Both the position numbers and the translations under genes were made by a program. The notes under the pieces were generated by a model. That model was not told where the DNA came from, did no database searches, and was given only the letters and a program-made list of their open reading frames with translations. Shown here in pieces: positions 1-62,836 of a stretch of 62,836 bases of DNA (position 1 is its first letter; every line of letters starts with the position of its first letter). The stretch spans positions 1 to 62,836 of the forward strand of contig JAFSXN010000117.1 in the NCBI GenBank assembly GCA_017444015.1. Direction: 5' to 3'. Source of the DNA: Lachnospiraceae bacterium (lineage in GTDB: Bacteria; Bacillota; Clostridia; Lachnospirales; Lachnospiraceae).

Positions 1-282
1 GATCATGTTCTTTACATAGTCAGCGTGGCCCGGGCAGTCAACGTGCGCGTAATGTCTCTTCTCTGTCTCATACTCAACGTGAGCGGTAGAAATCGTGATT
101 CCTCTTTCTCTCTCTTCGGGAGCCTTGTCGATCTTATCGAAATCGGTAACAACGTTTCCGGGAACCCTCTCTGCCAGAACTTTCGTAATAGCAGCGGTCA
201 GAGTCGTCTTACCATGGTCAACGTGACCGATCGTTCCGATATTACAATGCGGTTTGGTTCTTTCAAATTTAGCTTTTGCCAT
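1..282 (-). CDS. tuf: Elongation factor Tu, N-terminal part (partial, runs off the left edge)
   Basis: The reverse strand reads the EF-Tu start ([12 protein letters not shown]) and then the G1 P-loop GHVDHGKTT, the switch region with GITI, and the G3 motif DCPGHADY. It delivers aminoacyl-tRNA to the ribosome as a GTPase. About 94 residues are visible, so domains 2 and 3 lie outside the window. The start is fixed by a strong AGGAGG ribosome-binding site at about 291-298. It is the last visible gene of the str operon, 202 bp after fusA, which is a wider gap than is usual and holds two hairpins. Confidence 0.97.
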
Positions 283-319
283 TTTTAATAATCCTCCTAA
301 TGATTACTCTAACTCTTAT

Positions 320-397
320 AACTGTTCAGAACCCCTTGGTTTCTGAACAGTTACGCGGTCCGTCATATAAGTTTTGCTCCGCAAAAGGACGGACCGC
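320..397. repeat. Two stem-loops in the fusA-tuf intergenic gap
   Basis: There are two consecutive inverted repeats: a 12-bp perfect stem (320-331 with 341-352, AACTGTTCAGAA type) and a 10-bp perfect stem (355-364 with 388-397, GCGGTCCGTC type). Neither is followed by a T tract on the minus strand, so they are more likely RNA-processing or repeat-derived structures than terminators. No separate tuf promoter is obvious here. Confidence 0.6.
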
Positions 398-484
398 CCC
401 GTAAAGTCTACGTTTTCTCACGCAACATTATATTGCATTCCATAAGCATTTTCAAGCAATTTTAACACTATTTTCGGCTGCTGC

Positions 485-2599
485 CTACTTTCTGTCGCCT
501 AAGACCTTCTCCTGTACCGACTTGGGAACCTGTTCGTATTTCTCAAAGAACATCGAATAGTTTCCACGGCCCTGGGTCCTGCTTCGAAGGTCGGTCGCGT
601 AGCCGAACATCTCCGAAAGAGGTACGAAGCCCCGAACGATCTTGCCGTTTCCGACGTCGTCCATTCCTTCGATCCGGCCTCTTCTGGAATTGATATCGCC
701 GATCACATCGCCCATATATTCCTCGGGCATCGTAACCTCGACCTTCATAATCGGCTCAAGCAGCACCGGCGCTCCCTTCTGCATCGCGTCCTTAAACGCC
801 ATAGACCCGGCGATATGGAACGCAAGCTCCGAGGAATCGACCTCGTGATAGGAGCCGTCGAATACGGTCGCATGGACTCCGACTACCGGGAAACCGCCTA
901 AAATACCGGTCTTCATCGCTTCCTCGATACCCTCGCCGACTGCCGGGATATACTCCTTGGGGATCGCGCCGCCCACAACCTCCGAATCGAACTTGTAAAG
1001 CTCGTCTCCGTTGGCATCCATAGGCTCAAAGCGGACCTTACAGTGTCCGTACTGGCCACGGCCGCCCGACTGTCTGGCGTATTTGCTCTCGACCTCAACA
1101 GCCTTTGTGATCGCCTCCTTATAAGCTACCTGCGGAGCGCCGACATTGGCTTCGACCTTGAATTCACGCAGCAGTCTGTCGACAATAATCTCCAAATGCA
1201 GCTCGCCCATACCGGCGATGATCGTCTGACCCGTATCCGAATTGGTATGCGCCTTGAAGGTAGGATCCTCCTCGGCAAGCTTCGCGAGCGCTTCTCCGAG
1301 CTTTCCCTGGCCTGCCTTGGTCTTCGGCTCGATCGCAAGCTCGATTACGGGCTCCGGGAATTCCATCGACTCAAGGATCACAGGATGCTCTTCGTCGCAG
1401 ATCGTATCGCCCGTCGTAGTGAACTTAAGTCCTACCGCCGCCGCGATATCTCCGGCATAAACCTTGTCAAGCTCCGCCCTGTGATTCGCATGCATCTGCA
1501 GGATACGGCCGACTCTCTCCTTTTTATCCTTTGTAGCATTGAGTATGTATGAACCGGAGTTCATCGTACCCGAATAAACTCTGAAAAATACGAGCTTTCC
1601 TACAAACGGGTCCGCCATGACCTTAAACGCCAGCGCCGAAAACGGCTCATCATCAGAGGAGTGCCGTTCAAGCTCCCCGCCCTTTGCGTCCACGCCCTTG
1701 ATCGGTGGGATATCGGTCGGAGCAGGCATATACTCAAGGATCGCGTCCAACAGCTTCTGAACGCCCTTCTTCCGGTAAGCGGAGCCGCAGCATACGGGAA
1801 CCGCCGTACATTCGCACGTCCCCTTCCGAAGCGCAGCCTTCAGCTCCTCGGTCGAAGGCTCCTCACCCTCGAGATATTTCATAGTCAGATCGTCGTCGAG
1901 CTCACAGATCTTCTCAATCAGCTCGGCCCGGTAAAGCTCGGCATCGTCCTTCATATCCTCCGGGATCGGGACGATGGAAATATCTTCTCCGTTATCACCG
2001 TTAAAAATGTAGGCTTCCATCTCAAACAGATCGACGATCCCCTGGAAGGAATCCTCCTTTCCGATGGGAAGCTGGATACAGATCGCGTTCTTACCCAGCC
2101 GCTCGCGGATCTGCTCGACCGCGCCGTAAAAATTCGCGCCGAGGATATCCATCTTATTGATAAACGCCATTCTCGGTACATTATAGGTATCGGCCTGCCG
2201 CCATACATTTTCTGACTGAGGCTCTACGCCGCCCTTGGCGCAGAATACACCGACCGCTCCGTCCAGTACGCGAAGCGACCGCTCAACCTCAACGGTAAAA
2301 TCAACGTGCCCCGGCGTATCGATGATATTGATACGATGCTCCAGCGCGCCGTCCTTTGGCTTCGCATGATCCTGCAAGGTCCAGTGACAGGTCGTAGCCG
2401 CGGACGTGATCGTAATGCCGCGCTCCTTCTCCTGCTCCATCCAGTCCATGGTCGCCGTGCCTTCGTGAGTATCCCCCATTTTGTAGTTAACGCCGGTATA
2501 GTACAGGATCCGCTCGGTCAACGTCGTCTTTCCGGCATCAATATGAGCCATGATCCCGATATTCCGGGTTCTTTCCAACGGATATTCTCTTCCAGCCAA
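485..2599 (-). CDS. fusA: Elongation factor G
   Basis: This is a 704-residue translational GTPase that drives ribosomal translocation and, with RRF, ribosome recycling. The G1 loop AHIDAGKTT lies at about residues 18-26, followed by the G3 motif DTPGH and the G4 motif NKMD. The later EF-G domains II-V are full length. Length and motifs fit canonical bacterial EF-G rather than a tetracycline-protection paralogue. It follows rpsG by 18 bp, and the gap carries the ribosome-binding site AGGAGG. It sits in the conserved rpsL-rpsG-fusA-tuf order. Confidence 0.98.
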
Positions 2600-2617
2600 G
2601 TTAAAAAACCTCCTATA

Positions 2618-3118
<501 letters not shown>

Positions 3119-3268
3119 TTATTTCCCGGGTTAATTCACAGGTACTCACATGAATGGATAAATGTGTTGTTTTCCACGTTTTTATCTATAAAACGTTTCA
3201 ATGAAAACGGTCTGAAACCAAACATTTATTTTTTCACTGTGGTACAAAAACTTACACGATACTGTTCT

Positions 3269-3682
3269 TTACTTCTTCGGCCGCTTCGCGCCGTACTTGG
3301 AGCGGGCCTGTCTGCGGTTCGCAACGCCTGCTGTATCCAGAGTTCCGCGGATCACATGATATCTCGTACCGGGTAAGTCCTTTACTCTGCCGCCACGAAT
3401 AAGAACAACGCGATGTTCCTGAAGGTTATGCTGCTCTCCGGGAATATAGCTCGTTACCTCGATTCCATTCGAAAGACGTACTCTCGCGATCTTCCGAAGA
3501 GCCGAGTTAGGCTTTTTAGGGGTAGCAGTCTTAACGGCGGTACAAACGCCTCTCTTCTGCGGAGAAGAAGTATCGATCGCTCTCTTGTGCAGGGAGTTAA
3601 AGCCCTTGCCAAGCGCCGGAGCGGTAGATTTCTTCACAGAAGTCTGTCTGCCCTTACGAACTAACTGGTTAAATGTTGGCAT
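3269..3682 (-). CDS. rpsL: 30S ribosomal protein S12
   Basis: S12 acts in the decoding centre. The open frame extends further upstream, but the family start is the ATG at 3680-3682 ([13 protein letters not shown]), giving 137 residues. It has the Firmicutes-type N-terminal insertion and the conserved [11 protein letters not shown] and [12 protein letters not shown] segments. The lysines that, when mutated in other species, give streptomycin resistance are wild type. It is the first gene of the str operon and is served by the promoter at 3767-3795. Confidence 0.97.
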
Positions 3683-3766
3683 ACCGTTTTCACCTCTCTT
3701 TCTTTTTATTATATATAGCTTTTTGCACACAAAAACATCGCCCGATGACAAATCGCGTGCTTTGAT

Positions 3767-3795
3767 ATTATATGTTTGGTTTTTCGGGATGTCAA
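3767..3795 (-). promoter_or_regulatory. Consensus promoter of the rpsL-rpsG-fusA-tuf operon
   Basis: On the minus strand there is a perfect -35 TTGACA (complement of 3790-3795), a 17-bp spacer and a perfect -10 TATAAT (complement of 3767-3772), about 85 bp upstream of the rpsL start. This explains how the str operon remains strongly expressed although it is separated from rpoC by a 31-kb island. Confidence 0.9.
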
Positions 3796-3906
3796 GAAAA
3801 AAATCATTGACCAAATGGGGACTATTTGTATATATTACTTCAATTCTTCCAGAAATCTTACATACTTGGCAAAATCGCAACAGCTTACTTACAACCCCGA
3901 TACCAA

Positions 3907-5505
3907 CTAACTACACTGTTTCCGCATTAGCCTACGGTCGCGCATCTTATCCCATATAGAGTGAAGCAGTGCCACTTCTCTCTCTGTCAAATGCAGGTTA
4001 TCATATAACAATATTTTATCGGTATATGATAATATTTCTTCATACTTCCCTTCTCTTTGCAACCTGTCTATTTTTTTTACATCCAGCTTATCTGATCCCA
4101 TCATTGGAATACGCATCTTTCTCATTTCGCTCGGCTCAAATGTCAAAACACCTCCGCCATAGCTCCTCCCCAGCGTTTCGCTTAAAGCAAGTGTATACGT
4201 GTTCAAAAAAGCTGATGCAACAGCCTTTCCATCCACTCCCTCATTAAAGCGCACCTTATGCAGCGTATCTGTCACTAATGCCCCAACAGAATTTAGAATC
4301 ATTTTAGGATACAAATTTGCCTGTCTTATCAAAAATGCATCTGCCCTCCATGACATCGGAACATAATACCACCTTTTACGTATGCGACACTTATAGTTCT
4401 TGTTATACCCCTTGTTTTCTCCCCATCCAATATATGCGCGAGCGCTTTCGCTGAGTTCTTCGACCGGCTTATCCCCGGGAGTAAAAATAGATACCTTTTT
4501 CCCTTTTTCCCTTAGTTCCAGGTATTCCTCTTCCGATAGCAATATTCCTTTCACCTGCTCTGATCTGCTGATGATAGGTGAAACATCTTCTTCCAGATTT
4601 CGTTCCACAACACTTTCCCAACTGGCCAGAAAGAAATCATTTTCTCCGCTTACCAAACCAACATTGACCTCATATAGATCCTGTGCGTCTGATATCCTCG
4701 CATCTGTATTCAGTTTATTCAGTACTTCCAATTCCTCATTTGTAAGATAATACTTAACCCACTTATCAGTACTGTGATCCAGCCTCTTCATCTCTGCTCT
4801 TTCAAGGCATGAAACACCATCACGAATGAGTTCATTGAGGTCTTCCAGTTCAACCACTCGGATGCCCTTATCATTCGACGATTTCTCGCCAAGAAGAAGG
4901 ATCACTTCCTGCTGTATATCATCAAAAACAAGCTTCTTGAAAGCCACTAAAGTCAACCTGTCAAAATGCGTACTGAGATATTCCCTCGCCTCAGATGCAT
5001 AATCCACTTGAAACAATTCCGCCGGAATCACCATTCCTATCTTTCCATTATCGGTAAGTGCCTCACACGACAACAGCAGAAACGGCAACCATATATTTGT
5101 GAGTCGATTAGGATGAAATCCGTGCTTCTTCATCAATTCAAACGCTACGGTTCTGTACTTCTCATCAAAATTTTGATAACGAATAAAGGGCGGGTTCCCT
5201 ACAATAATATCGTATCTTGTTTTTTCCTCTATATTTTTATCGTAGAAGGAAAAATAATCACCCTGTTCTATTGCGTACCCATATTGTTCAGCTTTCTTTG
5301 CCTCATTTGGATCTAACTCTATGCCCATCACACTAGCTGCGCAATTATACTCCTCAAGAGCCGAAAGAAAGCTACCATCCCCACAGCTAGGTTCCAGAAT
5401 TCTGGATCCCTGTATCGGATGTGCCCAGCGTATAATAAAGGTTGCTATATCCGTCGGAGTATAGTATCCTCCTCTTAACTTGTCATAACCATCAATCGCT
5501 TTCAT
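3907..5505 (-). CDS. N6-adenine DNA methyltransferase (type IIG-system companion methylase)
   Basis: This is a 532-residue class I SAM-dependent DNA methyltransferase. Motif I (EPSCGDGS, residues 38-45) binds AdoMet and the catalytic motif IV NPPF (104-107) is typical of N6-adenine or N4-cytosine enzymes of the TaqI/Eco57I group. The C-terminal half is probably the target recognition domain. Its start overlaps the end of the upstream restriction-methylase gene by 14 bp, so the two are translationally coupled. The pair resembles Eco57I-type loci, where a separate methylase fully protects the host. Its stop is 112 bp from the -35 box of the str promoter. The locus is visibly more AT-rich than the ribosomal genes, suggesting transfer. 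Confidence 0.88.
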
Positions 5506-8500
5506 CTGGCATCTCCACCCTTAAACCTTCTACACCATACAGTTCATCAATAATCACCTCTAATTCTTCTCTGGCGGCGGATACAGATCTTCTCATAGTA
5601 TCTCGTACTGAAGAATTTCGTGCATTGTTCATCCGCTCTGTCAGATCCTCTATAAGGCGAACCTTATCAACAATTGCATCGTGCTTTTTAATTTCGACAT
5701 TATCATTCCAGTTTATACTGTAAATTGGCAGTTTCGCTATAAACTGCTTCCCATGTGAATAGTACCCGCCCCTAAAAGTACTTGCGCTCTGTTTCACTAA
5801 AAGCTCCATAAGCCAATGGTTCAGTATCGCCTGAATATAGAAAATGGACTCACGGATCCCTTTCTTCATCTCTATACCATAAAAAGGTCCGTTCCCGCCT
5901 CCTGTAAATACAACCATCTCATCATCATATACATAATTAGAATCAAGTGATAATACCGGCCATATAAGATGTTCGCCACCTACAAATCTACGAAGGCTCT
6001 GACTACGTCCATATGCATACCATGTTTCATCTGTTCTTCCGGGCATATTACGTTTATCCAGTTCTTCCCGAAAATCTGAGAGATATGACAAAGTCTCCGG
6101 ATACTTATTTCGCATCACAGCAATCTCGATCAATCTCGGTTTGCCATTGTCATTCTCATAAGGGAATATGATGTAGCTGTTCGCAATAATCCTCTCATAC
6201 TTTGAAAGCTTTGCATCATATATGCTCTTTCTCAGTATACCCTTTTCTACTTTTCTGGACTTGTTGCTTTTATCAACAAAATAAACATACTTGTCATCTT
6301 CACGCTCCGCATATATTATGTATATCTTATCCGCGCTGGTTTGAACTCCAACAAATATATCGGAAAATGTTTCCAATGTCCTGCATGCCGATTCTGCTTC
6401 AGCTAATCTATCCGTTACCTGTTTAGGAATGAATGTCCACGGCTCCTCGCCCAGCGCACTAAGGTCATGCGTTTCAAAAACAACATTATGCTCAAATAAA
6501 AACCGATTCCAGTCCTGGATAAAAGCTATATCATATGTTGTCTGTTTATTTTTGGTCAACTCCAAGATGCAAGTATAAGTACTTCTATTCTTAAATGCCT
6601 GATGTGTTCCGAAGTGAATAACCTTTCTCAGCACTTTGCGTTCAGTAATGAATCTTCTTAAAACGTCACCGGACTTGATGTTCATAAACTTATGAGGAAT
6701 GATATAGCCCATTACGCCATCTTTTCCAAGAAGATTCCAAGCCCTCTCAATAAACAGGAGATACTTGTCCAACAGGTCAGACTTTGCGGTTTCATATCCA
6801 GAGAACTCACTCTTATAGAAAGCATATTCTTCAGGAGAATACTGCACCATATTCTGTACTCGGATATAGGGCGGATTTCCTACGATCGCATCAAAACCTT
6901 CCCGTCCAAACTCTGCTTTCCAGTCGAACATCTTTATCTTTTCAAGCCTTGCCTGTTCCTTATAGATATCCGGATCAAACTGAGCATATGACATATCAAC
7001 AAGGCTATTTCCATTTTTGATATTCCCCTCAAGTTTGGGCATTATCCGGTTACCGGTCCTCTTGGTGTATCCATCTATTTCTTCCGCTGATACTTCTTCA
7101 AGCAGTTTCAAAAACAAGCTGAATTTTGCCACTTCTACAGCCAGAGGATCAATATCAACGCCCCATATGTTTCTCATCAATATCTCTCGTCTGAGATCAT
7201 AAGAAAGCTTACAAATATCACCTCCCGGAACCTCATAAATCAATCCATTATGAATCGCCTTATCCCTGTCATTATTCATATACCATTCAAGGCAATAGAT
7301 GATGACATACTCGTACACAGATAGTAGGAAATTGCCAGAGCCACAACAAATATCAGCAACCCGAAGCTTCAGTACCTCTTCCACCGACTTCCCATCAAAC
7401 ACTTCAGAAAGAGTTTGTTCTACGATAATATCTGTGACGTTTTTGGGCGTATTGACTGCCCCCTGCGAGTCAACCGCTTCCGGTTTCATCTCTTGAACTA
7501 CTTTACCATCCGTAGCTATAACAAGCTTCTCATCAAGAAACAGCTCATATATCTGACCGATTATGTATGGATCCACAACATCAAATTCATATGAATTGTT
7601 CGGATAATACAGATTCTTGAAAATATCAATCAGCACATCATCCGAAAGACTGAATTTATCCTCTTCCAATATTTCAAGCAGACCGGAATCATACTTTTTG
7701 TCCGCATCCTGAAACAGTCTCTTCAATTCACTGTAATTGTGGATGCTCTTTAAAAACTCGTATTCCTCAAAGCTTCGATCCTCACATATGCGAAGGAATA
7801 TAATCCTGTTAAGGATTCTTTGCACACCTATATTCAATGTTTCAGAATCAAGCCCCGGATTGTTTCTGGCAATATCATCTCCCAGCTTAAACCTCCAATC
7901 CTTAATCTGTTTCAGGAAATACTCATCAAACGGCTCTCTTCTAAACGCCCCTCGGATATTCTCAAATCTTTTTGCAAAATCGCCGGATAAAACCGCCTCT
8001 TTTGAGAGCAGTCCATATATTTCCTCAAATCTATCTACATACTCTTCGTATGTATAATGTGCTATCAATGCAACACCGATATCATCATTTTCTACCGGTC
8101 TAACTGAGCAATCATAGATGTAAAGGTCATTATAATTTGTCAGAACAGAAATCTTCAGATTTCCACTCCATCCGTACCGCCTCAGCTGGAAAGCAGGCGC
8201 ATTGTCTGTAGTAATATCCACAGACGGCTTCTTCGTCTCAAGATAAAAAAGTGCCTCTGTTCCTACTCTGAATAAATAGTCTGGTTTCTTACTTCTCTTT
8301 AACCCCTTTTCCTCAACTTGTACCGTGGCTTCATGCGTGACCTCACGCAAATGCTGCGGAAGTCCGGCATCGTTATCAACATCCCAGCCAAGCAGCTTAA
8401 AGAAGTGATTGACGAAATCAACCCTTACCTCGGTCTCATTATATAAAGGGTTCCTAAACTCTTTTATACGGGAAGCATATAATGTTATTCTTTCAGCAAG

Positions 8501-8563
8501 ACGCTTTTTTAATTCTTCCTCGCCTGATACTGCCAGTCTATCTATATCATACTTAAATAGCAT
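5492..8563 (-). CDS. Type IIG-like restriction endonuclease-methyltransferase
   Basis: This is a 1023-residue fusion. The N-terminus carries a PD-(D/E)XK-type nuclease signature: PD at 94-95 and ETK at 109-111. A helical linker follows, then an N6-adenine methylase core with motif I (ADICCGSGNF, about 403-412) and motif IV NPPY (563-566). The C-terminal third, containing FRGGYYSHGKQF, looks like a TaqI-type specificity domain. One polypeptide can therefore cut and methylate, as in type IIG enzymes. It overlaps the companion methylase downstream. No HsdS, helicase or BREX/DISARM gene is adjacent, which argues against type I or a larger defence island. The recognition sequence cannot be read from the protein. 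Confidence 0.87.
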   Translation of the reverse strand: MLFKYDIDRLAVSGEEELKKRLAERITLYASRIKEFRNPLYNETEVRVDFVNHFFKLLGWDVDNDAGLPQHLREVTHEATVQVEEKGLKRSKKPDYLFRVGTEALFYLETKKPSVDITTDNAPAFQLRRYGWSGNLKISVLTNYNDLYIYDCSVRPVENDDIGVALIAHYTYEEYVDRFEEIYGLLSKEAVLSGDFAKRFENIRGAFRREPFDEYFLKQIKDWRFKLGDDIARNNPGLDSETLNIGVQRILNRIIFLRICEDRSFEEYEFLKSIHNYSELKRLFQDADKKYDSGLLEILEEDKFSLSDDVLIDIFKNLYYPNNSYEFDVVDPYIIGQIYELFLDEKLVIATDGKVVQEMKPEAVDSQGAVNTPKNVTDIIVEQTLSEVFDGKSVEEVLKLRVADICCGSGNFLLSVYEYVIIYCLEWYMNNDRDKAIHNGLIYEVPGGDICKLSYDLRREILMRNIWGVDIDPLAVEVAKFSLFLKLLEEVSAEEIDGYTKRTGNRIMPKLEGNIKNGNSLVDMSYAQFDPDIYKEQARLEKIKMFDWKAEFGREGFDAIVGNPPYIRVQNMVQYSPEEYAFYKSEFSGYETAKSDLLDKYLLFIERAWNLLGKDGVMGYIIPHKFMNIKSGDVLRRFITERKVLRKVIHFGTHQAFKNRSTYTCILELTKNKQTTYDIAFIQDWNRFLFEHNVVFETHDLSALGEEPWTFIPKQVTDRLAEAESACRTLETFSDIFVGVQTSADKIYIIYAEREDDKYVYFVDKSNKSRKVEKGILRKSIYDAKLSKYERIIANSYIIFPYENDNGKPRLIEIAVMRNKYPETLSYLSDFREELDKRNMPGRTDETWYAYGRSQSLRRFVGGEHLIWPVLSLDSNYVYDDEMVVFTGGGNGPFYGIEMKKGIRESIFYIQAILNHWLMELLVKQSASTFRGGYYSHGKQFIAKLPIYSINWNDNVEIKKHDAIVDKVRLIEDLTERMNNARNSSVRDTMRRSVSAAREELEVIIDELYGVEGLRVEMPDESD

Positions 8564-8759
8564 ATTGTTATCCTCACAATTATTTATTATCCTATGAATT
8601 CATAATCGTAGAGACATGCGTTATCTTTTACTGTATGCTTCATAATATTATATCTGACATTATACACACTACCTATATCAAGCCATCCATTGTGTTTCAT
8701 TATTAAAATCGAACTTGTGTTCTATATTATCAAATCTCTTTCTTTCTGTAAAGAGAAAT

Positions 8760-8796
8760 CTGGCGATAATGTATGCTCAAAATACAATATCGCCAG
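8760..8796 (-). terminator. Stem-loop in the 314-bp gap between the DUF285 gene and the restriction genes
   Basis: A near-perfect 15-bp inverted repeat (CTGGCGATA at 8760-8768, TATCGCCAG at 8788-8796, extended with one mismatch) lies about 80 bp after the stop of the minus-strand DUF285 gene and is followed on that strand by ATTTCTCTTT. It is a plausible terminator. The rest of 8564-8877 is AT-rich. A TATAAT-like box occurs near 8660, but no well-spaced -35 box accompanies it. Confidence 0.5.
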
Positions 8797-8877
8797 AAAT
8801 CATATTACAAATAGATCATCTCTTTTAACACAATCTCCTCCGCACTTGCCCAGATATTTATAATACCGATCCAGACA

Positions 8878-11800
8878 TCACGGCACTACGATAACCCGCA
8901 GCGTTGTCTCAACCTTCCCACATTTTACTTTGAGCGTTCCCGGCTTTTCCTGTTTCGTAACTGACTTTGCAAAGACCATGCCGTCCTTGACCGTGATCCC
9001 GCCAGAGGCGGACCACTGGATCTTCGGCAGAGTCGTTGCATTTTGAGGTGATACGTTTAGCAGGATCTGATCATAGCTCCCGAGACGCAGAGTTAATTCC
9101 CCGGAAGTCGGATCAATCCGTCCAAGGCTATCTCCGGTGATGAAAAGAGAATCAACAGGGCTTGTGACCGTAACCTTACAGAGTTTGATATTCGCCTTGT
9201 CCGGATCCCCGTCTTCCCAGGTTTTCACAATGACATAGGCGGTTCCGCTTCCGACAGCGGTTACCTCTGAGACGACTTCCTTTGCTCCTTTGGCATTCGT
9301 TCCCGGTTCCCCGCTTGAACGTACCATAAGGATATCTTCATTCGAGGACGAAAAGCTGATATTTGCGCGATTAAGACCGCTGCCCTTAGCGGGGGCCAGC
9401 GTCGCAGTCAGAGTGGTAGTCTGCTTCTCTCCCGTCGTCTCTAACTTCGCAAGCTTTAACTTCGCCGCAAGGCTGTGACTCTTATCGCCGTTTGCTGCCT
9501 TCGGTACCGAAACCGGAGCAACCTTGACCGTGACTTCTTTTGTTAACTTGGCGCTTTTTCCGGAGGGCTCAGTATAGGTTACGGTGGCAGTTACCTTTGC
9601 CTCCAACGGCTCCTTGACCTCCTTTGCCGTAATCAGTCCATTGCTTACCGTCACTGCCTTCGTATTGTAGGATTTCCAGGTAACCTTCCTTGGATCCGTA
9701 GAGTTTACCGGCAGTACCAGAACCTGAAGGATCGCCTGTTCCCCTCCCTTCATCTGATAACTTCCATCCGTTATATCTCTCTCATTTTCATCGAGGATAA
9801 CGATATCCGAGGTATATGTACTTACCGTTACCTTGCAGGTTGCCTTCTTATTTCCGCAATAAGCAGTTACCGTGGCCGTTCCTCCGCCGATAGCGGCAAA
9901 GGTTCCGTCAGGGCTAACTCCGACAATATCTGTATTGGAAGAAACGTAGAGCACCGCAGGCTGTAGTTCCGTTGTTTTATCATACGTCGGGGCAGCCGGG
10001 TTCGAAACCGTATCTCCCGCGCGGAGCTTCAGACTGGTTTTTGCGAATTTCAGGCCTTTAACCTTCGTTGTCCGATCGGCATCCTCCGGAAGCGTTTCCA
10101 GATAAACCGTACCATCCTTCTTAACCAGCTCGTAACTTACTGTAACATCCCCGTCGCCCATTACAAAGGTCGTCTCCAACGCTTTATTATCCTCAGGCTC
10201 TGCCCCGGTGAGCTTCCACGCGGAAAACTCCATGCCCTCCGGTGCCTTTACAAACCGGATCGTAACAGTCTCGCCCTCGCCGACCGAGGAAACACTTTTC
10301 CCATCCTTCAGCGCCTCCGCTCCTTCCAGGATATATACTCTGTGATATTCCGACCATTTTGCGTAGAGGATAATATCATTGGTGACGGGAGCGTCAAAGT
10401 CATATAAATCCGTCTGATCCTTATCCACGTACCATCCCATAAACGTAAACCAGGGGTTTTCAGGATCCGAGGGCTTTTCCGCCTTCTCGTTTTTCTTTAC
10501 GGTCTGTACGATCGGCTCCATCCCTCTGCCGGTATAGAAGGTCACCTGACAGGTCTCCTCCTTTGGTTCCGGAGTTTCCGTACTGTAAAGCGTAATACTT
10601 ACCGGGCTGTTTTTCGGAAGAGACGTATAGATTTTTCCGGAGGAATCATACATCGGTTTATCAAGCGGCATCTCAAGCGGCAGGTTTTTAGGGGTCTGCA
10701 GGATCTGAAGTTTTTCACAGGAGGAAAGCATCGGATCGTCGATGGCGTCACCACTATCATTATATAGTATCTGCGCTTTACTCAGGTCAAATCCAGACAA
10801 ATCCAGGAAAGCCAGACTTTCACAACTGGCAAACATACCCGCAACGTATTTGACATTCTTTGTATTAAAACTCCTTAAATTTACGGATGTCAGTTTATCA
10901 CAGGAACCGAACATAGCGCTCATATTTGTTACCTTTGATGTATTAAAATTGCTCAGATCAAGAGATGTCAGTTCTGTCCCGGAGAACATAAATCCCATGT
11001 CTGTCACCTTTGAGGTATCAAAACCGCTGACATCCAGAGAGGTTACCGGGCATCCGAACATACCGTTCATGTTCGTTACATTTGAGGTATCAAAACCGCT
11101 AACATCCAGAGAGGTCACTTCACAGGCAAACATCATATTCATATCCGTAACATTTGAGGTATCAAATCCGCTGACATCCAGAGTGGTCGCTCCACAACCC
11201 TCAAACATAGCACCCATATCTGTAACCTTTGAGGTATCAAAACCACTGACATCCAAAGACTCCAAACTTGGACAGAGACCAAACATCCACTTCATATTTG
11301 TCACACTTGAGGTATCAAATTTGCTCACATCCAGCACGTTTAAGTATTCCTCACCATAGAACATATAACTCATGCCGGTTACCTTTGAAGTATCAAATCC
11401 GCTGACATCTATGGACTCCAAGTAAAGACATCCCTTAAACATCGCCCTCATATTTGTCACATTTGAAGTATCGAAGCTGCTCAGATCCAACGTATTAAAA
11501 CTGTTATTGGTGAACATATAACTCATGTCTGTTACCTTAGACGTGTCAAAGCTGCTCAGGTCCAGGATCGCATCCGCGCGATCAACGACAACACTGTGTA
11601 CTCCCGCGTCACAGAACATGTAGCTCATATCTGTTACCCTTGAGGTATCCACTCCTGCAAGGTCAAGCTCACCATAACAGTTCATAAACATTTCGGAAGA
11701 ATCCGGCGCAAATATCACTCCGGGTTCCAATTTGAGCCTGCCAATGCTCACATCACGATAGCAGCCTCCGGACACCCCCGTCTTGTACGTGACGCCTTCG

Positions 11801-12273
11801 ATATCGACCGTACTCGGAACTATGCTCTCACCTAAATACTCCTCAAACTTCGTCAGCCATAAAATATTCTCATTCGGATCAATCTTATAGCTATAGTCAT
11901 TGAGCCAATAATGCCACTTTGCGTAAAGAGTAATCGATTCAGAAATTTCTGACCGGTAGAACTCATAAAAGGTATTACATTGCTTATCAATACACCAGCC
12001 GTCAAATATATAGCCTTTCTTTACCGGATTCTCAGGCTCAGATACGCGCCCACCTTCCTCCACCGTCTGATCCTCTACTTTGCTGCCGCCCATTGAATCA
12101 AACGTAACCGTATATTTTACTGTGTCCTGTATAGTCTCTATGTTCTCTGCGGATGCCTCCACAGGGCTGTTGAATTCCTGACCGTCCGCTTCCCTTGCAG
12201 CTATCCTTACCGGTATCGCCAAATTAAACAAAACAACGCTCAAAAGCAGATATAACGCTTTCTTTCTCCACAT
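8878..12273 (-). CDS. Large secreted surface protein with DUF285 (BspA-like) repeats, InlB B-repeats and BIG2-like domains
   Basis: This is a 1131-residue exported protein. Residues 1-26 form a signal peptide. An InlB B-repeat (GGWCID/LYAKW type) lies at about 52-122. Then come roughly 12 DUF285 repeats of about 20-24 residues with the core FDTSKVTDMSYMF (about 140-540), a second InlB B-repeat (about 575-645), and several bacterial Ig-like (BIG2-type) segments to the C-terminus. No LPXTG motif or transmembrane anchor is visible, so attachment to the cell is unclear. DUF285 proteins are cell-surface and presumably adhesive. The repeats are close enough in DNA to allow recombinational length variation. 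An extended -10 promoter lies 66 bp upstream, and the start has a good GGAG site. Confidence 0.9.
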   Translation of the reverse strand: MWRKKALYLLLSVVLFNLAIPVRIAAREADGQEFNSPVEASAENIETIQDTVKYTVTFDSMGGSKVEDQTVEEGGRVSEPENPVKKGYIFDGWCIDKQCNTFYEFYRSEISESITLYAKWHYWLNDYSYKIDPNENILWLTKFEEYLGESIVPSTVDIEGVTYKTGVSGGCYRDVSIGRLKLEPGVIFAPDSSEMFMNCYGELDLAGVDTSRVTDMSYMFCDAGVHSVVVDRADAILDLSSFDTSKVTDMSYMFTNNSFNTLDLSSFDTSNVTNMRAMFKGCLYLESIDVSGFDTSKVTGMSYMFYGEEYLNVLDVSKFDTSSVTNMKWMFGLCPSLESLDVSGFDTSKVTDMGAMFEGCGATTLDVSGFDTSNVTDMNMMFACEVTSLDVSGFDTSNVTNMNGMFGCPVTSLDVSGFDTSKVTDMGFMFSGTELTSLDLSNFNTSKVTNMSAMFGSCDKLTSVNLRSFNTKNVKYVAGMFASCESLAFLDLSGFDLSKAQILYNDSGDAIDDPMLSSCEKLQILQTPKNLPLEMPLDKPMYDSSGKIYTSLPKNSPVSITLYSTETPEPKEETCQVTFYTGRGMEPIVQTVKKNEKAEKPSDPENPWFTFMGWYVDKDQTDLYDFDAPVTNDIILYAKWSEYHRVYILEGAEALKDGKSVSSVGEGETVTIRFVKAPEGMEFSAWKLTGAEPEDNKALETTFVMGDGDVTVSYELVKKDGTVYLETLPEDADRTTKVKGLKFAKTSLKLRAGDTVSNPAAPTYDKTTELQPAVLYVSSNTDIVGVSPDGTFAAIGGGTATVTAYCGNKKATCKVTVSTYTSDIVILDENERDITDGSYQMKGGEQAILQVLVLPVNSTDPRKVTWKSYNTKAVTVSNGLITAKEVKEPLEAKVTATVTYTEPSGKSAKLTKEVTVKVAPVSVPKAANGDKSHSLAAKLKLAKLETTGEKQTTTLTATLAPAKGSGLNRANISFSSSNEDILMVRSSGEPGTNAKGAKEVVSEVTAVGSGTAYVIVKTWEDGDPDKANIKLCKVTVTSPVDSLFITGDSLGRIDPTSGELTLRLGSYDQILLNVSPQNATTLPKIQWSASGGITVKDGMVFAKSVTKQEKPGTLKVKCGKVETTLRVIVVP

Positions 12274-12338
12274 AATCTTCCTGTCTCCTTTCCTACAACA
12301 GCCGTCAAAAACTATCTGTTTTTCCTTGATTCTGCATA

Positions 12339-12347
12339 ATTATAGCA
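12339..12347 (-). promoter_or_regulatory. Extended -10 promoter of the DUF285 surface protein gene
   Basis: The minus strand reads TGCTATAAT (complement of 12339-12347), an extended -10 element about 66 bp before the ATG. There is no good -35 box at 16-18 bp, which is usual for extended -10 promoters. Confidence 0.6.
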
Positions 12348-12473
12348 TACCTCTTTCAACAAGCCAATTCCTGAAAAGTTCGTAGAATAGTTCAGAAAAA
12401 CTTATTGACAACAGAAATGATTTCGTCCAAAATAATATCAGATATTAAATTAGTCGATATTGAGGAAACTACC

Positions 12474-13697
12474 ATGTATATTCAGCGCCACGCAGAACAG
12501 ACCATTCAGAAATTGGCAAATATGTTTGGGGCAGTACTCGTAACCGGCCCCAGGCAGGTTGGAAAAACAACAATGCTGCGGAATATGTTACAAAATATTG
12601 GCTATGTTTCTCTGGATGATGTTGTACAACTACAGGCAGCGGTCGAAACTCCGGGTTCCTTCCTGAAGGATAATCTGCCTCCGGTTTTTATTGATGAAAT
12701 TCAGAAGGCACCTGAGCTTTTTCCTCAGATGAAGCTGATCTTAGACGAGAGTAAAAAAAAGGGACAGTACTATCTTACCGGGTCCCAGCATTTTCAAATG
12801 ATGAAGAATGCAAGCGAGTCTTTGTCCGGACGTATCGGTATCCTTACCCTGCTCGGACTTTCTCTCAGGGAACGATATGGGGTCAAAAACAGCCTGCCGT
12901 TTCTCGGAACAGAAGAATATCTGACCGGCAGAAAGCAGGAAAGCATTTCAATAACCAACGAAGAGCTCTGGAATTGTATCTGGCGGGGAAGTCTGCCGGA
13001 GCTTGCCGTCAATCCGGAATATAGCTGGCAAATGTACTACGGAGCTTACGTTTCAACTTACGTTGAGCGGGATGTCAGAGAACTTGCGCAGGTCGGAGAT
13101 ATTCTGAAATTTACCCGCTTTATGGAAGTATTGGCAGCAAGAAACGGACAGCTGTTAAACCTTTCCGAAGCAGCCGGAGAAGTTGGCATCAGTCAGCCCA
13201 CTGCTGATCGCTGGCTTTCCATTCTGACAACCTCTCATATCATTTATCTGCTCCGGCCATATTTTAATAACCTTACGAAACGAGCGGTAAAAACGCCGAA
13301 GCTCTATTTTCTGGATACCGGACTTGCCGCGTATTTAAGCCGGTGGAACACGCCCGAGGTATTACAAAAGGGGGCTATGTCCGGAGCGTATTTTGAAGCC
13401 TTTGTCATTTCTGAGATCCTGAAAAGCTATTACAATGCGGGAATACTCGAACCGCCGTTGTATTTCTACCGCGATAAGGACAAGAAAGAGATCGACCTGC
13501 TGATCGAGGAAAACGGCTGTATCCACCCATTTGAGATAAAACAGCATTCCGACCCAAAAGCAGGAGACCTCAAAAACTTCAGTGTCCTCAACAAGCTCGA
13601 CAGTGAAATGATCGGAGAAGGCGGTGTGATCTGTACCTATGACCGCATCGTAACCCTTCAGGATAGCTTCCGGGTAATTCCGGTCGGGTATCTGTAA
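12474..13697 (+). CDS. AAA-family ATP-binding protein with DUF4143
   Basis: This is a 407-residue protein from the ATG at 12474, chosen because TGAGGAA sits 6 bp upstream; an earlier in-frame ATG at 12405 has no such site. The Walker A motif GPRQVGKTT lies near residues 24-32 and a Walker B-like stretch FIDEIQKAP follows, then a winged-helix-like region and the C-terminal DUF4143 domain ending in a PD-(D/E)XK-like fold (KKEIDLLIEENG). Such proteins are abundant solitary genes in anaerobes. Their cellular role is not established; nucleic-acid-associated or defence functions are suspected. It stands alone and ends at a bidirectional terminator. Confidence 0.85.
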   Translation: MYIQRHAEQTIQKLANMFGAVLVTGPRQVGKTTMLRNMLQNIGYVSLDDVVQLQAAVETPGSFLKDNLPPVFIDEIQKAPELFPQMKLILDESKKKGQYYLTGSQHFQMMKNASESLSGRIGILTLLGLSLRERYGVKNSLPFLGTEEYLTGRKQESISITNEELWNCIWRGSLPELAVNPEYSWQMYYGAYVSTYVERDVRELAQVGDILKFTRFMEVLAARNGQLLNLSEAAGEVGISQPTADRWLSILTTSHIIYLLRPYFNNLTKRAVKTPKLYFLDTGLAAYLSRWNTPEVLQKGAMSGAYFEAFVISEILKSYYNAGILEPPLYFYRDKDKKEIDLLIEENGCIHPFEIKQHSDPKAGDLKNFSVLNKLDSEMIGEGGVICTYDRIVTLQDSFRVIPVGYL

Positions 13698-13748
13698 CAA
13701 TCGAGCAGAAGTGATGAAATTTTTCCTTACGCGACTCTGCGCATAAAA

Positions 13749-13800
13749 AAAGAACGATCCCTTTGACATTCTCTTCTGTCAGCAGGAACCGTTCTTATTT
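13749..13800. terminator. Bidirectional terminator between convergent genes
   Basis: An inverted repeat (AAGAACGATCC with GGAACCGTTCTT) is flanked by an A run on the left and TATTTATT on the right, and it lies between a plus-strand gene ending at 13697 and a minus-strand gene ending at 13823. It can terminate transcription in both directions. Confidence 0.7.
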
Positions 13801-13822
13801 ATTATTCACTTATTCCTTCAAA

Positions 13823-14323
13823 TTAATCATTGTCCAGATACTTCGAAGCCAGCTCGTTTTCGTAATCGTCCGCGATATCCTTCCAGCGGTTCGGATGGAA
13901 AACGATAGTCGGAGCACAGGCCGGAGCCCGTTCCTCCCTCGGGATCTTTCGACGGATCTCCGCGACTCTCTTCCGATAGCCGGAGAAATAAGCGAAATAC
14001 CCGGCCAGGCAAACCGAGAGAAAGACAAGCGTTACGACCCAGATCACCATTCCCGGACGCATCCGCCCTTCCTCGCTGCCGGAAATCGATGCGCTCGCCG
14101 CAAGAGGAACCTCGCCCTCCTCGAGAACTACCAGATCGTGATCCACCTCTCCCGACGCACCGGTCTCGGCTTCACCTGGAGCCTCGTCATCAGCCGTGGC
14201 AGTCGCGACCAGATCTCTCTGCGCCGCGTAAGCCCTTTCAGCTCCGCCCGCCGTAAAGCAGGCATTCGCCAGAGCAAAAGCGGCAATCGCTATAAGTAAC
14301 GTTGTTATCTTACTTTTTTTCAT
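13823..14323 (-). CDS. Small exported or membrane protein of unknown function
   Basis: This is a 166-residue protein I do not recognise. It has an N-terminal signal sequence (KKSKITTLLIAIAAFALA, residues 2-19) with likely cleavage near AYAA, an acidic Ala/Glu/Thr-rich linker (about 37-80), one transmembrane helix (MVIWVVTLVFLSVCLAGYF, about 92-110), and a basic then mixed cytoplasmic tail that includes FHPNRW. Type I membrane topology is expected. It is divergent from the degenerate GGDEF gene, with a 153-bp shared upstream region, so the two may share regulation. Confidence 0.65.
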   Translation of the reverse strand: MKKSKITTLLIAIAAFALANACFTAGGAERAYAAQRDLVATATADDEAPGEAETGASGEVDHDLVVLEEGEVPLAASASISGSEEGRMRPGMVIWVVTLVFLSVCLAGYFAYFSGYRKRVAEIRRKIPREERAPACAPTIVFHPNRWKDIADDYENELASKYLDND

Positions 14324-14476
14324 GGTATTGCATCCCTTCAGTAGAAAAATTCACCCCTCTGTTATATAAAGACCTCCGAATGACCGAAAAAGGTTCAAAA
14401 ATTATATCTACCATTTTAAGCAGTATTTTGGTAATATTTACTATAGTAGGGAAATTATATTTCCAGGGGGTGCATA

Positions 14477-15181
14477 ATGGGACAGGATAATCTGAAAAGC
14501 TATCGGATCTTCAAGATCGTTCAGCTTGTCATACTGATCATCTTCGCAGTGGCGTTTTTCTGCTATCTGCACTTTGATCCTCTCTTGCGAAACAATATTT
14601 ATTCCAATAAAAATCTGCTCACCATCTGTATTTTTCTCTGGGCTTTTATGATCTTCAGCGCGATCTCGATCTTCTTCGATTTTACGCAGCTTGAAAAGAA
14701 TATCGTAAACGTCCATGACCTGAACGAGACGGCGTATTTGGATAAGCTGACAAGGATCCCAAACCGTAATACCGTGGATCTTCTGATCGACAACTATAAG
14801 GACCGGGATATTTCCAGGGCGGGCTGCGCGCTGATCTCCATCTCGAACCTTCCGGAGATCAACGAAAAGAGCGGAAGAGCCTCGGGGGACGATCATCTGA
14901 GGAAATTCGCATCCTCCTTTGAGCGGGTCGGCAACCGTTACGGATTTGTCGGGCGAAACGGGGGAAACGAGTTCATCGTCGTGATCGACAGCTGTGATGC
15001 TGCAAGGATGCAGAGCTTTGTGGACGAGCTGATCAAAGAAATGCAGCAGGATTTCGGGGTTTCCGCTCCGGAGGCGATCCCTGTAAAGATTTCCTTTGAT
15101 TACGCCTTAAATGCCGAAGAGCAGGTGAAAACGATCTCCGAACTGCTCTCAAGGATGTATAAAAGCTATAAAAAAGGATAG
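14477..15181 (+). CDS. Two-helix membrane protein with a degenerate GGDEF domain
   Basis: This is a 234-residue protein with two N-terminal transmembrane helices (about 13-30 and 47-67) and a GGDEF-like domain (about 86-234). The fold signatures DKLTRIPNRN and GRNGGNEF (159-166) are present, but the key residues are not. The first metal-binding Asp of the usual DID motif is Ser121, the second Asp is Ser123, and the third residue of GG[D/E]EF is Asn164. The RxxD inhibitory site is also absent. It is therefore probably not an active diguanylate cyclase and may act as a c-di-GMP or GTP sensor or a scaffold. It begins the plus-strand block, has an AGGGGGTG ribosome-binding site, and ends 3 bp before the sigma factor gene. 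Confidence 0.82.
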   Translation: MGQDNLKSYRIFKIVQLVILIIFAVAFFCYLHFDPLLRNNIYSNKNLLTICIFLWAFMIFSAISIFFDFTQLEKNIVNVHDLNETAYLDKLTRIPNRNTVDLLIDNYKDRDISRAGCALISISNLPEINEKSGRASGDDHLRKFASSFERVGNRYGFVGRNGGNEFIVVIDSCDAARMQSFVDELIKEMQQDFGVSAPEAIPVKISFDYALNAEEQVKTISELLSRMYKSYKKG

Positions 15182-15184
15182 ACC

Positions 15185-15754
15185 ATGGCAAACTTTAACC
15201 ATGATTACATAGGTAACTTGGTTATGCGTGCCCAGGCGGATGATTCGGATGCCTTTGCAGAGTTATATGCGCTCACTTATCAACATATCTACAACTACGC
15301 AGGACATTATCTCAGGGATCAGTTTCTGGCGCAGGACGCCATGCAGGAGACCTATGTATCCGCGCTGAAAAATATAAGAAAGATCAAGGAGCCTACGCTG
15401 TTTGTGGCCTGGCTGAATCAGATCTGTTTCCACGTCTGCTACGATATGCGCAAACGGGATGACGCAAACTATGAAACGATCTCCGGCGAGCTCCTTGAAG
15501 TCCTGAAGGATGAACATATCTACCACGATCCTGTGACAAGCTTTGAGGACAAGGAGGAAACAACGACCCTCAACGCCGCTGTCGCACAGCTTCCCTTCAA
15601 CGAGCAGCAGGTCATTGTAATGCGGTATTACAATGATATGAAGCTCGAAGAAATCGCGAGCGCCATGGGCGTTTCGCGAAGTTCAGTCAAACGATACCTG
15701 ATCTCAGGCAGAGATCGGCTGGCAAAAATCTTACGAAGGGAGGACGAGGTATGA
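15185..15754 (+). CDS. ECF-type RNA polymerase sigma factor
   Basis: This is a 189-residue sigma-70 family protein with region 2 (about residues 20-90, with AQDAMQETYVSALKN in region 2.2 and FVAWLNQICFHVCYD after it) and region 4 (about 128-185, LPFNEQQVIVMRYYNDMKLEEIA followed by the helix-turn-helix VSRSSVKRYL). It directs RNA polymerase to a dedicated promoter set. The downstream membrane gene overlaps it by 4 bp (ATGA) and is a candidate anti-sigma factor. Its position between a GGDEF-like protein and a pilus-like cluster suggests that it controls this locus. Confidence 0.9.
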   Translation: MANFNHDYIGNLVMRAQADDSDAFAELYALTYQHIYNYAGHYLRDQFLAQDAMQETYVSALKNIRKIKEPTLFVAWLNQICFHVCYDMRKRDDANYETISGELLEVLKDEHIYHDPVTSFEDKEETTTLNAAVAQLPFNEQQVIVMRYYNDMKLEEIASAMGVSRSSVKRYLISGRDRLAKILRREDEV

Positions 15755-16242
15755 TCTATAAAAGCAAGCGCTACCAGATGGATTTAAAGAGCGCGAACGA
15801 TACGCTTCAGAGCGTACTGAAAACCTGTGAAAAAGAACCGAATACCATACCGTTTGACCGGCTGGTCTTTCACAATACGGTGAATTCCGCCTATGCGAAG
15901 CTCTGCCGGTACTTAAGCCTCGGGCTTTTGCTGTTTACGATCCTCTCGCCCCTGACGTTTAAGGATCCCGGCTTCTCTGTCCGGAATTCCGGCCTGATCG
16001 AAAGGATCATCGTTACAGATCACGAGCTGTACGAGGACCGTTTTGTTATGCATCTGAACGGCAGCAGTATCGCCTATGACGATATCTATGCCAGAAAAGA
16101 TGACGGGAACTTTGTTTTTCCCTCCGAGATCAGCGAGGAGACCGGAGAGATCGTTTTCCCCTATGAAGGAAGCAACTTAAACATCTATATTCCTGATCTG
16201 AGCGGAAAGGTTTTGCATGCGATACTCACTGCGAACGAGTAA
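15751..16242 (+). CDS. Single-pass membrane protein, candidate anti-sigma factor
   Basis: This is a 163-residue protein with a cytoplasmic N-terminus of about 50 residues, one transmembrane helix (LCRYLSLGLLLFTILSPLTF, about 51-70), and an extracytoplasmic domain of about 90 residues (NGSSIAYDDIYARKDDGNF and later). It overlaps the sigma gene by 4 bp and has a strong GGGAGG site within that gene. The architecture and coupling fit an anti-sigma factor, but no zinc-binding ZAS motif (HxxxCxxC) is visible, so this is inferred from context only. Its 3' end overlaps the transglutaminase gene by 26 bp. Confidence 0.65.
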   Translation: MIYKSKRYQMDLKSANDTLQSVLKTCEKEPNTIPFDRLVFHNTVNSAYAKLCRYLSLGLLLFTILSPLTFKDPGFSVRNSGLIERIIVTDHELYEDRFVMHLNGSSIAYDDIYARKDDGNFVFPSEISEETGEIVFPYEGSNLNIYIPDLSGKVLHAILTANE

Positions 16243-17179
16243 AATCATCGCTTATATTCTCATATTGCCCCTGATCATTACCCTCTGCTCCTGCGCCTCG
16301 ATCGGAAACGCCAGGGCGCTCAGAGAGGGCAATACCATTGTGACCTCCCAGGGAAACGCGGGGGTCCGTGACAATACGCCCGTCGTTCTGATCCCGTCCT
16401 ACGGCGGAGACGATATCCTTACGAGCGAAAAGGTCAATATCAATATTTCCAATGCTTCCGAGGGCTATATCGTCGTCCGGTATACCGGCGAGACCGAGAG
16501 GGCCAAGATGCAGCTGATCGGAAACGGCCAGGTGACCTATACCTATGATCTGTACCGGGATGAATTCGAGGTCATCCCTCTGACCGCGGATTCCGGAACC
16601 TACTCCGCGACGGTCTATGAGAATATCGAAGCGAATCAGTATGCGACCATTTACTCTACCGAGTTTAACGTCACGATCGTCAATACCTACGGGCCGTTTC
16701 TGTACCCGAATATGTACGTGAATTTCAATAAACAGTCCAAGGCGGTAGAGCTTGCAGCTACGCTTGCCAAGGGAGCCGAGAGCGATTTGGAGGTCGTTTC
16801 CCGGATCTATCAGTACGTGATCGACAATATCACCTACGACCACCATAAGGCGGAAACGGTGGAAAGCGGCTATATCCCGGATGTGGATGAAATCTTAGAG
16901 ATACGGACCGGCATCTGCTTTGACTACGCCGCGCTCATGGCTGCTATGCTCCGGAGTCAGCGGATCCCGGGGCGGTTAGAGATCGGCTATGCCGGAGATG
17001 CCTACCACGCCTGGATCAGCGTCTATACGCCGGATACCGGGTGGCTGGAGGGGATGATCGTTTTCGACGGAACGACCTGGTCCCTTGTAGATCCGACCTT
17101 TGCCGCCAATACCGACGCCTCCGACCTTCAGAAATTCATCGGGGATGGGGATAATTATTTTACAAAATATGTATACTAG
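16217..17179 (+). CDS. Transglutaminase-like lipoprotein
   Basis: This is a 320-residue protein. A hydrophobic signal (about 9-24) ends in the lipobox-like LCSC, with lipidation expected at Cys26. An Ig-like or unknown domain (about 55-155) is followed by a transglutaminase-like (papain-fold) domain with the full triad: Cys234 in GICFDY, His264 in YHAW and Asp292 in VDPTF. Members act as peptidases or cross-linkers on surface or envelope proteins. It is the last gene of the sigma block, overlaps the preceding gene, and is followed by a 196-bp structured gap before the pilus-like genes. Processing or cross-linking of pilus or surface subunits is a reasonable guess, not shown. Confidence 0.88.
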   Translation: MRYSLRTSKIIAYILILPLIITLCSCASIGNARALREGNTIVTSQGNAGVRDNTPVVLIPSYGGDDILTSEKVNINISNASEGYIVVRYTGETERAKMQLIGNGQVTYTYDLYRDEFEVIPLTADSGTYSATVYENIEANQYATIYSTEFNVTIVNTYGPFLYPNMYVNFNKQSKAVELAATLAKGAESDLEVVSRIYQYVIDNITYDHHKAETVESGYIPDVDEILEIRTGICFDYAALMAAMLRSQRIPGRLEIGYAGDAYHAWISVYTPDTGWLEGMIVFDGTTWSLVDPTFAANTDASDLQKFIGDGDNYFTKYVY

Positions 17180-17192
17180 CATTGAGCCGGGC

Positions 17193-17350
17193 GTAATAAA
17201 ATAAGAGCAGGCTGCGCAAGCTGGCTTGCGGCAGACGGATATTATTTTATTACATTTGGCGATAGCCAAACAGCGAGAAAAATCGTAAGATTTTTTGAGC
17301 GGATGCCCAGCGACTCGGCTTATGAGAGCCAAACAACGAGTTGCCGAGTC
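17193..17350. repeat. Hairpin-rich intergenic element
   Basis: There are four consecutive inverted repeats: a 12-bp AT-rich stem GTAATAAAATAA (17193-17204 with 17242-17253) enclosing an inner GCAAG/CTTGC stem; TTTGGC/GCCAAA (17255-17270); AAAAATC/GATTTTT followed by one more T (17278-17296, terminator-like on the plus strand); and GACTCGGC/GCCGAGTC (17312-17350). The mosaic separates the transglutaminase gene from the pilus-like genes and may attenuate transcription. It resembles the other dispersed hairpin elements in style but shares no clear sequence with them. Confidence 0.55.
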
Positions 17351-17375
17351 TGCTTTATATACCGGAGGAATATAA

Positions 17376-18437
17376 ATGCCCAAAAAATCAAAAAAGAAGA
17401 AAAAACTTCTCGTAAATAAAGAACTGGCCCTCTTTTTCGACCAGTTCGCCATGACCCTGGACGCAGGCTTGAACCATACCGACGGGATCCAGATCATGCT
17501 GGAGGATGCCGCAAGCTCCGAGGGAAAGGAGATCCTTGAGACCATGCTGGAAACCCTCCACGAAGGCAAGCCTCTGTCGGCCGCCTTTGAAAGCGCCGAG
17601 GTCTTCCCGAAATACGCGCTCGATATGATGTCCATCGGCGAACGAAGCGGAAAAACCGATGATGTCGCTCATTCGCTGGCAAATTATTACGATCGGGAGG
17701 AGAACATCGCTCAGGGAATAAAAAACGCTGTTACGTATCCTATGATCATTATCCTGATGATGTTCATCGTTATCCTGGTTCTGATCATCAAGGTTCTTCC
17801 GGTCTTCAATCAGGTCTTCATCCAGCTCGGCTCTGAAATGACCGGCTTTTCGAGAGGGCTTTTGAACCTCGGAAACGCTATCAGCCGGTACTCCCTGCTC
17901 TTTATGGGGATCCTGATTCTGATCATCATCCTGTACTTTATCCTTGCCAAAACAGACGGCGGAAAGGCAGCCTTCGGACGCTTTGTCCAGGTCTTCCCGC
18001 TGACGAAGGGCTTCTATCATAAGATCGCTGCCGGCCGTTTCGCAAGCAGTATGGCGCTGACCATGAATACCAACCTGGGGCCGGATGAGAGTCTGAGGAT
18101 GGTCAAAAATATCGTGGATAACAAGGAGGTTGAGACAAAGATCGAGGAGGTCCGGACCATGATCCGGGGCGGGCTCTCCTTTACCGATGCCCTGGTGGAC
18201 AGCGGGATCTTCAACAACCTTTATTCCCGGATGATCTCGGTCGGCGGAAAATCCGGCGCTACCGACAAGGCCCTCAGTAAGATCGCTACGAATTATGAAG
18301 CGGAGATCGACGACCGCATCAGCAACATCATCGCCATCCTTGAACCGACCCTTGTCATCATCTTTTCGATCGTCGTATGCCTGATATTGCTTTCGGTGAT
18401 GATGCCGCTGATGTCAATCATGTCGAGTATTGGATAG
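17376..18437 (+). CDS. Type II secretion/type IV pilus inner-membrane platform protein (GspF/PilC family)
   Basis: This is a 353-residue polytopic protein with the two-fold repeated GspF/PilC cytoplasmic domain. The first repeat (about 15-120, FFDQFAMTLDAGL and IGERSGKTDDV) is followed by two transmembrane helices (about 126-150 and 175-193). The second repeat (about 215-320, ISVGGKSGATDKAL) is followed by a C-terminal helix (about 325-348). The platform couples the cytoplasmic ATPase to pilin polymerisation. It starts after GGAGGAATATAA. It is slightly shorter than typical PilC and opens the pilus-like cluster. Confidence 0.92.
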   Translation: MPKKSKKKKKLLVNKELALFFDQFAMTLDAGLNHTDGIQIMLEDAASSEGKEILETMLETLHEGKPLSAAFESAEVFPKYALDMMSIGERSGKTDDVAHSLANYYDREENIAQGIKNAVTYPMIIILMMFIVILVLIIKVLPVFNQVFIQLGSEMTGFSRGLLNLGNAISRYSLLFMGILILIIILYFILAKTDGGKAAFGRFVQVFPLTKGFYHKIAAGRFASSMALTMNTNLGPDESLRMVKNIVDNKEVETKIEEVRTMIRGGLSFTDALVDSGIFNNLYSRMISVGGKSGATDKALSKIATNYEAEIDDRISNIIAILEPTLVIIFSIVVCLILLSVMMPLMSIMSSIG

Positions 18438-18445
18438 GATATGTG

Positions 18446-18580
18446 GATAGGATTTACTCCGTAAATCCATTATCGACAAAAACATCTTGAGAAGCAGATG
18501 TTTTTGCCCCTCTGAGTTTTGCTGCGGAAAAGCGTCAGAGGAAAATAATAAAGGAGCTATGCCGCAGCAAAACATCAGAG
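18446..18580 (+). repeat. Dispersed repeat F3, copy 1
   Basis: This 135-bp element closely matches 58546-58679 at both ends (GATAGGATTT at the left, AACATCAGAG at the right). It carries three hairpins: GGATTTA/TAAATCC, AAAACATCT/AGATGTTTT (terminator-like) and CTCTGAGTTTTGCTGCGG with the complementary CCGCAGCAAAACATCAGAG. It begins 8 bp after the stop of the GspF-like gene. Its right end supplies the AAAGGAG site and ATG of a mini-cistron that overlaps the next gene. Confidence 0.8.
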
Positions 18581-18585
18581 TTTGA
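18559..18585 (+). promoter_or_regulatory. Possible 8-codon leader cistron coupled to the next gene
   Basis: AAAGGAGCT precedes ATG at 18559, and the frame runs 8 codons (MPQQNIRV) to TGA at 18583-18585. That stop overlaps the TTG start of the next gene (18582-18584) as TTGA. The same TTGA stop/start overlap joins the following two genes at 18920-18923, so translational coupling is plausible. The ATG and ribosome-binding site lie inside repeat F3. Confidence 0.4.
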
Positions 18586-18923
18586 ACCGTTTTAACAAAC
18601 CAGACCTCCTGAAACGAATATTTAATTCTCAGACCCTTTCGATCGTGGTCTTTGCCGTCGTTATCGTCGTCTTTCTCCTCGGCATCAACGCCGTCTCCGG
18701 AAGCAAGATGACCGACGATAAGTCCCTGCTTGAAAAGGCCGTGACCAAGGATATCGTCCACTGCTATGCCGTCGAGGGCGTTTACCCGCCTTCGCTTTCC
18801 TATATTGAAAACAACTACGGGCTTACCTATGACCATAAGAAATTCATCGTGAGCTATGAATCCATCGGCTCCAACATCATGCCGAGTGTTATGATTATTG
18901 AAAAAGGGGGAGGTAGTAATTGA
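18582..18923 (+). CDS. Small single-pass membrane protein of the pilus-like cluster
   Basis: This is a 113-residue protein with a TTG start. It has a short basic N-terminus, one transmembrane helix (LSIVVFAVVIVVFLLGI, about 18-34) and an exported domain of about 75 residues with a single Cys (in IVHCYAVEG) and VYPPSLSYIENNYGL. The YPPSLSYI stretch resembles the segment after the N-terminal helix in pseudopilins, but no GFTLIE-type prepilin cleavage site is present. It overlaps the next gene by 4 bp (TTGA). A minor pilus-like subunit is likely. Confidence 0.65.
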   Translation: MNRFNKPDLLKRIFNSQTLSIVVFAVVIVVFLLGINAVSGSKMTDDKSLLEKAVTKDIVHCYAVEGVYPPSLSYIENNYGLTYDHKKFIVSYESIGSNIMPSVMIIEKGGGSN

Positions 18924-19405
18924 ACTTTAAAAGGCGCGGCAGATCCATCGTCGACATGCTGTTCATACTGGCACTCTTCGCCGTATTTATGATATCGGCT
19001 TTGTTTATTGTACTTTTCGGAGCAAAGATCTATCAGCGGATCATCGCCGATTCCGATACCAACTATATCTCCCGGACCTCCATCGCCTATATCAGCGAAA
19101 AGATCCATCAGCACGACGAAAGGGACGGGGTTTCCGTGATCTATAACAACAATGCGCCCGTACTCCGGCTCAGCGAGACCTATGGGGACTCTATGTACTA
19201 TACTTACCTCTACGAGCAGAACAGTGTCTTAAAGGAAATCACCTGTCCCGCCGAATACGAACCCGTGTTTTCCGCAGGACAGCAGATCCTGGAGATCACC
19301 TCCTTTAACGTCGAGGAGCAGAACGGAAATCTCTATCGCTTTGAGATCACGGATGTCGATGGGAATGAGATCAATTTTTATGTTTCGGTAAACAGTGAAG
19401 TATAG
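18920..19405 (+). CDS. Pseudopilin-like membrane protein (DUF4860-type)
   Basis: This is a 161-residue protein with a TTG start after GGGGGAGG. The N-terminus (MNFKRRGRSIVDMLFILALFAV) resembles a class III/IV prepilin signal: basic residues, Gly7, then a hydrophobic helix with an acidic residue at mature position +5 (Asp12 instead of the usual Glu). The exported part (about 40-161) contains the YYTYLYEQN and FEITDVDGNEINFYVSVN segments I associate with DUF4860 proteins of Clostridia. It is followed after 3 bp by the next pilus-like gene. Confidence 0.7.
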   Translation: MNFKRRGRSIVDMLFILALFAVFMISALFIVLFGAKIYQRIIADSDTNYISRTSIAYISEKIHQHDERDGVSVIYNNNAPVLRLSETYGDSMYYTYLYEQNSVLKEITCPAEYEPVFSAGQQILEITSFNVEEQNGNLYRFEITDVDGNEINFYVSVNSEV

Positions 19406-19408
19406 ATC

Positions 19409-19861
19409 ATGAAGCAAAAAAACGCGGGAACTTCTCTGTTCCTTATGGAAATGATCATCATAGTGCTTTTTTTCTCGGTCTCCAGCGCGGTCTGCGTACA
19501 GGCCTTTGTTAACTCGCACCTGATCGACAGGAAAACGCAGGAGCTAAACCACGCTGTCTACGCCGCACAGAGCGTCGCCGAAGTAATGAAGGGCACGGAC
19601 GGGACGATCGAAAGCCTGCTCTCTGCCTATCCGGAGGCTAAAGCAGCAGAAAACGGACTTTCGTTATATTATAATTCCGAGTTCAAAAGCTGTAACGGCA
19701 GTGATCCTCACCTTTCCTATCTCTTAGAGGCTTCGCTCTCCAGAGAAGGGACCTTGGAGACTATTCAAATCTCTGTAATAAAAACAGAGGATCAGAGTGA
19801 GATCTACGCCCTGACAGCGACAAAGTACCGGAACGGCATTATAGAAGAAACGACAGAATAA
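19409..19861 (+). CDS. Pilin-like membrane protein
   Basis: This is a 150-residue protein. Its N-terminus (MKQKNAGTSLFLMEMIIIVLFFSV) is prepilin-like: a Gly at 7 is followed by a hydrophobic helix with a Glu (residue 14), though the Glu sits 7 rather than 5 residues after Gly. The exported region (about 35-150) has a mixed alpha/beta pattern (VYAAQSVAEVMKG is typical of pseudopilin helix alpha1-C) and one Cys. It is probably a minor pseudopilin. The ribosome-binding site is weak and the gene is likely coupled to the one before. Confidence 0.65.
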   Translation: MKQKNAGTSLFLMEMIIIVLFFSVSSAVCVQAFVNSHLIDRKTQELNHAVYAAQSVAEVMKGTDGTIESLLSAYPEAKAAENGLSLYYNSEFKSCNGSDPHLSYLLEASLSREGTLETIQISVIKTEDQSEIYALTATKYRNGIIEETTE

Positions 19862-19915
19862 TTTACTCTGAGCTTTGTTCAAAGAATCTCAGAGGAAGAT
19901 CGGGAATCATATTCT

Positions 19916-20416
19916 ATGGAGAAACGACAGACCGGCGGAATGAACGTTGGTACCTCTTCAGTGCTGGTAGCCTTCGTCCTGCTCTGCCTGGTGACCTTTG
20001 CGGGCTTATCCTTTCTGAGCGCGAACTCGGATTACCGCCTGAGCCTGCAGACCGCCGAAAAGACAAGTGAATATTACGCGGCGAGCGGGGAAGCGGACCG
20101 AAGGCTTGCCGAGCTTGATACCATACTTACGGAATTAGCGCAGGGCGCTTCCGAAAGCTCCTACTATCAGGCAGTAAAGGATCGTTTCCTCGGCACCATC
20201 GACTATGACTATGCGGAGGACGGAGAAAGCTATCTCCTTTCATTTACGGAGCAGGTCAACAACCGTCAGGACCTGAAGGTAAAGCTCAAGCTGAACTACC
20301 CGACAGACGGGACGGCTCCCTTTTCCATCGAAAGCTATACCGTTGTCGTAAACCAGAGCTGGCAGGACGAGATCGCAAGCGAGATCGACGAAAACGGATT
20401 GATACAATTTGACTAA
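19916..20416 (+). CDS. Pilus-like cluster exported protein of unknown function
   Basis: This is a 166-residue protein with an N-terminal hydrophobic helix (SSVLVAFVLLCLVTFAGLSFL, about 14-34), then a long helix-forming segment (YRLSLQTAEKTSEYYAASGEADRRLAEL) that recalls the PilX/GspK-type N-terminal arrangement (SLQTAEKTSEYY). The C-terminal half is probably beta-rich. It lacks a canonical prepilin motif. A minor pilin, PilX/GspK-like, is the best guess. It is followed after 15 bp by the ATPase gene. Confidence 0.62.
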   Translation: MEKRQTGGMNVGTSSVLVAFVLLCLVTFAGLSFLSANSDYRLSLQTAEKTSEYYAASGEADRRLAELDTILTELAQGASESSYYQAVKDRFLGTIDYDYAEDGESYLLSFTEQVNNRQDLKVKLKLNYPTDGTAPFSIESYTVVVNQSWQDEIASEIDENGLIQFD

Positions 20417-20431
20417 TATAAGGAGTACATC

Positions 20432-21868
20432 ATGAACATTGCTGAAACCCTGGCAAAAATAACGAAAGAAGGACAGGCCTCTGACATCTTCATCGTAGCC
20501 GGACGTGCTTTGAGCTATAAGGCGAACGGAGGGATCTACGAGGAGGGCGACAAGCGTCTGATGCCCACGGATACCCTGGAAATGATCACCGGGATCTATG
20601 AATTAGCCGGGAACCGGAGCATGGACCGGATCAATAAGACCGGCGATGATGATTTCTCCTTTGCACTCCGGGGTGTGGCCAGATTCAGGATCTCAACCTA
20701 TAAACAGAGAGGCTCTCTCTCCGCCGTCATCCGTGTCATCAACTTCAATATCCCCGATCCGAACGACCTGGGGATCCCCGAGAGTATTATCAAGCTGGCC
20801 GATCGGAAGAAGGGTCTCGTTCTCGTGACCGGGCCTGCCGGAAGCGGAAAATCCACCACCCTTGCCTGTATGGTCGATCATATCAATACTACCAGACAGG
20901 CTCATATCATTACGTTGGAGGATCCGTTGGAATATCTGCACGTCCATAAGAAGAGCATCGTCAGCCAGCGGGAGGTCATATCCGATACCGAGAGCTATCT
21001 GACCGCGCTCAGAGCTTCGCTTCGTCAAAGCCCTGACGTTATCCTTCTCGGGGAAATGCGTGACTCCGAAACCATCAGCGTCGCCATGACAGCGGCTGAG
21101 ACCGGCCACCTCGTCCTCTCGACCCTGCATACCATAGGAGCCGCGAATACGATCGAGCGTATTATCGATGCCTTCCCGCCGAACCAGCAGCACCAGATCT
21201 ACATTCAGCTTTCCATGGTTTTGCAGGCGGTCGTTTCACAGCAGCTTTTGCCCTCCGAGCAGGGAACCATCGTTCCTGCCTTTGAGATCATGACTCTAAA
21301 CCCCGCGATCCGTACCAATATCCGGGATCAGAAGGTCCAGAGCATCGACTCCATTATCGATACCTCTTCCCAGGAGGGTATGATCTCCATGAATACCAGC
21401 CTCCTAAATCTTTACAACGAGGGAATCATCAGCGAAAAAACCGCCTATTCCTATACCACCAACGCCGATAACCTCGGCAACAAGATCTATTATCAGGGCA
21501 AGCGCAAGGGAGTCGGTGAGATGGCGGCTCTCGCGGGAAAGACCGCGGAGGATCTCGATGCCTTACCGGGAACCGGGGCTTCAAAGGACTCCAAAAAGGC
21601 CGGAAAGGATAAGAAGAAGATCGGAAAGGCAGTATCCAAAGAAGCGCTCAGGAATCTGGCCTCCGCTCCCAGCAATGACGATCAGGCTTACTCCAGCAAA
21701 TGGGAGGAAGAAGACTGGGGCGGCGACTGGGAGGACGATTCCGATCTGGAGAAGATCGATCTGGTTGCCGAACCGTCAGGCAAAGGCGGCGCAAAAAAGA
21801 CCTCCGATAAAAAGGGTGCCGGCAGCGACACCCCGAAGAAAAAGGGATTGTTCGGAAAGAAAGGGTGA
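20432..21868 (+). CDS. PilT/GspE-type secretion ATPase with a charged C-terminal extension
   Basis: This is a 478-residue hexameric ATPase of the T2SS/T4P family. The N-terminal PilT-like domain (about 1-110) precedes Walker A GPAGSGKST (134-142), the Asp box, Walker B DVILLGEMRD and the His box LSTLHT. The core ends near residue 350, which is PilT size. An additional tail of about 125 residues is rich in Lys, Asp, Glu and Trp (SKWEEEDWGGDWEDD, then Lys-rich) and has no PilT counterpart that I know. It is the only motor in the cluster: no PilB, prepilin peptidase or secretin gene is present. It is the last gene of the plus-strand block. Confidence 0.9.
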   Translation: MNIAETLAKITKEGQASDIFIVAGRALSYKANGGIYEEGDKRLMPTDTLEMITGIYELAGNRSMDRINKTGDDDFSFALRGVARFRISTYKQRGSLSAVIRVINFNIPDPNDLGIPESIIKLADRKKGLVLVTGPAGSGKSTTLACMVDHINTTRQAHIITLEDPLEYLHVHKKSIVSQREVISDTESYLTALRASLRQSPDVILLGEMRDSETISVAMTAAETGHLVLSTLHTIGAANTIERIIDAFPPNQQHQIYIQLSMVLQAVVSQQLLPSEQGTIVPAFEIMTLNPAIRTNIRDQKVQSIDSIIDTSSQEGMISMNTSLLNLYNEGIISEKTAYSYTTNADNLGNKIYYQGKRKGVGEMAALAGKTAEDLDALPGTGASKDSKKAGKDKKKIGKAVSKEALRNLASAPSNDDQAYSSKWEEEDWGGDWEDDSDLEKIDLVAEPSGKGGAKKTSDKKGAGSDTPKKKGLFGKKG

Positions 21869-21875
21869 TTTCAAA

Positions 21876-22094
21876 TCATATATGATCATTGAAGTATTCT
21901 TGTGAGACCTTTAACTGCTTTTTAAGAATCTCGCGCCATAAATGCTCGTGTATCTCACCACTGCCTTTAGATACCCTGGTTCTCTTTACGGTACCATCCG
22001 GCATAGTTTTCTGATAATAATAATGATCAGTGTCTTTGTAAAGCTCCCATTCATCACGCTCGCAGAATCGCTTCAGTTCTTTCCACCCTGGCAT
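21876..22094 (-). CDS. HicA-like toxin candidate
   Basis: This is a 72-residue basic protein (MPGWKELKRFCERDEWELYKDTDHYYY) resembling HicA-type or 'cytotoxic translational repressor' mRNA interferases, which have a small dsRBD-like fold with a conserved His. The assignment is by size, the start GWKELKRFCER, and pairing with an upstream antitoxin gene that it overlaps by 22 bp. It ends 8 bp from the convergent pilus ATPase gene. Confidence 0.6.
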   Translation of the reverse strand: MPGWKELKRFCERDEWELYKDTDHYYYQKTMPDGTVKRTRVSKGSGEIHEHLWREILKKQLKVSQEYFNDHI

Positions 22095-22495
22095 TCCAGT
22101 TCCTCCCGAATTGACGATTCATCCAACAGCAAGGCTTTCAGCACAAGCGGTATATGTGCCTTTCGATTTGGAGCAGCACTCCAGGTCGCATAGTGATCAT
22201 AAAAATCCTCTGCATACTCCTTGATCTCAGCAGCAAGCTCTGTCTTTGCCTGCTCTTCATTCTGCGCATTAACAACAAGATCAAGTGTCTCCGTCGACAG
22301 AGTAACGCTGTTATCATCTTCAAAATATTTATGAAACGCATACTTATAACCGGACAAAACCTCATATAAGGTATCCGTATTTAGAATCGCCAGATTATCC
22401 CTTGTTCTCTTAACATAGACCGGCTTTTCGTGAATAACAGTATCAAGAGTTACCGACCAATTTTTCCTGACATCCGTTGCGTTTAATATATTCAT
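22073..22495 (-). CDS. Antitoxin candidate, Phd/YefM-like N-terminus
   Basis: This is a 140-residue protein. Its N-terminus (MNILNATDVRKNWSVTLDTVIHEKPVYVKRTRDNLAIL) has the Phd/YefM antitoxin pattern: a start resembling 'ATDxRxNWS', then a strand-helix repressor fold. The C-terminal half (about 80-140) would bind the toxin. It precedes and overlaps the toxin gene, as in most type II modules. A promoter with an overlapping palindrome lies just upstream, consistent with autoregulation. Confidence 0.65.
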   Translation of the reverse strand: MNILNATDVRKNWSVTLDTVIHEKPVYVKRTRDNLAILNTDTLYEVLSGYKYAFHKYFEDDNSVTLSTETLDLVVNAQNEEQAKTELAAEIKEYAEDFYDHYATWSAAPNRKAHIPLVLKALLLDESSIREELECQGGKN

Positions 22496-22514
22496 TTTGC
22501 ACCTCCGTAATTCT

Positions 22515-22552
22515 ATTCTAACTTGATTACGTACATAATGTCAACAATGTAC
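22515..22552 (-). promoter_or_regulatory. Promoter and likely operator of the toxin-antitoxin pair
   Basis: The minus strand has -35 TTGACA (complement of 22539-22544), an 18-bp spacer and -10 TAGAAT (complement of 22515-22520). An inverted repeat GTACAT...ATGTAC (22531-22552) covers the -35 box, as expected for antitoxin autorepression. Confidence 0.65.
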
Positions 22553-22584
22553 ACTCTGTTATTCTCGAATATTGAGCGTGCATC

Positions 22585-22729
22585 GTTACCATTCACGGCC
22601 GAACTGCGCAGACTTGCGCAGCTACGGCCCGATACGTAACATAGGAGATGGGTTCTGCCCATCGCCGCAGGCGATTTTACATGGCAGAACCCGTTACTAT
22701 TCGCGGCTCGAAAGGCCGTGAATAGTAAC
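22585..22729. mobile_element. Dispersed element F2, copy 1, with terminal inverted repeats and an 8-bp target duplication
   Basis: This 145-bp element has 16-bp terminal inverted repeats (22585-22600 GTTACCATTCACGGCC; 22714-22729 with one mismatch). It is flanked on both sides by the identical 8-bp CGTGCATC (22577-22584 and 22730-22737), which is a target-site duplication. Inside are nested hairpins, including GGTTCTGCC/GGCAGAACC. It has no coding capacity, so it is a MITE-type non-autonomous element. It abuts the stop codon of the kinase gene. Confidence 0.85.
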
Positions 22730-22735
22730 CGTGCA

Positions 22736-23500
22736 TCAATAATAATCAATGATCCTTTGATAGATCTCTTCATAGGAGATCTTTGAAAAATCGCTGACAT
22801 CCACAGGAATACTTATCCCTAATCCAACATCGTATTCCTTATGGGCGATGCCGCCTGCAAATTCCTCAAAGTCCGGAACCTGCTTCTCATGAATAAGCGT
22901 TTCCGGGCTGAAGTCCTCTATATGATAGCGGCTTAACAGATGGCCCGGATGTCTGTCGCCGTCGTTGCGATTTATGAACCGTTGATAGACTGTATGTATA
23001 TCTGTATAAAGAAAGATCGTGGCCGCATCATAGGAATACTCGTCAATCAGCTCCTGAAGCCTTGGCTTATGCCGCTGGTAAAAGGGATATTCCGTAAGAA
23101 TCGTCCTGCCTTCCCACATAGCCTTTCCAAGCATCAGATAAAACTCCTCGAGGGAAAACCGGTTCAGCCTGTCCTTCTGTGTCTCATTATCAAAGCCGAA
23201 CCGGTCGAATTCCTTTTCCTTCACATCATCGTAGCTTAACCGCACAATGTCGTCGCGTTCCAGAAAAGACAAAAAGCCTGTCGCGACCCCGCTCTTTCCC
23301 GTGCCTGGTCCGCCGGTTATTATAATAAGGAGCCTCTGCTTCGGAAAGTCCTTTTTCGTATCTGCCCAGTTACCCTGGGCAGATACGGCAGCCAGGGCAG
23401 CTTGCGCATTGGAAATGCCCTGGCTGCTTGGCTCCGATACTTCATTGACACGCCGCTCGCAAGTCTGCGAGCGGCTGACTGAGCAGTTACCTTTCTTCAT
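22736..23500 (-). CDS. P-loop kinase (AAA_33/zeta-toxin-like fold) with a repeat-encoded N-terminal insertion
   Basis: The 254-residue frame has Walker A GGPGTGKS at about residues 63-70, then helices and a lid region with Arg residues, giving a P-loop nucleoside or small-molecule kinase fold. The substrate is unknown. Residues 4-48 are encoded by the F1 repeat (23357-23490). Removing the repeat and one 7-bp flank (141 bp) restores the frame as M-K-K-D-F-P directly before the P-loop, so the ancestral protein was about 207 residues. No good ribosome-binding site precedes the ATG, and no other start codon lies between the repeat and the P-loop. It begins 2 bp after the aldolase gene ends, so it may be co-transcribed with the sugar operon. 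Confidence 0.75.
   Translation of the reverse strand: MKKGNCSVSRSQTCERRVNEVSEPSSQGISNAQAALAAVSAQGNWADTKKDFPKQRLLIIITGGPGTGKSGVATGFLSFLERDDIVRLSYDDVKEKEFDRFGFDNETQKDRLNRFSLEEFYLMLGKAMWEGRTILTEYPFYQRHKPRLQELIDEYSYDAATIFLYTDIHTVYQRFINRNDGDRHPGHLLSRYHIEDFSPETLIHEKQVPDFEEFAGGIAHKEYDVGLGISIPVDVSDFSKISYEEIYQRIIDYY
23357..23490 (+). mobile_element. Dispersed element F1, copy A (134 bp), inserted in frame in the kinase gene
   Basis: The left end is a perfect 12-bp hairpin, GTATCTGCCCAG/CTGGGCAGATAC (from 23358). An 11-bp stem CAGCCAGGGCA/TGCCCTGGCTG follows, then a 9-bp stem GCCGCTCGC/GCGAGCGGC, and the right end is CAGTTAC. The ends form imperfect terminal inverted repeats (GTATCTGCCCAGT versus GTAACTGCTCAGT). 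The 7-bp flanks match at 5 of 7 positions. It encodes NCSVSRSQTCERR on the minus strand. Confidence 0.82.
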
Positions 23501-23502
23501 AC

Positions 23503-24444
23503 TTAATACAGACTCTTAAGAATAGCTTCTGACTTTCCAGCACAGTTGAAGAGAACGCTTTTCTGCGCTATTTCATCAGCTATAGCCTTACGTCCGGGTC
23601 CGACGATCTTACGGGGATCGTACTCAGTCTCCGGCAGTGTGCGTATTGCCTCCCTCACCGCGTCGGTATACACCATTTTCAGACCTGTACCCACATTGAT
23701 CTTGCTCATCCCCATCTCAACGCATTTCTTAAAGTCCTCCTCCGGAACACCGGTACCTCCGTGAAGCACTAAAGGTACCCCGGTGACCTCTCTGATCTCC
23801 TTTAACAGATCAAAGCGAATCTTTGGCGCCGCCTTATAAAAGCCATGAGCCGTACCGATCGCCACCGCAAGGGCATCGATCCCTGTTTCATCAACAAAGC
23901 GTGGCACAAGCTTCGGATCGGTATAAGCCTTTCCGGCATCTTCCTCGGAAACAACAATATTATCCTCATGTCCCGCCAGCATCCCCAGCTCCGCCTCCAC
24001 TGAGCAGCCGTCAAGGCCTCTCGGGCTGTGCTTATGGGCAAAATCGGCTATCTCCTTAGATTTTTCTATGTTTACCTCATACGGTTCCTGTGAGGCATCT
24101 ATCATAACATTGGTAAATCCGACAACCACGGCATGCTTTATCATTTCCAGGTCTGTCGCGTGATCCAGATGAAGGACGATCGGAACCTCAGGGTACTGCC
24201 TTGCGATTCCCTTTGCTGTATCCGCCACCAGCTCAAGTGAGCCGATATATTTCAAAGCTCCGAGAGAAAGCATAAGTATCACCGGGGAGCTTTTACTCCT
24301 TGCCCCCTCTACGATACCCACCATCTCAGGTATGGTACTGAAATTAAAAGCACCGACCGCGTAACGCTCCTTCGGATCCTCCTTCGGATCGAGAGCCCGC
24401 TTTAATGAATCCGCCATAACCTGCTTCATAGTAACTAACGGCAT
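23503..24444 (-). CDS. Class II ketose-bisphosphate aldolase (FbaA/GatY family)
   Basis: This is a 313-residue zinc-dependent (beta/alpha)8 aldolase that cleaves fructose or tagatose 1,6-bisphosphate to dihydroxyacetone phosphate and an aldehyde. HLDHATD (catalytic Asp and zinc His), VEAELG, a second zinc His in GTAHG, and LHGGTG for phosphate binding are all present. Which bisphosphate is preferred cannot be read with certainty. As the last metabolic step of a sugar operon (31 bp after the ROK kinase gene), cleavage of the bisphosphate made by the PfkB kinase is the likely role. The start has a strong GGAGG site. Confidence 0.92.
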   Translation of the reverse strand: MPLVTMKQVMADSLKRALDPKEDPKERYAVGAFNFSTIPEMVGIVEGARSKSSPVILMLSLGALKYIGSLELVADTAKGIARQYPEVPIVLHLDHATDLEMIKHAVVVGFTNVMIDASQEPYEVNIEKSKEIADFAHKHSPRGLDGCSVEAELGMLAGHEDNIVVSEEDAGKAYTDPKLVPRFVDETGIDALAVAIGTAHGFYKAAPKIRFDLLKEIREVTGVPLVLHGGTGVPEEDFKKCVEMGMSKINVGTGLKMVYTDAVREAIRTLPETEYDPRKIVGPGRKAIADEIAQKSVLFNCAGKSEAILKSLY

Positions 24445-24474
24445 CTGATTTCCTCCTTTACCATACGGTCCCCG

Positions 24475-25449
24475 TCAAAGACGAACCGTGTCCGTATATT
24501 CACTGATCAGGCAGTACGCTCCATAGACCACTACCTTGTCATTAAGCTCTGAGAATCTCACTCTGTCAGGCGACACCGCGCTCACGGCGCATCTTTCGAT
24601 CGTCCGCATCATCTCGCCATAAAACCATTTCTTAAGATGTGTTATCCCGCCGCCGAGCACAAAAACTTCAGGATCAAACAGATTAAAATAATTTGCGAGG
24701 CCCGCGCCTAAGTATCTGCCCTCCTCCTGGAGAAAGGCCAGAGCATATTCATCTCCGGCTTCCGCCGCATTTCCCAGAATCTTCCCCGAGATCCTTTCCG
24801 GGTCATAAGCTATCTCTTCAAACGCCAGAGACTTAACGCCGTTTTTCATGTCCCGGAGCATCCTTCGGTTCATAGCCGTCCCCGAGGCGTAAAGCTCAAG
24901 GCAGCCGTTCGCCCCGCAGTTGCAGGGAATCCCATTGATATCTATGGACATATGCCCCAGCTCCCCGGCTGAACCTGTAAAGCCGCGGTATACCTCGCCG
25001 TTTATGACTATACCGCCTCCGCAGCCGGTACTCACCGTCATATAGACAACGCTGGATGCCCCCTCTGCCACTCCGAGACGCTGCTCCGCAAGCGCTCCCA
25101 GATTTCCGTCATTATCCAGCCTTACCGGTACGCCGAATTCCTTCTCAAGCTTCGGTCCTAACGGGAAATCCTTCCACCCCATAAGAGGCACATTTATTAT
25201 CACGCCGGTATTATAGTCGAGGGGTCCCGGAGCCGCAGCGCCTATCCCTTTTAAGCCTGCCGCTTCTACGCCGGTTTTTTCAAGTACCTCTCTGCCTACT
25301 GAAACGGTATTGTCAAAAACCGCATCGCAGCCCTCATAGGTCTTCGAGGGAGCCACGATGAAAAGATCCTTAACAGGCCTGCCCTCTTCTGAAAAAAGAG
25401 CTCCGGTAGTCTTCGTACCGCCTATATCCAAGATCAGATAATATCCCAT
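24475..25449 (-). CDS. ROK-family sugar kinase
   Basis: This is a 324-residue ROK protein. The N-terminal phosphate loop DIGGTKTTG (residues 7-15), the catalytic Asp region DNDGNLGA, the ExGH motif (GELGHM) and the Cys-rich zinc motif CNCGANGCLE are all present. There is no N-terminal helix-turn-helix, so it is a kinase rather than a NagC/XylR-type repressor. ROK kinases phosphorylate glucose, mannose, fructose, allose or N-acyl sugars. Beside an Rbs/Als-type transporter and an epimerase, an allokinase (AlsK-like) or hexokinase role is plausible. It lies 6 bp downstream of the permease gene. Confidence 0.92.
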   Translation of the reverse strand: MGYYLILDIGGTKTTGALFSEEGRPVKDLFIVAPSKTYEGCDAVFDNTVSVGREVLEKTGVEAAGLKGIGAAAPGPLDYNTGVIINVPLMGWKDFPLGPKLEKEFGVPVRLDNDGNLGALAEQRLGVAEGASSVVYMTVSTGCGGGIVINGEVYRGFTGSAGELGHMSIDINGIPCNCGANGCLELYASGTAMNRRMLRDMKNGVKSLAFEEIAYDPERISGKILGNAAEAGDEYALAFLQEEGRYLGAGLANYFNLFDPEVFVLGGGITHLKKWFYGEMMRTIERCAVSAVSPDRVRFSELNDKVVVYGAYCLISEYTDTVRL

Positions 25450-25455
25450 TGTCCC

Positions 25456-26442
25456 TTAATTCTGCGCTTTCTTCTGTGCCATATCCAATACAACGGCCAG
25501 GATGATGATACAGCCTATGACCACATTCTGCCAGTAAGAATAAATCTGCAGAAGATCCATACCTGTCTTTATGACCGCTATAACCGCGCAGCCGAACATC
25601 GCGCGCGCTACGGAGCCGGAACCGCCCGAAAGAGATGTTCCGCCAAGTACCGTTGACGCTATCGCGAACATCTCATACGTATTACCGGCATTGGGCTGAC
25701 CGTTCTGCAGCTTTGACGCTATGCAGACACCGCAGAGCCCGGCGGTAACGCCGCACAGAACATGGCTTATGAGAGTGACCTTGCGCACATTTATACCGCT
25801 TAAATGGGCCACACTCTTATTACTTCCGACCGCGAATACATGGCGGCCGAAAACGGTCTGCGAAAGCAAAATATGCATTGCCGCGACGACTATCACAGTA
25901 AAGATAACGATTACGGGAATCGCGCCGTTTGGCATGCTCTCCGTAGGAAGTACTCTGCTTGCGCCCAGAAAAGCGAAATTATCGGCAAGCCCGTAGACCG
26001 GCTGCCCTCCGGTCATGATAAAGGCCACTCCCCGCAGGGCCGTCATGGTTGACAGAGTACATATCATAGGGATAACGTCGAGGTATGCGATAAGCGTTCC
26101 GTTCAGGAGACCGCAGAGACCGCCGACCACTATTCCGACAACGATCAGCAGGATTATGGCAAAGGGTATGCTCATATTCGGGAACATCAGACCCGCATAT
26201 GCCGCGATGATACCCGCCACTCCGGCGATCGACCCTACAGAAATATCGATACCGCCAAGAATGATAACATAGGTAAGACCGGAGGCCAGAAGCGCGTTCG
26301 TACACATCTGCGACAGGATATTACTTATGTTCCGGGAACTGAAAAACGTTTTGCTCGCGATACCGAAACCGATACACAACAGGACCAGTACAACAACAAC
26401 TATGTTTTCACTGATCATCTTTCTTACTTTTGCATTATTCAT
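25456..26442 (-). CDS. Sugar ABC transporter permease (RbsC/AlsC type)
   Basis: This is a 328-residue permease of the ribose/allose/xylose (CUT2) class with about 8-10 transmembrane helices. The cytoplasmic loop GSNKSVAHLSGINVRKV is the conserved ATPase-contact loop of this family. It forms a homodimer with the ATPase encoded 17 bp upstream. The CUT2 class transports monosaccharides, mostly pentoses and aldohexoses, via a single ATPase with two domains. Confidence 0.95.
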   Translation of the reverse strand: MNNAKVRKMISENIVVVVLVLLCIGFGIASKTFFSSRNISNILSQMCTNALLASGLTYVIILGGIDISVGSIAGVAGIIAAYAGLMFPNMSIPFAIILLIVVGIVVGGLCGLLNGTLIAYLDVIPMICTLSTMTALRGVAFIMTGGQPVYGLADNFAFLGASRVLPTESMPNGAIPVIVIFTVIVVAAMHILLSQTVFGRHVFAVGSNKSVAHLSGINVRKVTLISHVLCGVTAGLCGVCIASKLQNGQPNAGNTYEMFAIASTVLGGTSLSGGSGSVARAMFGCAVIAVIKTGMDLLQIYSYWQNVVIGCIIILAVVLDMAQKKAQN

Positions 26443-26459
26443 CTGTTTCCTCCTCTGGC

Positions 26460-27959
26460 CTAAGACGCTTCCGTCGTGATACTTGCAAGCCCAATTAAAG
26501 ACTGTTCGTTTATCTCGCCTTCAAAAAGCTCTCCGCTTATGCGGCCCTCCCGCATAACTAAAACTCTGTCCGCAACGCCGATTATCTCCGGCATTTCAGA
26601 AGATATCATGATGATCGCGCCCCCGGCTTCGACAAAATCGTGCATCAGGGCGTAAAACTCCGACCGCGCGTTAACGTCGATACCCCTGGTGGGTTCATCC
26701 AATATCAGGATATTGGAATCAGCGGCAAGCCATTTTCCGAGGATCACCTTCTGCTGGTTACCACCGGATAAGGTATTTAAGATCGTATACATATCCGGAG
26801 CCTTTACCCTGAGCTTTTCCATATATTCTCTGGTGACCTTCTTTTCCCAGGCCTTGTTCACAAAACCAAACCTTTTCGCATGCGCGGGAAGAGAAGGCAG
26901 TGAAGTATTCTCAACTATGTTTTTGGCTAAGAGCAGACCCGTCCTTCGCCTGTCCTCCGTAACAAGCCCGATATTATGGCCTATGGCCCTGCTTGGATTC
27001 TCTATCCTGATCTCCCGCCCCTCCACAAAGATCCTTCCGCTGTCAGCCTTTGTGGCGCCAAAGACAGTCTCCATAACCTCTGTTCGGCCGGCCCCTACCA
27101 GACCTGAAAACCCGAGTATCTCCCCTGCGTAAGCCGTAAAGGAGATATCCTCGAACACTCCCTTCCTTGTCAGATGCTCAACCCTCAGCATCTCCTTCCC
27201 TCTGGTATGTTTATGCTTATTGTAATAATCGCCCATCTCACGGCCTACCATGCTGTTTACGATCTGCTTTTCCGTAACGTCCGCAACCATCATAGTGTCA
27301 ACCTTGCAGCCGTCTCTGAGCACCGTAACCCGTTCACATATCATCGTCAGCTCTTTCAGCCGGTGGGTAATATAAATGAGCGTAACATTCTTTTCCTTAA
27401 GTATTTTTATCTGTGTAAAGAGCGCATCTATCTCGTGCTCCGACAGAGACGATGTAGGCTCATCCATGATAACGACCTTTGCGTTCTTCGAGATCACCTT
27501 CGCAATCTCTATCATTTGCTGCTGAGCAGCGTTCAGAAGGCCCGCGACCTCGGTCGCTTTAAGATTTACCTTCATAAAATCCAGTATATCCTGAGTCTCC
27601 TTATTCATCTTCGCTTTATCTAAAAGTCCGTTCTTTTTCCTTATCTCTCTCCCCAGCCATACGTTCTCGGCTACAGTCAGATCCTTCGCAATGCTTAACT
27701 CCTGATGGATTACAGCAATACCGGCATTGATCGCCTGTCCCGGATTTGTAAAGTCAACCGGTTTTCCTTCGTATATCACCTGTCCTTCCGTCGGCGTATA
27801 TACTCCGGATATGATCTTTATCAGAGTCGATTTTCCTGCTCCGTTCTCTCCAACGAGGGTATGCACTTCACCGGGATAGAAATCTATGGATACGTCAGTC
27901 AGGGCCTTCACTCCGGGAAAAACCTTACTGATATTTTTTACCTGTAGGATCGGTTCCAT
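26460..27959 (-). CDS. Sugar ABC transporter ATPase with two nucleotide-binding domains (RbsA/AlsA type)
   Basis: This is a 499-residue tandem ATPase. The first domain has Walker A GENGAGKST, Walker B VVIMDEPTSSL and the start VKNISKVFPGVKAL. The second has a degenerate P-loop GLVGAGRTE, signature LSGGNQQK and Walker B LILDEPTRGID. A degenerate second site is normal in RbsA-type proteins. It energises monosaccharide import with the downstream permease. Confidence 0.96.
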   Translation of the reverse strand: MEPILQVKNISKVFPGVKALTDVSIDFYPGEVHTLVGENGAGKSTLIKIISGVYTPTEGQVIYEGKPVDFTNPGQAINAGIAVIHQELSIAKDLTVAENVWLGREIRKKNGLLDKAKMNKETQDILDFMKVNLKATEVAGLLNAAQQQMIEIAKVISKNAKVVIMDEPTSSLSEHEIDALFTQIKILKEKNVTLIYITHRLKELTMICERVTVLRDGCKVDTMMVADVTEKQIVNSMVGREMGDYYNKHKHTRGKEMLRVEHLTRKGVFEDISFTAYAGEILGFSGLVGAGRTEVMETVFGATKADSGRIFVEGREIRIENPSRAIGHNIGLVTEDRRRTGLLLAKNIVENTSLPSLPAHAKRFGFVNKAWEKKVTREYMEKLRVKAPDMYTILNTLSGGNQQKVILGKWLAADSNILILDEPTRGIDVNARSEFYALMHDFVEAGGAIIMISSEMPEIIGVADRVLVMREGRISGELFEGEINEQSLIGLASITTEAS

Positions 27960-27986
27960 ATTAATCCTCTCTTTCGATACTTTTTT

Positions 27987-28026
27987 AAAGCCGCCCGAAC
28001 AGGTATCTGCCCGCCCGGACGGCTTT
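27987..28026 (-). promoter_or_regulatory. Intercistronic stem-loop between binding-protein and ATPase genes
   Basis: An inverted repeat AAAGCCG.CC...GG.CGGCTTT lies between the stop of the binding protein gene and the ATPase start. It is followed by TTTAAAAAA on the minus strand, not a clean T tract. A structure here typically stabilises the upstream mRNA or partly terminates, giving excess binding protein over membrane components. Confidence 0.55.
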
Positions 28027-28054
28027 CACCAGCTACTCGATCGTATTCCCGTGA

Positions 28055-29074
28055 TCAGTCAGCGGCATTCTCTGCTGTGATGATATAAGGAGCGATGAAT
28101 ATCTTCTTATCAGTAACCGTTCCCTCGGTCATAAACTGGATCATCTCGTCAACGATCCTTGCGCCGATCTCCTTGGGATTCTGGGAAATCTCGGATACCC
28201 AGTATTTTCCTGTATCAGGGCTTAAGATAGCTTCCTTTGCTTCCGGATTGCCGTCAAATCCGATGATAAGGCAGTCAGAGCCCGCCGCCTTGATAGCAGC
28301 CAGAGCGCCGGTAGCCGCAGGATCACCAACCGTGAATACAGCCTTTACTTCGGGATTCGTCGTAAGGATGTTTGTCATGATCTTCTCAGCTTCGTTCGCG
28401 TCTCCCTTGTAATCATAACCGGTAAGAACGTTTCTGTCAGCTCCCTCAAGAACCTCAAGACAGCCGTCCTCTCTGTCCTTGCAGGAAGAAGCCGTAGGAT
28501 AACCGATGATAGCAACCGTATCGCCGTCAGCTGTCAGACGGATAAGTTCCTGTCCGCCAAGGCGTCCGCCCTCTAAGTTATCCGTTCCAACGAAGCAGTT
28601 GATTGCGTCAGACTCAGAGGTACAGTCGAAGGTGAACATCTTAACGCCGTCAGCATCCGCGTTCTCAATGGCGGGCTTAACGCCTGCAGCATCGTTACAG
28701 GCAAGCGCTATGGCATTGCAGCCGTCAGCTGTAAGAGTCTCAACCTTCTGCGTTGCGATAACGGGATCAAGGCTTGCATCCAGAACCGTGTACTGGTCGC
28801 TGGAAAGACCCTTGGCTTCGCACTCAGCTTCAATACCGTCACGGATCAGCTGATAGAAGGTATGCTCAAAGGAGCCTACTACAAAACCGAACTTCAGTGA
28901 CGAAAGATCAGCCCCGCCCGCATCCGTAGCTGCGGCTTCCTCTGCGGGAGCGGCTTCTTCAGTTTTTGCTTCGGCCGCGGGTGCAGTAGCCGTAGTAGCA
29001 GGAACGCCTGCGCAAGCCGCAAGCGAGAGAGCCGTTGCCACTGACAATCCCAGTGCTAAAATCTTTTTTACCAT
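28055..29074 (-). CDS. Sugar ABC transporter substrate-binding lipoprotein (RbsB/AlsB type)
   Basis: This is a 339-residue periplasmic-binding-protein-type-1 lipoprotein. The signal ends in LAAC, with Cys21 as the likely lipidated residue, followed by an Ala/Glu/Thr-rich linker (22-53). The domain starts at LKFGFVVGSFEHTFYQLIRDGIE and includes the hinge and ligand residues typical of ribose/galactose/allose binders. It captures the sugar at the cell surface for the RbsA/C-type importer. The start has a strong GGAGG site. A 104-bp gap separates it from the isomerase gene upstream, and no clear internal promoter is visible. Confidence 0.94.
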   Translation of the reverse strand: MVKKILALGLSVATALSLAACAGVPATTATAPAAEAKTEEAAPAEEAAATDAGGADLSSLKFGFVVGSFEHTFYQLIRDGIEAECEAKGLSSDQYTVLDASLDPVIATQKVETLTADGCNAIALACNDAAGVKPAIENADADGVKMFTFDCTSESDAINCFVGTDNLEGGRLGGQELIRLTADGDTVAIIGYPTASSCKDREDGCLEVLEGADRNVLTGYDYKGDANEAEKIMTNILTTNPEVKAVFTVGDPAATGALAAIKAAGSDCLIIGFDGNPEAKEAILSPDTGKYWVSEISQNPKEIGARIVDEMIQFMTEGTVTDKKIFIAPYIITAENAAD

Positions 29075-29178
29075 TTTTTTTCCTCCTTTTTTCTGCCCGT
29101 TACCCGGGCTGTTTTGTAGAATCTATAATTCAGCTTTCGCTAAACTATCCATCTGTGCCGATTACGAATCATTATCTG

Positions 29179-29865
29179 TTAATAAGCAGCGGGCGGATAT
29201 TCCGTACACAGAAGCCTGTAGGCGGGCTCGTCTTCTTCAATGGTTGGAAAGCGTCCCAAAGGTTCCTTGAAACGGTTATCCGTGTCGTCATCATTGCACA
29301 TCGAAACCTCTCCTATAAGCGCCGGGCCACCCTCCGGAATAATAAACTCATGGTAAAGATAAGGATAGAGAGTAAAACTCTCTCCGGGCTTTAAAACCGC
29401 CTCGGAACCGGCGGGCAACCTGTACTGCCTTCCGTCCTTCATGATAAGTACATCGGTATCTTCGAATTCCTCCGTGTCTTTATTGGCATTGTAGAACTTG
29501 AAAACAATATCGTTTCCTCCCCTGTTAATTATATCCTCCATCTTGTTCCAATGAAAGTGCATGGGAGAGATCTGACCCGAATCACACATCATAATCTTTT
29601 CCGCATAGGGCTTTTTATACTTATCCGGCATTTTTACATTGCCGTTTCGGATCGTTATGAGCGCCAGTCCCAGGGTATCAAAATGTCCCTCGCCGTAGTC
29701 AGTTACATCCCAGCCAAGCTTGTTGTCTCTGATCTCGTCATACTCATGTCCCTTAGTCCTCCACTCTTCGGGGGTAAAGCTTAAATAGGGCGGAAGCGCG
29801 AACCTATACTCCTCAAGAAGCGCCTCAAACTTTTTGATAACCGCATTGATCTCTGATCTCTTCAT
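29179..29865 (-). CDS. D-lyxose/D-mannose-type ketol-isomerase (cupin fold)
   Basis: This is a 228-residue protein. It matches the D-lyxose isomerase family: the N-terminus MKRSEINAVIKKFEALLEEYRF, then a cupin with metal ligands in PMHFHWNKMEDIINRGG (His, His and Glu near residues 103-110) and a later His in LYHEF. The family interconverts D-lyxose and D-xylulose and often D-mannose and D-fructose. The length fits the family. It lies 24 bp downstream of the DUF4432 gene. In this operon it may feed an aldose into the ketose branch. Confidence 0.85.
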   Translation of the reverse strand: MKRSEINAVIKKFEALLEEYRFALPPYLSFTPEEWRTKGHEYDEIRDNKLGWDVTDYGEGHFDTLGLALITIRNGNVKMPDKYKKPYAEKIMMCDSGQISPMHFHWNKMEDIINRGGNDIVFKFYNANKDTEEFEDTDVLIMKDGRQYRLPAGSEAVLKPGESFTLYPYLYHEFIIPEGGPALIGEVSMCNDDDTDNRFKEPLGRFPTIEEDEPAYRLLCTEYPPAAY

Positions 29866-29889
29866 AATAATCCTCCTGCGCCGGTTTCT

Positions 29890-30942
29890 CTATTTTAATT
29901 CCTGTATCCTTTTTTTTGCCTTCTCTATCTCTTCCGTGCCATCTAACACCGTAAATCTCAGGGTATTGGTTTCTTTTTCAAAAGGGCCCAGCTTGTGAAG
30001 ATTTCCGTTCTTCAAATGGTATTCGCGGTTATAGGGAGTAACGTTGGCAGGCTCTAACCCCACCACATAATCTCCGGAAACGATGGACTTCCACTCCACA
30101 AACCAGGGAAGATTCTTTTTATTAAATTCTATCAGCAGGCCTACGGAATACTTATTGTTGACCATTAAAGCCAGGGTATTCAGATCACTGTCGGCTTTCA
30201 GCCTGTGATAGAAAACGTACTCCCGGGCATTGTCTTCAGGCGGCTCCATGATATTCCATTTATCCTTATGCTGCTCTGAAAACTCCTCTCTTCCTCTCAC
30301 CTCCGTCGTCGGCAGAAAGATCTCACAGTTTTCATCAAGGAAAGGATATCCCATATTGCAATGGTACATCAGTATAAGAGGTTCCGGTCGGAAGGTCTGG
30401 TTTTCGATCTCATCGGTCACCAGAATACTGTTGGTTCCGAGCTCGCTCTCTACCCTGCGCCGTAACACCATATTCTCCCCGAAGAGCTCCGCCTCCCTGA
30501 TCTCCGCCGAAAGAACAGCCTTTATCCCGTCTTCCCGGACAATCACGTCAGCCGAACAATGCTCCGCGGGAGATGTACGCATCCTGCCGTGCATAGGATA
30601 ATCTCTGCCGTCGATATTGCAGGGTGCGCAGATATTTTCAAAGCCGCAGGTAAAGAAAAGTCCGCACATAATGCTTCGCTGCGCTTCACCTCCCGCCGTA
30701 TCCCAGGCATTCCTGCCGATAAGACCGGGCTTTGATAAAAATGTCATGTTCATTCCCTTATAGGAAAGATCAGAAACGTCCAGGCATTTATCAGCCATGG
30801 CATGGAAGGTGATGTCCCCGCATTTTACTTCGTAGGCGTTCATCCCTTCGCTCCGTCCCTCCTGATACCTCACGGGCCTGGCATAGATCAGCTGCTGCAG
30901 ATTTCCTGTGTATCTGAAAAGCTCCTGTTTTGATTTTTCCAT
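29890..30942 (-). CDS. DUF4432 family protein, aldose mutarotase-like
   Basis: This is a 350-residue protein of the galactose mutarotase-like superfamily (DUF4432). It contains the FTCGFENICAPC and DYPMHGRM segments with a conserved His, and LILMYHCNMGYPFLDE with a second His and Glu, in the arrangement used by aldose 1-epimerases. It probably interconverts sugar anomers or a related hemiacetal substrate. It lies between the SIS isomerase and lyxose-type isomerase genes with 19 and 24 bp gaps, so it is in the operon. Confidence 0.8.
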   Translation of the reverse strand: MEKSKQELFRYTGNLQQLIYARPVRYQEGRSEGMNAYEVKCGDITFHAMADKCLDVSDLSYKGMNMTFLSKPGLIGRNAWDTAGGEAQRSIMCGLFFTCGFENICAPCNIDGRDYPMHGRMRTSPAEHCSADVIVREDGIKAVLSAEIREAELFGENMVLRRRVESELGTNSILVTDEIENQTFRPEPLILMYHCNMGYPFLDENCEIFLPTTEVRGREEFSEQHKDKWNIMEPPEDNAREYVFYHRLKADSDLNTLALMVNNKYSVGLLIEFNKKNLPWFVEWKSIVSGDYVVGLEPANVTPYNREYHLKNGNLHKLGPFEKETNTLRFTVLDGTEEIEKAKKRIQELK

Positions 30943-30961
30943 AATCTGTCCCCTATCCCTG

Positions 30962-31546
30962 TTATTCCAGGTTTGCGTGATGACGCCAAAGCGCCTTCAT
31001 ATCTATTTTTCTTTCATCTATGATCATCTTTGCGATAATATCTCCCAGAAGATACAGACTCTGCTCAAACAGGGAGGTCATAGGCTGCGCGGAATCTATT
31101 TCATCATCCAGATAATTTTTGGTCCGGACCGGGAGTCTGACCATGAAATCCGCCACCTCCTTCATCGGTCCGTTGGCATCGGACCCGATATGCACTATTT
31201 TCGCACCAAGGGTTTTTGCCTTCTTCGCTATTCCCAGAGGAAAAATCGTAGCCCCGCTTCCCGAACCTACAATGAGCAGGTCCTCTGTCGTGATGGCCGG
31301 CTCAGTGATCTCTCCGACATAATGGATGGATATTCCAAGATGGGCCAGACGCTTGCAGACAGCCTGAAGGGACAGCATCACGCGCCCTACTCCCACCACA
31401 AATACCTGCTTTGCCGAAAGGATCTCCGAAACAAGTCTTTCCACCGACTCCGGATCGATGGAGCTTAAAGCCGTCTCTATCTCATCTAAAACAAGCCTTC
31501 TGGTATCGGCATAGTTCTCGCTGTAATATCCCATAGCTTCAGGCAC
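30962..31546 (-). CDS. SIS-domain phosphosugar isomerase (6-phospho-3-hexuloisomerase-like)
   Basis: This is a 194-residue single SIS-domain protein of the HxlB/PHI group: VFVVGVGRVMLSLQAVCKRLAHLG, then VGSGSGAT and the C-terminal MTSLFEQSLYLLGD. PHI interconverts 3-hexulose 6-phosphate and fructose 6-phosphate. No hexulose-phosphate synthase is adjacent, so a different aldose/ketose phosphate may be the substrate, for example allose 6-phosphate to allulose 6-phosphate. Its start overlaps the epimerase gene by 8 bp. A second Met four codons in (31534) would remove the overlap. Confidence 0.85.
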   Translation of the reverse strand: MPEAMGYYSENYADTRRLVLDEIETALSSIDPESVERLVSEILSAKQVFVVGVGRVMLSLQAVCKRLAHLGISIHYVGEITEPAITTEDLLIVGSGSGATIFPLGIAKKAKTLGAKIVHIGSDANGPMKEVADFMVRLPVRTKNYLDDEIDSAQPMTSLFEQSLYLLGDIIAKMIIDERKIDMKALWRHHANLE

Positions 31547-32252
31547 CCGCCTTTCTGTTCAGCCTGTCTTCCGTTTCCTTTAAACGTCTGAGGCTGCCTT
31601 CTATGTCATCCTTATGTATACAGGTGCTTCCGACAGCAAAGATATTCGCGAAAGCCCCTTCACCAAACTCCCTTATATTTTCCTCGGAAATTCTGCCATC
31701 AAGGACTATCTTCGTATCAAGGCACCGACTCCTTATCATTTCACTTAGCTCTCTTACCTTACGGGAAGCGTAGGGCACCTGGCCTTCTCCCGCAATCTGG
31801 GCATAGCCGGGATTAATCAGCATCAAAAGCACGCTGTCGCATTTTTCCAGTACGTACTCCAGGACATTAAGCGGAGTCGCTGGCTTTAAGGCCACTCCAG
31901 CTCGGACTCCGCGGTTATGTATGTAGTTCAGCAGTCCGTCTATATGAAGCGCTGTTTCCGCATGAAAGCATATCTGGGAAACTCCGGCATCCAGAAGCTC
32001 ATCCACAAAAAACTGAGGAGCCGTCGTCATAACATGCGCCTCAAATTCCAGCTCGGTCTTGCGTCTCAAATGCTTTACGGCATCTAAGCCCAAAGGCATG
32101 CTGGGAGAAAAGTGGCCGTCGAGAATATCAATATGCACCATCTCAAGACCGCTGTCCTCAATAAGCCTTACCGCTTTTGTCATCTCACTGAGATCAAACG
32201 TGATGAGCGAGGGTGAGATCAAAAACTGTTTTTCCCAGACCACTCTCTTCAT
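31539..32252 (-). CDS. Ribulose-phosphate 3-epimerase family protein (Rpe/AlsE-like)
   Basis: This is a 237-residue TIM-barrel. Rpe landmarks are ISPSLITFD, VHIDILDGHFSPS (catalytic Asp), EAHVMTTAP (metal His), LKPATPL and NPGYAQ. The last Asp motif reads LDGRIS rather than the usual DGGI, and the NPG loop differs from pentose enzymes (NPGFGGQ). These departures and the operon point to a hexulose substrate such as D-allulose 6-phosphate (AlsE activity), giving fructose 6-phosphate. It overlaps the PfkB kinase gene by 4 bp (ATGA). Confidence 0.86.
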   Translation of the reverse strand: MKRVVWEKQFLISPSLITFDLSEMTKAVRLIEDSGLEMVHIDILDGHFSPSMPLGLDAVKHLRRKTELEFEAHVMTTAPQFFVDELLDAGVSQICFHAETALHIDGLLNYIHNRGVRAGVALKPATPLNVLEYVLEKCDSVLLMLINPGYAQIAGEGQVPYASRKVRELSEMIRSRCLDTKIVLDGRISEENIREFGEGAFANIFAVGSTCIHKDDIEGSLRRLKETEDRLNRKAGA

Positions 32253-33208
32253 AGCTTTCCGAACTCCTTACGGAAAGCTTCTATTTCCGCCCTGTTCGGA
32301 AGCGAGGAAATGGCCCCCTTGGCGCGTACGCACAGCGATCCGCTTATATTCCCGTAATCAAGCGCATCCTTCAGATAGCCTTCGCCTATATCCTCTGCCT
32401 TTGCCGCGCCGAGTATCAGGAGTCTGGACAGAAAGCCGCCCCAGAATGCATCGCCGGCTCCTGTCGTATCAGCAATTTTATCCTTCTCCACCCCATAGCC
32501 GGGATGTCTTATACTTCCTCCGTTAAAAAAGCACTCGGCTCCGTCCGCGCCTAAGGTCTCAACGATCACGGTAAGCTGCTTGTCCTTCATAAGCTGCGGT
32601 ATGGCAGTCCTTCCGCCGATCATATCAATCTCTTCATCCGATACCTTTAACAAGTCCACATAGGGCAGGATACCCATAACCTCCCTTGCGCACCTGTCCC
32701 TGTCATCCTTCCAGGCTACGTTCCGGTAGTTGATGTCAAAGCTTACAAGCTTTCCAAGCCCGTGCGCTGTCTTAAGGGTATATATCGTCGCTTCCCTTGC
32801 GTTTCCTTCCGAAAGGGAGAAAGAGCCGCCATGTACAAGCTTCGTATCCAGAAGCAGATCCCTGCTGATCTCAGAGCTCTCAAGCATCATATCCGCTCCG
32901 GGCTTTCTGCTGAAGGTAAAGCTTCTCTCACCATTTTCATCGAGAGATACAAAGGCCATGGTCGTGATCGCTTTATCTGTCATCCGGGGACATAACGCCT
33001 CCACACCCTCCTCTTTCAGGGTATTTAACAAAAACCTCCCAAAGTCGTCAGCTCCGACCTTGCAGTAGATACCGGATTTCAGTCCGTTTCTTACAGCAGC
33101 GATAGCCACATTCGCGGGAGCTCCCCCCGCGTTCCTGATATAACTGCCTTTTTCCTGTCCGGGAAGAAAATCTATAACCATTTCCCCGATAGAAACTACA
33201 TCGTACAT
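32249..33208 (-). CDS. PfkB-family carbohydrate kinase (fructokinase-like)
   Basis: This is a 319-residue ribokinase-fold kinase. The start is the ATG at 33206-33208 (MYDVVSIGEMVIDF), chosen for a GGAG site 7 bp upstream; the open frame extends 19 codons further without support. It has the N-terminal GGAPANVA sugar-binding motif and the C-terminal anion hole and catalytic base DTTGAGDAFWGGF. Fructokinase or 1-/6-phosphofructokinase activity is likely. It is the first gene of the main sugar operon and is served by a promoter at 33256-33284. Confidence 0.9.
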   Translation of the reverse strand: MYDVVSIGEMVIDFLPGQEKGSYIRNAGGAPANVAIAAVRNGLKSGIYCKVGADDFGRFLLNTLKEEGVEALCPRMTDKAITTMAFVSLDENGERSFTFSRKPGADMMLESSEISRDLLLDTKLVHGGSFSLSEGNAREATIYTLKTAHGLGKLVSFDINYRNVAWKDDRDRCAREVMGILPYVDLLKVSDEEIDMIGGRTAIPQLMKDKQLTVIVETLGADGAECFFNGGSIRHPGYGVEKDKIADTTGAGDAFWGGFLSRLLILGAAKAEDIGEGYLKDALDYGNISGSLCVRAKGAISSLPNRAEIEAFRKEFGKL

Positions 33209-33255
33209 TTTATTTCTCCATAACGGAATGTATGGTTTCTCGTCATTCTTATACA

Positions 33256-33284
33256 ATATTACCACTGCTATACTGTAAAGTCAA
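33256..33284 (-). promoter_or_regulatory. Promoter of the main sugar catabolism operon
   Basis: The minus strand has -35 TTGACT (complement of 33279-33284), a 17-bp spacer and -10 TAATAT (complement of 33256-33261), about 50 bp before the PfkB start. No LacI-type palindrome or regulator gene is seen nearby. Confidence 0.75.
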
Positions 33285-33355
33285 AATATTATTTGCTCTT
33301 TTCACTAAAAACCTCTGATAATCTTTCTGTTTTTTGTGCAAAAGAACGAATAATC

Positions 33356-33522
33356 GTAACTGCCCAGTCAGCCGCTCGCAGACTTGCGAGTGGCGTATCA
33401 ATAAAGTAGCAGGACCAAGCAGCCGGGCGCGCAGCCCATGGTTGCGTAGCAACCAACGGGGCATTTCCAATGCGCAAGCTGCCCCGGCTGCCGTATCTGC
33501 CCAGGGTAACTGGGCAGATACG
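33356..33522 (-). mobile_element. Dispersed element F1, copy B (167 bp)
   Basis: This is an inverted copy of the element at 34623-34789, with the same length and near identical sequence, including an extra internal hairpin GGTTGC/GCAACC that copy A lacks. Flanking 7-mers AATAATC (33349-33355) and AATGATC (33523-33529) match at 6 of 7 positions. It ends 8 bp from the stop codon of the second PfkB gene and lies between the two PfkB genes. Confidence 0.85.
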
Positions 33523-33530
33523 AATGATCC

Positions 33531-34466
33531 TTAACCATCGATCATCGTTGTTATGGTTTCCGGCGAAATATCCCCCTCCATAGGTCCGAAGGCCGCCGCA
33601 TTCAACGCGCCTGCTGCTGAAGCTGTTTTAAGCGCCTGCAAAAGAGGGATATCCTGTACCAGGCTTGCAAGGAAAGCACCGTCAAAACAGTCCCCCGCTC
33701 CCGTCGGATCCGCCTGCTCTACCTTGTATACAGGACAGCTGACTGATTCTCCATCCTTTGTGAATAACGTGCTGCCTCTGGATCCGTCCTTCATGACGAC
33801 CATCTTCATCTTCGGGTAGGTAAAGCACTTTCTGACCGCAGAAGCCACATCCGTCTGCCCTGTAAAAGTCAGAAGCTCCTCCCTTCCCGGAAGAAAGATC
33901 GACGCAGAGGTAAGTACCTCCTCAAGTATCCTGTCCAGATCTCCGTTTCCCTTAAGCTCTGTCCTGATATTAGGATCGAAGGAAATATCCGCGCCCTTCT
34001 CCTCAAAAATATGCATGGTCTTTAATATCTCGTCCGCGAACTCTTTCTTTGCCATAAGTGAGCAGCCCATGATATGCATAAACTTAACATACTCAAAGTC
34101 GTCCTTTCCCGGAGCCTTCGCCTCCACCGCGGGAGTATTCCCCATATGGAAGAGGAATTTTCTCGAACCGTCCGAAAAATATGTAACAAAGGCGCAGCCT
34201 GTGGATACAGTTTTATTTACAATCACATGACTCGTATCTATCTTAAGCTCTTTCATCCTGTCCAGTATGCACTTCCCAAAATCATCGTCTCCGACCCCGC
34301 TGATCAAAGCAACTCTGCTGCCAAGCCTGGCTGCGGCGCTTGCGCAGATAGCGGGGGCCCCGCTTGGGAATGGTCCCCTGAAAAGTCCCTCCTTATACAG
34401 CTCCTCCCCCTCCTTATCCCTCATGATCTCAACAATAGCTTCACCCATTATAAGAATATCCGTCAT
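33531..34466 (-). CDS. PfkB-family carbohydrate kinase flanked by inverted F1 elements
   Basis: This is a 311-residue ribokinase-fold kinase starting at the ATG at 34464-34466 (MTDILIMGEAIVEIMRDKEG), with AAAGGAGAAGG directly upstream; the longer frame to 34547 has no such site. The GPFPSGAPAICASAAARLG substrate motif and DPTGAGDCFDGAFLA catalytic motif are intact. The profile is close to 2-keto-3-deoxygluconate or fructo-/tagatose kinases, and the substrate is undetermined. It is a separate unit, with its own upstream region and F1 copies C and B on either side, so it may have been added to the sugar locus as a cassette. Confidence 0.88.
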   Translation of the reverse strand: MTDILIMGEAIVEIMRDKEGEELYKEGLFRGPFPSGAPAICASAAARLGSRVALISGVGDDDFGKCILDRMKELKIDTSHVIVNKTVSTGCAFVTYFSDGSRKFLFHMGNTPAVEAKAPGKDDFEYVKFMHIMGCSLMAKKEFADEILKTMHIFEEKGADISFDPNIRTELKGNGDLDRILEEVLTSASIFLPGREELLTFTGQTDVASAVRKCFTYPKMKMVVMKDGSRGSTLFTKDGESVSCPVYKVEQADPTGAGDCFDGAFLASLVQDIPLLQALKTASAAGALNAAAFGPMEGDISPETITTMIDG

Positions 34467-34504
34467 ACCTTCTCCTTTCCGCGATTTATACTCAATAACG
34501 TAAA

Positions 34505-34590
34505 TAACTGCCGATACATAAAACGTATAACGAGTGAACGCGCTCATCAGGAACAGTTAAAACGGCAGTTAATTGCGTTCACGAGTATAC
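34505..34590 (-). promoter_or_regulatory. Interleaved inverted repeats upstream of the second PfkB gene
   Basis: Two inverted repeat pairs interleave: TAACTGCCG (34505-34513) with CGGCAGTTA (34563-34571), and GTATAACGAGTGAACGC (34525-34541) with GCGTTCACGAGTATAC (34575-34590, imperfect). They could be paired repressor sites or a structured 5' leader. I cannot place a confident -10/-35 pair here. Confidence 0.45.
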
Positions 34591-34622
34591 AAGTCTGTGT
34601 TGAACTATTGATACTATAATAT

Positions 34623-34789
34623 CGTATCTGCCCAGTTACCCTGGGCAGATACGGCAGCCGGGGCAGCTTACGCATTGGAAATGCCCCGTTGGTTGCTACG
34701 CAACCATGGGCTGCGCGCCCGGCTGCTTGGCCCTGCTGCTTTATTGGTACGCCACTCGCAAGTCTGCGAGCGGCTGACTGGGCAGTTAC
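34623..34789 (+). mobile_element. Dispersed element F1, copy C (167 bp)
   Basis: Its left hairpin GTATCTGCCCAG/CTGGGCAGATAC and right end CTGGGCAGTTAC form imperfect terminal inverted repeats. It is flanked on both sides by an identical 7-mer ATAATAT (34616-34622 and 34790-34796), the clearest target duplication of the F1 family. It lies opposite in orientation to copy B, enclosing the second PfkB gene. Confidence 0.88.
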
Positions 34790-34828
34790 ATAATATCACT
34801 GATCATAGCCGGGATAAAGCAGGAATCG

Positions 34829-34857
34829 AAAAACCCCGGGTGCTTCTTCACCCGGGG
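34829..34857 (-). terminator. Rho-independent terminator of the rplJ-rplL-rpoB-rpoC transcript
   Basis: On the minus strand the stem CCCCGGGTG/CACCCGGGG (34834-34857) with a 6-nt loop is followed by five Ts. It lies after rpoC and the 57-codon ORF, and marks the end of the rpo operon. Confidence 0.9.
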
Positions 34858-34874
34858 TCCATCACTATGATCCA

Positions 34875-35048
34875 CTATTCCTGCGATACCGGAGGGGTCT
34901 GGTATAACATACGTTCCAACCAAACTTTCTCGTTTTCCAAAAATGCTATTGTTTCGGTTGCGTTTTCCTTTCTTGCAAGTTTTAATGCATCTTCAATTGT
35001 CTTCAGTTCCCGCAGCAAAGTAACATTTAATTCCTTCTCACCTGGCAT
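34875..35048 (-). CDS. 57-residue hypothetical protein downstream of rpoC
   Basis: A short frame with ATG at 35046-35048, GGAG 10 bp upstream, and stop TAG at 34875-34877. The sequence begins MPGEKELNVTLLRELKTIED and is almost entirely helical and charged (LKLARKENATETIAFLENEKVWLERML), suggesting a small helical hairpin or coiled coil. It is 37 bp after rpoC and 17 bp before the operon terminator, so it should be made with RNA polymerase. It is not L7Ae, which sometimes follows rpoC in Firmicutes. I do not recognise it. Confidence 0.6.
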   Translation of the reverse strand: MPGEKELNVTLLRELKTIEDALKLARKENATETIAFLENEKVWLERMLYQTPPVSQE

Positions 35049-35085
35049 AATCTCTTTCTCCTTTCAGACAAAAAGCAATTCTGTT

Positions 35086-38000
35086 TTACGCATCCTCTCC
35101 CTCAAGTACCTCCTCGCTCTCGGCGGGGGCTTCCGCTCCCTCTTCTTCCGAAGAATAAACGTCAACGGTTTCCTCCTCGTCCGAGGCAGGTTCCTCTGAG
35201 GTATCCTCCTCCTGCACTTCTTCCGGCTTCGGTCTCGAAGCATCCGCGATACTGGTATCCAGAATCACGTCACGGTAACGTCTCATACCGGTTCCCGCAG
35301 GGATCGGCTTACCGATGATAACGTTCTCCTTAAGTCCGATCAGAGGATCGACTTTACCCTTGATCGCAGCCTCCGTCAGTACCTTCGTCGTCTCCTGGAA
35401 GGAAGCGGCCGACAGGAAGGAATTCGTCGCAAGAGCGGCCTTCGTAATACCGAGCATGATCTGCTTACCGTCCGCAGGCTTCTTGCCCTCGGCGATCAGC
35501 TTCTCGTTCATATCCTCATACTCCAAAAGATCCACGAACGCGCCCGGCATATACTCGGAATCGCCGTTGTCCTCGATCTTGACCTTCTTAAGCATCTGAC
35601 GGACGATGACCTCGATATGCTTATCGTTGATATCAACACCCTGGATACGGTAAACCTTCTGTACCTCGCTGATCATATAATCCTGAACCGCGTTGATCCC
35701 CTTGATCTTCAGGATATCATGCGGATTTACGGAACCGTCGGTCAGCGGATCTCCAGCCTCGATATCGATCCCCTCGGGATTATCCTCGATCTTTGCCGTA
35801 ACCCTTGAGCCGAAGGGGATCAGATAGCGTTTTGCCTCTCCGGTCTCAGCGTTTGTTACAACGACTTCTTTCTTCTTCTTTGTATCCTCTAATACGGCGT
35901 GCCCCGGGATCTCCGAAATGATCGCAAGTCCCTTCGGCTTTCTGGCCTCGAAAAGCTCCTCGACACGGGGAAGACCCTGTGTGATATCGTCACCGGCGAT
36001 ACCGCCTACGTGGAAGGTCCGCATCGTCAGCTGCGTACCCGGCTCACCGATGGACTGCGCCGCGATGATACCGACAGCCTCACCGACCTGAACCATCTCA
36101 CCGGTCGCCATATTCGCGCCGTAGCACTTGGAGCAGATACCGTTATGGCAGCGGCAGGTCAGGATCGTACGAATCTTTACACCCCTGGTATCCGGGTTGT
36201 CAATGATCGCTCCGTCCTCATCCTCGATCATAAACGGAACACCGTTCTCATCGACACCCTTTGAAAGCACAAGATCCGCTCTTCTGGGGGTGATCATATG
36301 ATTCTTCTTAACAAGAACATTCCCTTCCGCATCCAGAATATCCAGACAGGTATATCTTCCGAGAATACGATCCCGTAAGGTCTCGATCTTCTCCTTGCCG
36401 TTTAAGAACGCCTTGACGTACATTCCGGCAAGTTCAAGTTCTTCCTGACCTTCGAGACAATCCTGCTCCCTGATAATCAGCTCCTGGGAAACATCTACCA
36501 GACGCCTGGTCAGATAACCCGAGTCCGCCGTACGAAGCGCCGTATCGGACAGTCCCTTTCTGGCTCCGTGGGCTGACATAAAGTATTCCAGAACGTCCAG
36601 ACCCTCACGGAAGTTTGACTTGATGGGCAGCTCAATCGTACGACCGGTCGTATCCGCCATCAGGCCTCGCATACCCGCAAGCTGCTTGATCTGCGCGTTG
36701 GAACCACGGGCTCCGGAGTCTGACATCATATAGATATTGTTATATTTATCAAGTCCCTTGATCAGAACCTCGGTCAGCTTCTCATCGGTAACGTGCCAGG
36801 TATCGATAACGCCCTTGTAACGCTCCTGCTCGGTCAGCAGACCCTTTCTGAAGTTCCTCGAAATCTGGTCCACCTGATTCTGGGCCTTTTCCAGAAGCTC
36901 CGACTTCTCCTCCGGAACGGTCATATCCGAGATCGAAACCGTCATGGCCGACTGGGTCGAATACTTATAACCCATGGCCTTGATATCATCCAGTACTTCG
37001 GCTGTCTTTGTCGCGCCATGAATATTGATGACCCGCTCCAGAATCTGCTTTAAGTGCTTCTTGCCGACATGGAAGTCGATCTCCGGCTTCAGGAAATTCT
37101 CCGGATTTTCTCTGTCCACAAAGCCCAGATCCTGCGGTAAGATCTCATTAAAGATCATTCGTCCGAGGGTCGTATTGATCATACCGGAAACGATCCTGCC
37201 CTCGCTGTCCTTCTTCTCGACACGGACGTTGATTCTCTGGTGCAGCGTGATATCGCCGTTCTCGTAAGCTAAGATCGCCTGATTCATGGAATGGAAGTAT
37301 CTTCCCAGCAGATCCACGAACTGGCAGATGACCCACCGGTCACGCTCAGGATCCACGCAGACTTTGATAAAGGTATTCGGCGTCAGACGAACGGGAGACA
37401 GCTTCTCCTTCTTCTTATCATCCGCCTCCGTATAGGTCCTGTAGGCCTCAACCGCCTCGTCCACCGTATTATAGGAGAGCGTTACCTCTTCCTTAAAATC
37501 CGGATCCGTCGAATAGTCGCGGTACTTGTTCATAGTCAGGTAATAGATCCCAAGGACCATATCCTGCGAGGGAACCGCAACCGGTCCGCCGTCCGAAGGC
37601 TTTAACAGGTTATTCGGGGACAGCAGAAGGAATCTGCACTCCGACTGCGCCTCTACCGAAAGCGGAAGATGGACTGCCATCTGGTCTCCGTCGAAGTCCG
37701 CGTTATAAGCGGTACAAACCAACGGATGGAGCTTGATCGCCTTACCCTCAACCAGGATCGGCTCGAAGGCCTGGATCCCCAGTCTGTGCAGCGTAGGCGC
37801 ACGGTTTAACATCACCGGATGCTCCTTGATAACATCCTCGAGTACATCCCAGACCTCGGGACGAAGTCTCTCGACCATCTTCTTCGCGTTTTTAATATTA
37901 TGGGAGGTCCCGTTTGCCACAAGCTCCTTCATAACGAAGGGCTTAAACAGCTCGATCGCCATTTCCTTGGGCAGACCGCACTGATAGATCTTCAGCTCCG

Positions 38001-39063
38001 GACCTACGACGATAACCGAACGTCCCGAATAGTCCACTCGCTTTCCCAGCAGGTTCTGACGGAAACGTCCCGATTTTCCCTTTAACATATCCGAAAGCGA
38101 CTTCAAGGCACGGTTTCCGGGACCCGTAACGGGTCTTCCTCTTCTGCCGTTGTCGATCAGGGCATCTACCGCCTCCTGAAGCATACGCTTTTCGTTTCTT
38201 ACGATAATATCCGGCGCCCCAAGATCCAAAAGTCTCTTGAGACGGTTATTTCTGTTGATGATCCTTCGATAGAGGTCGTTCAGATCCGACGTCGCGAAAC
38301 GTCCGCCGTCTAACTGTACCATAGGACGAAGATCGGGCGGAATTACGGGGATCACATCCATGATCATCCACTCCGGCATATTCCCGGAGCTCCGAAACGC
38401 CTCGACTACCTCCAGTCTCTTTATGATCTTCGCACGCTTCTGGCCGTTGGCGTTTTCAAGCTCCTCGCGAAGCTCTGCCGCCTCTTCGTCAAGGTCGATG
38501 GCCACTAACAGTTCCTTGATCGCCTCCGCGCCCATTCCGACACGAAAATCTCTGCCCCATTCGTTATAGGCCCTCTGGTATTCCTGCTCGGTCAGGATCT
38601 GCTTGTACTTCAGATCCGTCTCGCCGGGATCCATAACGATATAGTTCGCGAAATACAACACCTTTTCGAGATTCCTCGGAGAGATATCGAGGATCAGGCC
38701 CATTCTGCTGGGAATCCCCTTGAAATACCAGATATGGGAAACCGGGGCCGCAAGCTCGATATGGCCCATCCGCTCTCTCCGGACAGATGCCTTTGTTACC
38801 TCAACGCCGCAGCGGTCGCAGATCACGCCCTTATAGCGGATCTTCTTATACTTTCCGCAGTGGCACTCCCAGTCCTTGCTGGGTCCGAAGATCCTTTCAC
38901 AGAACAGTCCGTCCTTTTCGGGCTTTAGAGTCCTGTAATTAATCGTTTCAGGCTTTTTGACCTCTCCCCTCGACCATTCCCTGATCTTTTCGGGCGAAGC
39001 AAGCCCAATCCTAATCGCGTCGAAGGTAAGCGGTTCGTAAACGTCTTTGTTATTTTCAGCCAT
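35086..39063 (-). CDS. rpoC: RNA polymerase beta' subunit
   Basis: This is a 1325-residue beta' subunit from the ATG at 39061-39063 ([20 protein letters not shown]), chosen for GGAG 6 bp upstream; an in-frame ATG six codons earlier overlaps the rpoB stop. The N-terminal zinc ribbon ([21 protein letters not shown]), the catalytic NADFDGDQM with three Asp that hold magnesium, and a second zinc site ([13 protein letters not shown]) are intact. The C-terminus carries an acidic tail (about the last 45 residues, [14 protein letters not shown]), longer than in many relatives. It follows rpoB with a 17-bp gap. Confidence 0.97.
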
Positions 39064-39080
39064 TCTCTGCTCCTTTACCA

Positions 39081-42000
39081 TCAGTCTTCATAATCCGCGT
39101 TTTCAAGATCCAGATCGCCCTCGGGGAAATCCTCCTCTAAAGCCTCCGGGAATCCGTCTTCAGGGAATTCAGGCTCCGGATAATCCTCCTCGGCGCTGTC
39201 TCCGTTATCATCATAATCGTTATCGTAGTCGTCATTCTCAGGTTCGACGTTATTTAACTCACCGCCTGAGAATTCCTGCTCAGTATAGCCTTCCCGCTTG
39301 AAAGACTCGCCGCCCCTGCTGTACTTTCTGGAATCTTCCTCAAGGATCGAGCGGAAATCCGTATCGCCGTAATCAACGGTTTCTCCGATCTCAACCTCGC
39401 TGTTGTCCGCACGAAGGACTCTGACATCAAGGCCCAAGGACTGCAGCTCTTTCAGAAGAACCTTGAAGGATTCAGGAATTCCGCTGTCAGGGATATTGTC
39501 GCCCTTAATGATCGCCTCGTAGGTCTTGACACGCCCGATAACGTCATCCGACTTCACGGTCAAAATCTCCTGCAGCGTATAGGAAGCACCGTAGGCTTCA
39601 AGCGCCCATACCTCCATCTCTCCGAAACGCTGTCCGCCAAACTGCGCCTTACCGCCGAGAGGCTGCTGCGTAACAAGGGAGTACGGGCCGGTCGAACGGG
39701 CATGGATCTTATCGTCGACCAGATGGTGGAGCTTGAGGTAATGCATATGTCCGATGGTTACAGGATTGTCGAAATACTCTCCCGTCCTTCCGTCTCTCAG
39801 CCTTACCTTTCCGTCTCTGCTGATCGGAACGCCCTTCCAGAGCGCTCTGTGTTCTCTGTTACTCGAAAGAAAGTTATAAACCTCTCCCGCAAGCTCTTCC
39901 TTGTGAAGTCCGCTGAAGGTCGGTCCATCCGGATCAACGTTCGGATCCCTCTCCGCTTCCTTCTTCGCTTCCTCCTCATCGAAGGGAAGATTTACATAGT
40001 CGTTTGCAAGCTCCAGGGTACTTACGATATCATCCTCGTCCGCTCCGTCAAATACCGGAGTCGCAACGTCGAAGCCCAGAGCCTTTGCCGCAAGCGACAG
40101 GTGGATCTCAAGGACCTGCCCGATATTCATTCGGGACGGAACACCCAGAGGATTCAGAACGATATCCACGGGACGGCCGTTCGGAAGATACGGCATATCC
40201 TCCACCGGCAGAACTCTTGATACAACACCCTTGTTTCCATGACGGCCAGCCATCTTATCGCCGACCGAAATCTTTCTCTTCTGCGCAATATATATTCTTA
40301 CGGACTGATTTACTCCCGGAGGAAGCTCATCGCCGTTATCTCTTGAAAAGATCTTGGCATCTACAACGATACCGTATTCGCCATGAGGCACCTTTAAGGA
40401 GGTATCTCTTACCTCTCTGGCCTTTTCTCCGAAGATCGCCCGAAGCAGCCGCTCTTCCGCGGTAAGCTCCGTCTCTCCCTTGGGAGTTACCTTTCCGACC
40501 AGAATATCGCCGGCACGTACCTCCGCGCCGATTCGTATGATTCCTCTCTCGTCCAGATCCTTTAAAGCCTCTTCACCGACACCGGGAACGTCTCTCGTTA
40601 TCTCCTCAGGACCGAGCTTTGTATCTCTGGCCTCGGATTCGTGCTCCTCGATATGGACCGAGGTATAGACATCGTCCTGTACCAGACGCTCACTCAGAAG
40701 TACCGCGTCCTCGTAGTTATAGCCCTCCCAGGTCATAAACGCGATCAGAGGATTCTTCCCTAAGGACAACTCTCCGCCGCAGGTCGAGGGTCCGTCCGCG
40801 ATAACGTCTCCCGCCTCGAAATGCTCACCCGGCTCGACGATCGGCTTCTGATTATAGCAGTTGCTCTGGTTGCTTCGCATAAACTTCGAAAGCCGGTAAA
40901 TCTCCCTGGTTCCGTCGTCATTCGTCACGCTGATCTCGCTGCTGGTGGCGTAATTTACGGTTCCGGACTTTCTCGCTACTACACAGACGCCGGAGTCTAC
41001 CGCTGCCTTCGGCTCCATTCCCGTTCCTACAACCGGAGCCTCGGTCGTAAGCAGAGGCACCGCCTGGCGCTGCATGTTCGAGCCCATCAGGGCGCGGTTC
41101 GCGTCATCATTCTCCAAAAACGGAATCAGCGCCGTAGCGACGGAGAATACCATCTTCGGAGAAACGTCCATATATTCAAACATGGATTTATCATATTCGG
41201 AGGTCTCATCCTTGAAACGGCCCGCGACCATACGGCGGAGGAAATGCCCCTCATCATCGATGGGCTCGTTCGCCTGGGCGACGTGGTAGTTATCCTCCTC
41301 GTCCGCCGTCATATAGACAACCTCGTCCGTAACCACCGGATTTTCCGGATCGGAGTGGTCGATCTTCCGATAGGGAGCCTCGACAAAGCCGTATTCATTG
41401 ATCCGCGCGTAGCACGCAAGGGAGTTGATCAGACCGATGTTCGGACCTTCCGGGGTCTCAATCGGACACATTCTTCCGTAATGGGAGTAGTGTACGTCTC
41501 GAACCTCGAATCCGGCACGATCCCTGGAAAGACCACCGGGTCCCAGAGCAGAAAGCCTTCTCTTATGCGTCAGCTCTCCTAACGGATTGTTCTGATCCAT
41601 AAACTGAGACAGCTGGGAGGATCCGAAGAACTCCTTAACCGCTGCCGTGACCGGCTTGATATTGATCAGGGCCTGCGGGGAGATCCCCTCCAGATCCTGG
41701 GTCGTCATACGTTCTCTTACGACACGCTCTAATCTCGAAAGACCGATCCGGTACTGGTTCTGCAAAAGCTCACCCACCGCGCGGATCCTTCTGTTTCCGA
41801 GATGGTCGATATCGTCGTCATATCCGATCCCGTACTCAAGATGCATATTATAATTTATAGAAGCAATGATATCTTCTTTTGTAATATGCTTGGGAACCAG
41901 ATCGTGCACTCTCTGCCTTAAGGCCTCGGAAAGCTCCTCCTCGTTTTCTCCGAACTCATCGAGGATCTCCTTCAGTACCGGATAGTAGACCTTCTCCGTA

Positions 42001-43085
42001 ATGCCGAATTCCTTCGGATTACAGTCAACAAACGCGCGAAGATCGACCATCATATTCGAAAGGACCTTGACGTTTCGCTCCTCGGTCTGGATAAAGACAT
42101 AGGGGATCGCCGCATTCTGGATCGCCTCCGCCTTATCTCCCGTCAGCTTTTCGCCGGCACTTGCCAGGATCTCTCCGGTTTCCTGATTTACAACATCCTC
42201 CGCCAGCACCTGATTCTTCAGACGCATCTTGAAGGATAGCTTCTTATTAAATTTATATCTTCCGACTCTGGCCAGATCATAACGCCTGGGGTCGAAGAAC
42301 ATGGCATTTATAAGGCTCTCCGCGCTCTCTACGGTCAGAGGCTCGCCGGGACGAATCTTTTTATACAGCTCAAGCAGACCCTCCTGATAATTTGTCGCCA
42401 CATCCTTGGTAAAGGACGCAAGGATCTTCGGCTCATCCCCGAAGAGCTCCAGGATCTCCTGATTGCTTCCGATCCCGAGGGAACGAATTAAGACCGTTAC
42501 GGGAACCTTTCTCGTCCTGTCTACACGCACAAAGAACACGTCGTTCGAGTCTGTTTCATACTCCAACCACGCGCCTCTGTTGGGAATTACCGTCGAAGAA
42601 AACAGCTTTTTACCGAATTTATCACGGCTGATCGCATAGTAGATGCCGGGGGATCTTACGAGCTGGCTTACGATGACACGCTCCGCTCCGTTGATCACAA
42701 AGGTCCCGGTTTCCGTCATTAACGGGAGATCACCCATGAAAATATCGTGGCTGATGATTGTTCCGCTTTCCTTATTATAAAGCCTTACATTGACCTTCAA
42801 GGGAGCGGCGTAAGTAGCGTCTCTGTCTTTGCACTCCTCGATCGAGTACTTCACGTCATCCCGGCAGAGCTTGAAATCCACAAACTCTAAGCTCAGATGT
42901 CCGTTGTAGTCCGTGATCGGAGAAATGTCATCAAATACTTCCTTCAGACCTTCATCCAAAAACCACTGGTAAGAATTCTTCTGAACCTCGATCAGATTCG
43001 GTATATCCAGTACCTCCTTCTGTCTCGAAAAGCTCATCCGGGTATTCTTTCCAGCGGAAGTGGGACGTATCCTGTTCTTTTCCAT
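39081..43085 (-). CDS. rpoB: RNA polymerase beta subunit
   Basis: This is a 1334-residue beta subunit. The start is the ATG at 43083-43085 ([20 protein letters not shown]), with an AGGGG site. The open frame runs 93 codons further but that part is made of the F1 repeat and leader. The rifampicin-binding region is wild type ([30 protein letters not shown], in two halves here), and the C-terminal [21 protein letters not shown] is intact. The C-terminal tail is long and acidic (Glu/Asp-rich, about 75 residues, DDYDNDYDD). It forms the catalytic core with beta'. Confidence 0.97.
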
Positions 43086-43116
43086 CGACGTTTCACCCCT
43101 GTTAGCACTTATTTTT

Positions 43117-43249
43117 CGCATCTGCCCAGTCACGCCTGGGCAGATGCGCGGCGGACGTTGCTTGCGCATCGGAAAACGTCCGCCGCCGGCCCCGAATCTT
43201 TTGTTGGCACGCCACCCGCAAGTCTGCGGATGGCTGACTGAGCAGTTAC
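43117..43249 (+). mobile_element. Dispersed element F1, copy D (133 bp), in the rpoB 5' leader
   Basis: The left hairpin GCATCTGCCCAG/CTGGGCAGATGC has compensatory changes relative to other copies (GTATC to GCATC on both arms). The middle stem GGCGGACGT/ACGTCCGCC differs in sequence but keeps the fold. Flanks TATTTTT (43110-43116) and TATCTTT (43250-43256) match at 6 of 7. It ends 31 bp before the rpoB start. The compensatory changes suggest the hairpins are maintained. Confidence 0.82.
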
Positions 43250-43356
43250 TATCTTTCTTCTGCAAAACAACAGAAGAGCCTATGTTTCCAAAATAACGCA
43301 TTTTATAGAATAACACAAGCTCTTCTGCAATGTCAAGAAATATTTTGTTATTATTA

Positions 43357-43550
43357 GTTACCATTCACGGGTCAGGTTTGGCTGACAGGAGCCGATGGGA
43401 GCTTGCTCACAAGAGGCAACTGTCAGTCAAACCTGAAACCGAGAAGCGGTCACCCCACCCACATGAGCAAAACATGTCTGCGTAAGCAGACGGTGGAGTG
43501 CGTAAGCACGGGTTTTGCGAATGGGGAGTGGGGTGACCCGTGAATGGTAA
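43357..43550. mobile_element. Dispersed element F2-like, copy 3, between rplL and rpoB
   Basis: Terminal inverted repeats TTACCATTCACGGGTC (43358-43373) and GACCCGTGAATGGTAA (43535-43550) are exact complements and match the ends of F2 copy 1, while the interior differs. It holds two long hairpins: CAGGTTTGGCTGACAG with CTGTCAGTCAAACCTG (one mismatch) and GGTCACCCCAC with GTGGGGTGACC. It lies 2 bp from the rplL stop codon. TATTA occurs at both flanks but may be chance. The gap 43086-43552 (467 bp) is filled mainly by this element and F1 copy D. Confidence 0.78.
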
Positions 43551-43552
43551 TA

Positions 43553-43930
43553 TTACTTCAGAGTAATCTTAGCTCCGACTTCCTCAAGTCTCTTCTTGAT
43601 GTCCTCAGCCTCTTCCTTGGAAACACCTTCCTTAACCATCTTCGGAGCGGTATCAACTAACTCCTTGGCTTCCTTCAGTCCAAGTCCGGTGATCTCACGA
43701 ACAACCTTGATAACCTTAACCTTCTCGGAACCGATCTCGGAAAGCTCAACGTCAAACTCGGTCTTCTCCTCAGCTGCTCCTGCCGCGTCGCCTGCTGCCG
43801 CCGCAACTACAACGCCCGCTGCCGCCGAAACGCCGAACTCCTCTTCACAAGCCTTAACCAGATCATTTAACTCTAAAACAGTTAATTCTTTGATCGCATC
43901 GATAATTTCTGCTGTAGATAACTTAGCCAT
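43553..43930 (-). CDS. rplL: 50S ribosomal protein L7/L12
   Basis: This is a 125-residue L7/L12. The N-terminal dimerisation helix pair (about 1-35, [20 protein letters not shown]) is followed by an Ala/Gly hinge (about 37-55), then the C-terminal factor-binding domain ([23 protein letters not shown]). It forms the stalk that recruits translation GTPases, with L10. It ends just before F2 copy 3. Confidence 0.97.
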
Positions 43931-43983
43931 TTGAATTTTCCTCCTGTTATTAATAAAATACTATTGTTTCGAGTTTAGAAATC

Positions 43984-44562
43984 TTATTCCGCCTTAGCTT
44001 CTTCCGCGGGCGCTTCAGCAGTTTCTACCGGTGCTTCCGCAGGCGCAGACTCAGCCTTAGCTTCCGCCGCAGCCCCTGCACCGCCTTTTTCAGCCAACTG
44101 ATTCATAACGCGGGCAAAGTTAGCAATCGGCGACTGGATCGATCCAAGGAGCTTGGAAAGAAGCTCTTCCCTCGACGGAATACTCGCGATCGAACCCATT
44201 CCTGCCGCATCATAGTAAACGCCCTCGACAACGCCGCCCTTGATCTCGAGCTTCGGCGCGGTCTTGGCAAACTTCGCGATGATTCTCGCGGGAGCCGTCG
44301 CATCGTCCTTGCTGATGGCGATGGCCGTAGGTCCCTCAAGATGTGGTGCCAGGCTTTCAAACTCGGTATCCTTGAACGCGAAATTCATCATCGTATTCTT
44401 ATATACCTTATAGACAACGCCTGCTGTCCGAAGCTGTCTTCTCAGATCCGTATCTTCGGCGACGGTCAGTCCGCGGTAATCTACACAGACGACAGACTGA
44501 GCGCCCTTCACATTTTCAGCGATCTCGTCAATGATGGGCTGTTTTAATTCAACCTTAGCCAT
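43984..44562 (-). CDS. rplJ: 50S ribosomal protein L10
   Basis: This is a 192-residue L10. The start is the ATG at 44560-44562 (MAKVELKQPIIDEIAENVKG); the frame begins 11 codons earlier without support. It contains VCVDYRGLTVAEDTDLRRQLR and YKVYKNTMM, the rRNA-binding face, and a C-terminal helix that binds L7/L12. The tail after residue 170 is Ala/Glu/Pro rich. It is the first gene of the rplJL-rpoBC block and is preceded by the L10 leader and its terminator. Confidence 0.97.
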   Translation of the reverse strand: MAKVELKQPIIDEIAENVKGAQSVVCVDYRGLTVAEDTDLRRQLRTAGVVYKVYKNTMMNFAFKDTEFESLAPHLEGPTAIAISKDDATAPARIIAKFAKTAPKLEIKGGVVEGVYYDAAGMGSIASIPSREELLSKLLGSIQSPIANFARVMNQLAEKGGAGAAAEAKAESAPAEAPVETAEAPAEEAKAE

Positions 44563-44764
44563 ATTGAACCTTTTACCTCCTTTATATATTCTCAAATAGT
44601 GGAGCCCTTTCGTTACCGAAAAGAGCTTCTCTCTGGAGCTTTTCTATTTCAGACCGTTTCCCGTCCAATCCAATCTCCCGCAGCAAGCTGCGGAGACTGG
44701 ATCCTCGCGGCATTCGCCGGATGGACAAGCCAGCTCGTCCGCCCGGCTCATTGCTCGCGGGAAT

Positions 44765-44798
44765 AAAAAAGCCTCGTCTCCGAAGCGGAAAGCAAGGC
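44765..44798 (-). terminator. Attenuator hairpin of the rplJ leader
   Basis: On the minus strand GCCTTGCTTTCCG and CGGAGACGAGGC pair with a short loop and are followed by six Ts. It lies directly after the L10 leader and about 200 bp before the rplJ start, where L10 binding is expected to promote termination in Firmicutes. Confidence 0.75.
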
Positions 44799-44819
44799 AT
44801 ACAAACAAAATCGTTTTTT

Positions 44820-44940
44820 ATCCTTATTCTTCCTCGGCAGGTAGAGTTACCGCTTCTTCCTGACAGATGTCAGTCCAAAGGCCACTCTTTACGAGCTTAC
44901 GCTCACCGGCTGTCTTCGGCGCAACGATCCGGAAAATCCT
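44820..44940 (-). ncRNA. Ribosomal protein L10 leader (rplJL autoregulatory RNA)
   Basis: On the minus strand the sequence contains GAAGACAGCCGGTGAGCG, then a stem-loop, then ACCTGCCGAGGAAGAAT, which I recognise as the conserved halves of the Firmicutes L10 leader kink-turn region (compare ACAGCAGGTG and CCTGCCGAGG in other species). It begins soon after the transcription start expected from the promoter at 44962-44990 and is followed by a terminator. Excess L10-L7/L12 would bind and stop transcription. A 63-codon frame over it (44824-45015) is therefore probably not a gene. Confidence 0.78.
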
Positions 44941-44961
44941 TCCGAACACCGTCTGCACTAG

Positions 44962-44990
44962 AAAATAGCACAGAAAAACAACGATGTCAA
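44962..44990 (-). promoter_or_regulatory. Promoter of rplJ-rplL-rpoB-rpoC
   Basis: The minus strand has -35 TTGACA (complement of 44985-44990), a 17-bp spacer and -10 TATTTT (complement of 44962-44967), some 400 bp before rplJ and just ahead of the L10 leader. F2 copy 2 ends 24 bp upstream of the -35 box. Confidence 0.8.
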
Positions 44991-45014
44991 TATTTTTTTC
45001 CCGGAAAAGCAGCA

Positions 45015-45125
45015 TTACAGTTCTGCCATGTAAAATCGCCTTCGGCGATGGGCAGAACCCATCTCATATGCTACGTATCGGGCCGTAACTGCGCAAGTCT
45101 GCGCAGTTCGGCCGTGAATGGTAAC
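45015..45125 (-). mobile_element. Dispersed element F2, copy 2 (truncated at one end)
   Basis: It matches F2 copy 1 in reverse orientation over about 110 bp: hairpin GTTCTGCC/GGCAGAAC, then GGGCCGTAACTGCGCAAG and the terminal repeat GGCCGTGAATGGTAAC. The other terminal repeat is missing. CAGCA occurs on both flanks (45010-45014 and 45126-45130). It lies immediately upstream of the rplJ promoter. Confidence 0.75.
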
Positions 45126-45131
45126 CAGCAA

Positions 45132-45162
45132 GGGGCTGCCGCAAGCTTAAAGCGACAGCCCC
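45132..45162 (-). terminator. Stem-loop after the M64-like peptidase gene
   Basis: On the minus strand GGGGCTGTCGC pairs with GCGGCAGCCCC (an 11-bp stem with one G-U). No T tract follows (TTGCTGG), so termination may be weak. It lies about 85 bp after the peptidase stop. Confidence 0.55.
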
Positions 45163-45185
45163 ATATCCTTCCTTCAGATCTCGTA

Positions 45186-45240
45186 CGCTGCTTTATTGGT
45201 ACGCTACACGCAAGTCCGCAAACGGCCGTCTGAGGAGTTG
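45186..45240 (+). repeat. Degenerate fragment of element F1
   Basis: GCTGCTTTATTGGTACGC.ACACGCAAGTCCGC and GTCTGAGGAGTTG match the right third of F1 copy C with scattered changes. The left hairpins are absent. It lies between the peptidase stop and its stem-loop. Confidence 0.6.
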
Positions 45241-45247
45241 CCCGTAT

Positions 45248-48200
45248 TTACTCTGTCCCGGTATCCTCGGATTTTTCATCCTCAGAAACGGCTTGATACA
45301 GGAATTTCACGGATCTGCTTCCGCCGACAGAGCTTCCCTTGACCGCCTTAATGGTGATCGTACCGATCTGTCCGTTTACTGTTTTCGTAACCGTTGTCGT
45401 ATACGCGTCCGAACCCAGAGGCGTTCCGTAAACCTTAAGCGCTATGGCCCCGGAGATCACCGCCTCCTTTACGAGAACCTCCCCTTCTCCCTCGATCACA
45501 AAATCAAATTTCTTTTTAAGCTCCTCCTGCTCTGCCCTGGTTGAACTTCTTAACGTTCCAAGCTCTTTTCCGTCCCTGGACAGGACCTTGTTTTTATCCT
45601 GCTCCTTATTTGCCGCGGAAACGGTTACCGACGCGGAATTCAGCTTTGTCTGAACGATCGAGAAGGTTTTCGTAACGGACTTCTTCTCCTCCTTGACCTT
45701 GCTGCCCCATTTCACCCTCGGATACTGCGAGGCTTTCTTTCCATCCTTTTTCGCCTTCTCGGTCGTTATGAGCTTTATTACGACCCCGGGCTTCACCTTC
45801 GTCCCGGCGACGGTAGCTTTTGTATAATCGGCACCCTCTATTTTTTCGATCGTATAATCAATGTCCTTTGTCAGAACGCTCCCTCCGGCCTTTACTATAA
45901 CAGGAAGCGATTCGATTTTGATCTCAGAGCCCGTATAAGGCTGATTCTTCAGCCCTGATACGCTTAAAGAGGTGACCTCCTTCGGAACGATCTCAAACGT
46001 GGTTTCTCCCGAACCTATATAATTCTTCCTGCCCGCAATGGTGACCTTTCCTGTACCGATATCCCTGTTGTTGGAATAGGCGACCTTATAATCGGAGGCC
46101 TTCAGAACGGTACCGTCCTTTAAGGTCACCGACTTGATCTGAGGCTTCACAGCCTTTCCGGTATAAGGCAGCTCAACCTTTTTCAGAAGCACCGTACAGC
46201 CTGTCAGATCTGTGATCCCTTCTCTCTCCGCTAACACGGTAAAGACTGCCGTATCCTTGTTTTCACCCGTATAATTTCCCTTGCCAAAATAAGTAACTGT
46301 AACAGGGGTATCTACCTCCGGCGCGGAAGGGATCAGTTCCGACAGCTTCTCCTTCGTATTTCCGTCTACCGTATACTTTACGGTAAAATCGTTATTATAT
46401 ACCAGCTGGCTGCCATCCTTGTTCGTAAGGATCAGGTACTTCTGTACCGCCTCATTAAGCCCCTCCGACCAGGTCAGATCGGGGATCGTCTCCGGCGCAG
46501 CCGCAAGCGCCTTCTTTACGATCTCAAACTCTGCTGTATTTCTACCGGGATACTGACCGATCCCCTGTACGATCACGGTCGCAAAGCCAACTTCGACGTT
46601 ATCCTCATAAGTGACCGTATAATCCGTATCCTTCTTAAGAGTTACGACCTTGCCGGTCTCCGGATTTTTCACCGTTACCTTTGTCGTCGGCTCAATAGCG
46701 CTTCCGGTGCACTCGACTGTATACCTGCCGTCCTGGGTTTTCGTTAACCCCTTTCCGGAAAGCTCGATCGTAGAAAAGCTTATGGTCATATCATTCTCGT
46801 CCGAATAGATATCCAGAGCGTTGACTCCATTGGTCACTTTGATCCAGACATAGGCGTTCCTGGTCCACCCCAGGTCGCCAATCTCAAAGTAGACACTGCC
46901 GCTTTCCAGATCTTTCTTCCATTCCTCATCTTCACTGCAGCAGATGAAATACGTCTCTCCCTCGTCTCCCTCGGGGCAATAGTACACCTCTGTATACAGC
47001 TCAGAGCCTTCCTCTGCCTCCGTCTCTCCTGCTTCCGGAGCATAGTTTACGACCCATTCCACCTCGGCTGTCTCGGAATTCACATCCGCATAGCTTAAAT
47101 AGCCCTCCGGCTTGTTTGCAAAATCCACACCCAGATCCGTGGCCTTCCACAGCACATTCTTTGCGTCATAGCTGCCGTCGTCCCCGATCCTTCCCTTAAT
47201 AATCGCGAAATCTGCCGTTCCCTCCGGATACTCCGCGTCAAAATTGAAATTGACCTCCTTTTGCAGCTCACCTGCTTTTTTTGTCCGCGGATTATAGAAC
47301 CCTCCGTAAAATTCAACGATCGAATAGTTTCCATCCCTAGGGGATTCAACGACATCTCCGTTTTCATCCAGAGCGGCAAAGGTATAGACCTCGTTACTGT
47401 CCTTGTACAGCTCATCCAGAGGCTCAATGAATTCCAGATCCCCATCGTAGGAGAACATAGGTTCCATCTCTACTGTAAAATCAGCAGCCTTCTCGTTCTC
47501 CTTTACAAACCATCCGCTGACCTCGACCATCCGGGAATCGCCCCACCGGATATCATCGTCATAATACAGATCGTCCTCCTCAATCTCATCAAGCTCGGCC
47601 CCGGAGCGCAGCGCATTCAGGTATACATTGACATTGGTTTCCTCTCCGGTCTCCTCCGTCTGCGTCTTCTCCTTCTTTTCCTTCTTTAAAAACTGCTTTA
47701 ACAGATGATCCCAGATCACAGACGAGGTCCAGTAATATCCATCGGTCCCCTGCGAAAAGCCGGAGCCCATATAGCAGATGGTGGGATAGACCGTATTGCC
47801 GGCCTCTGCCCATTTGATGAATTTCCGCTGCGAAAGGCTGTAGGGGTGAAGGGACAGGGGGACAAGGGTCCCGGAGCCGTTCTCATCGACCTCCTTGCTG
47901 CCGGAATATTTTGTTTTGTAGGTTTTGGTATCCATCCAGTAATCCGCGGCACCCGAAGTTTTCTTATCATTTCCGGTCACAAAATCTCTTCCGCTGTAGC
48001 CATTCGGAGCGAGATTTACGTTATCATTAAAGCTTCCCCCGTCGTATTCATCCCCGACCTGATAGCAGTGCGCGATCTCGTGTACGACTGTCGGGAGCAT
48101 ATCCTTATCGGAATAGGTTATGATATTGGTAGGCTTCCCAAAGGTATAGCCCTGTCCGCTGCCGTTATCATCCTGACGATATTTTACAAAGGCCAGTATC

Positions 48201-49234
48201 AGATCATACCGGTCCTTTCCGTCCTTTGTCTTAGTCTGGAGCCTGCAGGCATCCTCCCAGAGCTTTTTCTGTCCATCCGCCGTAACCATATCGTACGCCT
48301 GATTTCCTTCACCGGCATCCAGCTCCTGACCCTCATGGAAGGTCACCTCCGCGATGGGATAGACATCCAGAAGATATTCCTTTAACGTATTGCAGAGCTC
48401 CGTCCAGGGCTTTGCTTCTCCCAGCGCGTTATAAAAATTATCCTCCTTACAGCTGTAGAACGCCGCCTCAGGTGCTCCGCCTTCCGCGCTGTCCGACTTC
48501 GTCGCCTTACTCCAGTACGCTTTCACGGGAACCACCAGGATATTTAACGAAGTGGTCTCATAGAAGGTCACCTTCTCTCTCTTTCCGACCTCTGTTTCCC
48601 CGTTCCTGATCGAAAAATCATAGGTGCCCTTGTCCGGACCCGTCGAAAATTCCGCTACGGCATACCAGCCCGCGTTATTGCAATCCTTATCGTACGCCTG
48701 CTTTGCCGAAAAGCTGTCTCCGGAGGCGTTCAGCTCGACCCGGCCGCTCTGTACGTCCTTTGCCTCAAGCTTATACTCTTTTATCGCATCTGCTGCCTGT
48801 GTATCCGTAAAGCTATCGGAGCCCGGTATCTTCATCATGACCGCGGTCTCTTTTTTTGCGGCAAAGCTGTTGATCAGAGTCTCATCTCCCCCTTCCTTTC
48901 CGGTATGGGAGCTCAGACCCTGATTGATCTCTATCTGCGCGACCTCGGTCGGTTGCGCAGGCTCAGTGTCCTCCTCTCCTTCCTTCAGGCTTTCTACAGT
49001 ATCTGCCAAACTATCTGAAGCAACTAAGGCAGACGACACCTCACCAGGGTCTTCTGCGGTCGTCGCCGTGACTTCTGCAGACTCAAAGCCCTGCTGTTCA
49101 ATAAGCTCCGCGAAAGCCTCCGGCTCCGCGCCATAAACATCAAGAGGGATCCCCCCTGATAAAAGCGCAAGGCATATCGCAAGGCACAGTCCTCTTCTTA
49201 CTACCGAAGCCCTGCGTCGATTTAAAATACTCAT
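45248..49234 (-). CDS. Large secreted M64-like zinc metallopeptidase with Ig-like repeats
   Basis: This is a 1328-residue protein from the ATG at 49232-49234, set by GGAGG 7 bp upstream; a TTG two codons earlier is unlikely. A signal peptide (about 1-35) and an acidic linker (to about 125) precede the peptidase region. The zinc motif HEIAHCYQVGDEY (His385, Glu386, His389, DEY 395-397) matches the M64 (IgA peptidase) pattern HExxH...DEY. After the catalytic region come beta-rich domains and at least three Ig-like repeats of the LPYTGKAVKP...YSNNRDIGTGKVTI type (about 870-1150). No sortase motif is visible. It is divergent from a two-component system and may be its target. Confidence 0.84.
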   Translation of the reverse strand: MSILNRRRASVVRRGLCLAICLALLSGGIPLDVYGAEPEAFAELIEQQGFESAEVTATTAEDPGEVSSALVASDSLADTVESLKEGEEDTEPAQPTEVAQIEINQGLSSHTGKEGGDETLINSFAAKKETAVMMKIPGSDSFTDTQAADAIKEYKLEAKDVQSGRVELNASGDSFSAKQAYDKDCNNAGWYAVAEFSTGPDKGTYDFSIRNGETEVGKREKVTFYETTSLNILVVPVKAYWSKATKSDSAEGGAPEAAFYSCKEDNFYNALGEAKPWTELCNTLKEYLLDVYPIAEVTFHEGQELDAGEGNQAYDMVTADGQKKLWEDACRLQTKTKDGKDRYDLILAFVKYRQDDNGSGQGYTFGKPTNIITYSDKDMLPTVVHEIAHCYQVGDEYDGGSFNDNVNLAPNGYSGRDFVTGNDKKTSGAADYWMDTKTYKTKYSGSKEVDENGSGTLVPLSLHPYSLSQRKFIKWAEAGNTVYPTICYMGSGFSQGTDGYYWTSSVIWDHLLKQFLKKEKKEKTQTEETGEETNVNVYLNALRSGAELDEIEEDDLYYDDDIRWGDSRMVEVSGWFVKENEKAADFTVEMEPMFSYDGDLEFIEPLDELYKDSNEVYTFAALDENGDVVESPRDGNYSIVEFYGGFYNPRTKKAGELQKEVNFNFDAEYPEGTADFAIIKGRIGDDGSYDAKNVLWKATDLGVDFANKPEGYLSYADVNSETAEVEWVVNYAPEAGETEAEEGSELYTEVYYCPEGDEGETYFICCSEDEEWKKDLESGSVYFEIGDLGWTRNAYVWIKVTNGVNALDIYSDENDMTISFSTIELSGKGLTKTQDGRYTVECTGSAIEPTTKVTVKNPETGKVVTLKKDTDYTVTYEDNVEVGFATVIVQGIGQYPGRNTAEFEIVKKALAAAPETIPDLTWSEGLNEAVQKYLILTNKDGSQLVYNNDFTVKYTVDGNTKEKLSELIPSAPEVDTPVTVTYFGKGNYTGENKDTAVFTVLAEREGITDLTGCTVLLKKVELPYTGKAVKPQIKSVTLKDGTVLKASDYKVAYSNNRDIGTGKVTIAGRKNYIGSGETTFEIVPKEVTSLSVSGLKNQPYTGSEIKIESLPVIVKAGGSVLTKDIDYTIEKIEGADYTKATVAGTKVKPGVVIKLITTEKAKKDGKKASQYPRVKWGSKVKEEKKSVTKTFSIVQTKLNSASVTVSAANKEQDKNKVLSRDGKELGTLRSSTRAEQEELKKKFDFVIEGEGEVLVKEAVISGAIALKVYGTPLGSDAYTTTVTKTVNGQIGTITIKAVKGSSVGGSRSVKFLYQAVSEDEKSEDTGTE

Positions 49235-49274
49235 GTTCAAACCTCCTTCTGTTCTTCAAAAAAATATCTCTCGT

Positions 49275-49557
49275 ATGAGTCATCCGAAATCGAAAACCGA
49301 AAACTGATGACTCATCCTATGTCATTTTCAGGCTATCCTGCCATCCCGTCAAGGAATCTGGGATAATCGGAAAAAAAGTGGGGCGATCGGCTGAGAAGCG
49401 CTTGAAAAAAGATATGCCGTATGCTTTAATTTGCTGGGAAACGAATTTATTCGTTTCCCAGTGCGCCGATTGCTGAGCGCTGAAAGCGCCTTCTTTACCG
49501 CAATCGTGCGCATCGATAACTATCGTAAACGAATTTATTTAATTCGTTTACGATAGT
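49275..49557. promoter_or_regulatory. Divergent control region with inverted repeats
   Basis: In the 361-bp region between the peptidase gene and the two-component genes there are four inverted repeats: ATGAGTCAT/ATGACTCAT (49275-49283, 49307-49315); CTGGGAAACGAAT with its complement (13-bp stem, 49434-49461); GCGCCGATTGC with GCAATCGTGCGC (49463-49511); and a perfect 17-bp stem ACTATCGTAAACGAATT with a 5-nt loop (49519-49557). The second and fourth share the AAACGAAT core. They may be operators for the LytTR regulator, a terminator series, or both. I see no confident -10/-35 pair. Confidence 0.55.
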
Positions 49558-49595
49558 TCTAGTTTGATCCCGTTTCTCAAAGGAAGGACCGGAAC

Positions 49596-50915
49596 GTGGA
49601 AAGGTATTTCATCATTCTGTTTTCATATCTTCTGCTTTTTCCCGCTGTTCTGCTTTGTTATGCGCCCGTACGGGAGCATATAAGGTTTGGCCTTCGTAAG
49701 ATGATCCTTCTTTCAGCGATTTTTTTCGCCGCAGTTGTACCTCTGTGCGCCCTGATCGAATACAGATTTTTTGTCTTTACCAGACCGGTATTTCTTCCTT
49801 CCATGCTGATTTTTCTTATACTCTATCATAAAACCGTTTCCATTGACCTGTCGAAAGCGCTTACGGTCTTTTCGATCGTTTCTGTCTGGCTGAGCTATTT
49901 ATGCGATTTTGCCATTATGATCGATTCGAGGCTTCGCTCGGACGGACAGCCGCGAAACGACAATCTGACCCTGTCGGTCATCGAGCTGCTTCTGACCCTT
50001 GTTTTTTCTGCCTTTGCCTACTATCCTTTACGGAAATTCGGCGGTGAGCTGATATCGACCTTCCACGACCGAAGGGTCTGGTATACCGCAGTGGCGGTCT
50101 CCTGTATTTTTATCCTCATCAGCCGGTTTCTGATGCCGCTGCAATACGAAACACTGTATGTCAATCATGTGTACCGTTCCTTCACTATATCTGTGACCTC
50201 CACGTTTCTGCTGCATCTTCTGTTATGTGTGATCTTTTACTTCATCATTTCGGGAATGATCCAGACCCAAAAAGTGGAAGCCCAGAACCGATTTTACGAG
50301 CTTCGTGAGAGCCATTATCTGAAACAGCAGCGATATATCGAAGAAAACGCAAGAGTACGGCATGATTTCAAGCATACGATACGGACCCTCAGACAATTAG
50401 CGGATCAGGAGAACTATACCGCGCTGAAAAGCTTTATCGATCAGTATTATGATATGCTGCCGGAAAACGATGCCGTTTCCTTCTGTAAAAATCCCGCGAT
50501 CAACGCCTTGCTGAATTACTATTACCAGCTTGCCGTTCAGGCTGGGATCGATACCAAATGGAGCATCGACATCCCTGAGGCTTCTTTGTTCAGAAATGTG
50601 GATCTGTGCAATATCATCGGCAATATCCTGGATAATGCCATCACAGCCTGCGGAAAGCTTCCTGTTGACAAGCGCTGGATCCAGCTTGCGATCACGCTTC
50701 GGCATAATACAAATCTCTATATTGTAGCGACCAACAGCTTTGACGGCAATGTCAGGCTCCACAATGACCGCTATCTCTCGACCTCGCATGACGGAAACGG
50801 GATCGGCCTGTCCTCCGTCGAATCGATCGCCGAGACCTATAACGGAGCCGCGAGCTTTTCGCATAACGATACGGAATTCTTTACAAATGTAGTTTTGTCT
50901 CTGGAAGGGAAATAG
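49596..50915 (+). CDS. GHKL-type sensor histidine kinase (AgrC/VirS-like)
   Basis: This is a 439-residue protein with a GTG start after AAAGGAAGG. Six or so transmembrane helices fill residues 1-225. The dimerisation segment with the phospho-acceptor His (RVRHDFKHTIRTL, about 252-265) and a GHKL_5 ATPase domain follow: N box GNILDNAI and G box HDGNGIGLSSVE. This class usually senses peptides or membrane signals and pairs with LytTR regulators. The regulator gene follows after 4 bp. Confidence 0.93.
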   Translation: MERYFIILFSYLLLFPAVLLCYAPVREHIRFGLRKMILLSAIFFAAVVPLCALIEYRFFVFTRPVFLPSMLIFLILYHKTVSIDLSKALTVFSIVSVWLSYLCDFAIMIDSRLRSDGQPRNDNLTLSVIELLLTLVFSAFAYYPLRKFGGELISTFHDRRVWYTAVAVSCIFILISRFLMPLQYETLYVNHVYRSFTISVTSTFLLHLLLCVIFYFIISGMIQTQKVEAQNRFYELRESHYLKQQRYIEENARVRHDFKHTIRTLRQLADQENYTALKSFIDQYYDMLPENDAVSFCKNPAINALLNYYYQLAVQAGIDTKWSIDIPEASLFRNVDLCNIIGNILDNAITACGKLPVDKRWIQLAITLRHNTNLYIVATNSFDGNVRLHNDRYLSTSHDGNGIGLSSVESIAETYNGAASFSHNDTEFFTNVVLSLEGK

Positions 50916-50919
50916 AGCT

Positions 50920-51666
50920 ATGAATCTTGCTATTGTTGATGACAGACAGGAGGAAGCCGCAGAGGTAAAGGCTATGCTGAAAAAGTACGCGGCGCTGTAT
51001 CAGCTGGAAATGGATATTACATACTTTCCATCGGCGGAAATGCTTTTAAAGAGCTTTCGCCCCCTGCTCTATACCATAATATTTATGGACATTTATATGG
51101 AGGGCTTAACGGGAATACAGGCCGCAAAGGAGCTTCGAAAGACGGACAGCTCTTTCATCCTCATCTTTCTTACCACAAGCGAGGATCACCGCGCGGACGC
51201 CTTCCACTGCCATGCTTATGATTATCTTGTAAAACCGGTTTCCGAGCAGGCTTTGTTCCAGACGATCGATGATATCCTGAGGAACCGGACCGAAACAGCT
51301 GCAAAGAGGCTTCTCTTCTCCAGCAAGCGAAGAGACTACAGTATCCCTTACGAAGAGCTCCTCTTTGTGCGAACGGAATCCTCCGGCTCCAATTACCTCG
51401 AGATCACAGACAGCGGCAACAACACCTACCGTACCAGAATGACCTTTTCTTCGGTCTACAATATCCTGAAAAACGACAAACGCTTTCTTCTGCTTCAATC
51501 CGGGGTACTGGTCAATATGGAGCACATCGTTCTGCTGAAGGACAAATGCTGTGTTTTAGATAACAAAGATCTCCTTCCCTATGCTGTGAAAAAGGAGAAG
51601 GAGATCCGTCAAATCTGGCAGAACTATATGTTTGAGCATATCAGAAATCAGGCGTTAAACAGATAA
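50920..51666 (+). CDS. LytTR-family response regulator (AgrA-like)
   Basis: This is a 248-residue regulator. The receiver domain (1-120) has an acidic pocket (VDDRQ, residues 6-10), the phospho-acceptor Asp in MDIYMEG (about 58) and Lys in LVKPVS. The LytTR DNA-binding domain (about 140-240) has VRTESSGSNYLEI and the FLLLQSGVLVNMEHI recognition part. It probably controls the divergent peptidase gene, this operon or both, through the inverted-repeat region at 49275-49557. Confidence 0.93.
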   Translation: MNLAIVDDRQEEAAEVKAMLKKYAALYQLEMDITYFPSAEMLLKSFRPLLYTIIFMDIYMEGLTGIQAAKELRKTDSSFILIFLTTSEDHRADAFHCHAYDYLVKPVSEQALFQTIDDILRNRTETAAKRLLFSSKRRDYSIPYEELLFVRTESSGSNYLEITDSGNNTYRTRMTFSSVYNILKNDKRFLLLQSGVLVNMEHIVLLKDKCCVLDNKDLLPYAVKKEKEIRQIWQNYMFEHIRNQALNR

Positions 51667-51701
51667 GAAGCCTGTCTGTCCGTTTATCCATCCGGTAATC
51701 T

Positions 51702-52259
51702 TTAAGCGATCTGCGAAAAGTCAATGGTAAAGCCCTCACAGAGCCCTACGGGGACGATATCCGTAAGTGTATGCACCTTAAGATGAAAATCCTCATCCGG
51801 AAGCCAGTAAGTAAGGACCTTTTGCTCCATCGGGTCCACGATCCAGTATTCTTTTACCCCGGCCCTTTTATATAGAGAAAGCTTTCGCAGATAATCATTG
51901 TTTGAGTTGCCGGGTGATGCCACCTCTATGATCCAGTCGGGCGCTCCGTTGATCCTCTTGTCAATGATCTCCGGGTTGCAGACGACAAAGAGATCCGGGC
52001 GAACGATCGTATCCTCCTTATCCGGGAACAGCTTTGTATCTACATCGAATAAGACTTCACAATTCTTTTTCTCTTCGCGGATATGACTTCTTATTGCCAC
52101 CAGCAGCTCTCCTATCAGTCTCTGATGTTCAACCGTCGGGGAAGCCATATCGTAGAATACCCCGTCAATCAGTTCAACCCGCAGATCATCCGGCAGGGCG
52201 TAATAATCCGCCTCTGTATTAGAGCCCTTTTCAATATAATCCTCTAATCTGATATCCAT
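51702..52259 (-). CDS. Uma2-family (DUF820) PD-(D/E)XK protein
   Basis: This is a 185-residue protein with the Uma2 signature: LRVELIDGVFYDMASPT, then RPDLFVV and PDWIIEVASPGN, and AGVKEYWIVDP near the C-terminus. The nuclease-fold residues (Asp of RPD, Glu of IIEV and a downstream Lys) are present. These proteins are widespread in anaerobes and cyanobacteria and their role is unknown. It stands alone, convergent with the regulator gene. Confidence 0.9.
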   Translation of the reverse strand: MDIRLEDYIEKGSNTEADYYALPDDLRVELIDGVFYDMASPTVEHQRLIGELLVAIRSHIREEKKNCEVLFDVDTKLFPDKEDTIVRPDLFVVCNPEIIDKRINGAPDWIIEVASPGNSNNDYLRKLSLYKRAGVKEYWIVDPMEQKVLTYWLPDEDFHLKVHTLTDIVPVGLCEGFTIDFSQIA

Positions 52260-52777
52260 AAACTATGCCTCTCATTTCATATATTCTACAATTCATCGAA
52301 TCATTCCGACCAAAAATCGATGATCGAACGCGGTCCAATCTTGAAGCTCACTGTTTTATAGCCTCCGTATTTCCCCGTTACATAACACCCAATACTTCTG
52401 AAAGCAAAAACCAGCTGCAAAATAAACAATATGGACAGAAAAAAAGCCGATTCATTTACAATACATATATTCTATCACAAGGCGAAATAGATGTATACAT
52501 TTCCTAAAACAAGTTGTCAAGAATATATACATCATCCCGGACTAGTGTTTGTTAATTTATCTAATTTCTCTATTTCAGAAATAATAAGTCCGGCATAAGA
52601 AGAGATTTTTCAAAGGCCATACCATCATCAAGCTATTTTCCAGCAAATTTAGCATAAGAGAAACGCCCTGCGCTGACGCTATTCAACTCAGCAGACTTGA
52701 AACAATTAAATTGGATGTTATAATAAGGATACCCAAAAAGATACTATTATTAATGCAATACGAAAGGTGGTAGTCAT
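52260..52777. other. AT-rich intergenic region with the toxin-antitoxin promoter
   Basis: This 518-bp stretch is markedly AT-rich and holds no credible gene. Near its right end the plus strand has -35 TTGAAA (52697-52702), a 16-bp spacer and -10 TATAAT (52719-52724), about 54 bp before the antitoxin ATG. The remainder may be a decayed insertion. Confidence 0.6.
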
Positions 52778-53041
52778 ATGACAACGGCAGTAAGAGCAAA
52801 GGACATAAAATATAATTTCAAGGAAATTTGCACCCGCATTATTAGTGGGGAAACGCTTATTGTGCCACGTCCGAAGAATGAAAATATTGTTTTAATTTCT
52901 GAAAAGGAATATCAAAAACTGGAAAAAATAAAGAAAAATGCGGAGTATCTCGCCTCATTGGATCGTGGTAATAAAGACATAGCTGAGGGACGCAGAATTT
53001 ATAAAACCATGGATGAACTAGAGGAATTGATAAATTCATGA
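52778..53041 (+). CDS. Phd/YefM-family antitoxin
   Basis: This is an 87-residue protein. The N-terminal AVRAKDIKYNFKEICTRIISGETLIVPRPKNENIVLIS (in halves) is the YefM/Phd fold that binds DNA and the C-terminal helix (EGRRIYKTMDELEELI) wraps the toxin. It overlaps the toxin start by 4 bp (ATGA), so the two are coupled. It probably autorepresses the promoter at 52697-52724. Confidence 0.9.
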   Translation: MTTAVRAKDIKYNFKEICTRIISGETLIVPRPKNENIVLISEKEYQKLEKIKKNAEYLASLDRGNKDIAEGRRIYKTMDELEELINS

Positions 53042-53307
53042 AGCGCAAATTATCCTTTGTCGGTGACGGTTGGGACGAATTTATGTACTGGATCGAAACT
53101 GATCGAAAAAAAGCGAAGAAAATTAAAAGTCTTATTCTGGATATTGACCGTAACGGAGCAATGGCAGGGGAAGGTCATCCGGAGTCGCTAAAGTATGATC
53201 CGGGCTTCTATAGCAGGCATATAACACACGGGGACAGGTTGGTATATGCTGTTTCTGATGACGAAATCATAATCAAAAAGTGTCGCGACCATTACGATGA
53301 AAAGTAA
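53038..53307 (+). CDS. Txe/YoeB-family toxin (mRNA interferase)
   Basis: This is an 89-residue RelE-fold toxin of the YoeB/Txe group: WDEFMYWIETDRKKAKKIKSLI, then GHPESLKYDPGFYSRHITHGDRLVYAV and the C-terminal KKCRDHYDE. The catalytic Glu, Arg and C-terminal His-Tyr (His84-Tyr85 in RDHY) are present. It cleaves mRNA at the ribosome when released from the antitoxin. Confidence 0.92.
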   Translation: MKRKLSFVGDGWDEFMYWIETDRKKAKKIKSLILDIDRNGAMAGEGHPESLKYDPGFYSRHITHGDRLVYAVSDDEIIIKKCRDHYDEK

Positions 53308-53391
53308 AGAGGCAGCAGGCTCAACGTACAAGCACATAGTACTCACCAACTGCGTTCATATCGTATCAGGATTGCACATTTAGAGTCTTTT

Positions 53392-55224
53392 TTAGTTCAT
53401 GGAATTCTCCTGCTTTAATATCAGTGAAATGATCCCGTCCGTTTCCCAGTCGATGTACTGATACTGAAGAAACTCATTGGACATATAGAAGTCTTCGCTG
53501 TTCTGGTAGGGGGCATTGTAGCTCTTCCCTTCCTCGTTACGGCTTGTGTACAGCTCGGTCAGCTCTTTTGCCGGTCCAAGTCCCGTTACAAGCAGGCATA
53601 TAATAAGAAGAACCGCATACCAGCGATTCCCATCGAAGATGGGTCGCGCAGAATTTACTTGCAAATTCTGCATAAGAGAATCGCTCCGCGATTCTTCCAT
53701 GCGATCCCCACCAAAGATGGGGCGAGCAGGCTTAAGCCCCGTAAGCGCTCCGACCATACGCTCGACTACCATAATGCAAAGAACTAAGAGCGCCGGGATA
53801 CTCGCCCGCATACACAGATCATTATAATATCCCATTGTAAAGAACGGGTAACAGAAAAGGCTGATCGAAACAGCAAGCAGCAGCTCCCGGTCGCCGTTCC
53901 TTTCCCTGAAGCAATTCTCTGGTCCTGCCGTTTCCGTTCCTTCGTGTTCCGACTCATCCTGTACCGGCTCATTTCCATTCCGTCCGGGAAACAGCAGCAA
54001 AAACACCCATAAGAGCCAGGCCGCTTCGAAGGTAAACCAGGTCCAGAAGTAGCCGTGATAATCGATCATCGCAAAGCTCATAGCGCTTCCCGCAGGCTTA
54101 CTCTGCAGATAATTCCCCAGGATATAGATCAGCAAAACGGCAAGCACCGGCAGAGACGCGAGATTCCATGGAGAAAACAGCTTCCGGATATACTGTGTCC
54201 AGGTGACAGCCGTATATTTTGTTTCATTCGTATCTGCCCGGTTACCATCCTCTGCAGGCTTCCGGTTACTGGCAGGACCGGTTTTACTTTGCTTTATCTT
54301 TGTAAAAACCATATCCAGCAGAAAGACCGTCCCCATCAGAACAGCCATCCCCAGAAAAACAAAGGTAGAATGCAGTACAAGCGGTGCGAGGATCAGCCCC
54401 CAGACCTCCGGCTTCTTTCGATAAACGTAGAACAGAGCCGAGGAAATCAGCCCGGAAACGAATTGCGGGAAAACATAAGATAACAGCGTTATATTTGATG
54501 AATACTGGATCCAGATCGTGTTGCTGAGCCATTGGACCCCATCCCGGGTCTCCTCCGGAAACCAGACCCGAAACAGTCCCGCAAGCGGACATATGAAGGT
54601 TCCGAATAAAAAGACTCCAAAAAAGATCAGCGGAAGAAAATACCCCTTTCCTCTTCCAAAGCTCCGATACAGGACTAAGATGGAAATGAAGATTCCGATC
54701 GCTACCCAGACAAGCAGAAAAAGCTCAGCGTTGTCAAGGGGCTCCCCAAGGCTCTTCGGCAGGAGCCCTGCAAAGAGGGCTGCCGGCAGATAGTCCGCGA
54801 TATAATAGCTCAGTACGCCGGTCCTTCCGGAAAAGCTGTAAACGATCGGGGGCTTTTGCTCTAACAGATCCTTTAACAGAACATTATGCTTGTACCAGTC
54901 CGCCGTCTGGGAAACAAAGCCGCCAAGCCCGGAGGCCACGCACCAGAGAACGCAAAGCGCAAGTGTCACAGCCGCACAGACCAGATTTAGCAATACCGCC
55001 CTCTTCAATCCGAAAAAATCCCCTGTTCTCGGCTCCCCGGCCTCCCGCTGCTCTGAAATAAAAATTACATCTCTGTCAAAATAAAACAGAAGCTCGATCG
55101 CGGCAAGAGTGACCAGAAAGACCGGCAGGGCGATCCAGAGCTTCGTCCAGCCAAACAGGAAGATGACGAGCGGAAGATATAAGTATAGAAATGCCGATAA
55201 TTCAACCCATTTTACCCGTTTCAA
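53392..55224 (-). CDS. Polytopic membrane protein of unknown function with an in-frame palindromic insertion
   Basis: This is a 610-residue integral membrane protein with about 12 hydrophobic segments and no soluble domain I recognise; a glycosyltransferase or polymer export role is possible. Between two helices, residues of about 500-535 (RPIFGGDR...RPIFDGNR) are encoded by a palindromic repeat at 53623-53727. The start overlaps the end of the capA-like gene by 4 bp, so it is in an operon with it. Confidence 0.7.
   Translation of the reverse strand: MKRVKWVELSAFLYLYLPLVIFLFGWTKLWIALPVFLVTLAAIELLFYFDRDVIFISEQREAGEPRTGDFFGLKRAVLLNLVCAAVTLALCVLWCVASGLGGFVSQTADWYKHNVLLKDLLEQKPPIVYSFSGRTGVLSYYIADYLPAALFAGLLPKSLGEPLDNAELFLLVWVAIGIFISILVLYRSFGRGKGYFLPLIFFGVFLFGTFICPLAGLFRVWFPEETRDGVQWLSNTIWIQYSSNITLLSYVFPQFVSGLISSALFYVYRKKPEVWGLILAPLVLHSTFVFLGMAVLMGTVFLLDMVFTKIKQSKTGPASNRKPAEDGNRADTNETKYTAVTWTQYIRKLFSPWNLASLPVLAVLLIYILGNYLQSKPAGSAMSFAMIDYHGYFWTWFTFEAAWLLWVFLLLFPGRNGNEPVQDESEHEGTETAGPENCFRERNGDRELLLAVSISLFCYPFFTMGYYNDLCMRASIPALLVLCIMVVERMVGALTGLKPARPIFGGDRMEESRSDSLMQNLQVNSARPIFDGNRWYAVLLIICLLVTGLGPAKELTELYTSRNEEGKSYNAPYQNSEDFYMSNEFLQYQYIDWETDGIISLILKQENSMN
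53623..53727. repeat. In-gene hairpin repeat
   Basis: The segment contains four hairpins in a row: CCCATC/GATGGG, GCAGAATTT/AAATTCTGC (9 bp), AGAGAATCG/CGCGATTCT and CCCCACC/GGGGCG-type arms. It repeats the peptide RPIF(D/G)G at both ends in inverted arrangement. It stays in frame within the membrane protein gene, unlike a neutral insertion. Confidence 0.7.
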
Positions 55225-56678
55225 TTTTGCTCCTGCTCCTGCAGCTGTAAGGCCTGTTGTAACGCCTGCTGCTGTAAAAGTAACTCCATCGCGGGATCCA
55301 CCGCAGGCACCTCTTCAGCGGAATCCTCCGGTGTCGGGGTCGTCCGGACAAATTCCTTTGACGGCGAGGTATTCTGCCCGTTCTGGATATTATGATTCGT
55401 AGAGGAAGCCGTGATCACGCCCTCTGACGATATCTCCGCGTAATTCGAGATCCCCTGCAGATACGTCAAAATCCGCTCCTTCTCGCTTTCCGAGGAAAGC
55501 CAGGTATGACATCCCCTTTGTATACAGGGCACAAACTCAAATTCCCGGATCGAAACCGTCTCCCCCGAGGTATCAAGCGTCACCCGCGCAAAGCCCGTAT
55601 CGATGGTCCGGGAATTGAACCAGAAATTCCCTAGGCTGTAGAAGACCGGCACACCGTCCACATAGTCGATCCCCTGCAGGCAATGGGAATGATCCCCGAT
55701 GACCAGATCCGCCCCGGCAGCCACATAATCCTTCGCTAACTTCCTCTGGCTCTCCTCTACAAGATCCGTATTCTCGCTTCCCCAGTGAACATAGACTACC
55801 ACAAAATCCGAATTCTCCGAAGCCGTCCGGATACAGGAAACCATCTTAGAGGAATCCAGCGTCCGAAGAACTCCCGGGGTATCCGCCGTAGCCTCCTTCG
55901 TATCCGGATTCCCGGTCCGCTCGATCTGCGTCGCTGAGGTATAGGCGATGGTCTTGCCGTTTATCCTGAAATAAACCGGCTTCATTGCCTCCTCGATGTT
56001 CTTTCCCGCGCCGACAAAGGGAACCCTTGCCTCGTTTAAAATATCGATGGTATCCGAAAGGGCATCGGCCCCGTAATCGTAAGCGTGATTATTTCCGAGG
56101 GAAACGATATCCACGCCCATATCCTTCAGGTATTTGACACTTTCAGGCTTCGCCCGGAACGTGAACATCTTCCCCTCTCTGGCGGAGCCTCTGTTACTGT
56201 AGGGAAACTCATTGTTCGCCATAAAGATATCCGAGTCATTCAAGCCCGCAATAACCTCCGGCGCAATCACGCCAAGCACCCCGTTTCCCTGCTTATACAG
56301 CTCGCTCATATTGCTGTAGCCCTCGGCAAAGGAAATATCCCCGATAAAGGTCAGCACCGCCGTCGAAAGGTCGTCCGTCTCGACGGAATAAATCTTGTTC
56401 ACATCGTCATAGATCTCCTCGTAGACAAACTCCTCCGGGGCCTCTTCCTCCCCTTTGCCGGTGTTTTCCTCGCTATCCACGCTCACGTCCACTTTGATAT
56501 CCTCGGAATTGATCACAATGATCGGGACCTCCTCGTCCCATTCCGAGGCCTGGCTCTCCTGCGCTTCCTTTGGAAATACAGCTTCCTTAGCGCGGTCAAT
56601 GAGGCCGCATCCGGCAAGCAAGCTCAAAAAAAGAGCGCAAAGTATTATAACCCCGCGCTCAATCCGGCTGCTGTCCAT
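55221..56678 (-). CDS. CapA-family lipoprotein (poly-gamma-glutamate synthesis/metallophosphatase-like)
   Basis: This is a 485-residue protein from ATG 56676-56678, set by GGAG 8 bp upstream (a Met six codons earlier is possible). The lipobox LLAGC (Cys24) follows a short signal. The CapA domain (about 105-400) has TFIGDISFAEG, NNEFPYSNRG, VSLGNNHAYDYG, VYVHWGSEN and GDHSHCLQG with metal-binding Asp, Asn and His residues, and GNFWFNSR. The C-terminal tail is Gln-rich. The family is tied to extracellular polymer assembly. Its start overlaps the DUF1349 gene by 20 bp. Confidence 0.88.
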   Translation of the reverse strand: MDSSRIERGVIILCALFLSLLAGCGLIDRAKEAVFPKEAQESQASEWDEEVPIIVINSEDIKVDVSVDSEENTGKGEEEAPEEFVYEEIYDDVNKIYSVETDDLSTAVLTFIGDISFAEGYSNMSELYKQGNGVLGVIAPEVIAGLNDSDIFMANNEFPYSNRGSAREGKMFTFRAKPESVKYLKDMGVDIVSLGNNHAYDYGADALSDTIDILNEARVPFVGAGKNIEEAMKPVYFRINGKTIAYTSATQIERTGNPDTKEATADTPGVLRTLDSSKMVSCIRTASENSDFVVVYVHWGSENTDLVEESQRKLAKDYVAAGADLVIGDHSHCLQGIDYVDGVPVFYSLGNFWFNSRTIDTGFARVTLDTSGETVSIREFEFVPCIQRGCHTWLSSESEKERILTYLQGISNYAEISSEGVITASSTNHNIQNGQNTSPSKEFVRTTPTPEDSAEEVPAVDPAMELLLQQQALQQALQLQEQEQN

Positions 56679-57258
56679 CGTGCGCTCTCCATGCACATTC
56701 CGTAAGCTCTATATTGCTGAATACCGCCGTAAAGGAGGATTCCTCCGGAGAACAGGCGTAAATGCCAAACCGGACCGTCCCGTCCCCCCGGAACATATGG
56801 CAGACCCGCATCTGCTTCCAATATTCTCCGTCGTCCGAACTCTCGATACAATAGTCGTCCTCTCTTCTGCTCAGGCGATACCACATGGACTTGATCCCCG
56901 CAGGGATCTCTGTCGTTGCCCAGTCGGAATAGCCATGATTTGTAACCACGCTCCCGAGATGCTGGTACTCCTCATTTTCATATTCGACCGAGCCCTTCAA
57001 CCAGTTCTCACTGTCCAGATACATAACAATGCCACACTGATCAAACCGGCAGTGACTCTCTTCAAAGGAGGTCTTTACTATAAAGCTGAAATAACGCTCA
57101 TTTGACTCCATCTGAAGCACCGGCGCATTGTCATTGCGGAAATGGTAATAGGTCCTCTGCCAGAGATCCGTATGGGGCAGCGTCGTGATCGACACCCTGT
57201 CCCCCTCCACCGTATATGCCTTCGGCTCCCTGGTCCATTGAAACTGCTCCATATCCAT
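56659..57258 (-). CDS. DUF1349 family protein (beta-jellyroll)
   Basis: This is a 199-residue protein of the DUF1349 (concanavalin-like jellyroll) family: GIVMYLDSENWLKGSVEYEN, TNHGYSDWAT, SMWYRLSRREDDYCIESSDDG and FGIYACSPE. The fold binds or processes sugars, but the role is unknown. No signal peptide. It is the first gene of a three-gene unit. No promoter of its own is visible in the 102 bp before it, which contain the rplA terminator. Confidence 0.88.
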   Translation of the reverse strand: MDMEQFQWTREPKAYTVEGDRVSITTLPHTDLWQRTYYHFRNDNAPVLQMESNERYFSFIVKTSFEESHCRFDQCGIVMYLDSENWLKGSVEYENEEYQHLGSVVTNHGYSDWATTEIPAGIKSMWYRLSRREDDYCIESSDDGEYWKQMRVCHMFRGDGTVRFGIYACSPEESSFTAVFSNIELTECAWRAHDGQQPD

Positions 57259-57288
57259 ATTGATTTTCCTCTTGGCGGTCCTGCCATG

Positions 57289-57320
57289 AAAAGGGACCCT
57301 GACCTTGGATCAGAGTCCCC
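57289..57320 (-). terminator. Terminator after rplA
   Basis: On the minus strand GGGACTCTGA and TCAGGGTCCC pair (10-bp stem with a 7-nt loop) and are followed by four Ts. It ends the rpmG-secE-nusG-rplK-rplA transcript, probably incompletely, since the next gene has no clear promoter. Confidence 0.8.
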
Positions 57321-57360
57321 TGATTATTCTTTGAATCTGCCTTGTATCCGGCCTGCTGCC

Positions 57361-58050
57361 TCAGAACTTCGCTGTCGAAACCTTGACACCGGGGCCCATG
57401 GTCGTAGCCAGAACGATGCTTCTCATATACTGACCCTTTAAAGCGCTGGGCTTAGCCTTGACAAGCGCCTCCATCAGGGCGTCAAAGTTTTCGGAGAGCT
57501 TCTGCTCATCGAAGGAAACCTTGCCGATGGGAGCGTGAATAATATTCGTCTTGTCCAGACGGTACTCGATCTTACCGGCTTTGATTTCCTTTACAGCCTT
57601 CGTAACATCGGGAGTAACCGTACCGGCCTTCGGGTTCGGCATCAGACCCTTAGGTCCTAAGATCTTACCGAGACGACCTACAACACCCATCATATCGGGA
57701 GTCGCAACTACTACGTCGAAATCCAGCCATCCCTCATTCTGGATCTTCGGGATCAGCTCGTCGCCGCCTACGTGATCCGCGCCCGCGGCTTCCGCTTCCG
57801 CTAACTTATCGCCCTTGGCGAAAACCAGAACTCTTGTCGTACGGCCGGTTCCGTTCGGGAGAACAACCGCGCCTCTGACCTGCTGCTCTGCGTGACGTCC
57901 GTCACAGCCTGTCTTTACATGAACCTCAACCGTCTCGTCAAACTTCGCGGTTGCAGTCTTCTTGATCAACGAAATAGCCTCCGCCGGCTCATACAGCATA
58001 GCGCGGTCTACCAGCTTAGCGGCCTCTTTATATTTCTTTCCGTGCTTCAT
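57361..58050 (-). CDS. rplA: 50S ribosomal protein L1
   Basis: This is a 229-residue L1, the 23S rRNA stalk protein that also acts as a translational repressor. It contains [65 protein letters not shown] (in parts) and the C-terminal [12 protein letters not shown]. It follows rplK by 16 bp. Normally rplJ would follow, but here about 12.7 kb of accessory DNA intervenes. Confidence 0.97.
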
Positions 58051-58066
58051 ACCGTTTCCGTCCCTC

Positions 58067-58492
58067 CTACTCTTCGACGGTCACGCCCATGCTTCTGGCG
58101 GTTCCCGCGATCATACTCATTGCTGCTTCGACCGATGCCGCGTTCAGATCAGGCATCTTTGTCTCCGCGATCTCCTTCAGCTTATCCTTGCTAAGCTGAG
58201 CGACCTTCGTCTTGTTCGGAACACCCGAACCCTTGGGAATATTGCATGCTTTCTTGATCAGAACCGCAGCGGGAGGAGTCTTGGTAATGAAGCTGAAGCT
58301 CCTGTCTGCGTAAACTGTGATGACAACAGGGATCAGAACGTCCCCCTTGTCTGCTGTTCTGGCATTAAACTGCTTCGTAAATTCTACGATATTCACGCCG
58401 TGCTGACCGAGAGCCGGTCCTACCGGGGGTGCCGGTGTAGCTTTTCCGGCGGGAATCTGCAGCTTAATATAGCCCTCCACCTTTTTTGCCAT
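58067..58492 (-). CDS. rplK: 50S ribosomal protein L11
   Basis: This is a 141-residue L11 with [32 protein letters not shown] (in halves), the proline-rich hinge region and the C-terminal rRNA-binding domain ([12 protein letters not shown]). It binds the GTPase-associated 23S region. Its 188-bp gap from nusG holds repeat F3 copy 2 and is longer than usual. Confidence 0.97.
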
Positions 58493-58545
58493 GTTGTTTT
58501 CCTCCTTTTGGTATTATCGGGTTTGGCAACCCTCCCATTTATAAT

Positions 58546-58679
58546 GATAGGATTTGCTGACAACTCCCACAAATCCATTATCGACAAAAACATCTAAAAA
58601 ACAGATGTTTTTGCCCCTCTGAGTTTTGCTCATCTTCTTTTCCAGGAATCAGAAACGGGAAATCCGCAAAACATCAGAG
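58546..58679 (+). repeat. Dispersed repeat F3, copy 2, between nusG and rplK
   Basis: This 134-bp copy matches 18446-18580 in its first 55 and last 20 bp and is more diverged in the middle. It keeps the three hairpins (GGATTTG/CAAATCC, AAAACATCT/AGATGTTTT, CTCTGAGTTTTGC with GCAAAACATCAGAG). Its right end abuts the nusG stop codon exactly. On the minus strand the middle hairpin ends in TTTTTG and could act as a partial terminator within the operon. Confidence 0.78.
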
Positions 58680-59210
58680 TCATAGCTTCGATATTTCATC
58701 AAAGCTGATCTCAACCGGCGTTTCTCTTCCAAACAGCTCTACGTTGATCGTAGCCATCTGCTTGTTCATATCCATACGCTGGATCACGCCGATCGTATCC
58801 TTCCAGACACCCGCTACAACAGAAACCGTATCGCCCTCGTCGAAGTCGATGAAGACATTCTCACTCTTGATGCCGAGAGGCTTCATCTCGTTTTCCGTAA
58901 GCGGTACCGGCTTGCTTCCGGGTCCTACGAAGCCGGTCACGCCCCTGGTATTCCTGACGACATACCAGGTAACGTCATTCATAAACATATTCACCAGAAC
59001 ATAGCCGGGAAACAGCTTCTTCGCAACCGTCTTCCGCTCTCCGTTCTTAAACTCGGTCACATCCTGCATCGGAACCCTGACCTCCAGGATCTCGTCCTCC
59101 AGATGCCTGTTCTCGATGGCTTTCTCGATATTCGTCTTGACCTTGTTCTCATATCCCGAATATGTATGAACAACATACCAGCCGGATTCACTGCTGTTAT
59201 ATTCTGCCAT
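58680..59210 (-). CDS. nusG: Transcription elongation/termination factor NusG
   Basis: This is a 176-residue NusG: NGN domain (about 8-115, WYVVHTYSGYENKVKTNIE and LFPGYVLVNM) and a C-terminal KOW domain (about 125-176, GDTVSVVAGVWKDTIGVIQ). It binds RNA polymerase and, in Firmicutes, stimulates pausing. It lies 7 bp after secE. Its stop codon is directly adjacent to repeat F3. Confidence 0.97.
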   Translation of the reverse strand: MAEYNSSESGWYVVHTYSGYENKVKTNIEKAIENRHLEDEILEVRVPMQDVTEFKNGERKTVAKKLFPGYVLVNMFMNDVTWYVVRNTRGVTGFVGPGSKPVPLTENEMKPLGIKSENVFIDFDEGDTVSVVAGVWKDTIGVIQRMDMNKQMATINVELFGRETPVEISFDEISKL

Positions 59211-59217
59211 AAAAAGC

Positions 59218-59454
59218 TCAGCCTCCGATATTAATTATGAAATCGATACCGTACTGCATTATCATATCCAGGATCGCGATGATCACTCCTACAATCACGG
59301 AAACAACCACGACCGAGATCGTCTGCTTGGTAACATTCTCGCGCGTTTCCCATGCGATCTTGTTAAACTCCGCCTTCAGGCCCTTGAACCAGCTGCCCGC
59401 CTTCTCGGAAACAGCAGACGTATTGGAATTGGTGTTCGAATTATTGTCGCTCAT
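59218..59454 (-). CDS. secE: Preprotein translocase subunit SecE
   Basis: This is a 78-residue SecE. An N-terminal polar stretch, then SWFKGLKAEFNKIAWETRENVTKQT (the conserved amphipathic segment) and one transmembrane helix (about 48-72). It clamps SecY in the translocon. It lies 2 bp downstream of rpmG in the classical order. Confidence 0.95.
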   Translation of the reverse strand: MSDNNSNTNSNTSAVSEKAGSWFKGLKAEFNKIAWETRENVTKQTISVVVVSVIVGVIIAILDMIMQYGIDFIINIGG

Positions 59455-59456
59455 AA

Positions 59457-59606
59457 TTACTTCGTCTCCTTATGCAGAGTATGCGTTCTGCAGAATCTGC
59501 AATACTTCTTGGTCTCAATACGATCCGGATGAGTCTTCTTATCCTTCGTCGTATCATAATTCCGATTCTTGCACTCTGTACAGGCAAGGGTTATTCTCGT
59601 ACGCAT
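59457..59606 (-). CDS. rpmG: 50S ribosomal protein L33
   Basis: This is a 49-residue L33 with the zinc-binding CxxC pairs: CTEC near the start and CRFC at 36-41. It is [20 protein letters not shown] at the N-terminus and ends HTLHKETK. The Cys-containing form predominates in zinc-replete growth. It is first in the rpmG-secE-nusG-rplK-rplA unit. It is too short for common ORF cut-offs. Confidence 0.95.
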
Positions 59607-59640
59607 CGCGTTACCTCCATTACAAAATCAAGATAATTTA

Positions 59641-59750
59641 GACAGGATCTGCTGACAACTGACAACTGACAACTGACAACTGACAACTGACAACTGACAA
59701 CTGACAACTGACAACTATAATTATCGCAAATCCTACGTCGACAAAACAAC
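59641..59750 (+). repeat. F3-related sequence containing nine tandem TGACAAC heptamers, in the rpmG 5' leader
   Basis: GACAGGATCTGCTGACAACT at 59641 matches the left end of F3 (GATAGGATTTGCTGACAACT at 58546). The unit TGACAAC is then repeated nine times without interruption (59653-59715), followed by ATTATCGCAAATCC and TCGACAAAACA, again F3-like. The array therefore sits in the loop of the first F3 hairpin (GGATCTGC with GCAAATCC). It lies between the promoter and rpmG, so it is transcribed and probably slippage-prone. Confidence 0.8.
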
Positions 59751-59804
59751 TGAAACAAGATTTTTTTGTCACAAAAAAAAGCGTTTCCGCCCTCAACGAA
59801 TAAG

Positions 59805-59833
59805 AATATATCATATCGCGAAAGCTACGTCAA
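59805..59833 (-). promoter_or_regulatory. Promoter of rpmG-secE-nusG-rplK-rplA
   Basis: The minus strand has -35 TTGACG (complement of 59828-59833), a 17-bp spacer and -10 TATATT (complement of 59805-59810), about 200 bp upstream of rpmG. The leader includes the heptamer array. Confidence 0.8.
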
Positions 59834-59841
59834 ATCTTTTT

Positions 59842-61476
59842 TCATCCAATTTTCTCTATCCGGCAGCTGTGCTTCTTAAAGTCTCCGCCCTTAGCGTCCT
59901 TATCATAATTAATGCTTACTATCAGAAGATTGTTCCTGTAATGCTCAAGAACTTGCGGATAGTTACGTTCCCTTACCTGATCAGCTGCCGTCTTAACATC
60001 CTTATTATATTTAAGCTCTACAAGAAGAGCAGGTTTATCAGGGTATTTCAGTGATGGAAGGTATACAAGATCGGCATAACCCTTTCCACTGTCGAGCTCC
60101 TGTATTGTCGTATAGTACTTCTGAGCCGAATAAAGAGCGTATTGGATCCCATAACTTAATGCTGCTTCGTCATTATACGTTTTATTTGCAGTACGATCAT
60201 GGGCAAGCTCCATTAGTTCAGCGGCAGCTTTTTCATCCCCTCTCCATATTGCGTCAAGAAGCTTAAGCGAGATTTTAAACGACTCAAATGTGTCAATCCA
60301 TTCATCTGACCTGGTCGAGACCTTGAATTCCTCCAATATCTCTTTATTGGGGATCGAAACCTCCTTTGTTTCGAGATTATATTTCAAATACCCAAGGTGA
60401 ATGAGAACTGCAAGCACATCATCCCTGCAGGTAAAGGTTGTCATATCATTCTGATAGGTAGAAATATCGGCTTTTACACTTCCCCCATCCATCATAAGCG
60501 CAACCGCATCTTTTAATCCGTCCTGATTCATACGGATATACTCCGCAAGCGCTTCGTAAGTTTCCGTCTTATTCCAGTAATTCTGAATATAACCCGTCGT
60601 TACCGCCTTGACTACGGAAAGCGGACTGTAGAGAGATATATTCTGCGGATCATATTCTTTGTTGCGGAATTTCTCTCTTAACTTTACAGGGATCATATTA
60701 CTGACCGTATATCCATCGTACCAGTCTGAAATCTCACCATAATCCATATTATATTCCCTGCACAGCTCCTTAACCTCATCCTCCGTAAAGCCTGTATAGG
60801 GCGCAAGCTGCATTGGCGTTACGATCGAATATTCATCAAACATATTTAAGGCTGAATGTCTGCCGTATTTTTTTATCGGAAGGATCCCGGTCATATATGC
60901 AAGTACAATATATTCATTGTCCTTAAGCCAATCCCTCAAAAAATCAAGATATAACTCCTGGCCCCTCTTATCGTTCTTGTTTTCGCGAAAAATCGCATCC
61001 CACTCATCTATTACGATGACAAAATATTTTCCCTTTGCAGAGTAAACATCTTCAATCGTCTGAATAAGGCTATTTTTATCCTCATATTCAACATCCGGAT
61101 ATGCAGCGCAGATCTCCTTGCATACCAATCTCTGCATCCTGGCAATCGCGGCATCAGTATCAGCGTTTTCCTTAAAGAATCTGGTCATCACAAGCCTTAT
61201 GACATCAAATCCGCCTAAGTACCTGTCCCAGTCTTCGCCCTCCGATACCTTGCATCTTTTAAACAATTCAGTACTATCAGGTCTTCCGTAATAAGCACAG
61301 ATCATATTCGCGGTTATTGACTTTCCAAACCTCCTCGGTCGGGAAACACTGACATATTTTCTCTGTGTTTTCAGTACAGAATTTAGATACAGCAAGATTT
61401 CTGTCTTATCGACAAAAATCTCTGTATTAACTGCTTCCTCAAACGAACCGAAACCAGGATTAAAATATATTCCCAT
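59842..61476 (-). CDS. AAA-ATPase-like protein with a C-terminal PD-(D/E)XK nuclease domain
   Basis: This is a 544-residue protein from ATG 61474-61476 (MGIYFNPGFGSFEEAVN), which has GGAG 8 bp upstream. The AAA-like N-terminal part has FVDKTEIL and RPRRFGKS (P-loop variant), an IDEWD Walker B and a conserved mid-region. The C-terminal PD-(D/E)XK_9 domain (about 440-544) has ADLVYLPS and LLVELKYNKD. These proteins are found in many copies in anaerobes, and a role in defence or mobile-element biology is suspected but unproven. It abuts the ribosomal promoter. Confidence 0.88.
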   Translation of the reverse strand: MGIYFNPGFGSFEEAVNTEIFVDKTEILLYLNSVLKTQRKYVSVSRPRRFGKSITANMICAYYGRPDSTELFKRCKVSEGEDWDRYLGGFDVIRLVMTRFFKENADTDAAIARMQRLVCKEICAAYPDVEYEDKNSLIQTIEDVYSAKGKYFVIVIDEWDAIFRENKNDKRGQELYLDFLRDWLKDNEYIVLAYMTGILPIKKYGRHSALNMFDEYSIVTPMQLAPYTGFTEDEVKELCREYNMDYGEISDWYDGYTVSNMIPVKLREKFRNKEYDPQNISLYSPLSVVKAVTTGYIQNYWNKTETYEALAEYIRMNQDGLKDAVALMMDGGSVKADISTYQNDMTTFTCRDDVLAVLIHLGYLKYNLETKEVSIPNKEILEEFKVSTRSDEWIDTFESFKISLKLLDAIWRGDEKAAAELMELAHDRTANKTYNDEAALSYGIQYALYSAQKYYTTIQELDSGKGYADLVYLPSLKYPDKPALLVELKYNKDVKTAADQVRERNYPQVLEHYRNNLLIVSINYDKDAKGGDFKKHSCRIEKIG

Positions 61477-61533
61477 GCTTTGCTCCAATAACATACTAAC
61501 TCGAAACCACCTGGATCAATCAGGCAGAATACA

Positions 61534-62064
61534 CTAATTCACCGATGCTTTAAGGCGCACGATTTCAGCCAGTGCCTCCTTCAATCTGCGCTCCATATCG
61601 ATCAGTTTGCTCTCGGTATTGGTCAGCTTACCCTCTGTATCGGTCAGCTTGCTCTCTGTATCATTCAGCTTGCCCTTTGTGTAGTTGAGTTCACTCATTG
61701 TGTAGACCAGCTCTGCTTCTGCCTCATTAGCTCTCTTTCTTTCTGCTGCTGTCTCTTCTGCAAATAATTCGTTAATGACCGCACTCATCCGTTTTTCCTC
61801 CTTGCTTTTCCTCACCAAATCTCTATTTGCTCCAGCAAATACATCTACCACGTTATCGGCATATTTTCTGTTTCTATCGTCAAGACTCTGCGAAGCTTTC
61901 AGGATCCCCTGCAGTTCTTCCTGTGTCCCCACATTCGTAAGACTTCTCAGCCAGGTATGTACCTCAGCGTCTTCTTGATCCCATTCGCTCGTCACTATGA
62001 TCTGGGTCCTGAAAGGAAGCGCTCCTCTTATCTCATATATCCCCTTCGCAGCAGCTTCATCGCG
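61534..62064 (-). pseudogene. N-terminally truncated Rpn/PD-(D/E)XK nuclease-family remnant
   Basis: The clear frame 61534-61995 (153 residues) ends in a coiled-coil with repeated TESKLTDTEGKL heptads. Its first part (WDQEDAEVHTWLRSL) resembles the C-terminal half of Rpn-type recombination-promoting nucleases. The frame stays open further to 62064 as EAAAKGIYEIRGALPFRTQI without an ATG, ending at TAG 62065-62067. The nuclease core is missing, so it is likely a remnant. A GTG at 61998 could still start a short protein. Confidence 0.6.
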
Positions 62065-62260
62065 CTAACGAAGCCGGCACGCCAGTCGATCCTCTTCATT
62101 CAACTCCTTTAATAATAAAATGTCAATATTACTAATGCAATGGACTTTTTCGGCGAAATGTAGTCGCCAGAATTGAGTTACTAACGTGATCTCATGTGGA
62201 TCCATTTGATATTTATCTGCCGGATCATAGTAGCATGTCCGGCTCAGATTTTCAACAGAA

Positions 62261-62307
62261 AGATAATCAGATATGCTTATGCTTATAAGATAATCAGATA
62301 TGCTTAT
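62261..62307. repeat. 20-bp direct repeat near the XRE gene
   Basis: AGATAATCAGATATGCTTAT occurs at 62261-62280 and 62288-62307 (27-bp period). The repeat ends 8 bp from the stop codon of the XRE regulator gene. The rest of 62065-62314 is non-coding, with nothing else recognised. Confidence 0.65.
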
Positions 62308-62314
62308 ACTTTTC

Positions 62315-62818
62315 TTAAAGAGTATCCTCCGCGCAGGCCGCGATCAGGGCGATGATCAGATTCCGTTTTACGGGAGACAGCCGCTTCAGGGCCTCGATCG
62401 TTTCCCGGTAGAAGGAATCTTCTGTTTCCTCTGTATTTCCTATTTTCTTCATTTCCTCATCATCAGATCCTGCGATTCTCTTCTGTTGAATGCTGCCTGA
62501 ATCGTTTAGAAGGCTGTTTTCCTGAACAGCAGTCTCATCCTCATACATTACTTCCTCTCCCTCCCCGGTTAACAGCCACTTCAGATCGATCCCAAGGACC
62601 TCGCAGATCGCAAGGAGCTTCTTTGCTCCCGGCATATATTCCCCTTTCTTCCACTTCGTAAGGTCATACTGCCCGATCCCAGCAAGCCTCGCTACCTGGG
62701 CATTCTTATAGCCCAGCTCGTCTCTCCGCCTCGAATAACGATCGTATATTTCAGCTTTTGTATTTGAACGGTTCTTCGATTTATTGTTTGCTGCGTTATC
62801 TGATCTTTCCATCTTCAT
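62315..62818 (-). CDS. XRE-family helix-turn-helix regulator
   Basis: This is a 167-residue protein. The N-terminal HTH (about 24-85) is of the Cro/CI type: RRRDELGYKNAQVARLAGIGQYDLTKWKKGEYMPG and LLAICEVLGIDLKWLLTGE (conserved tail LxxLxxVLxVxxxxLL). The C-terminal half (about 90-167) is acidic and ends with a helix rich in hydrophobic residues (NLIIALIAACAED). Such regulators often control mobile or defence genes. It is intact, with AGGA before the ATG, 18 bp from the right edge. Confidence 0.85.
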   Translation of the reverse strand: MKMERSDNAANNKSKNRSNTKAEIYDRYSRRRDELGYKNAQVARLAGIGQYDLTKWKKGEYMPGAKKLLAICEVLGIDLKWLLTGEGEEVMYEDETAVQENSLLNDSGSIQQKRIAGSDDEEMKKIGNTEETEDSFYRETIEALKRLSPVKRNLIIALIAACAEDTL

Positions 62819-62836
62819 TCTTTCCTTAGCCAGGCA

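Follow-up and report, generated by a model that had tools for sequence, protein, structure and literature searches.

The window analysed here, a stretch of 62,836 nt from a Lachnospiraceae genome, contains four copies of a short palindromic element, F1, together with a full and a truncated copy of a distinct palindromic element, F3. The elements are listed below with the target duplications flanking them, given as matching bases out of eight.

22585..22729, forward strand: F3, 145 nt, its ends resembling those of an IS66-like element on contig C24 (see below); duplication 8/8 at 22577-22584 and 22730-22737
23358..23490, reverse strand: F1 copy A, short form, 133 nt; duplication 6/8 at 23350-23357 and 23491-23498
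33356..33521, forward strand: F1 copy B, long form, 166 nt; duplication 7/8 at 33348-33355 and 33522-33529
34624..34789, reverse strand: F1 copy C, long form, 166 nt, intergenic; duplication 8/8 at 34616-34623 and 34790-34797
43118..43249, reverse strand: F1 copy D, short form, 132 nt; duplication 7/8 at 43110-43117 and 43250-43257
45020..45124, reverse strand: F3, truncated copy

Copy A is inserted in frame after codon 3 of the open reading frame (ORF) 22736-23500 (reverse strand), which encodes a P-loop kinase-like protein (Pfam Zeta_toxin/AAA_33). Copy B is flanked by ORFs 32249-33265 and 33531-34547, both on the reverse strand, and copy C carries a TAA in the frame that genic copies use. 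The start codon of rpoB follows copy D at a distance of about 32 nt, and the spacer that precedes both of them contains another palindromic stretch, at about 43357-43551 on the reverse strand (TTACCATTCACGGG...CCCGTGAATGGTAAC).

All four copies and the hairpins described for them in the initial annotation were present, but their limits required correction to those listed above. An alignment of copies from the whole genome placed the ends of F1 at GTAACTGCCCAGTC and GTATCTGCCCAG, the outer C (or G) of the CGTATC end proposed earlier being assigned to the target duplication and not to the element. The lengths first given (167 bp for B and C, 133-134 bp for A and D) became 166 (B and C), 133 (A) and 132 (D), and position 22585, taken before as the left limit of the F1 region, proved to be the start of F3. 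The long 166-nt form is distinguished from the short 133-nt form by a 33-nt insert that constitutes a hairpin. In the consensus structure of 21 aligned copies, including copy D, 9 of the 35 predicted pairs showed at least one compensatory change affecting both sides, in agreement with the compensatory arm changes noted before for copy D.

The genome to which the window belongs (G000; 3.77 Mb, 201 contigs, 94% complete) was searched for further copies, as the initial annotation had proposed. The search rendered 114 model matches, 66 of which were examined and 47 counted as full F1 copies, in 133-nt and 166-nt forms; the remaining matches comprised sister elements, pieces at contig ends, palindrome echoes and copies that were truncated or weak. 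The 7-bp target duplication first described was rejected, a length of 8 bp fitting the data. Thus, the 8-bp repeat was perfect in 14 of the full copies and matched at 7/8 in 11 and at 6/8 in 10, so that 35 of the 47 reached at least 6/8. This is above chance, given that in a shifted-flank control (1410 pairs) only 0.4% reached at least 6/8 and none 8/8. The earlier flank scores of 7/7 (copy C), 6/7 (B and D) and 5/7 (A) were recounted over 8 bp as 8/8, 7/8 and 6/8, respectively. All 14 perfect duplications began with a purine, and A or T occupied 87 of their 112 bases, compared with 53.5% in the flanks. Across these 14 sites a T preceded the left duplication in 9 cases and an A followed the right one in 10. 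F1 therefore shows the MITE features that were tested (it is short and multi-copy, and it has terminal repeats and target duplications but no transposase gene), and the earlier description holds in that the family is non-autonomous, is present in many copies and has terminal repeats that are imperfect.

What had been missed was the fusion of F1 to genes: about half of the copies, copy A among them, are in frame, with one orientation accounting for nearly all of these and one frame for most. In 23 of the 47 full copies, an ORF with its start codon upstream was open through the element, 22 in forward orientation and 1 in reverse. The forward genic copies were distributed between the two open forward frames as 19 in phase 2 and 3 in phase 0 (p about 9e-4), and of the 13 genic copies located at least 35 codons inside the ORF, 12 were forward and 1 was reverse (p 0.003). 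Read-through of F1 would be possible because 133 and 166 nt, plus the 8-bp duplication, are multiples of three and because one orientation has a stop-free hydrophilic frame. In accordance with this, the net length added by genic copies was 141 or 174 nt (144 in one copy), with an expected gain of 47 or 58 residues per host protein. C45 and C197:8992, open through F1 but lacking an upstream start codon, were not counted as genic; neither were copy D and the reverse frame of C107:18175, which have a start upstream but whose true start is likely downstream. C92 was included despite the possibility that it starts at an ATG 34 nt downstream. For the 24 other full copies, seven candidate interrupted genes were translated on either side of F1, and none was convincing.

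The palindromic element is thus located in frame inside unrelated genes. Hosts recognised by Pfam include GlmS, a TypA-like GTPase, a ROK protein, NudC, a TPP/ferredoxin oxidoreductase, CbiD, a PP-loop protein, a CAAX protease, a periplasmic binding protein and a radical SAM protein; in an NCBIfam search of seven host proteins, five gave no match. One reverse copy is in frame in a protein that, by eye, we take to be MtaB-like. At C63, a 456-codon upstream ORF reaches the element. Truncated 5' halves of F1 form the N terminus of two proteins, at L047:1488-2903 and L128:1571-2989, which from their Pfam domains we presume to be HemW-like and RimO-like, respectively.

Comparison of two host proteins with their relatives, at the sequence level, showed the latter to lack the insert. 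In GlmS it was absent from 8 aligned orthologs, and PDB chains aligned on either side of it and skipped it; the GlmS with F1 was the sole genome match at E<=1e-100 (32 of 71 candidates scored). The GlmS linker also contains about 15 further residues of non-F1 origin. The C116 membrane protein, with matches in 24 of the 37 genomes of the genus (its own included), is exactly 58 residues longer than 7 aligned relatives. As for the remaining hosts, the insert of NudC falls between the zinc ribbon and the NUDIX domain, with two PDB alignments covering both sides, and that of TypA precedes residue 53 of an otherwise normal start, PDB BipA aligning from residue 53 on. The IorA-like host gave one weak match to solved structures, which stops short of the insertion.

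Since an open frame was itself the criterion for calling a copy genic, the site was restored to its empty state for 34 copies with duplications of at least 6/8 (copy A was omitted, and 12 with poorer duplications were not joined), and ORFs of at least 100 codons across the site were scored. Fifteen forward ORFs stay open with F1 (C8, C81, C176, C186, C18, C139, C64:30000, C92, C71:13532, C197:17969, C11:4541, C116, C87, C145 and C120). With the left copy of the duplication C11:6344 gave no ORF, a stop being created by the last base of that copy; use of the right copy would add it as the sixteenth. A reverse ORF of 559 codons (C71:21228) also remains open. At C14 the ORF start lies in the duplication and is retained by its right copy, and at copy D the empty-site ORF extends above the rpoB start. 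F1 would break the reverse ORFs of C12:10205 (250 codons) and C107:23978 (195 codons), which we take to be antisense to forward genes starting 13 and 48 nt downstream; the reverse ORFs of C56:34624 (181 codons) and C197:8992 (123 codons) remain open and are probably spurious. At C70 and C97, F1 is placed two codons before the stop and the protein ends inside the element; the protein ended in this way at C70:35212-35344 (L057/L077) is very acidic. Apart from these two proteins ended near their stop, no forward insertion breaking the frame in a gene body was found at the 34 rebuilt sites, and forward phase-1 insertions in gene bodies were absent.

We consider it probable that F1 is a mobile MITE moved in trans by an IS66-type transposase, that it is readable in frame, and that harmful insertions have been purged. 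On this view, the miniature inverted-repeat element would enter AT-rich sites that begin with a purine, in many cases close to gene starts, and would duplicate 8 bp on insertion. In the proper orientation and phase, the ribosome would read through it, adding the 47 or 58 residues, and F1 would be kept in hosts that tolerate it, those insertions that break gene bodies being lost by purging. In this respect, F1 behaves like a transposon-borne linker insertion.

The same distribution might owe less to filtering. Target choice (purine-first, AT-rich, coding strand) could by itself set orientation and start clustering, the in-frame state being a by-product of length and chance openness, an account that we regard as possible but considerably less probable. 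The purine in 14 of 14 perfect duplications and their A/T content fit it, as do nine elements with their beginning 7-21 nt past the first base of a start codon and nine more at a distance of 5-48 nt upstream of a start codon that has their orientation. However, it leaves unexplained both the 19-to-3 distribution between open forward frames and the lack of forward phase-1 gene-body insertions at rebuilt sites, and, among the four open frames, hydrophilicity is highest in the one used by 19 copies (GRAVY values of -0.74, -0.18, 0.44 and 0.58, with 19, 3, 1 and 0 copies, respectively). A forward excess, 9 to 3, is also seen among copies immediately upstream of a start; the pattern is probably the joint product of selection against gene disruption and of an insertion preference for purine-first sites close to starts.

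The sister families served as a control, consisting of 18 F2/F3 places (7 of 17 F2 rows and 11 of 13 F3 rows, several of them truncated and with F3 ends 1-2 bases short; F3 has 13 match places in the genome). Only one of the 18 was in an open frame, namely the truncated F3 at 45020-45124, with 150 codons before it and 35 after it. We take it to sit in ORF 44721-45233 (forward strand), antisense to the L10 leader, an RNA located at 44757-44937 on the reverse strand. The difference from the 23 of 47 in-frame F1 copies gave p 0.0012, or p 0.0009 against the 0 of 13 full or near-full F2/F3 elements; an earlier count of 0/18 had given 9e-5. The control is therefore weaker than at first, with at most one doubtful fusion in 18. 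A phase-2 stop or a frame-shifting length was found in 0 of 22 forward genic F1 copies versus 12 of 24 others, in what is a partly circular comparison.

A more tentative proposal is that coding compatibility has evolved in F1, both lengths keeping frame and one orientation giving a hydrophilic, probably flexible linker, so that the family would amount to a natural linker insertion driven by an IS66-type transposase; we incline against it. If true, such compatibility would allow F1 to invade conserved genes and start regions while its host survives. Four of the six frames are open, an outcome that structured random sequence would give in about 6% of cases, and openness was for that reason rejected as a sign of adaptation. 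Purifying selection on the peptide, sought by counts of nonsynonymous to synonymous changes, was not seen: the peptide is not visibly constrained, since the ratio in genic copies (166:65) resembles that in other copies (179:74).

The conserved stems with compensatory changes, and solo 30-nt end palindromes beside A/T runs, would also suit an RNA-level element (a terminator, or a hairpin for processing or ribosome bypass) that is not translated because it is removed or skipped first. We find this very improbable, since an insert that is removed or skipped need not hold frame, yet gene-body insertions of F1 do; moreover, in an Rfam scan of window positions 20000-45000, F1 reached the gathering score of no family.

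Regarding the mover, IS66 elements in general have GTAA-type ends and produce 8-bp duplications. Three PF03050 matches were found in the genome, and the IS66-like element at C24 encodes a 607-aa protein with a DDE_Tnp_IS66 match between ends of GTTACTATTCACGG, the same type as those of the F3 element at 22585-22729. Relatives of the C24 transposase occurred in 11 of 299 genomes of the family, the present one included; these IS66-like relatives had ends such as GTTACTGTTCAG or GTTACTGTTCAC, and one (L176) was flanked by an 8/8 duplication. The ends of F1 agreed with the five IS66-like ends compared at up to 9/12 and 8/12 positions, the agreement being 11/12 for the sister family F2. The C24 element has close to its right end a box, TTGGTACGCC, that F1 shares, as does a related palindromic family of genome G027. 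F1, which the initial annotation could assign to no recognised family, would thus have relatives, its ends being close in type to those on IS66-like elements; in ends and duplication it resembles such elements of the same bacterial family, and the subterminal box is shared with one of them. F1 differs from the local IS66-like group (PF03050) in being geneless, and its exact ends were on no full element examined. The search for a transposase flanked by matching ends, suggested earlier, revealed no autonomous element with the exact F1 ends in the draft genomes searched, in which many IS66 contigs end inside the insertion sequence. This result, and ends that start with GTA, would be compatible with another transposase family, e.g., a REP-associated one (RAYT), which we judge unlikely given that the 8-bp duplications, the end similarity and the shared TTGGTACGCC box favour the IS66-like elements. 

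At E<=1e-6 F1 was detected in 1 of 396 genomes drawn from the family, its own. Matches within the genus were obtained in 3 of 37 genomes, in G027 only through a hairpin common to another palindromic family. G001 (UBA3814) contains two copies, one of them in frame in a 1042-aa ORF with an 8/8 duplication. A contig pattern search gave 16 stretches, of which five (Lachnospiraceae/Blautia or G001) were examined by profile, only UBA3814 matching, and viral contigs searched with a 27-nt F1 core gave 0 matches.

Short palindromes in frame inside unrelated conserved genes have been described in Rickettsia (RPE) and Wolbachia (PMC2229807, PMC10969869, PMC3767692). RPEs are palindromic repeats of 105-146 bp, their target duplication being entered as "?" in a table (PMC2229807), and the reviews consulted single out Rickettsia for frequent in-frame palindromic insertions, one of them leaving target duplications open. 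By description, and not by sequence, F1 is like these elements; it differs in having a host of another phylum (a member of the Lachnospiraceae, thus outside the Rickettsiales), clear 8-bp duplications and a candidate transposase family. ERIC in enterobacteria and QMITE1/2 in Coxiella, MITEs with some in-frame fusions (PMC2229807, PMC5896051), are likewise similar by description, although they are other elements in other hosts. A literature search gave no title on such an in-frame palindromic element in Lachnospiraceae. F1 shows an RPE-like outcome in a Firmicute of the gut, and combines it with perfect 8-bp duplications, insert-free relatives and a testable transposase family. It renders directly testable both the movement of palindromes that encode protein and the capacity of conserved enzymes (GlmS, TypA) to tolerate an insert of 47-58 residues.

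Two further kinds of palindrome were observed. The family of G027 (L112, L114 and L117) has an F1-like architecture, the TTGGTACGCC box and different stems, and includes the extra hairpin of the F1 long form. L055 and L056, around position 1501, carry solo palindromes of about 30 nt in which two F1-type ends abut; these palindromes are located next to A/T runs and may be either terminators or minimal elements.
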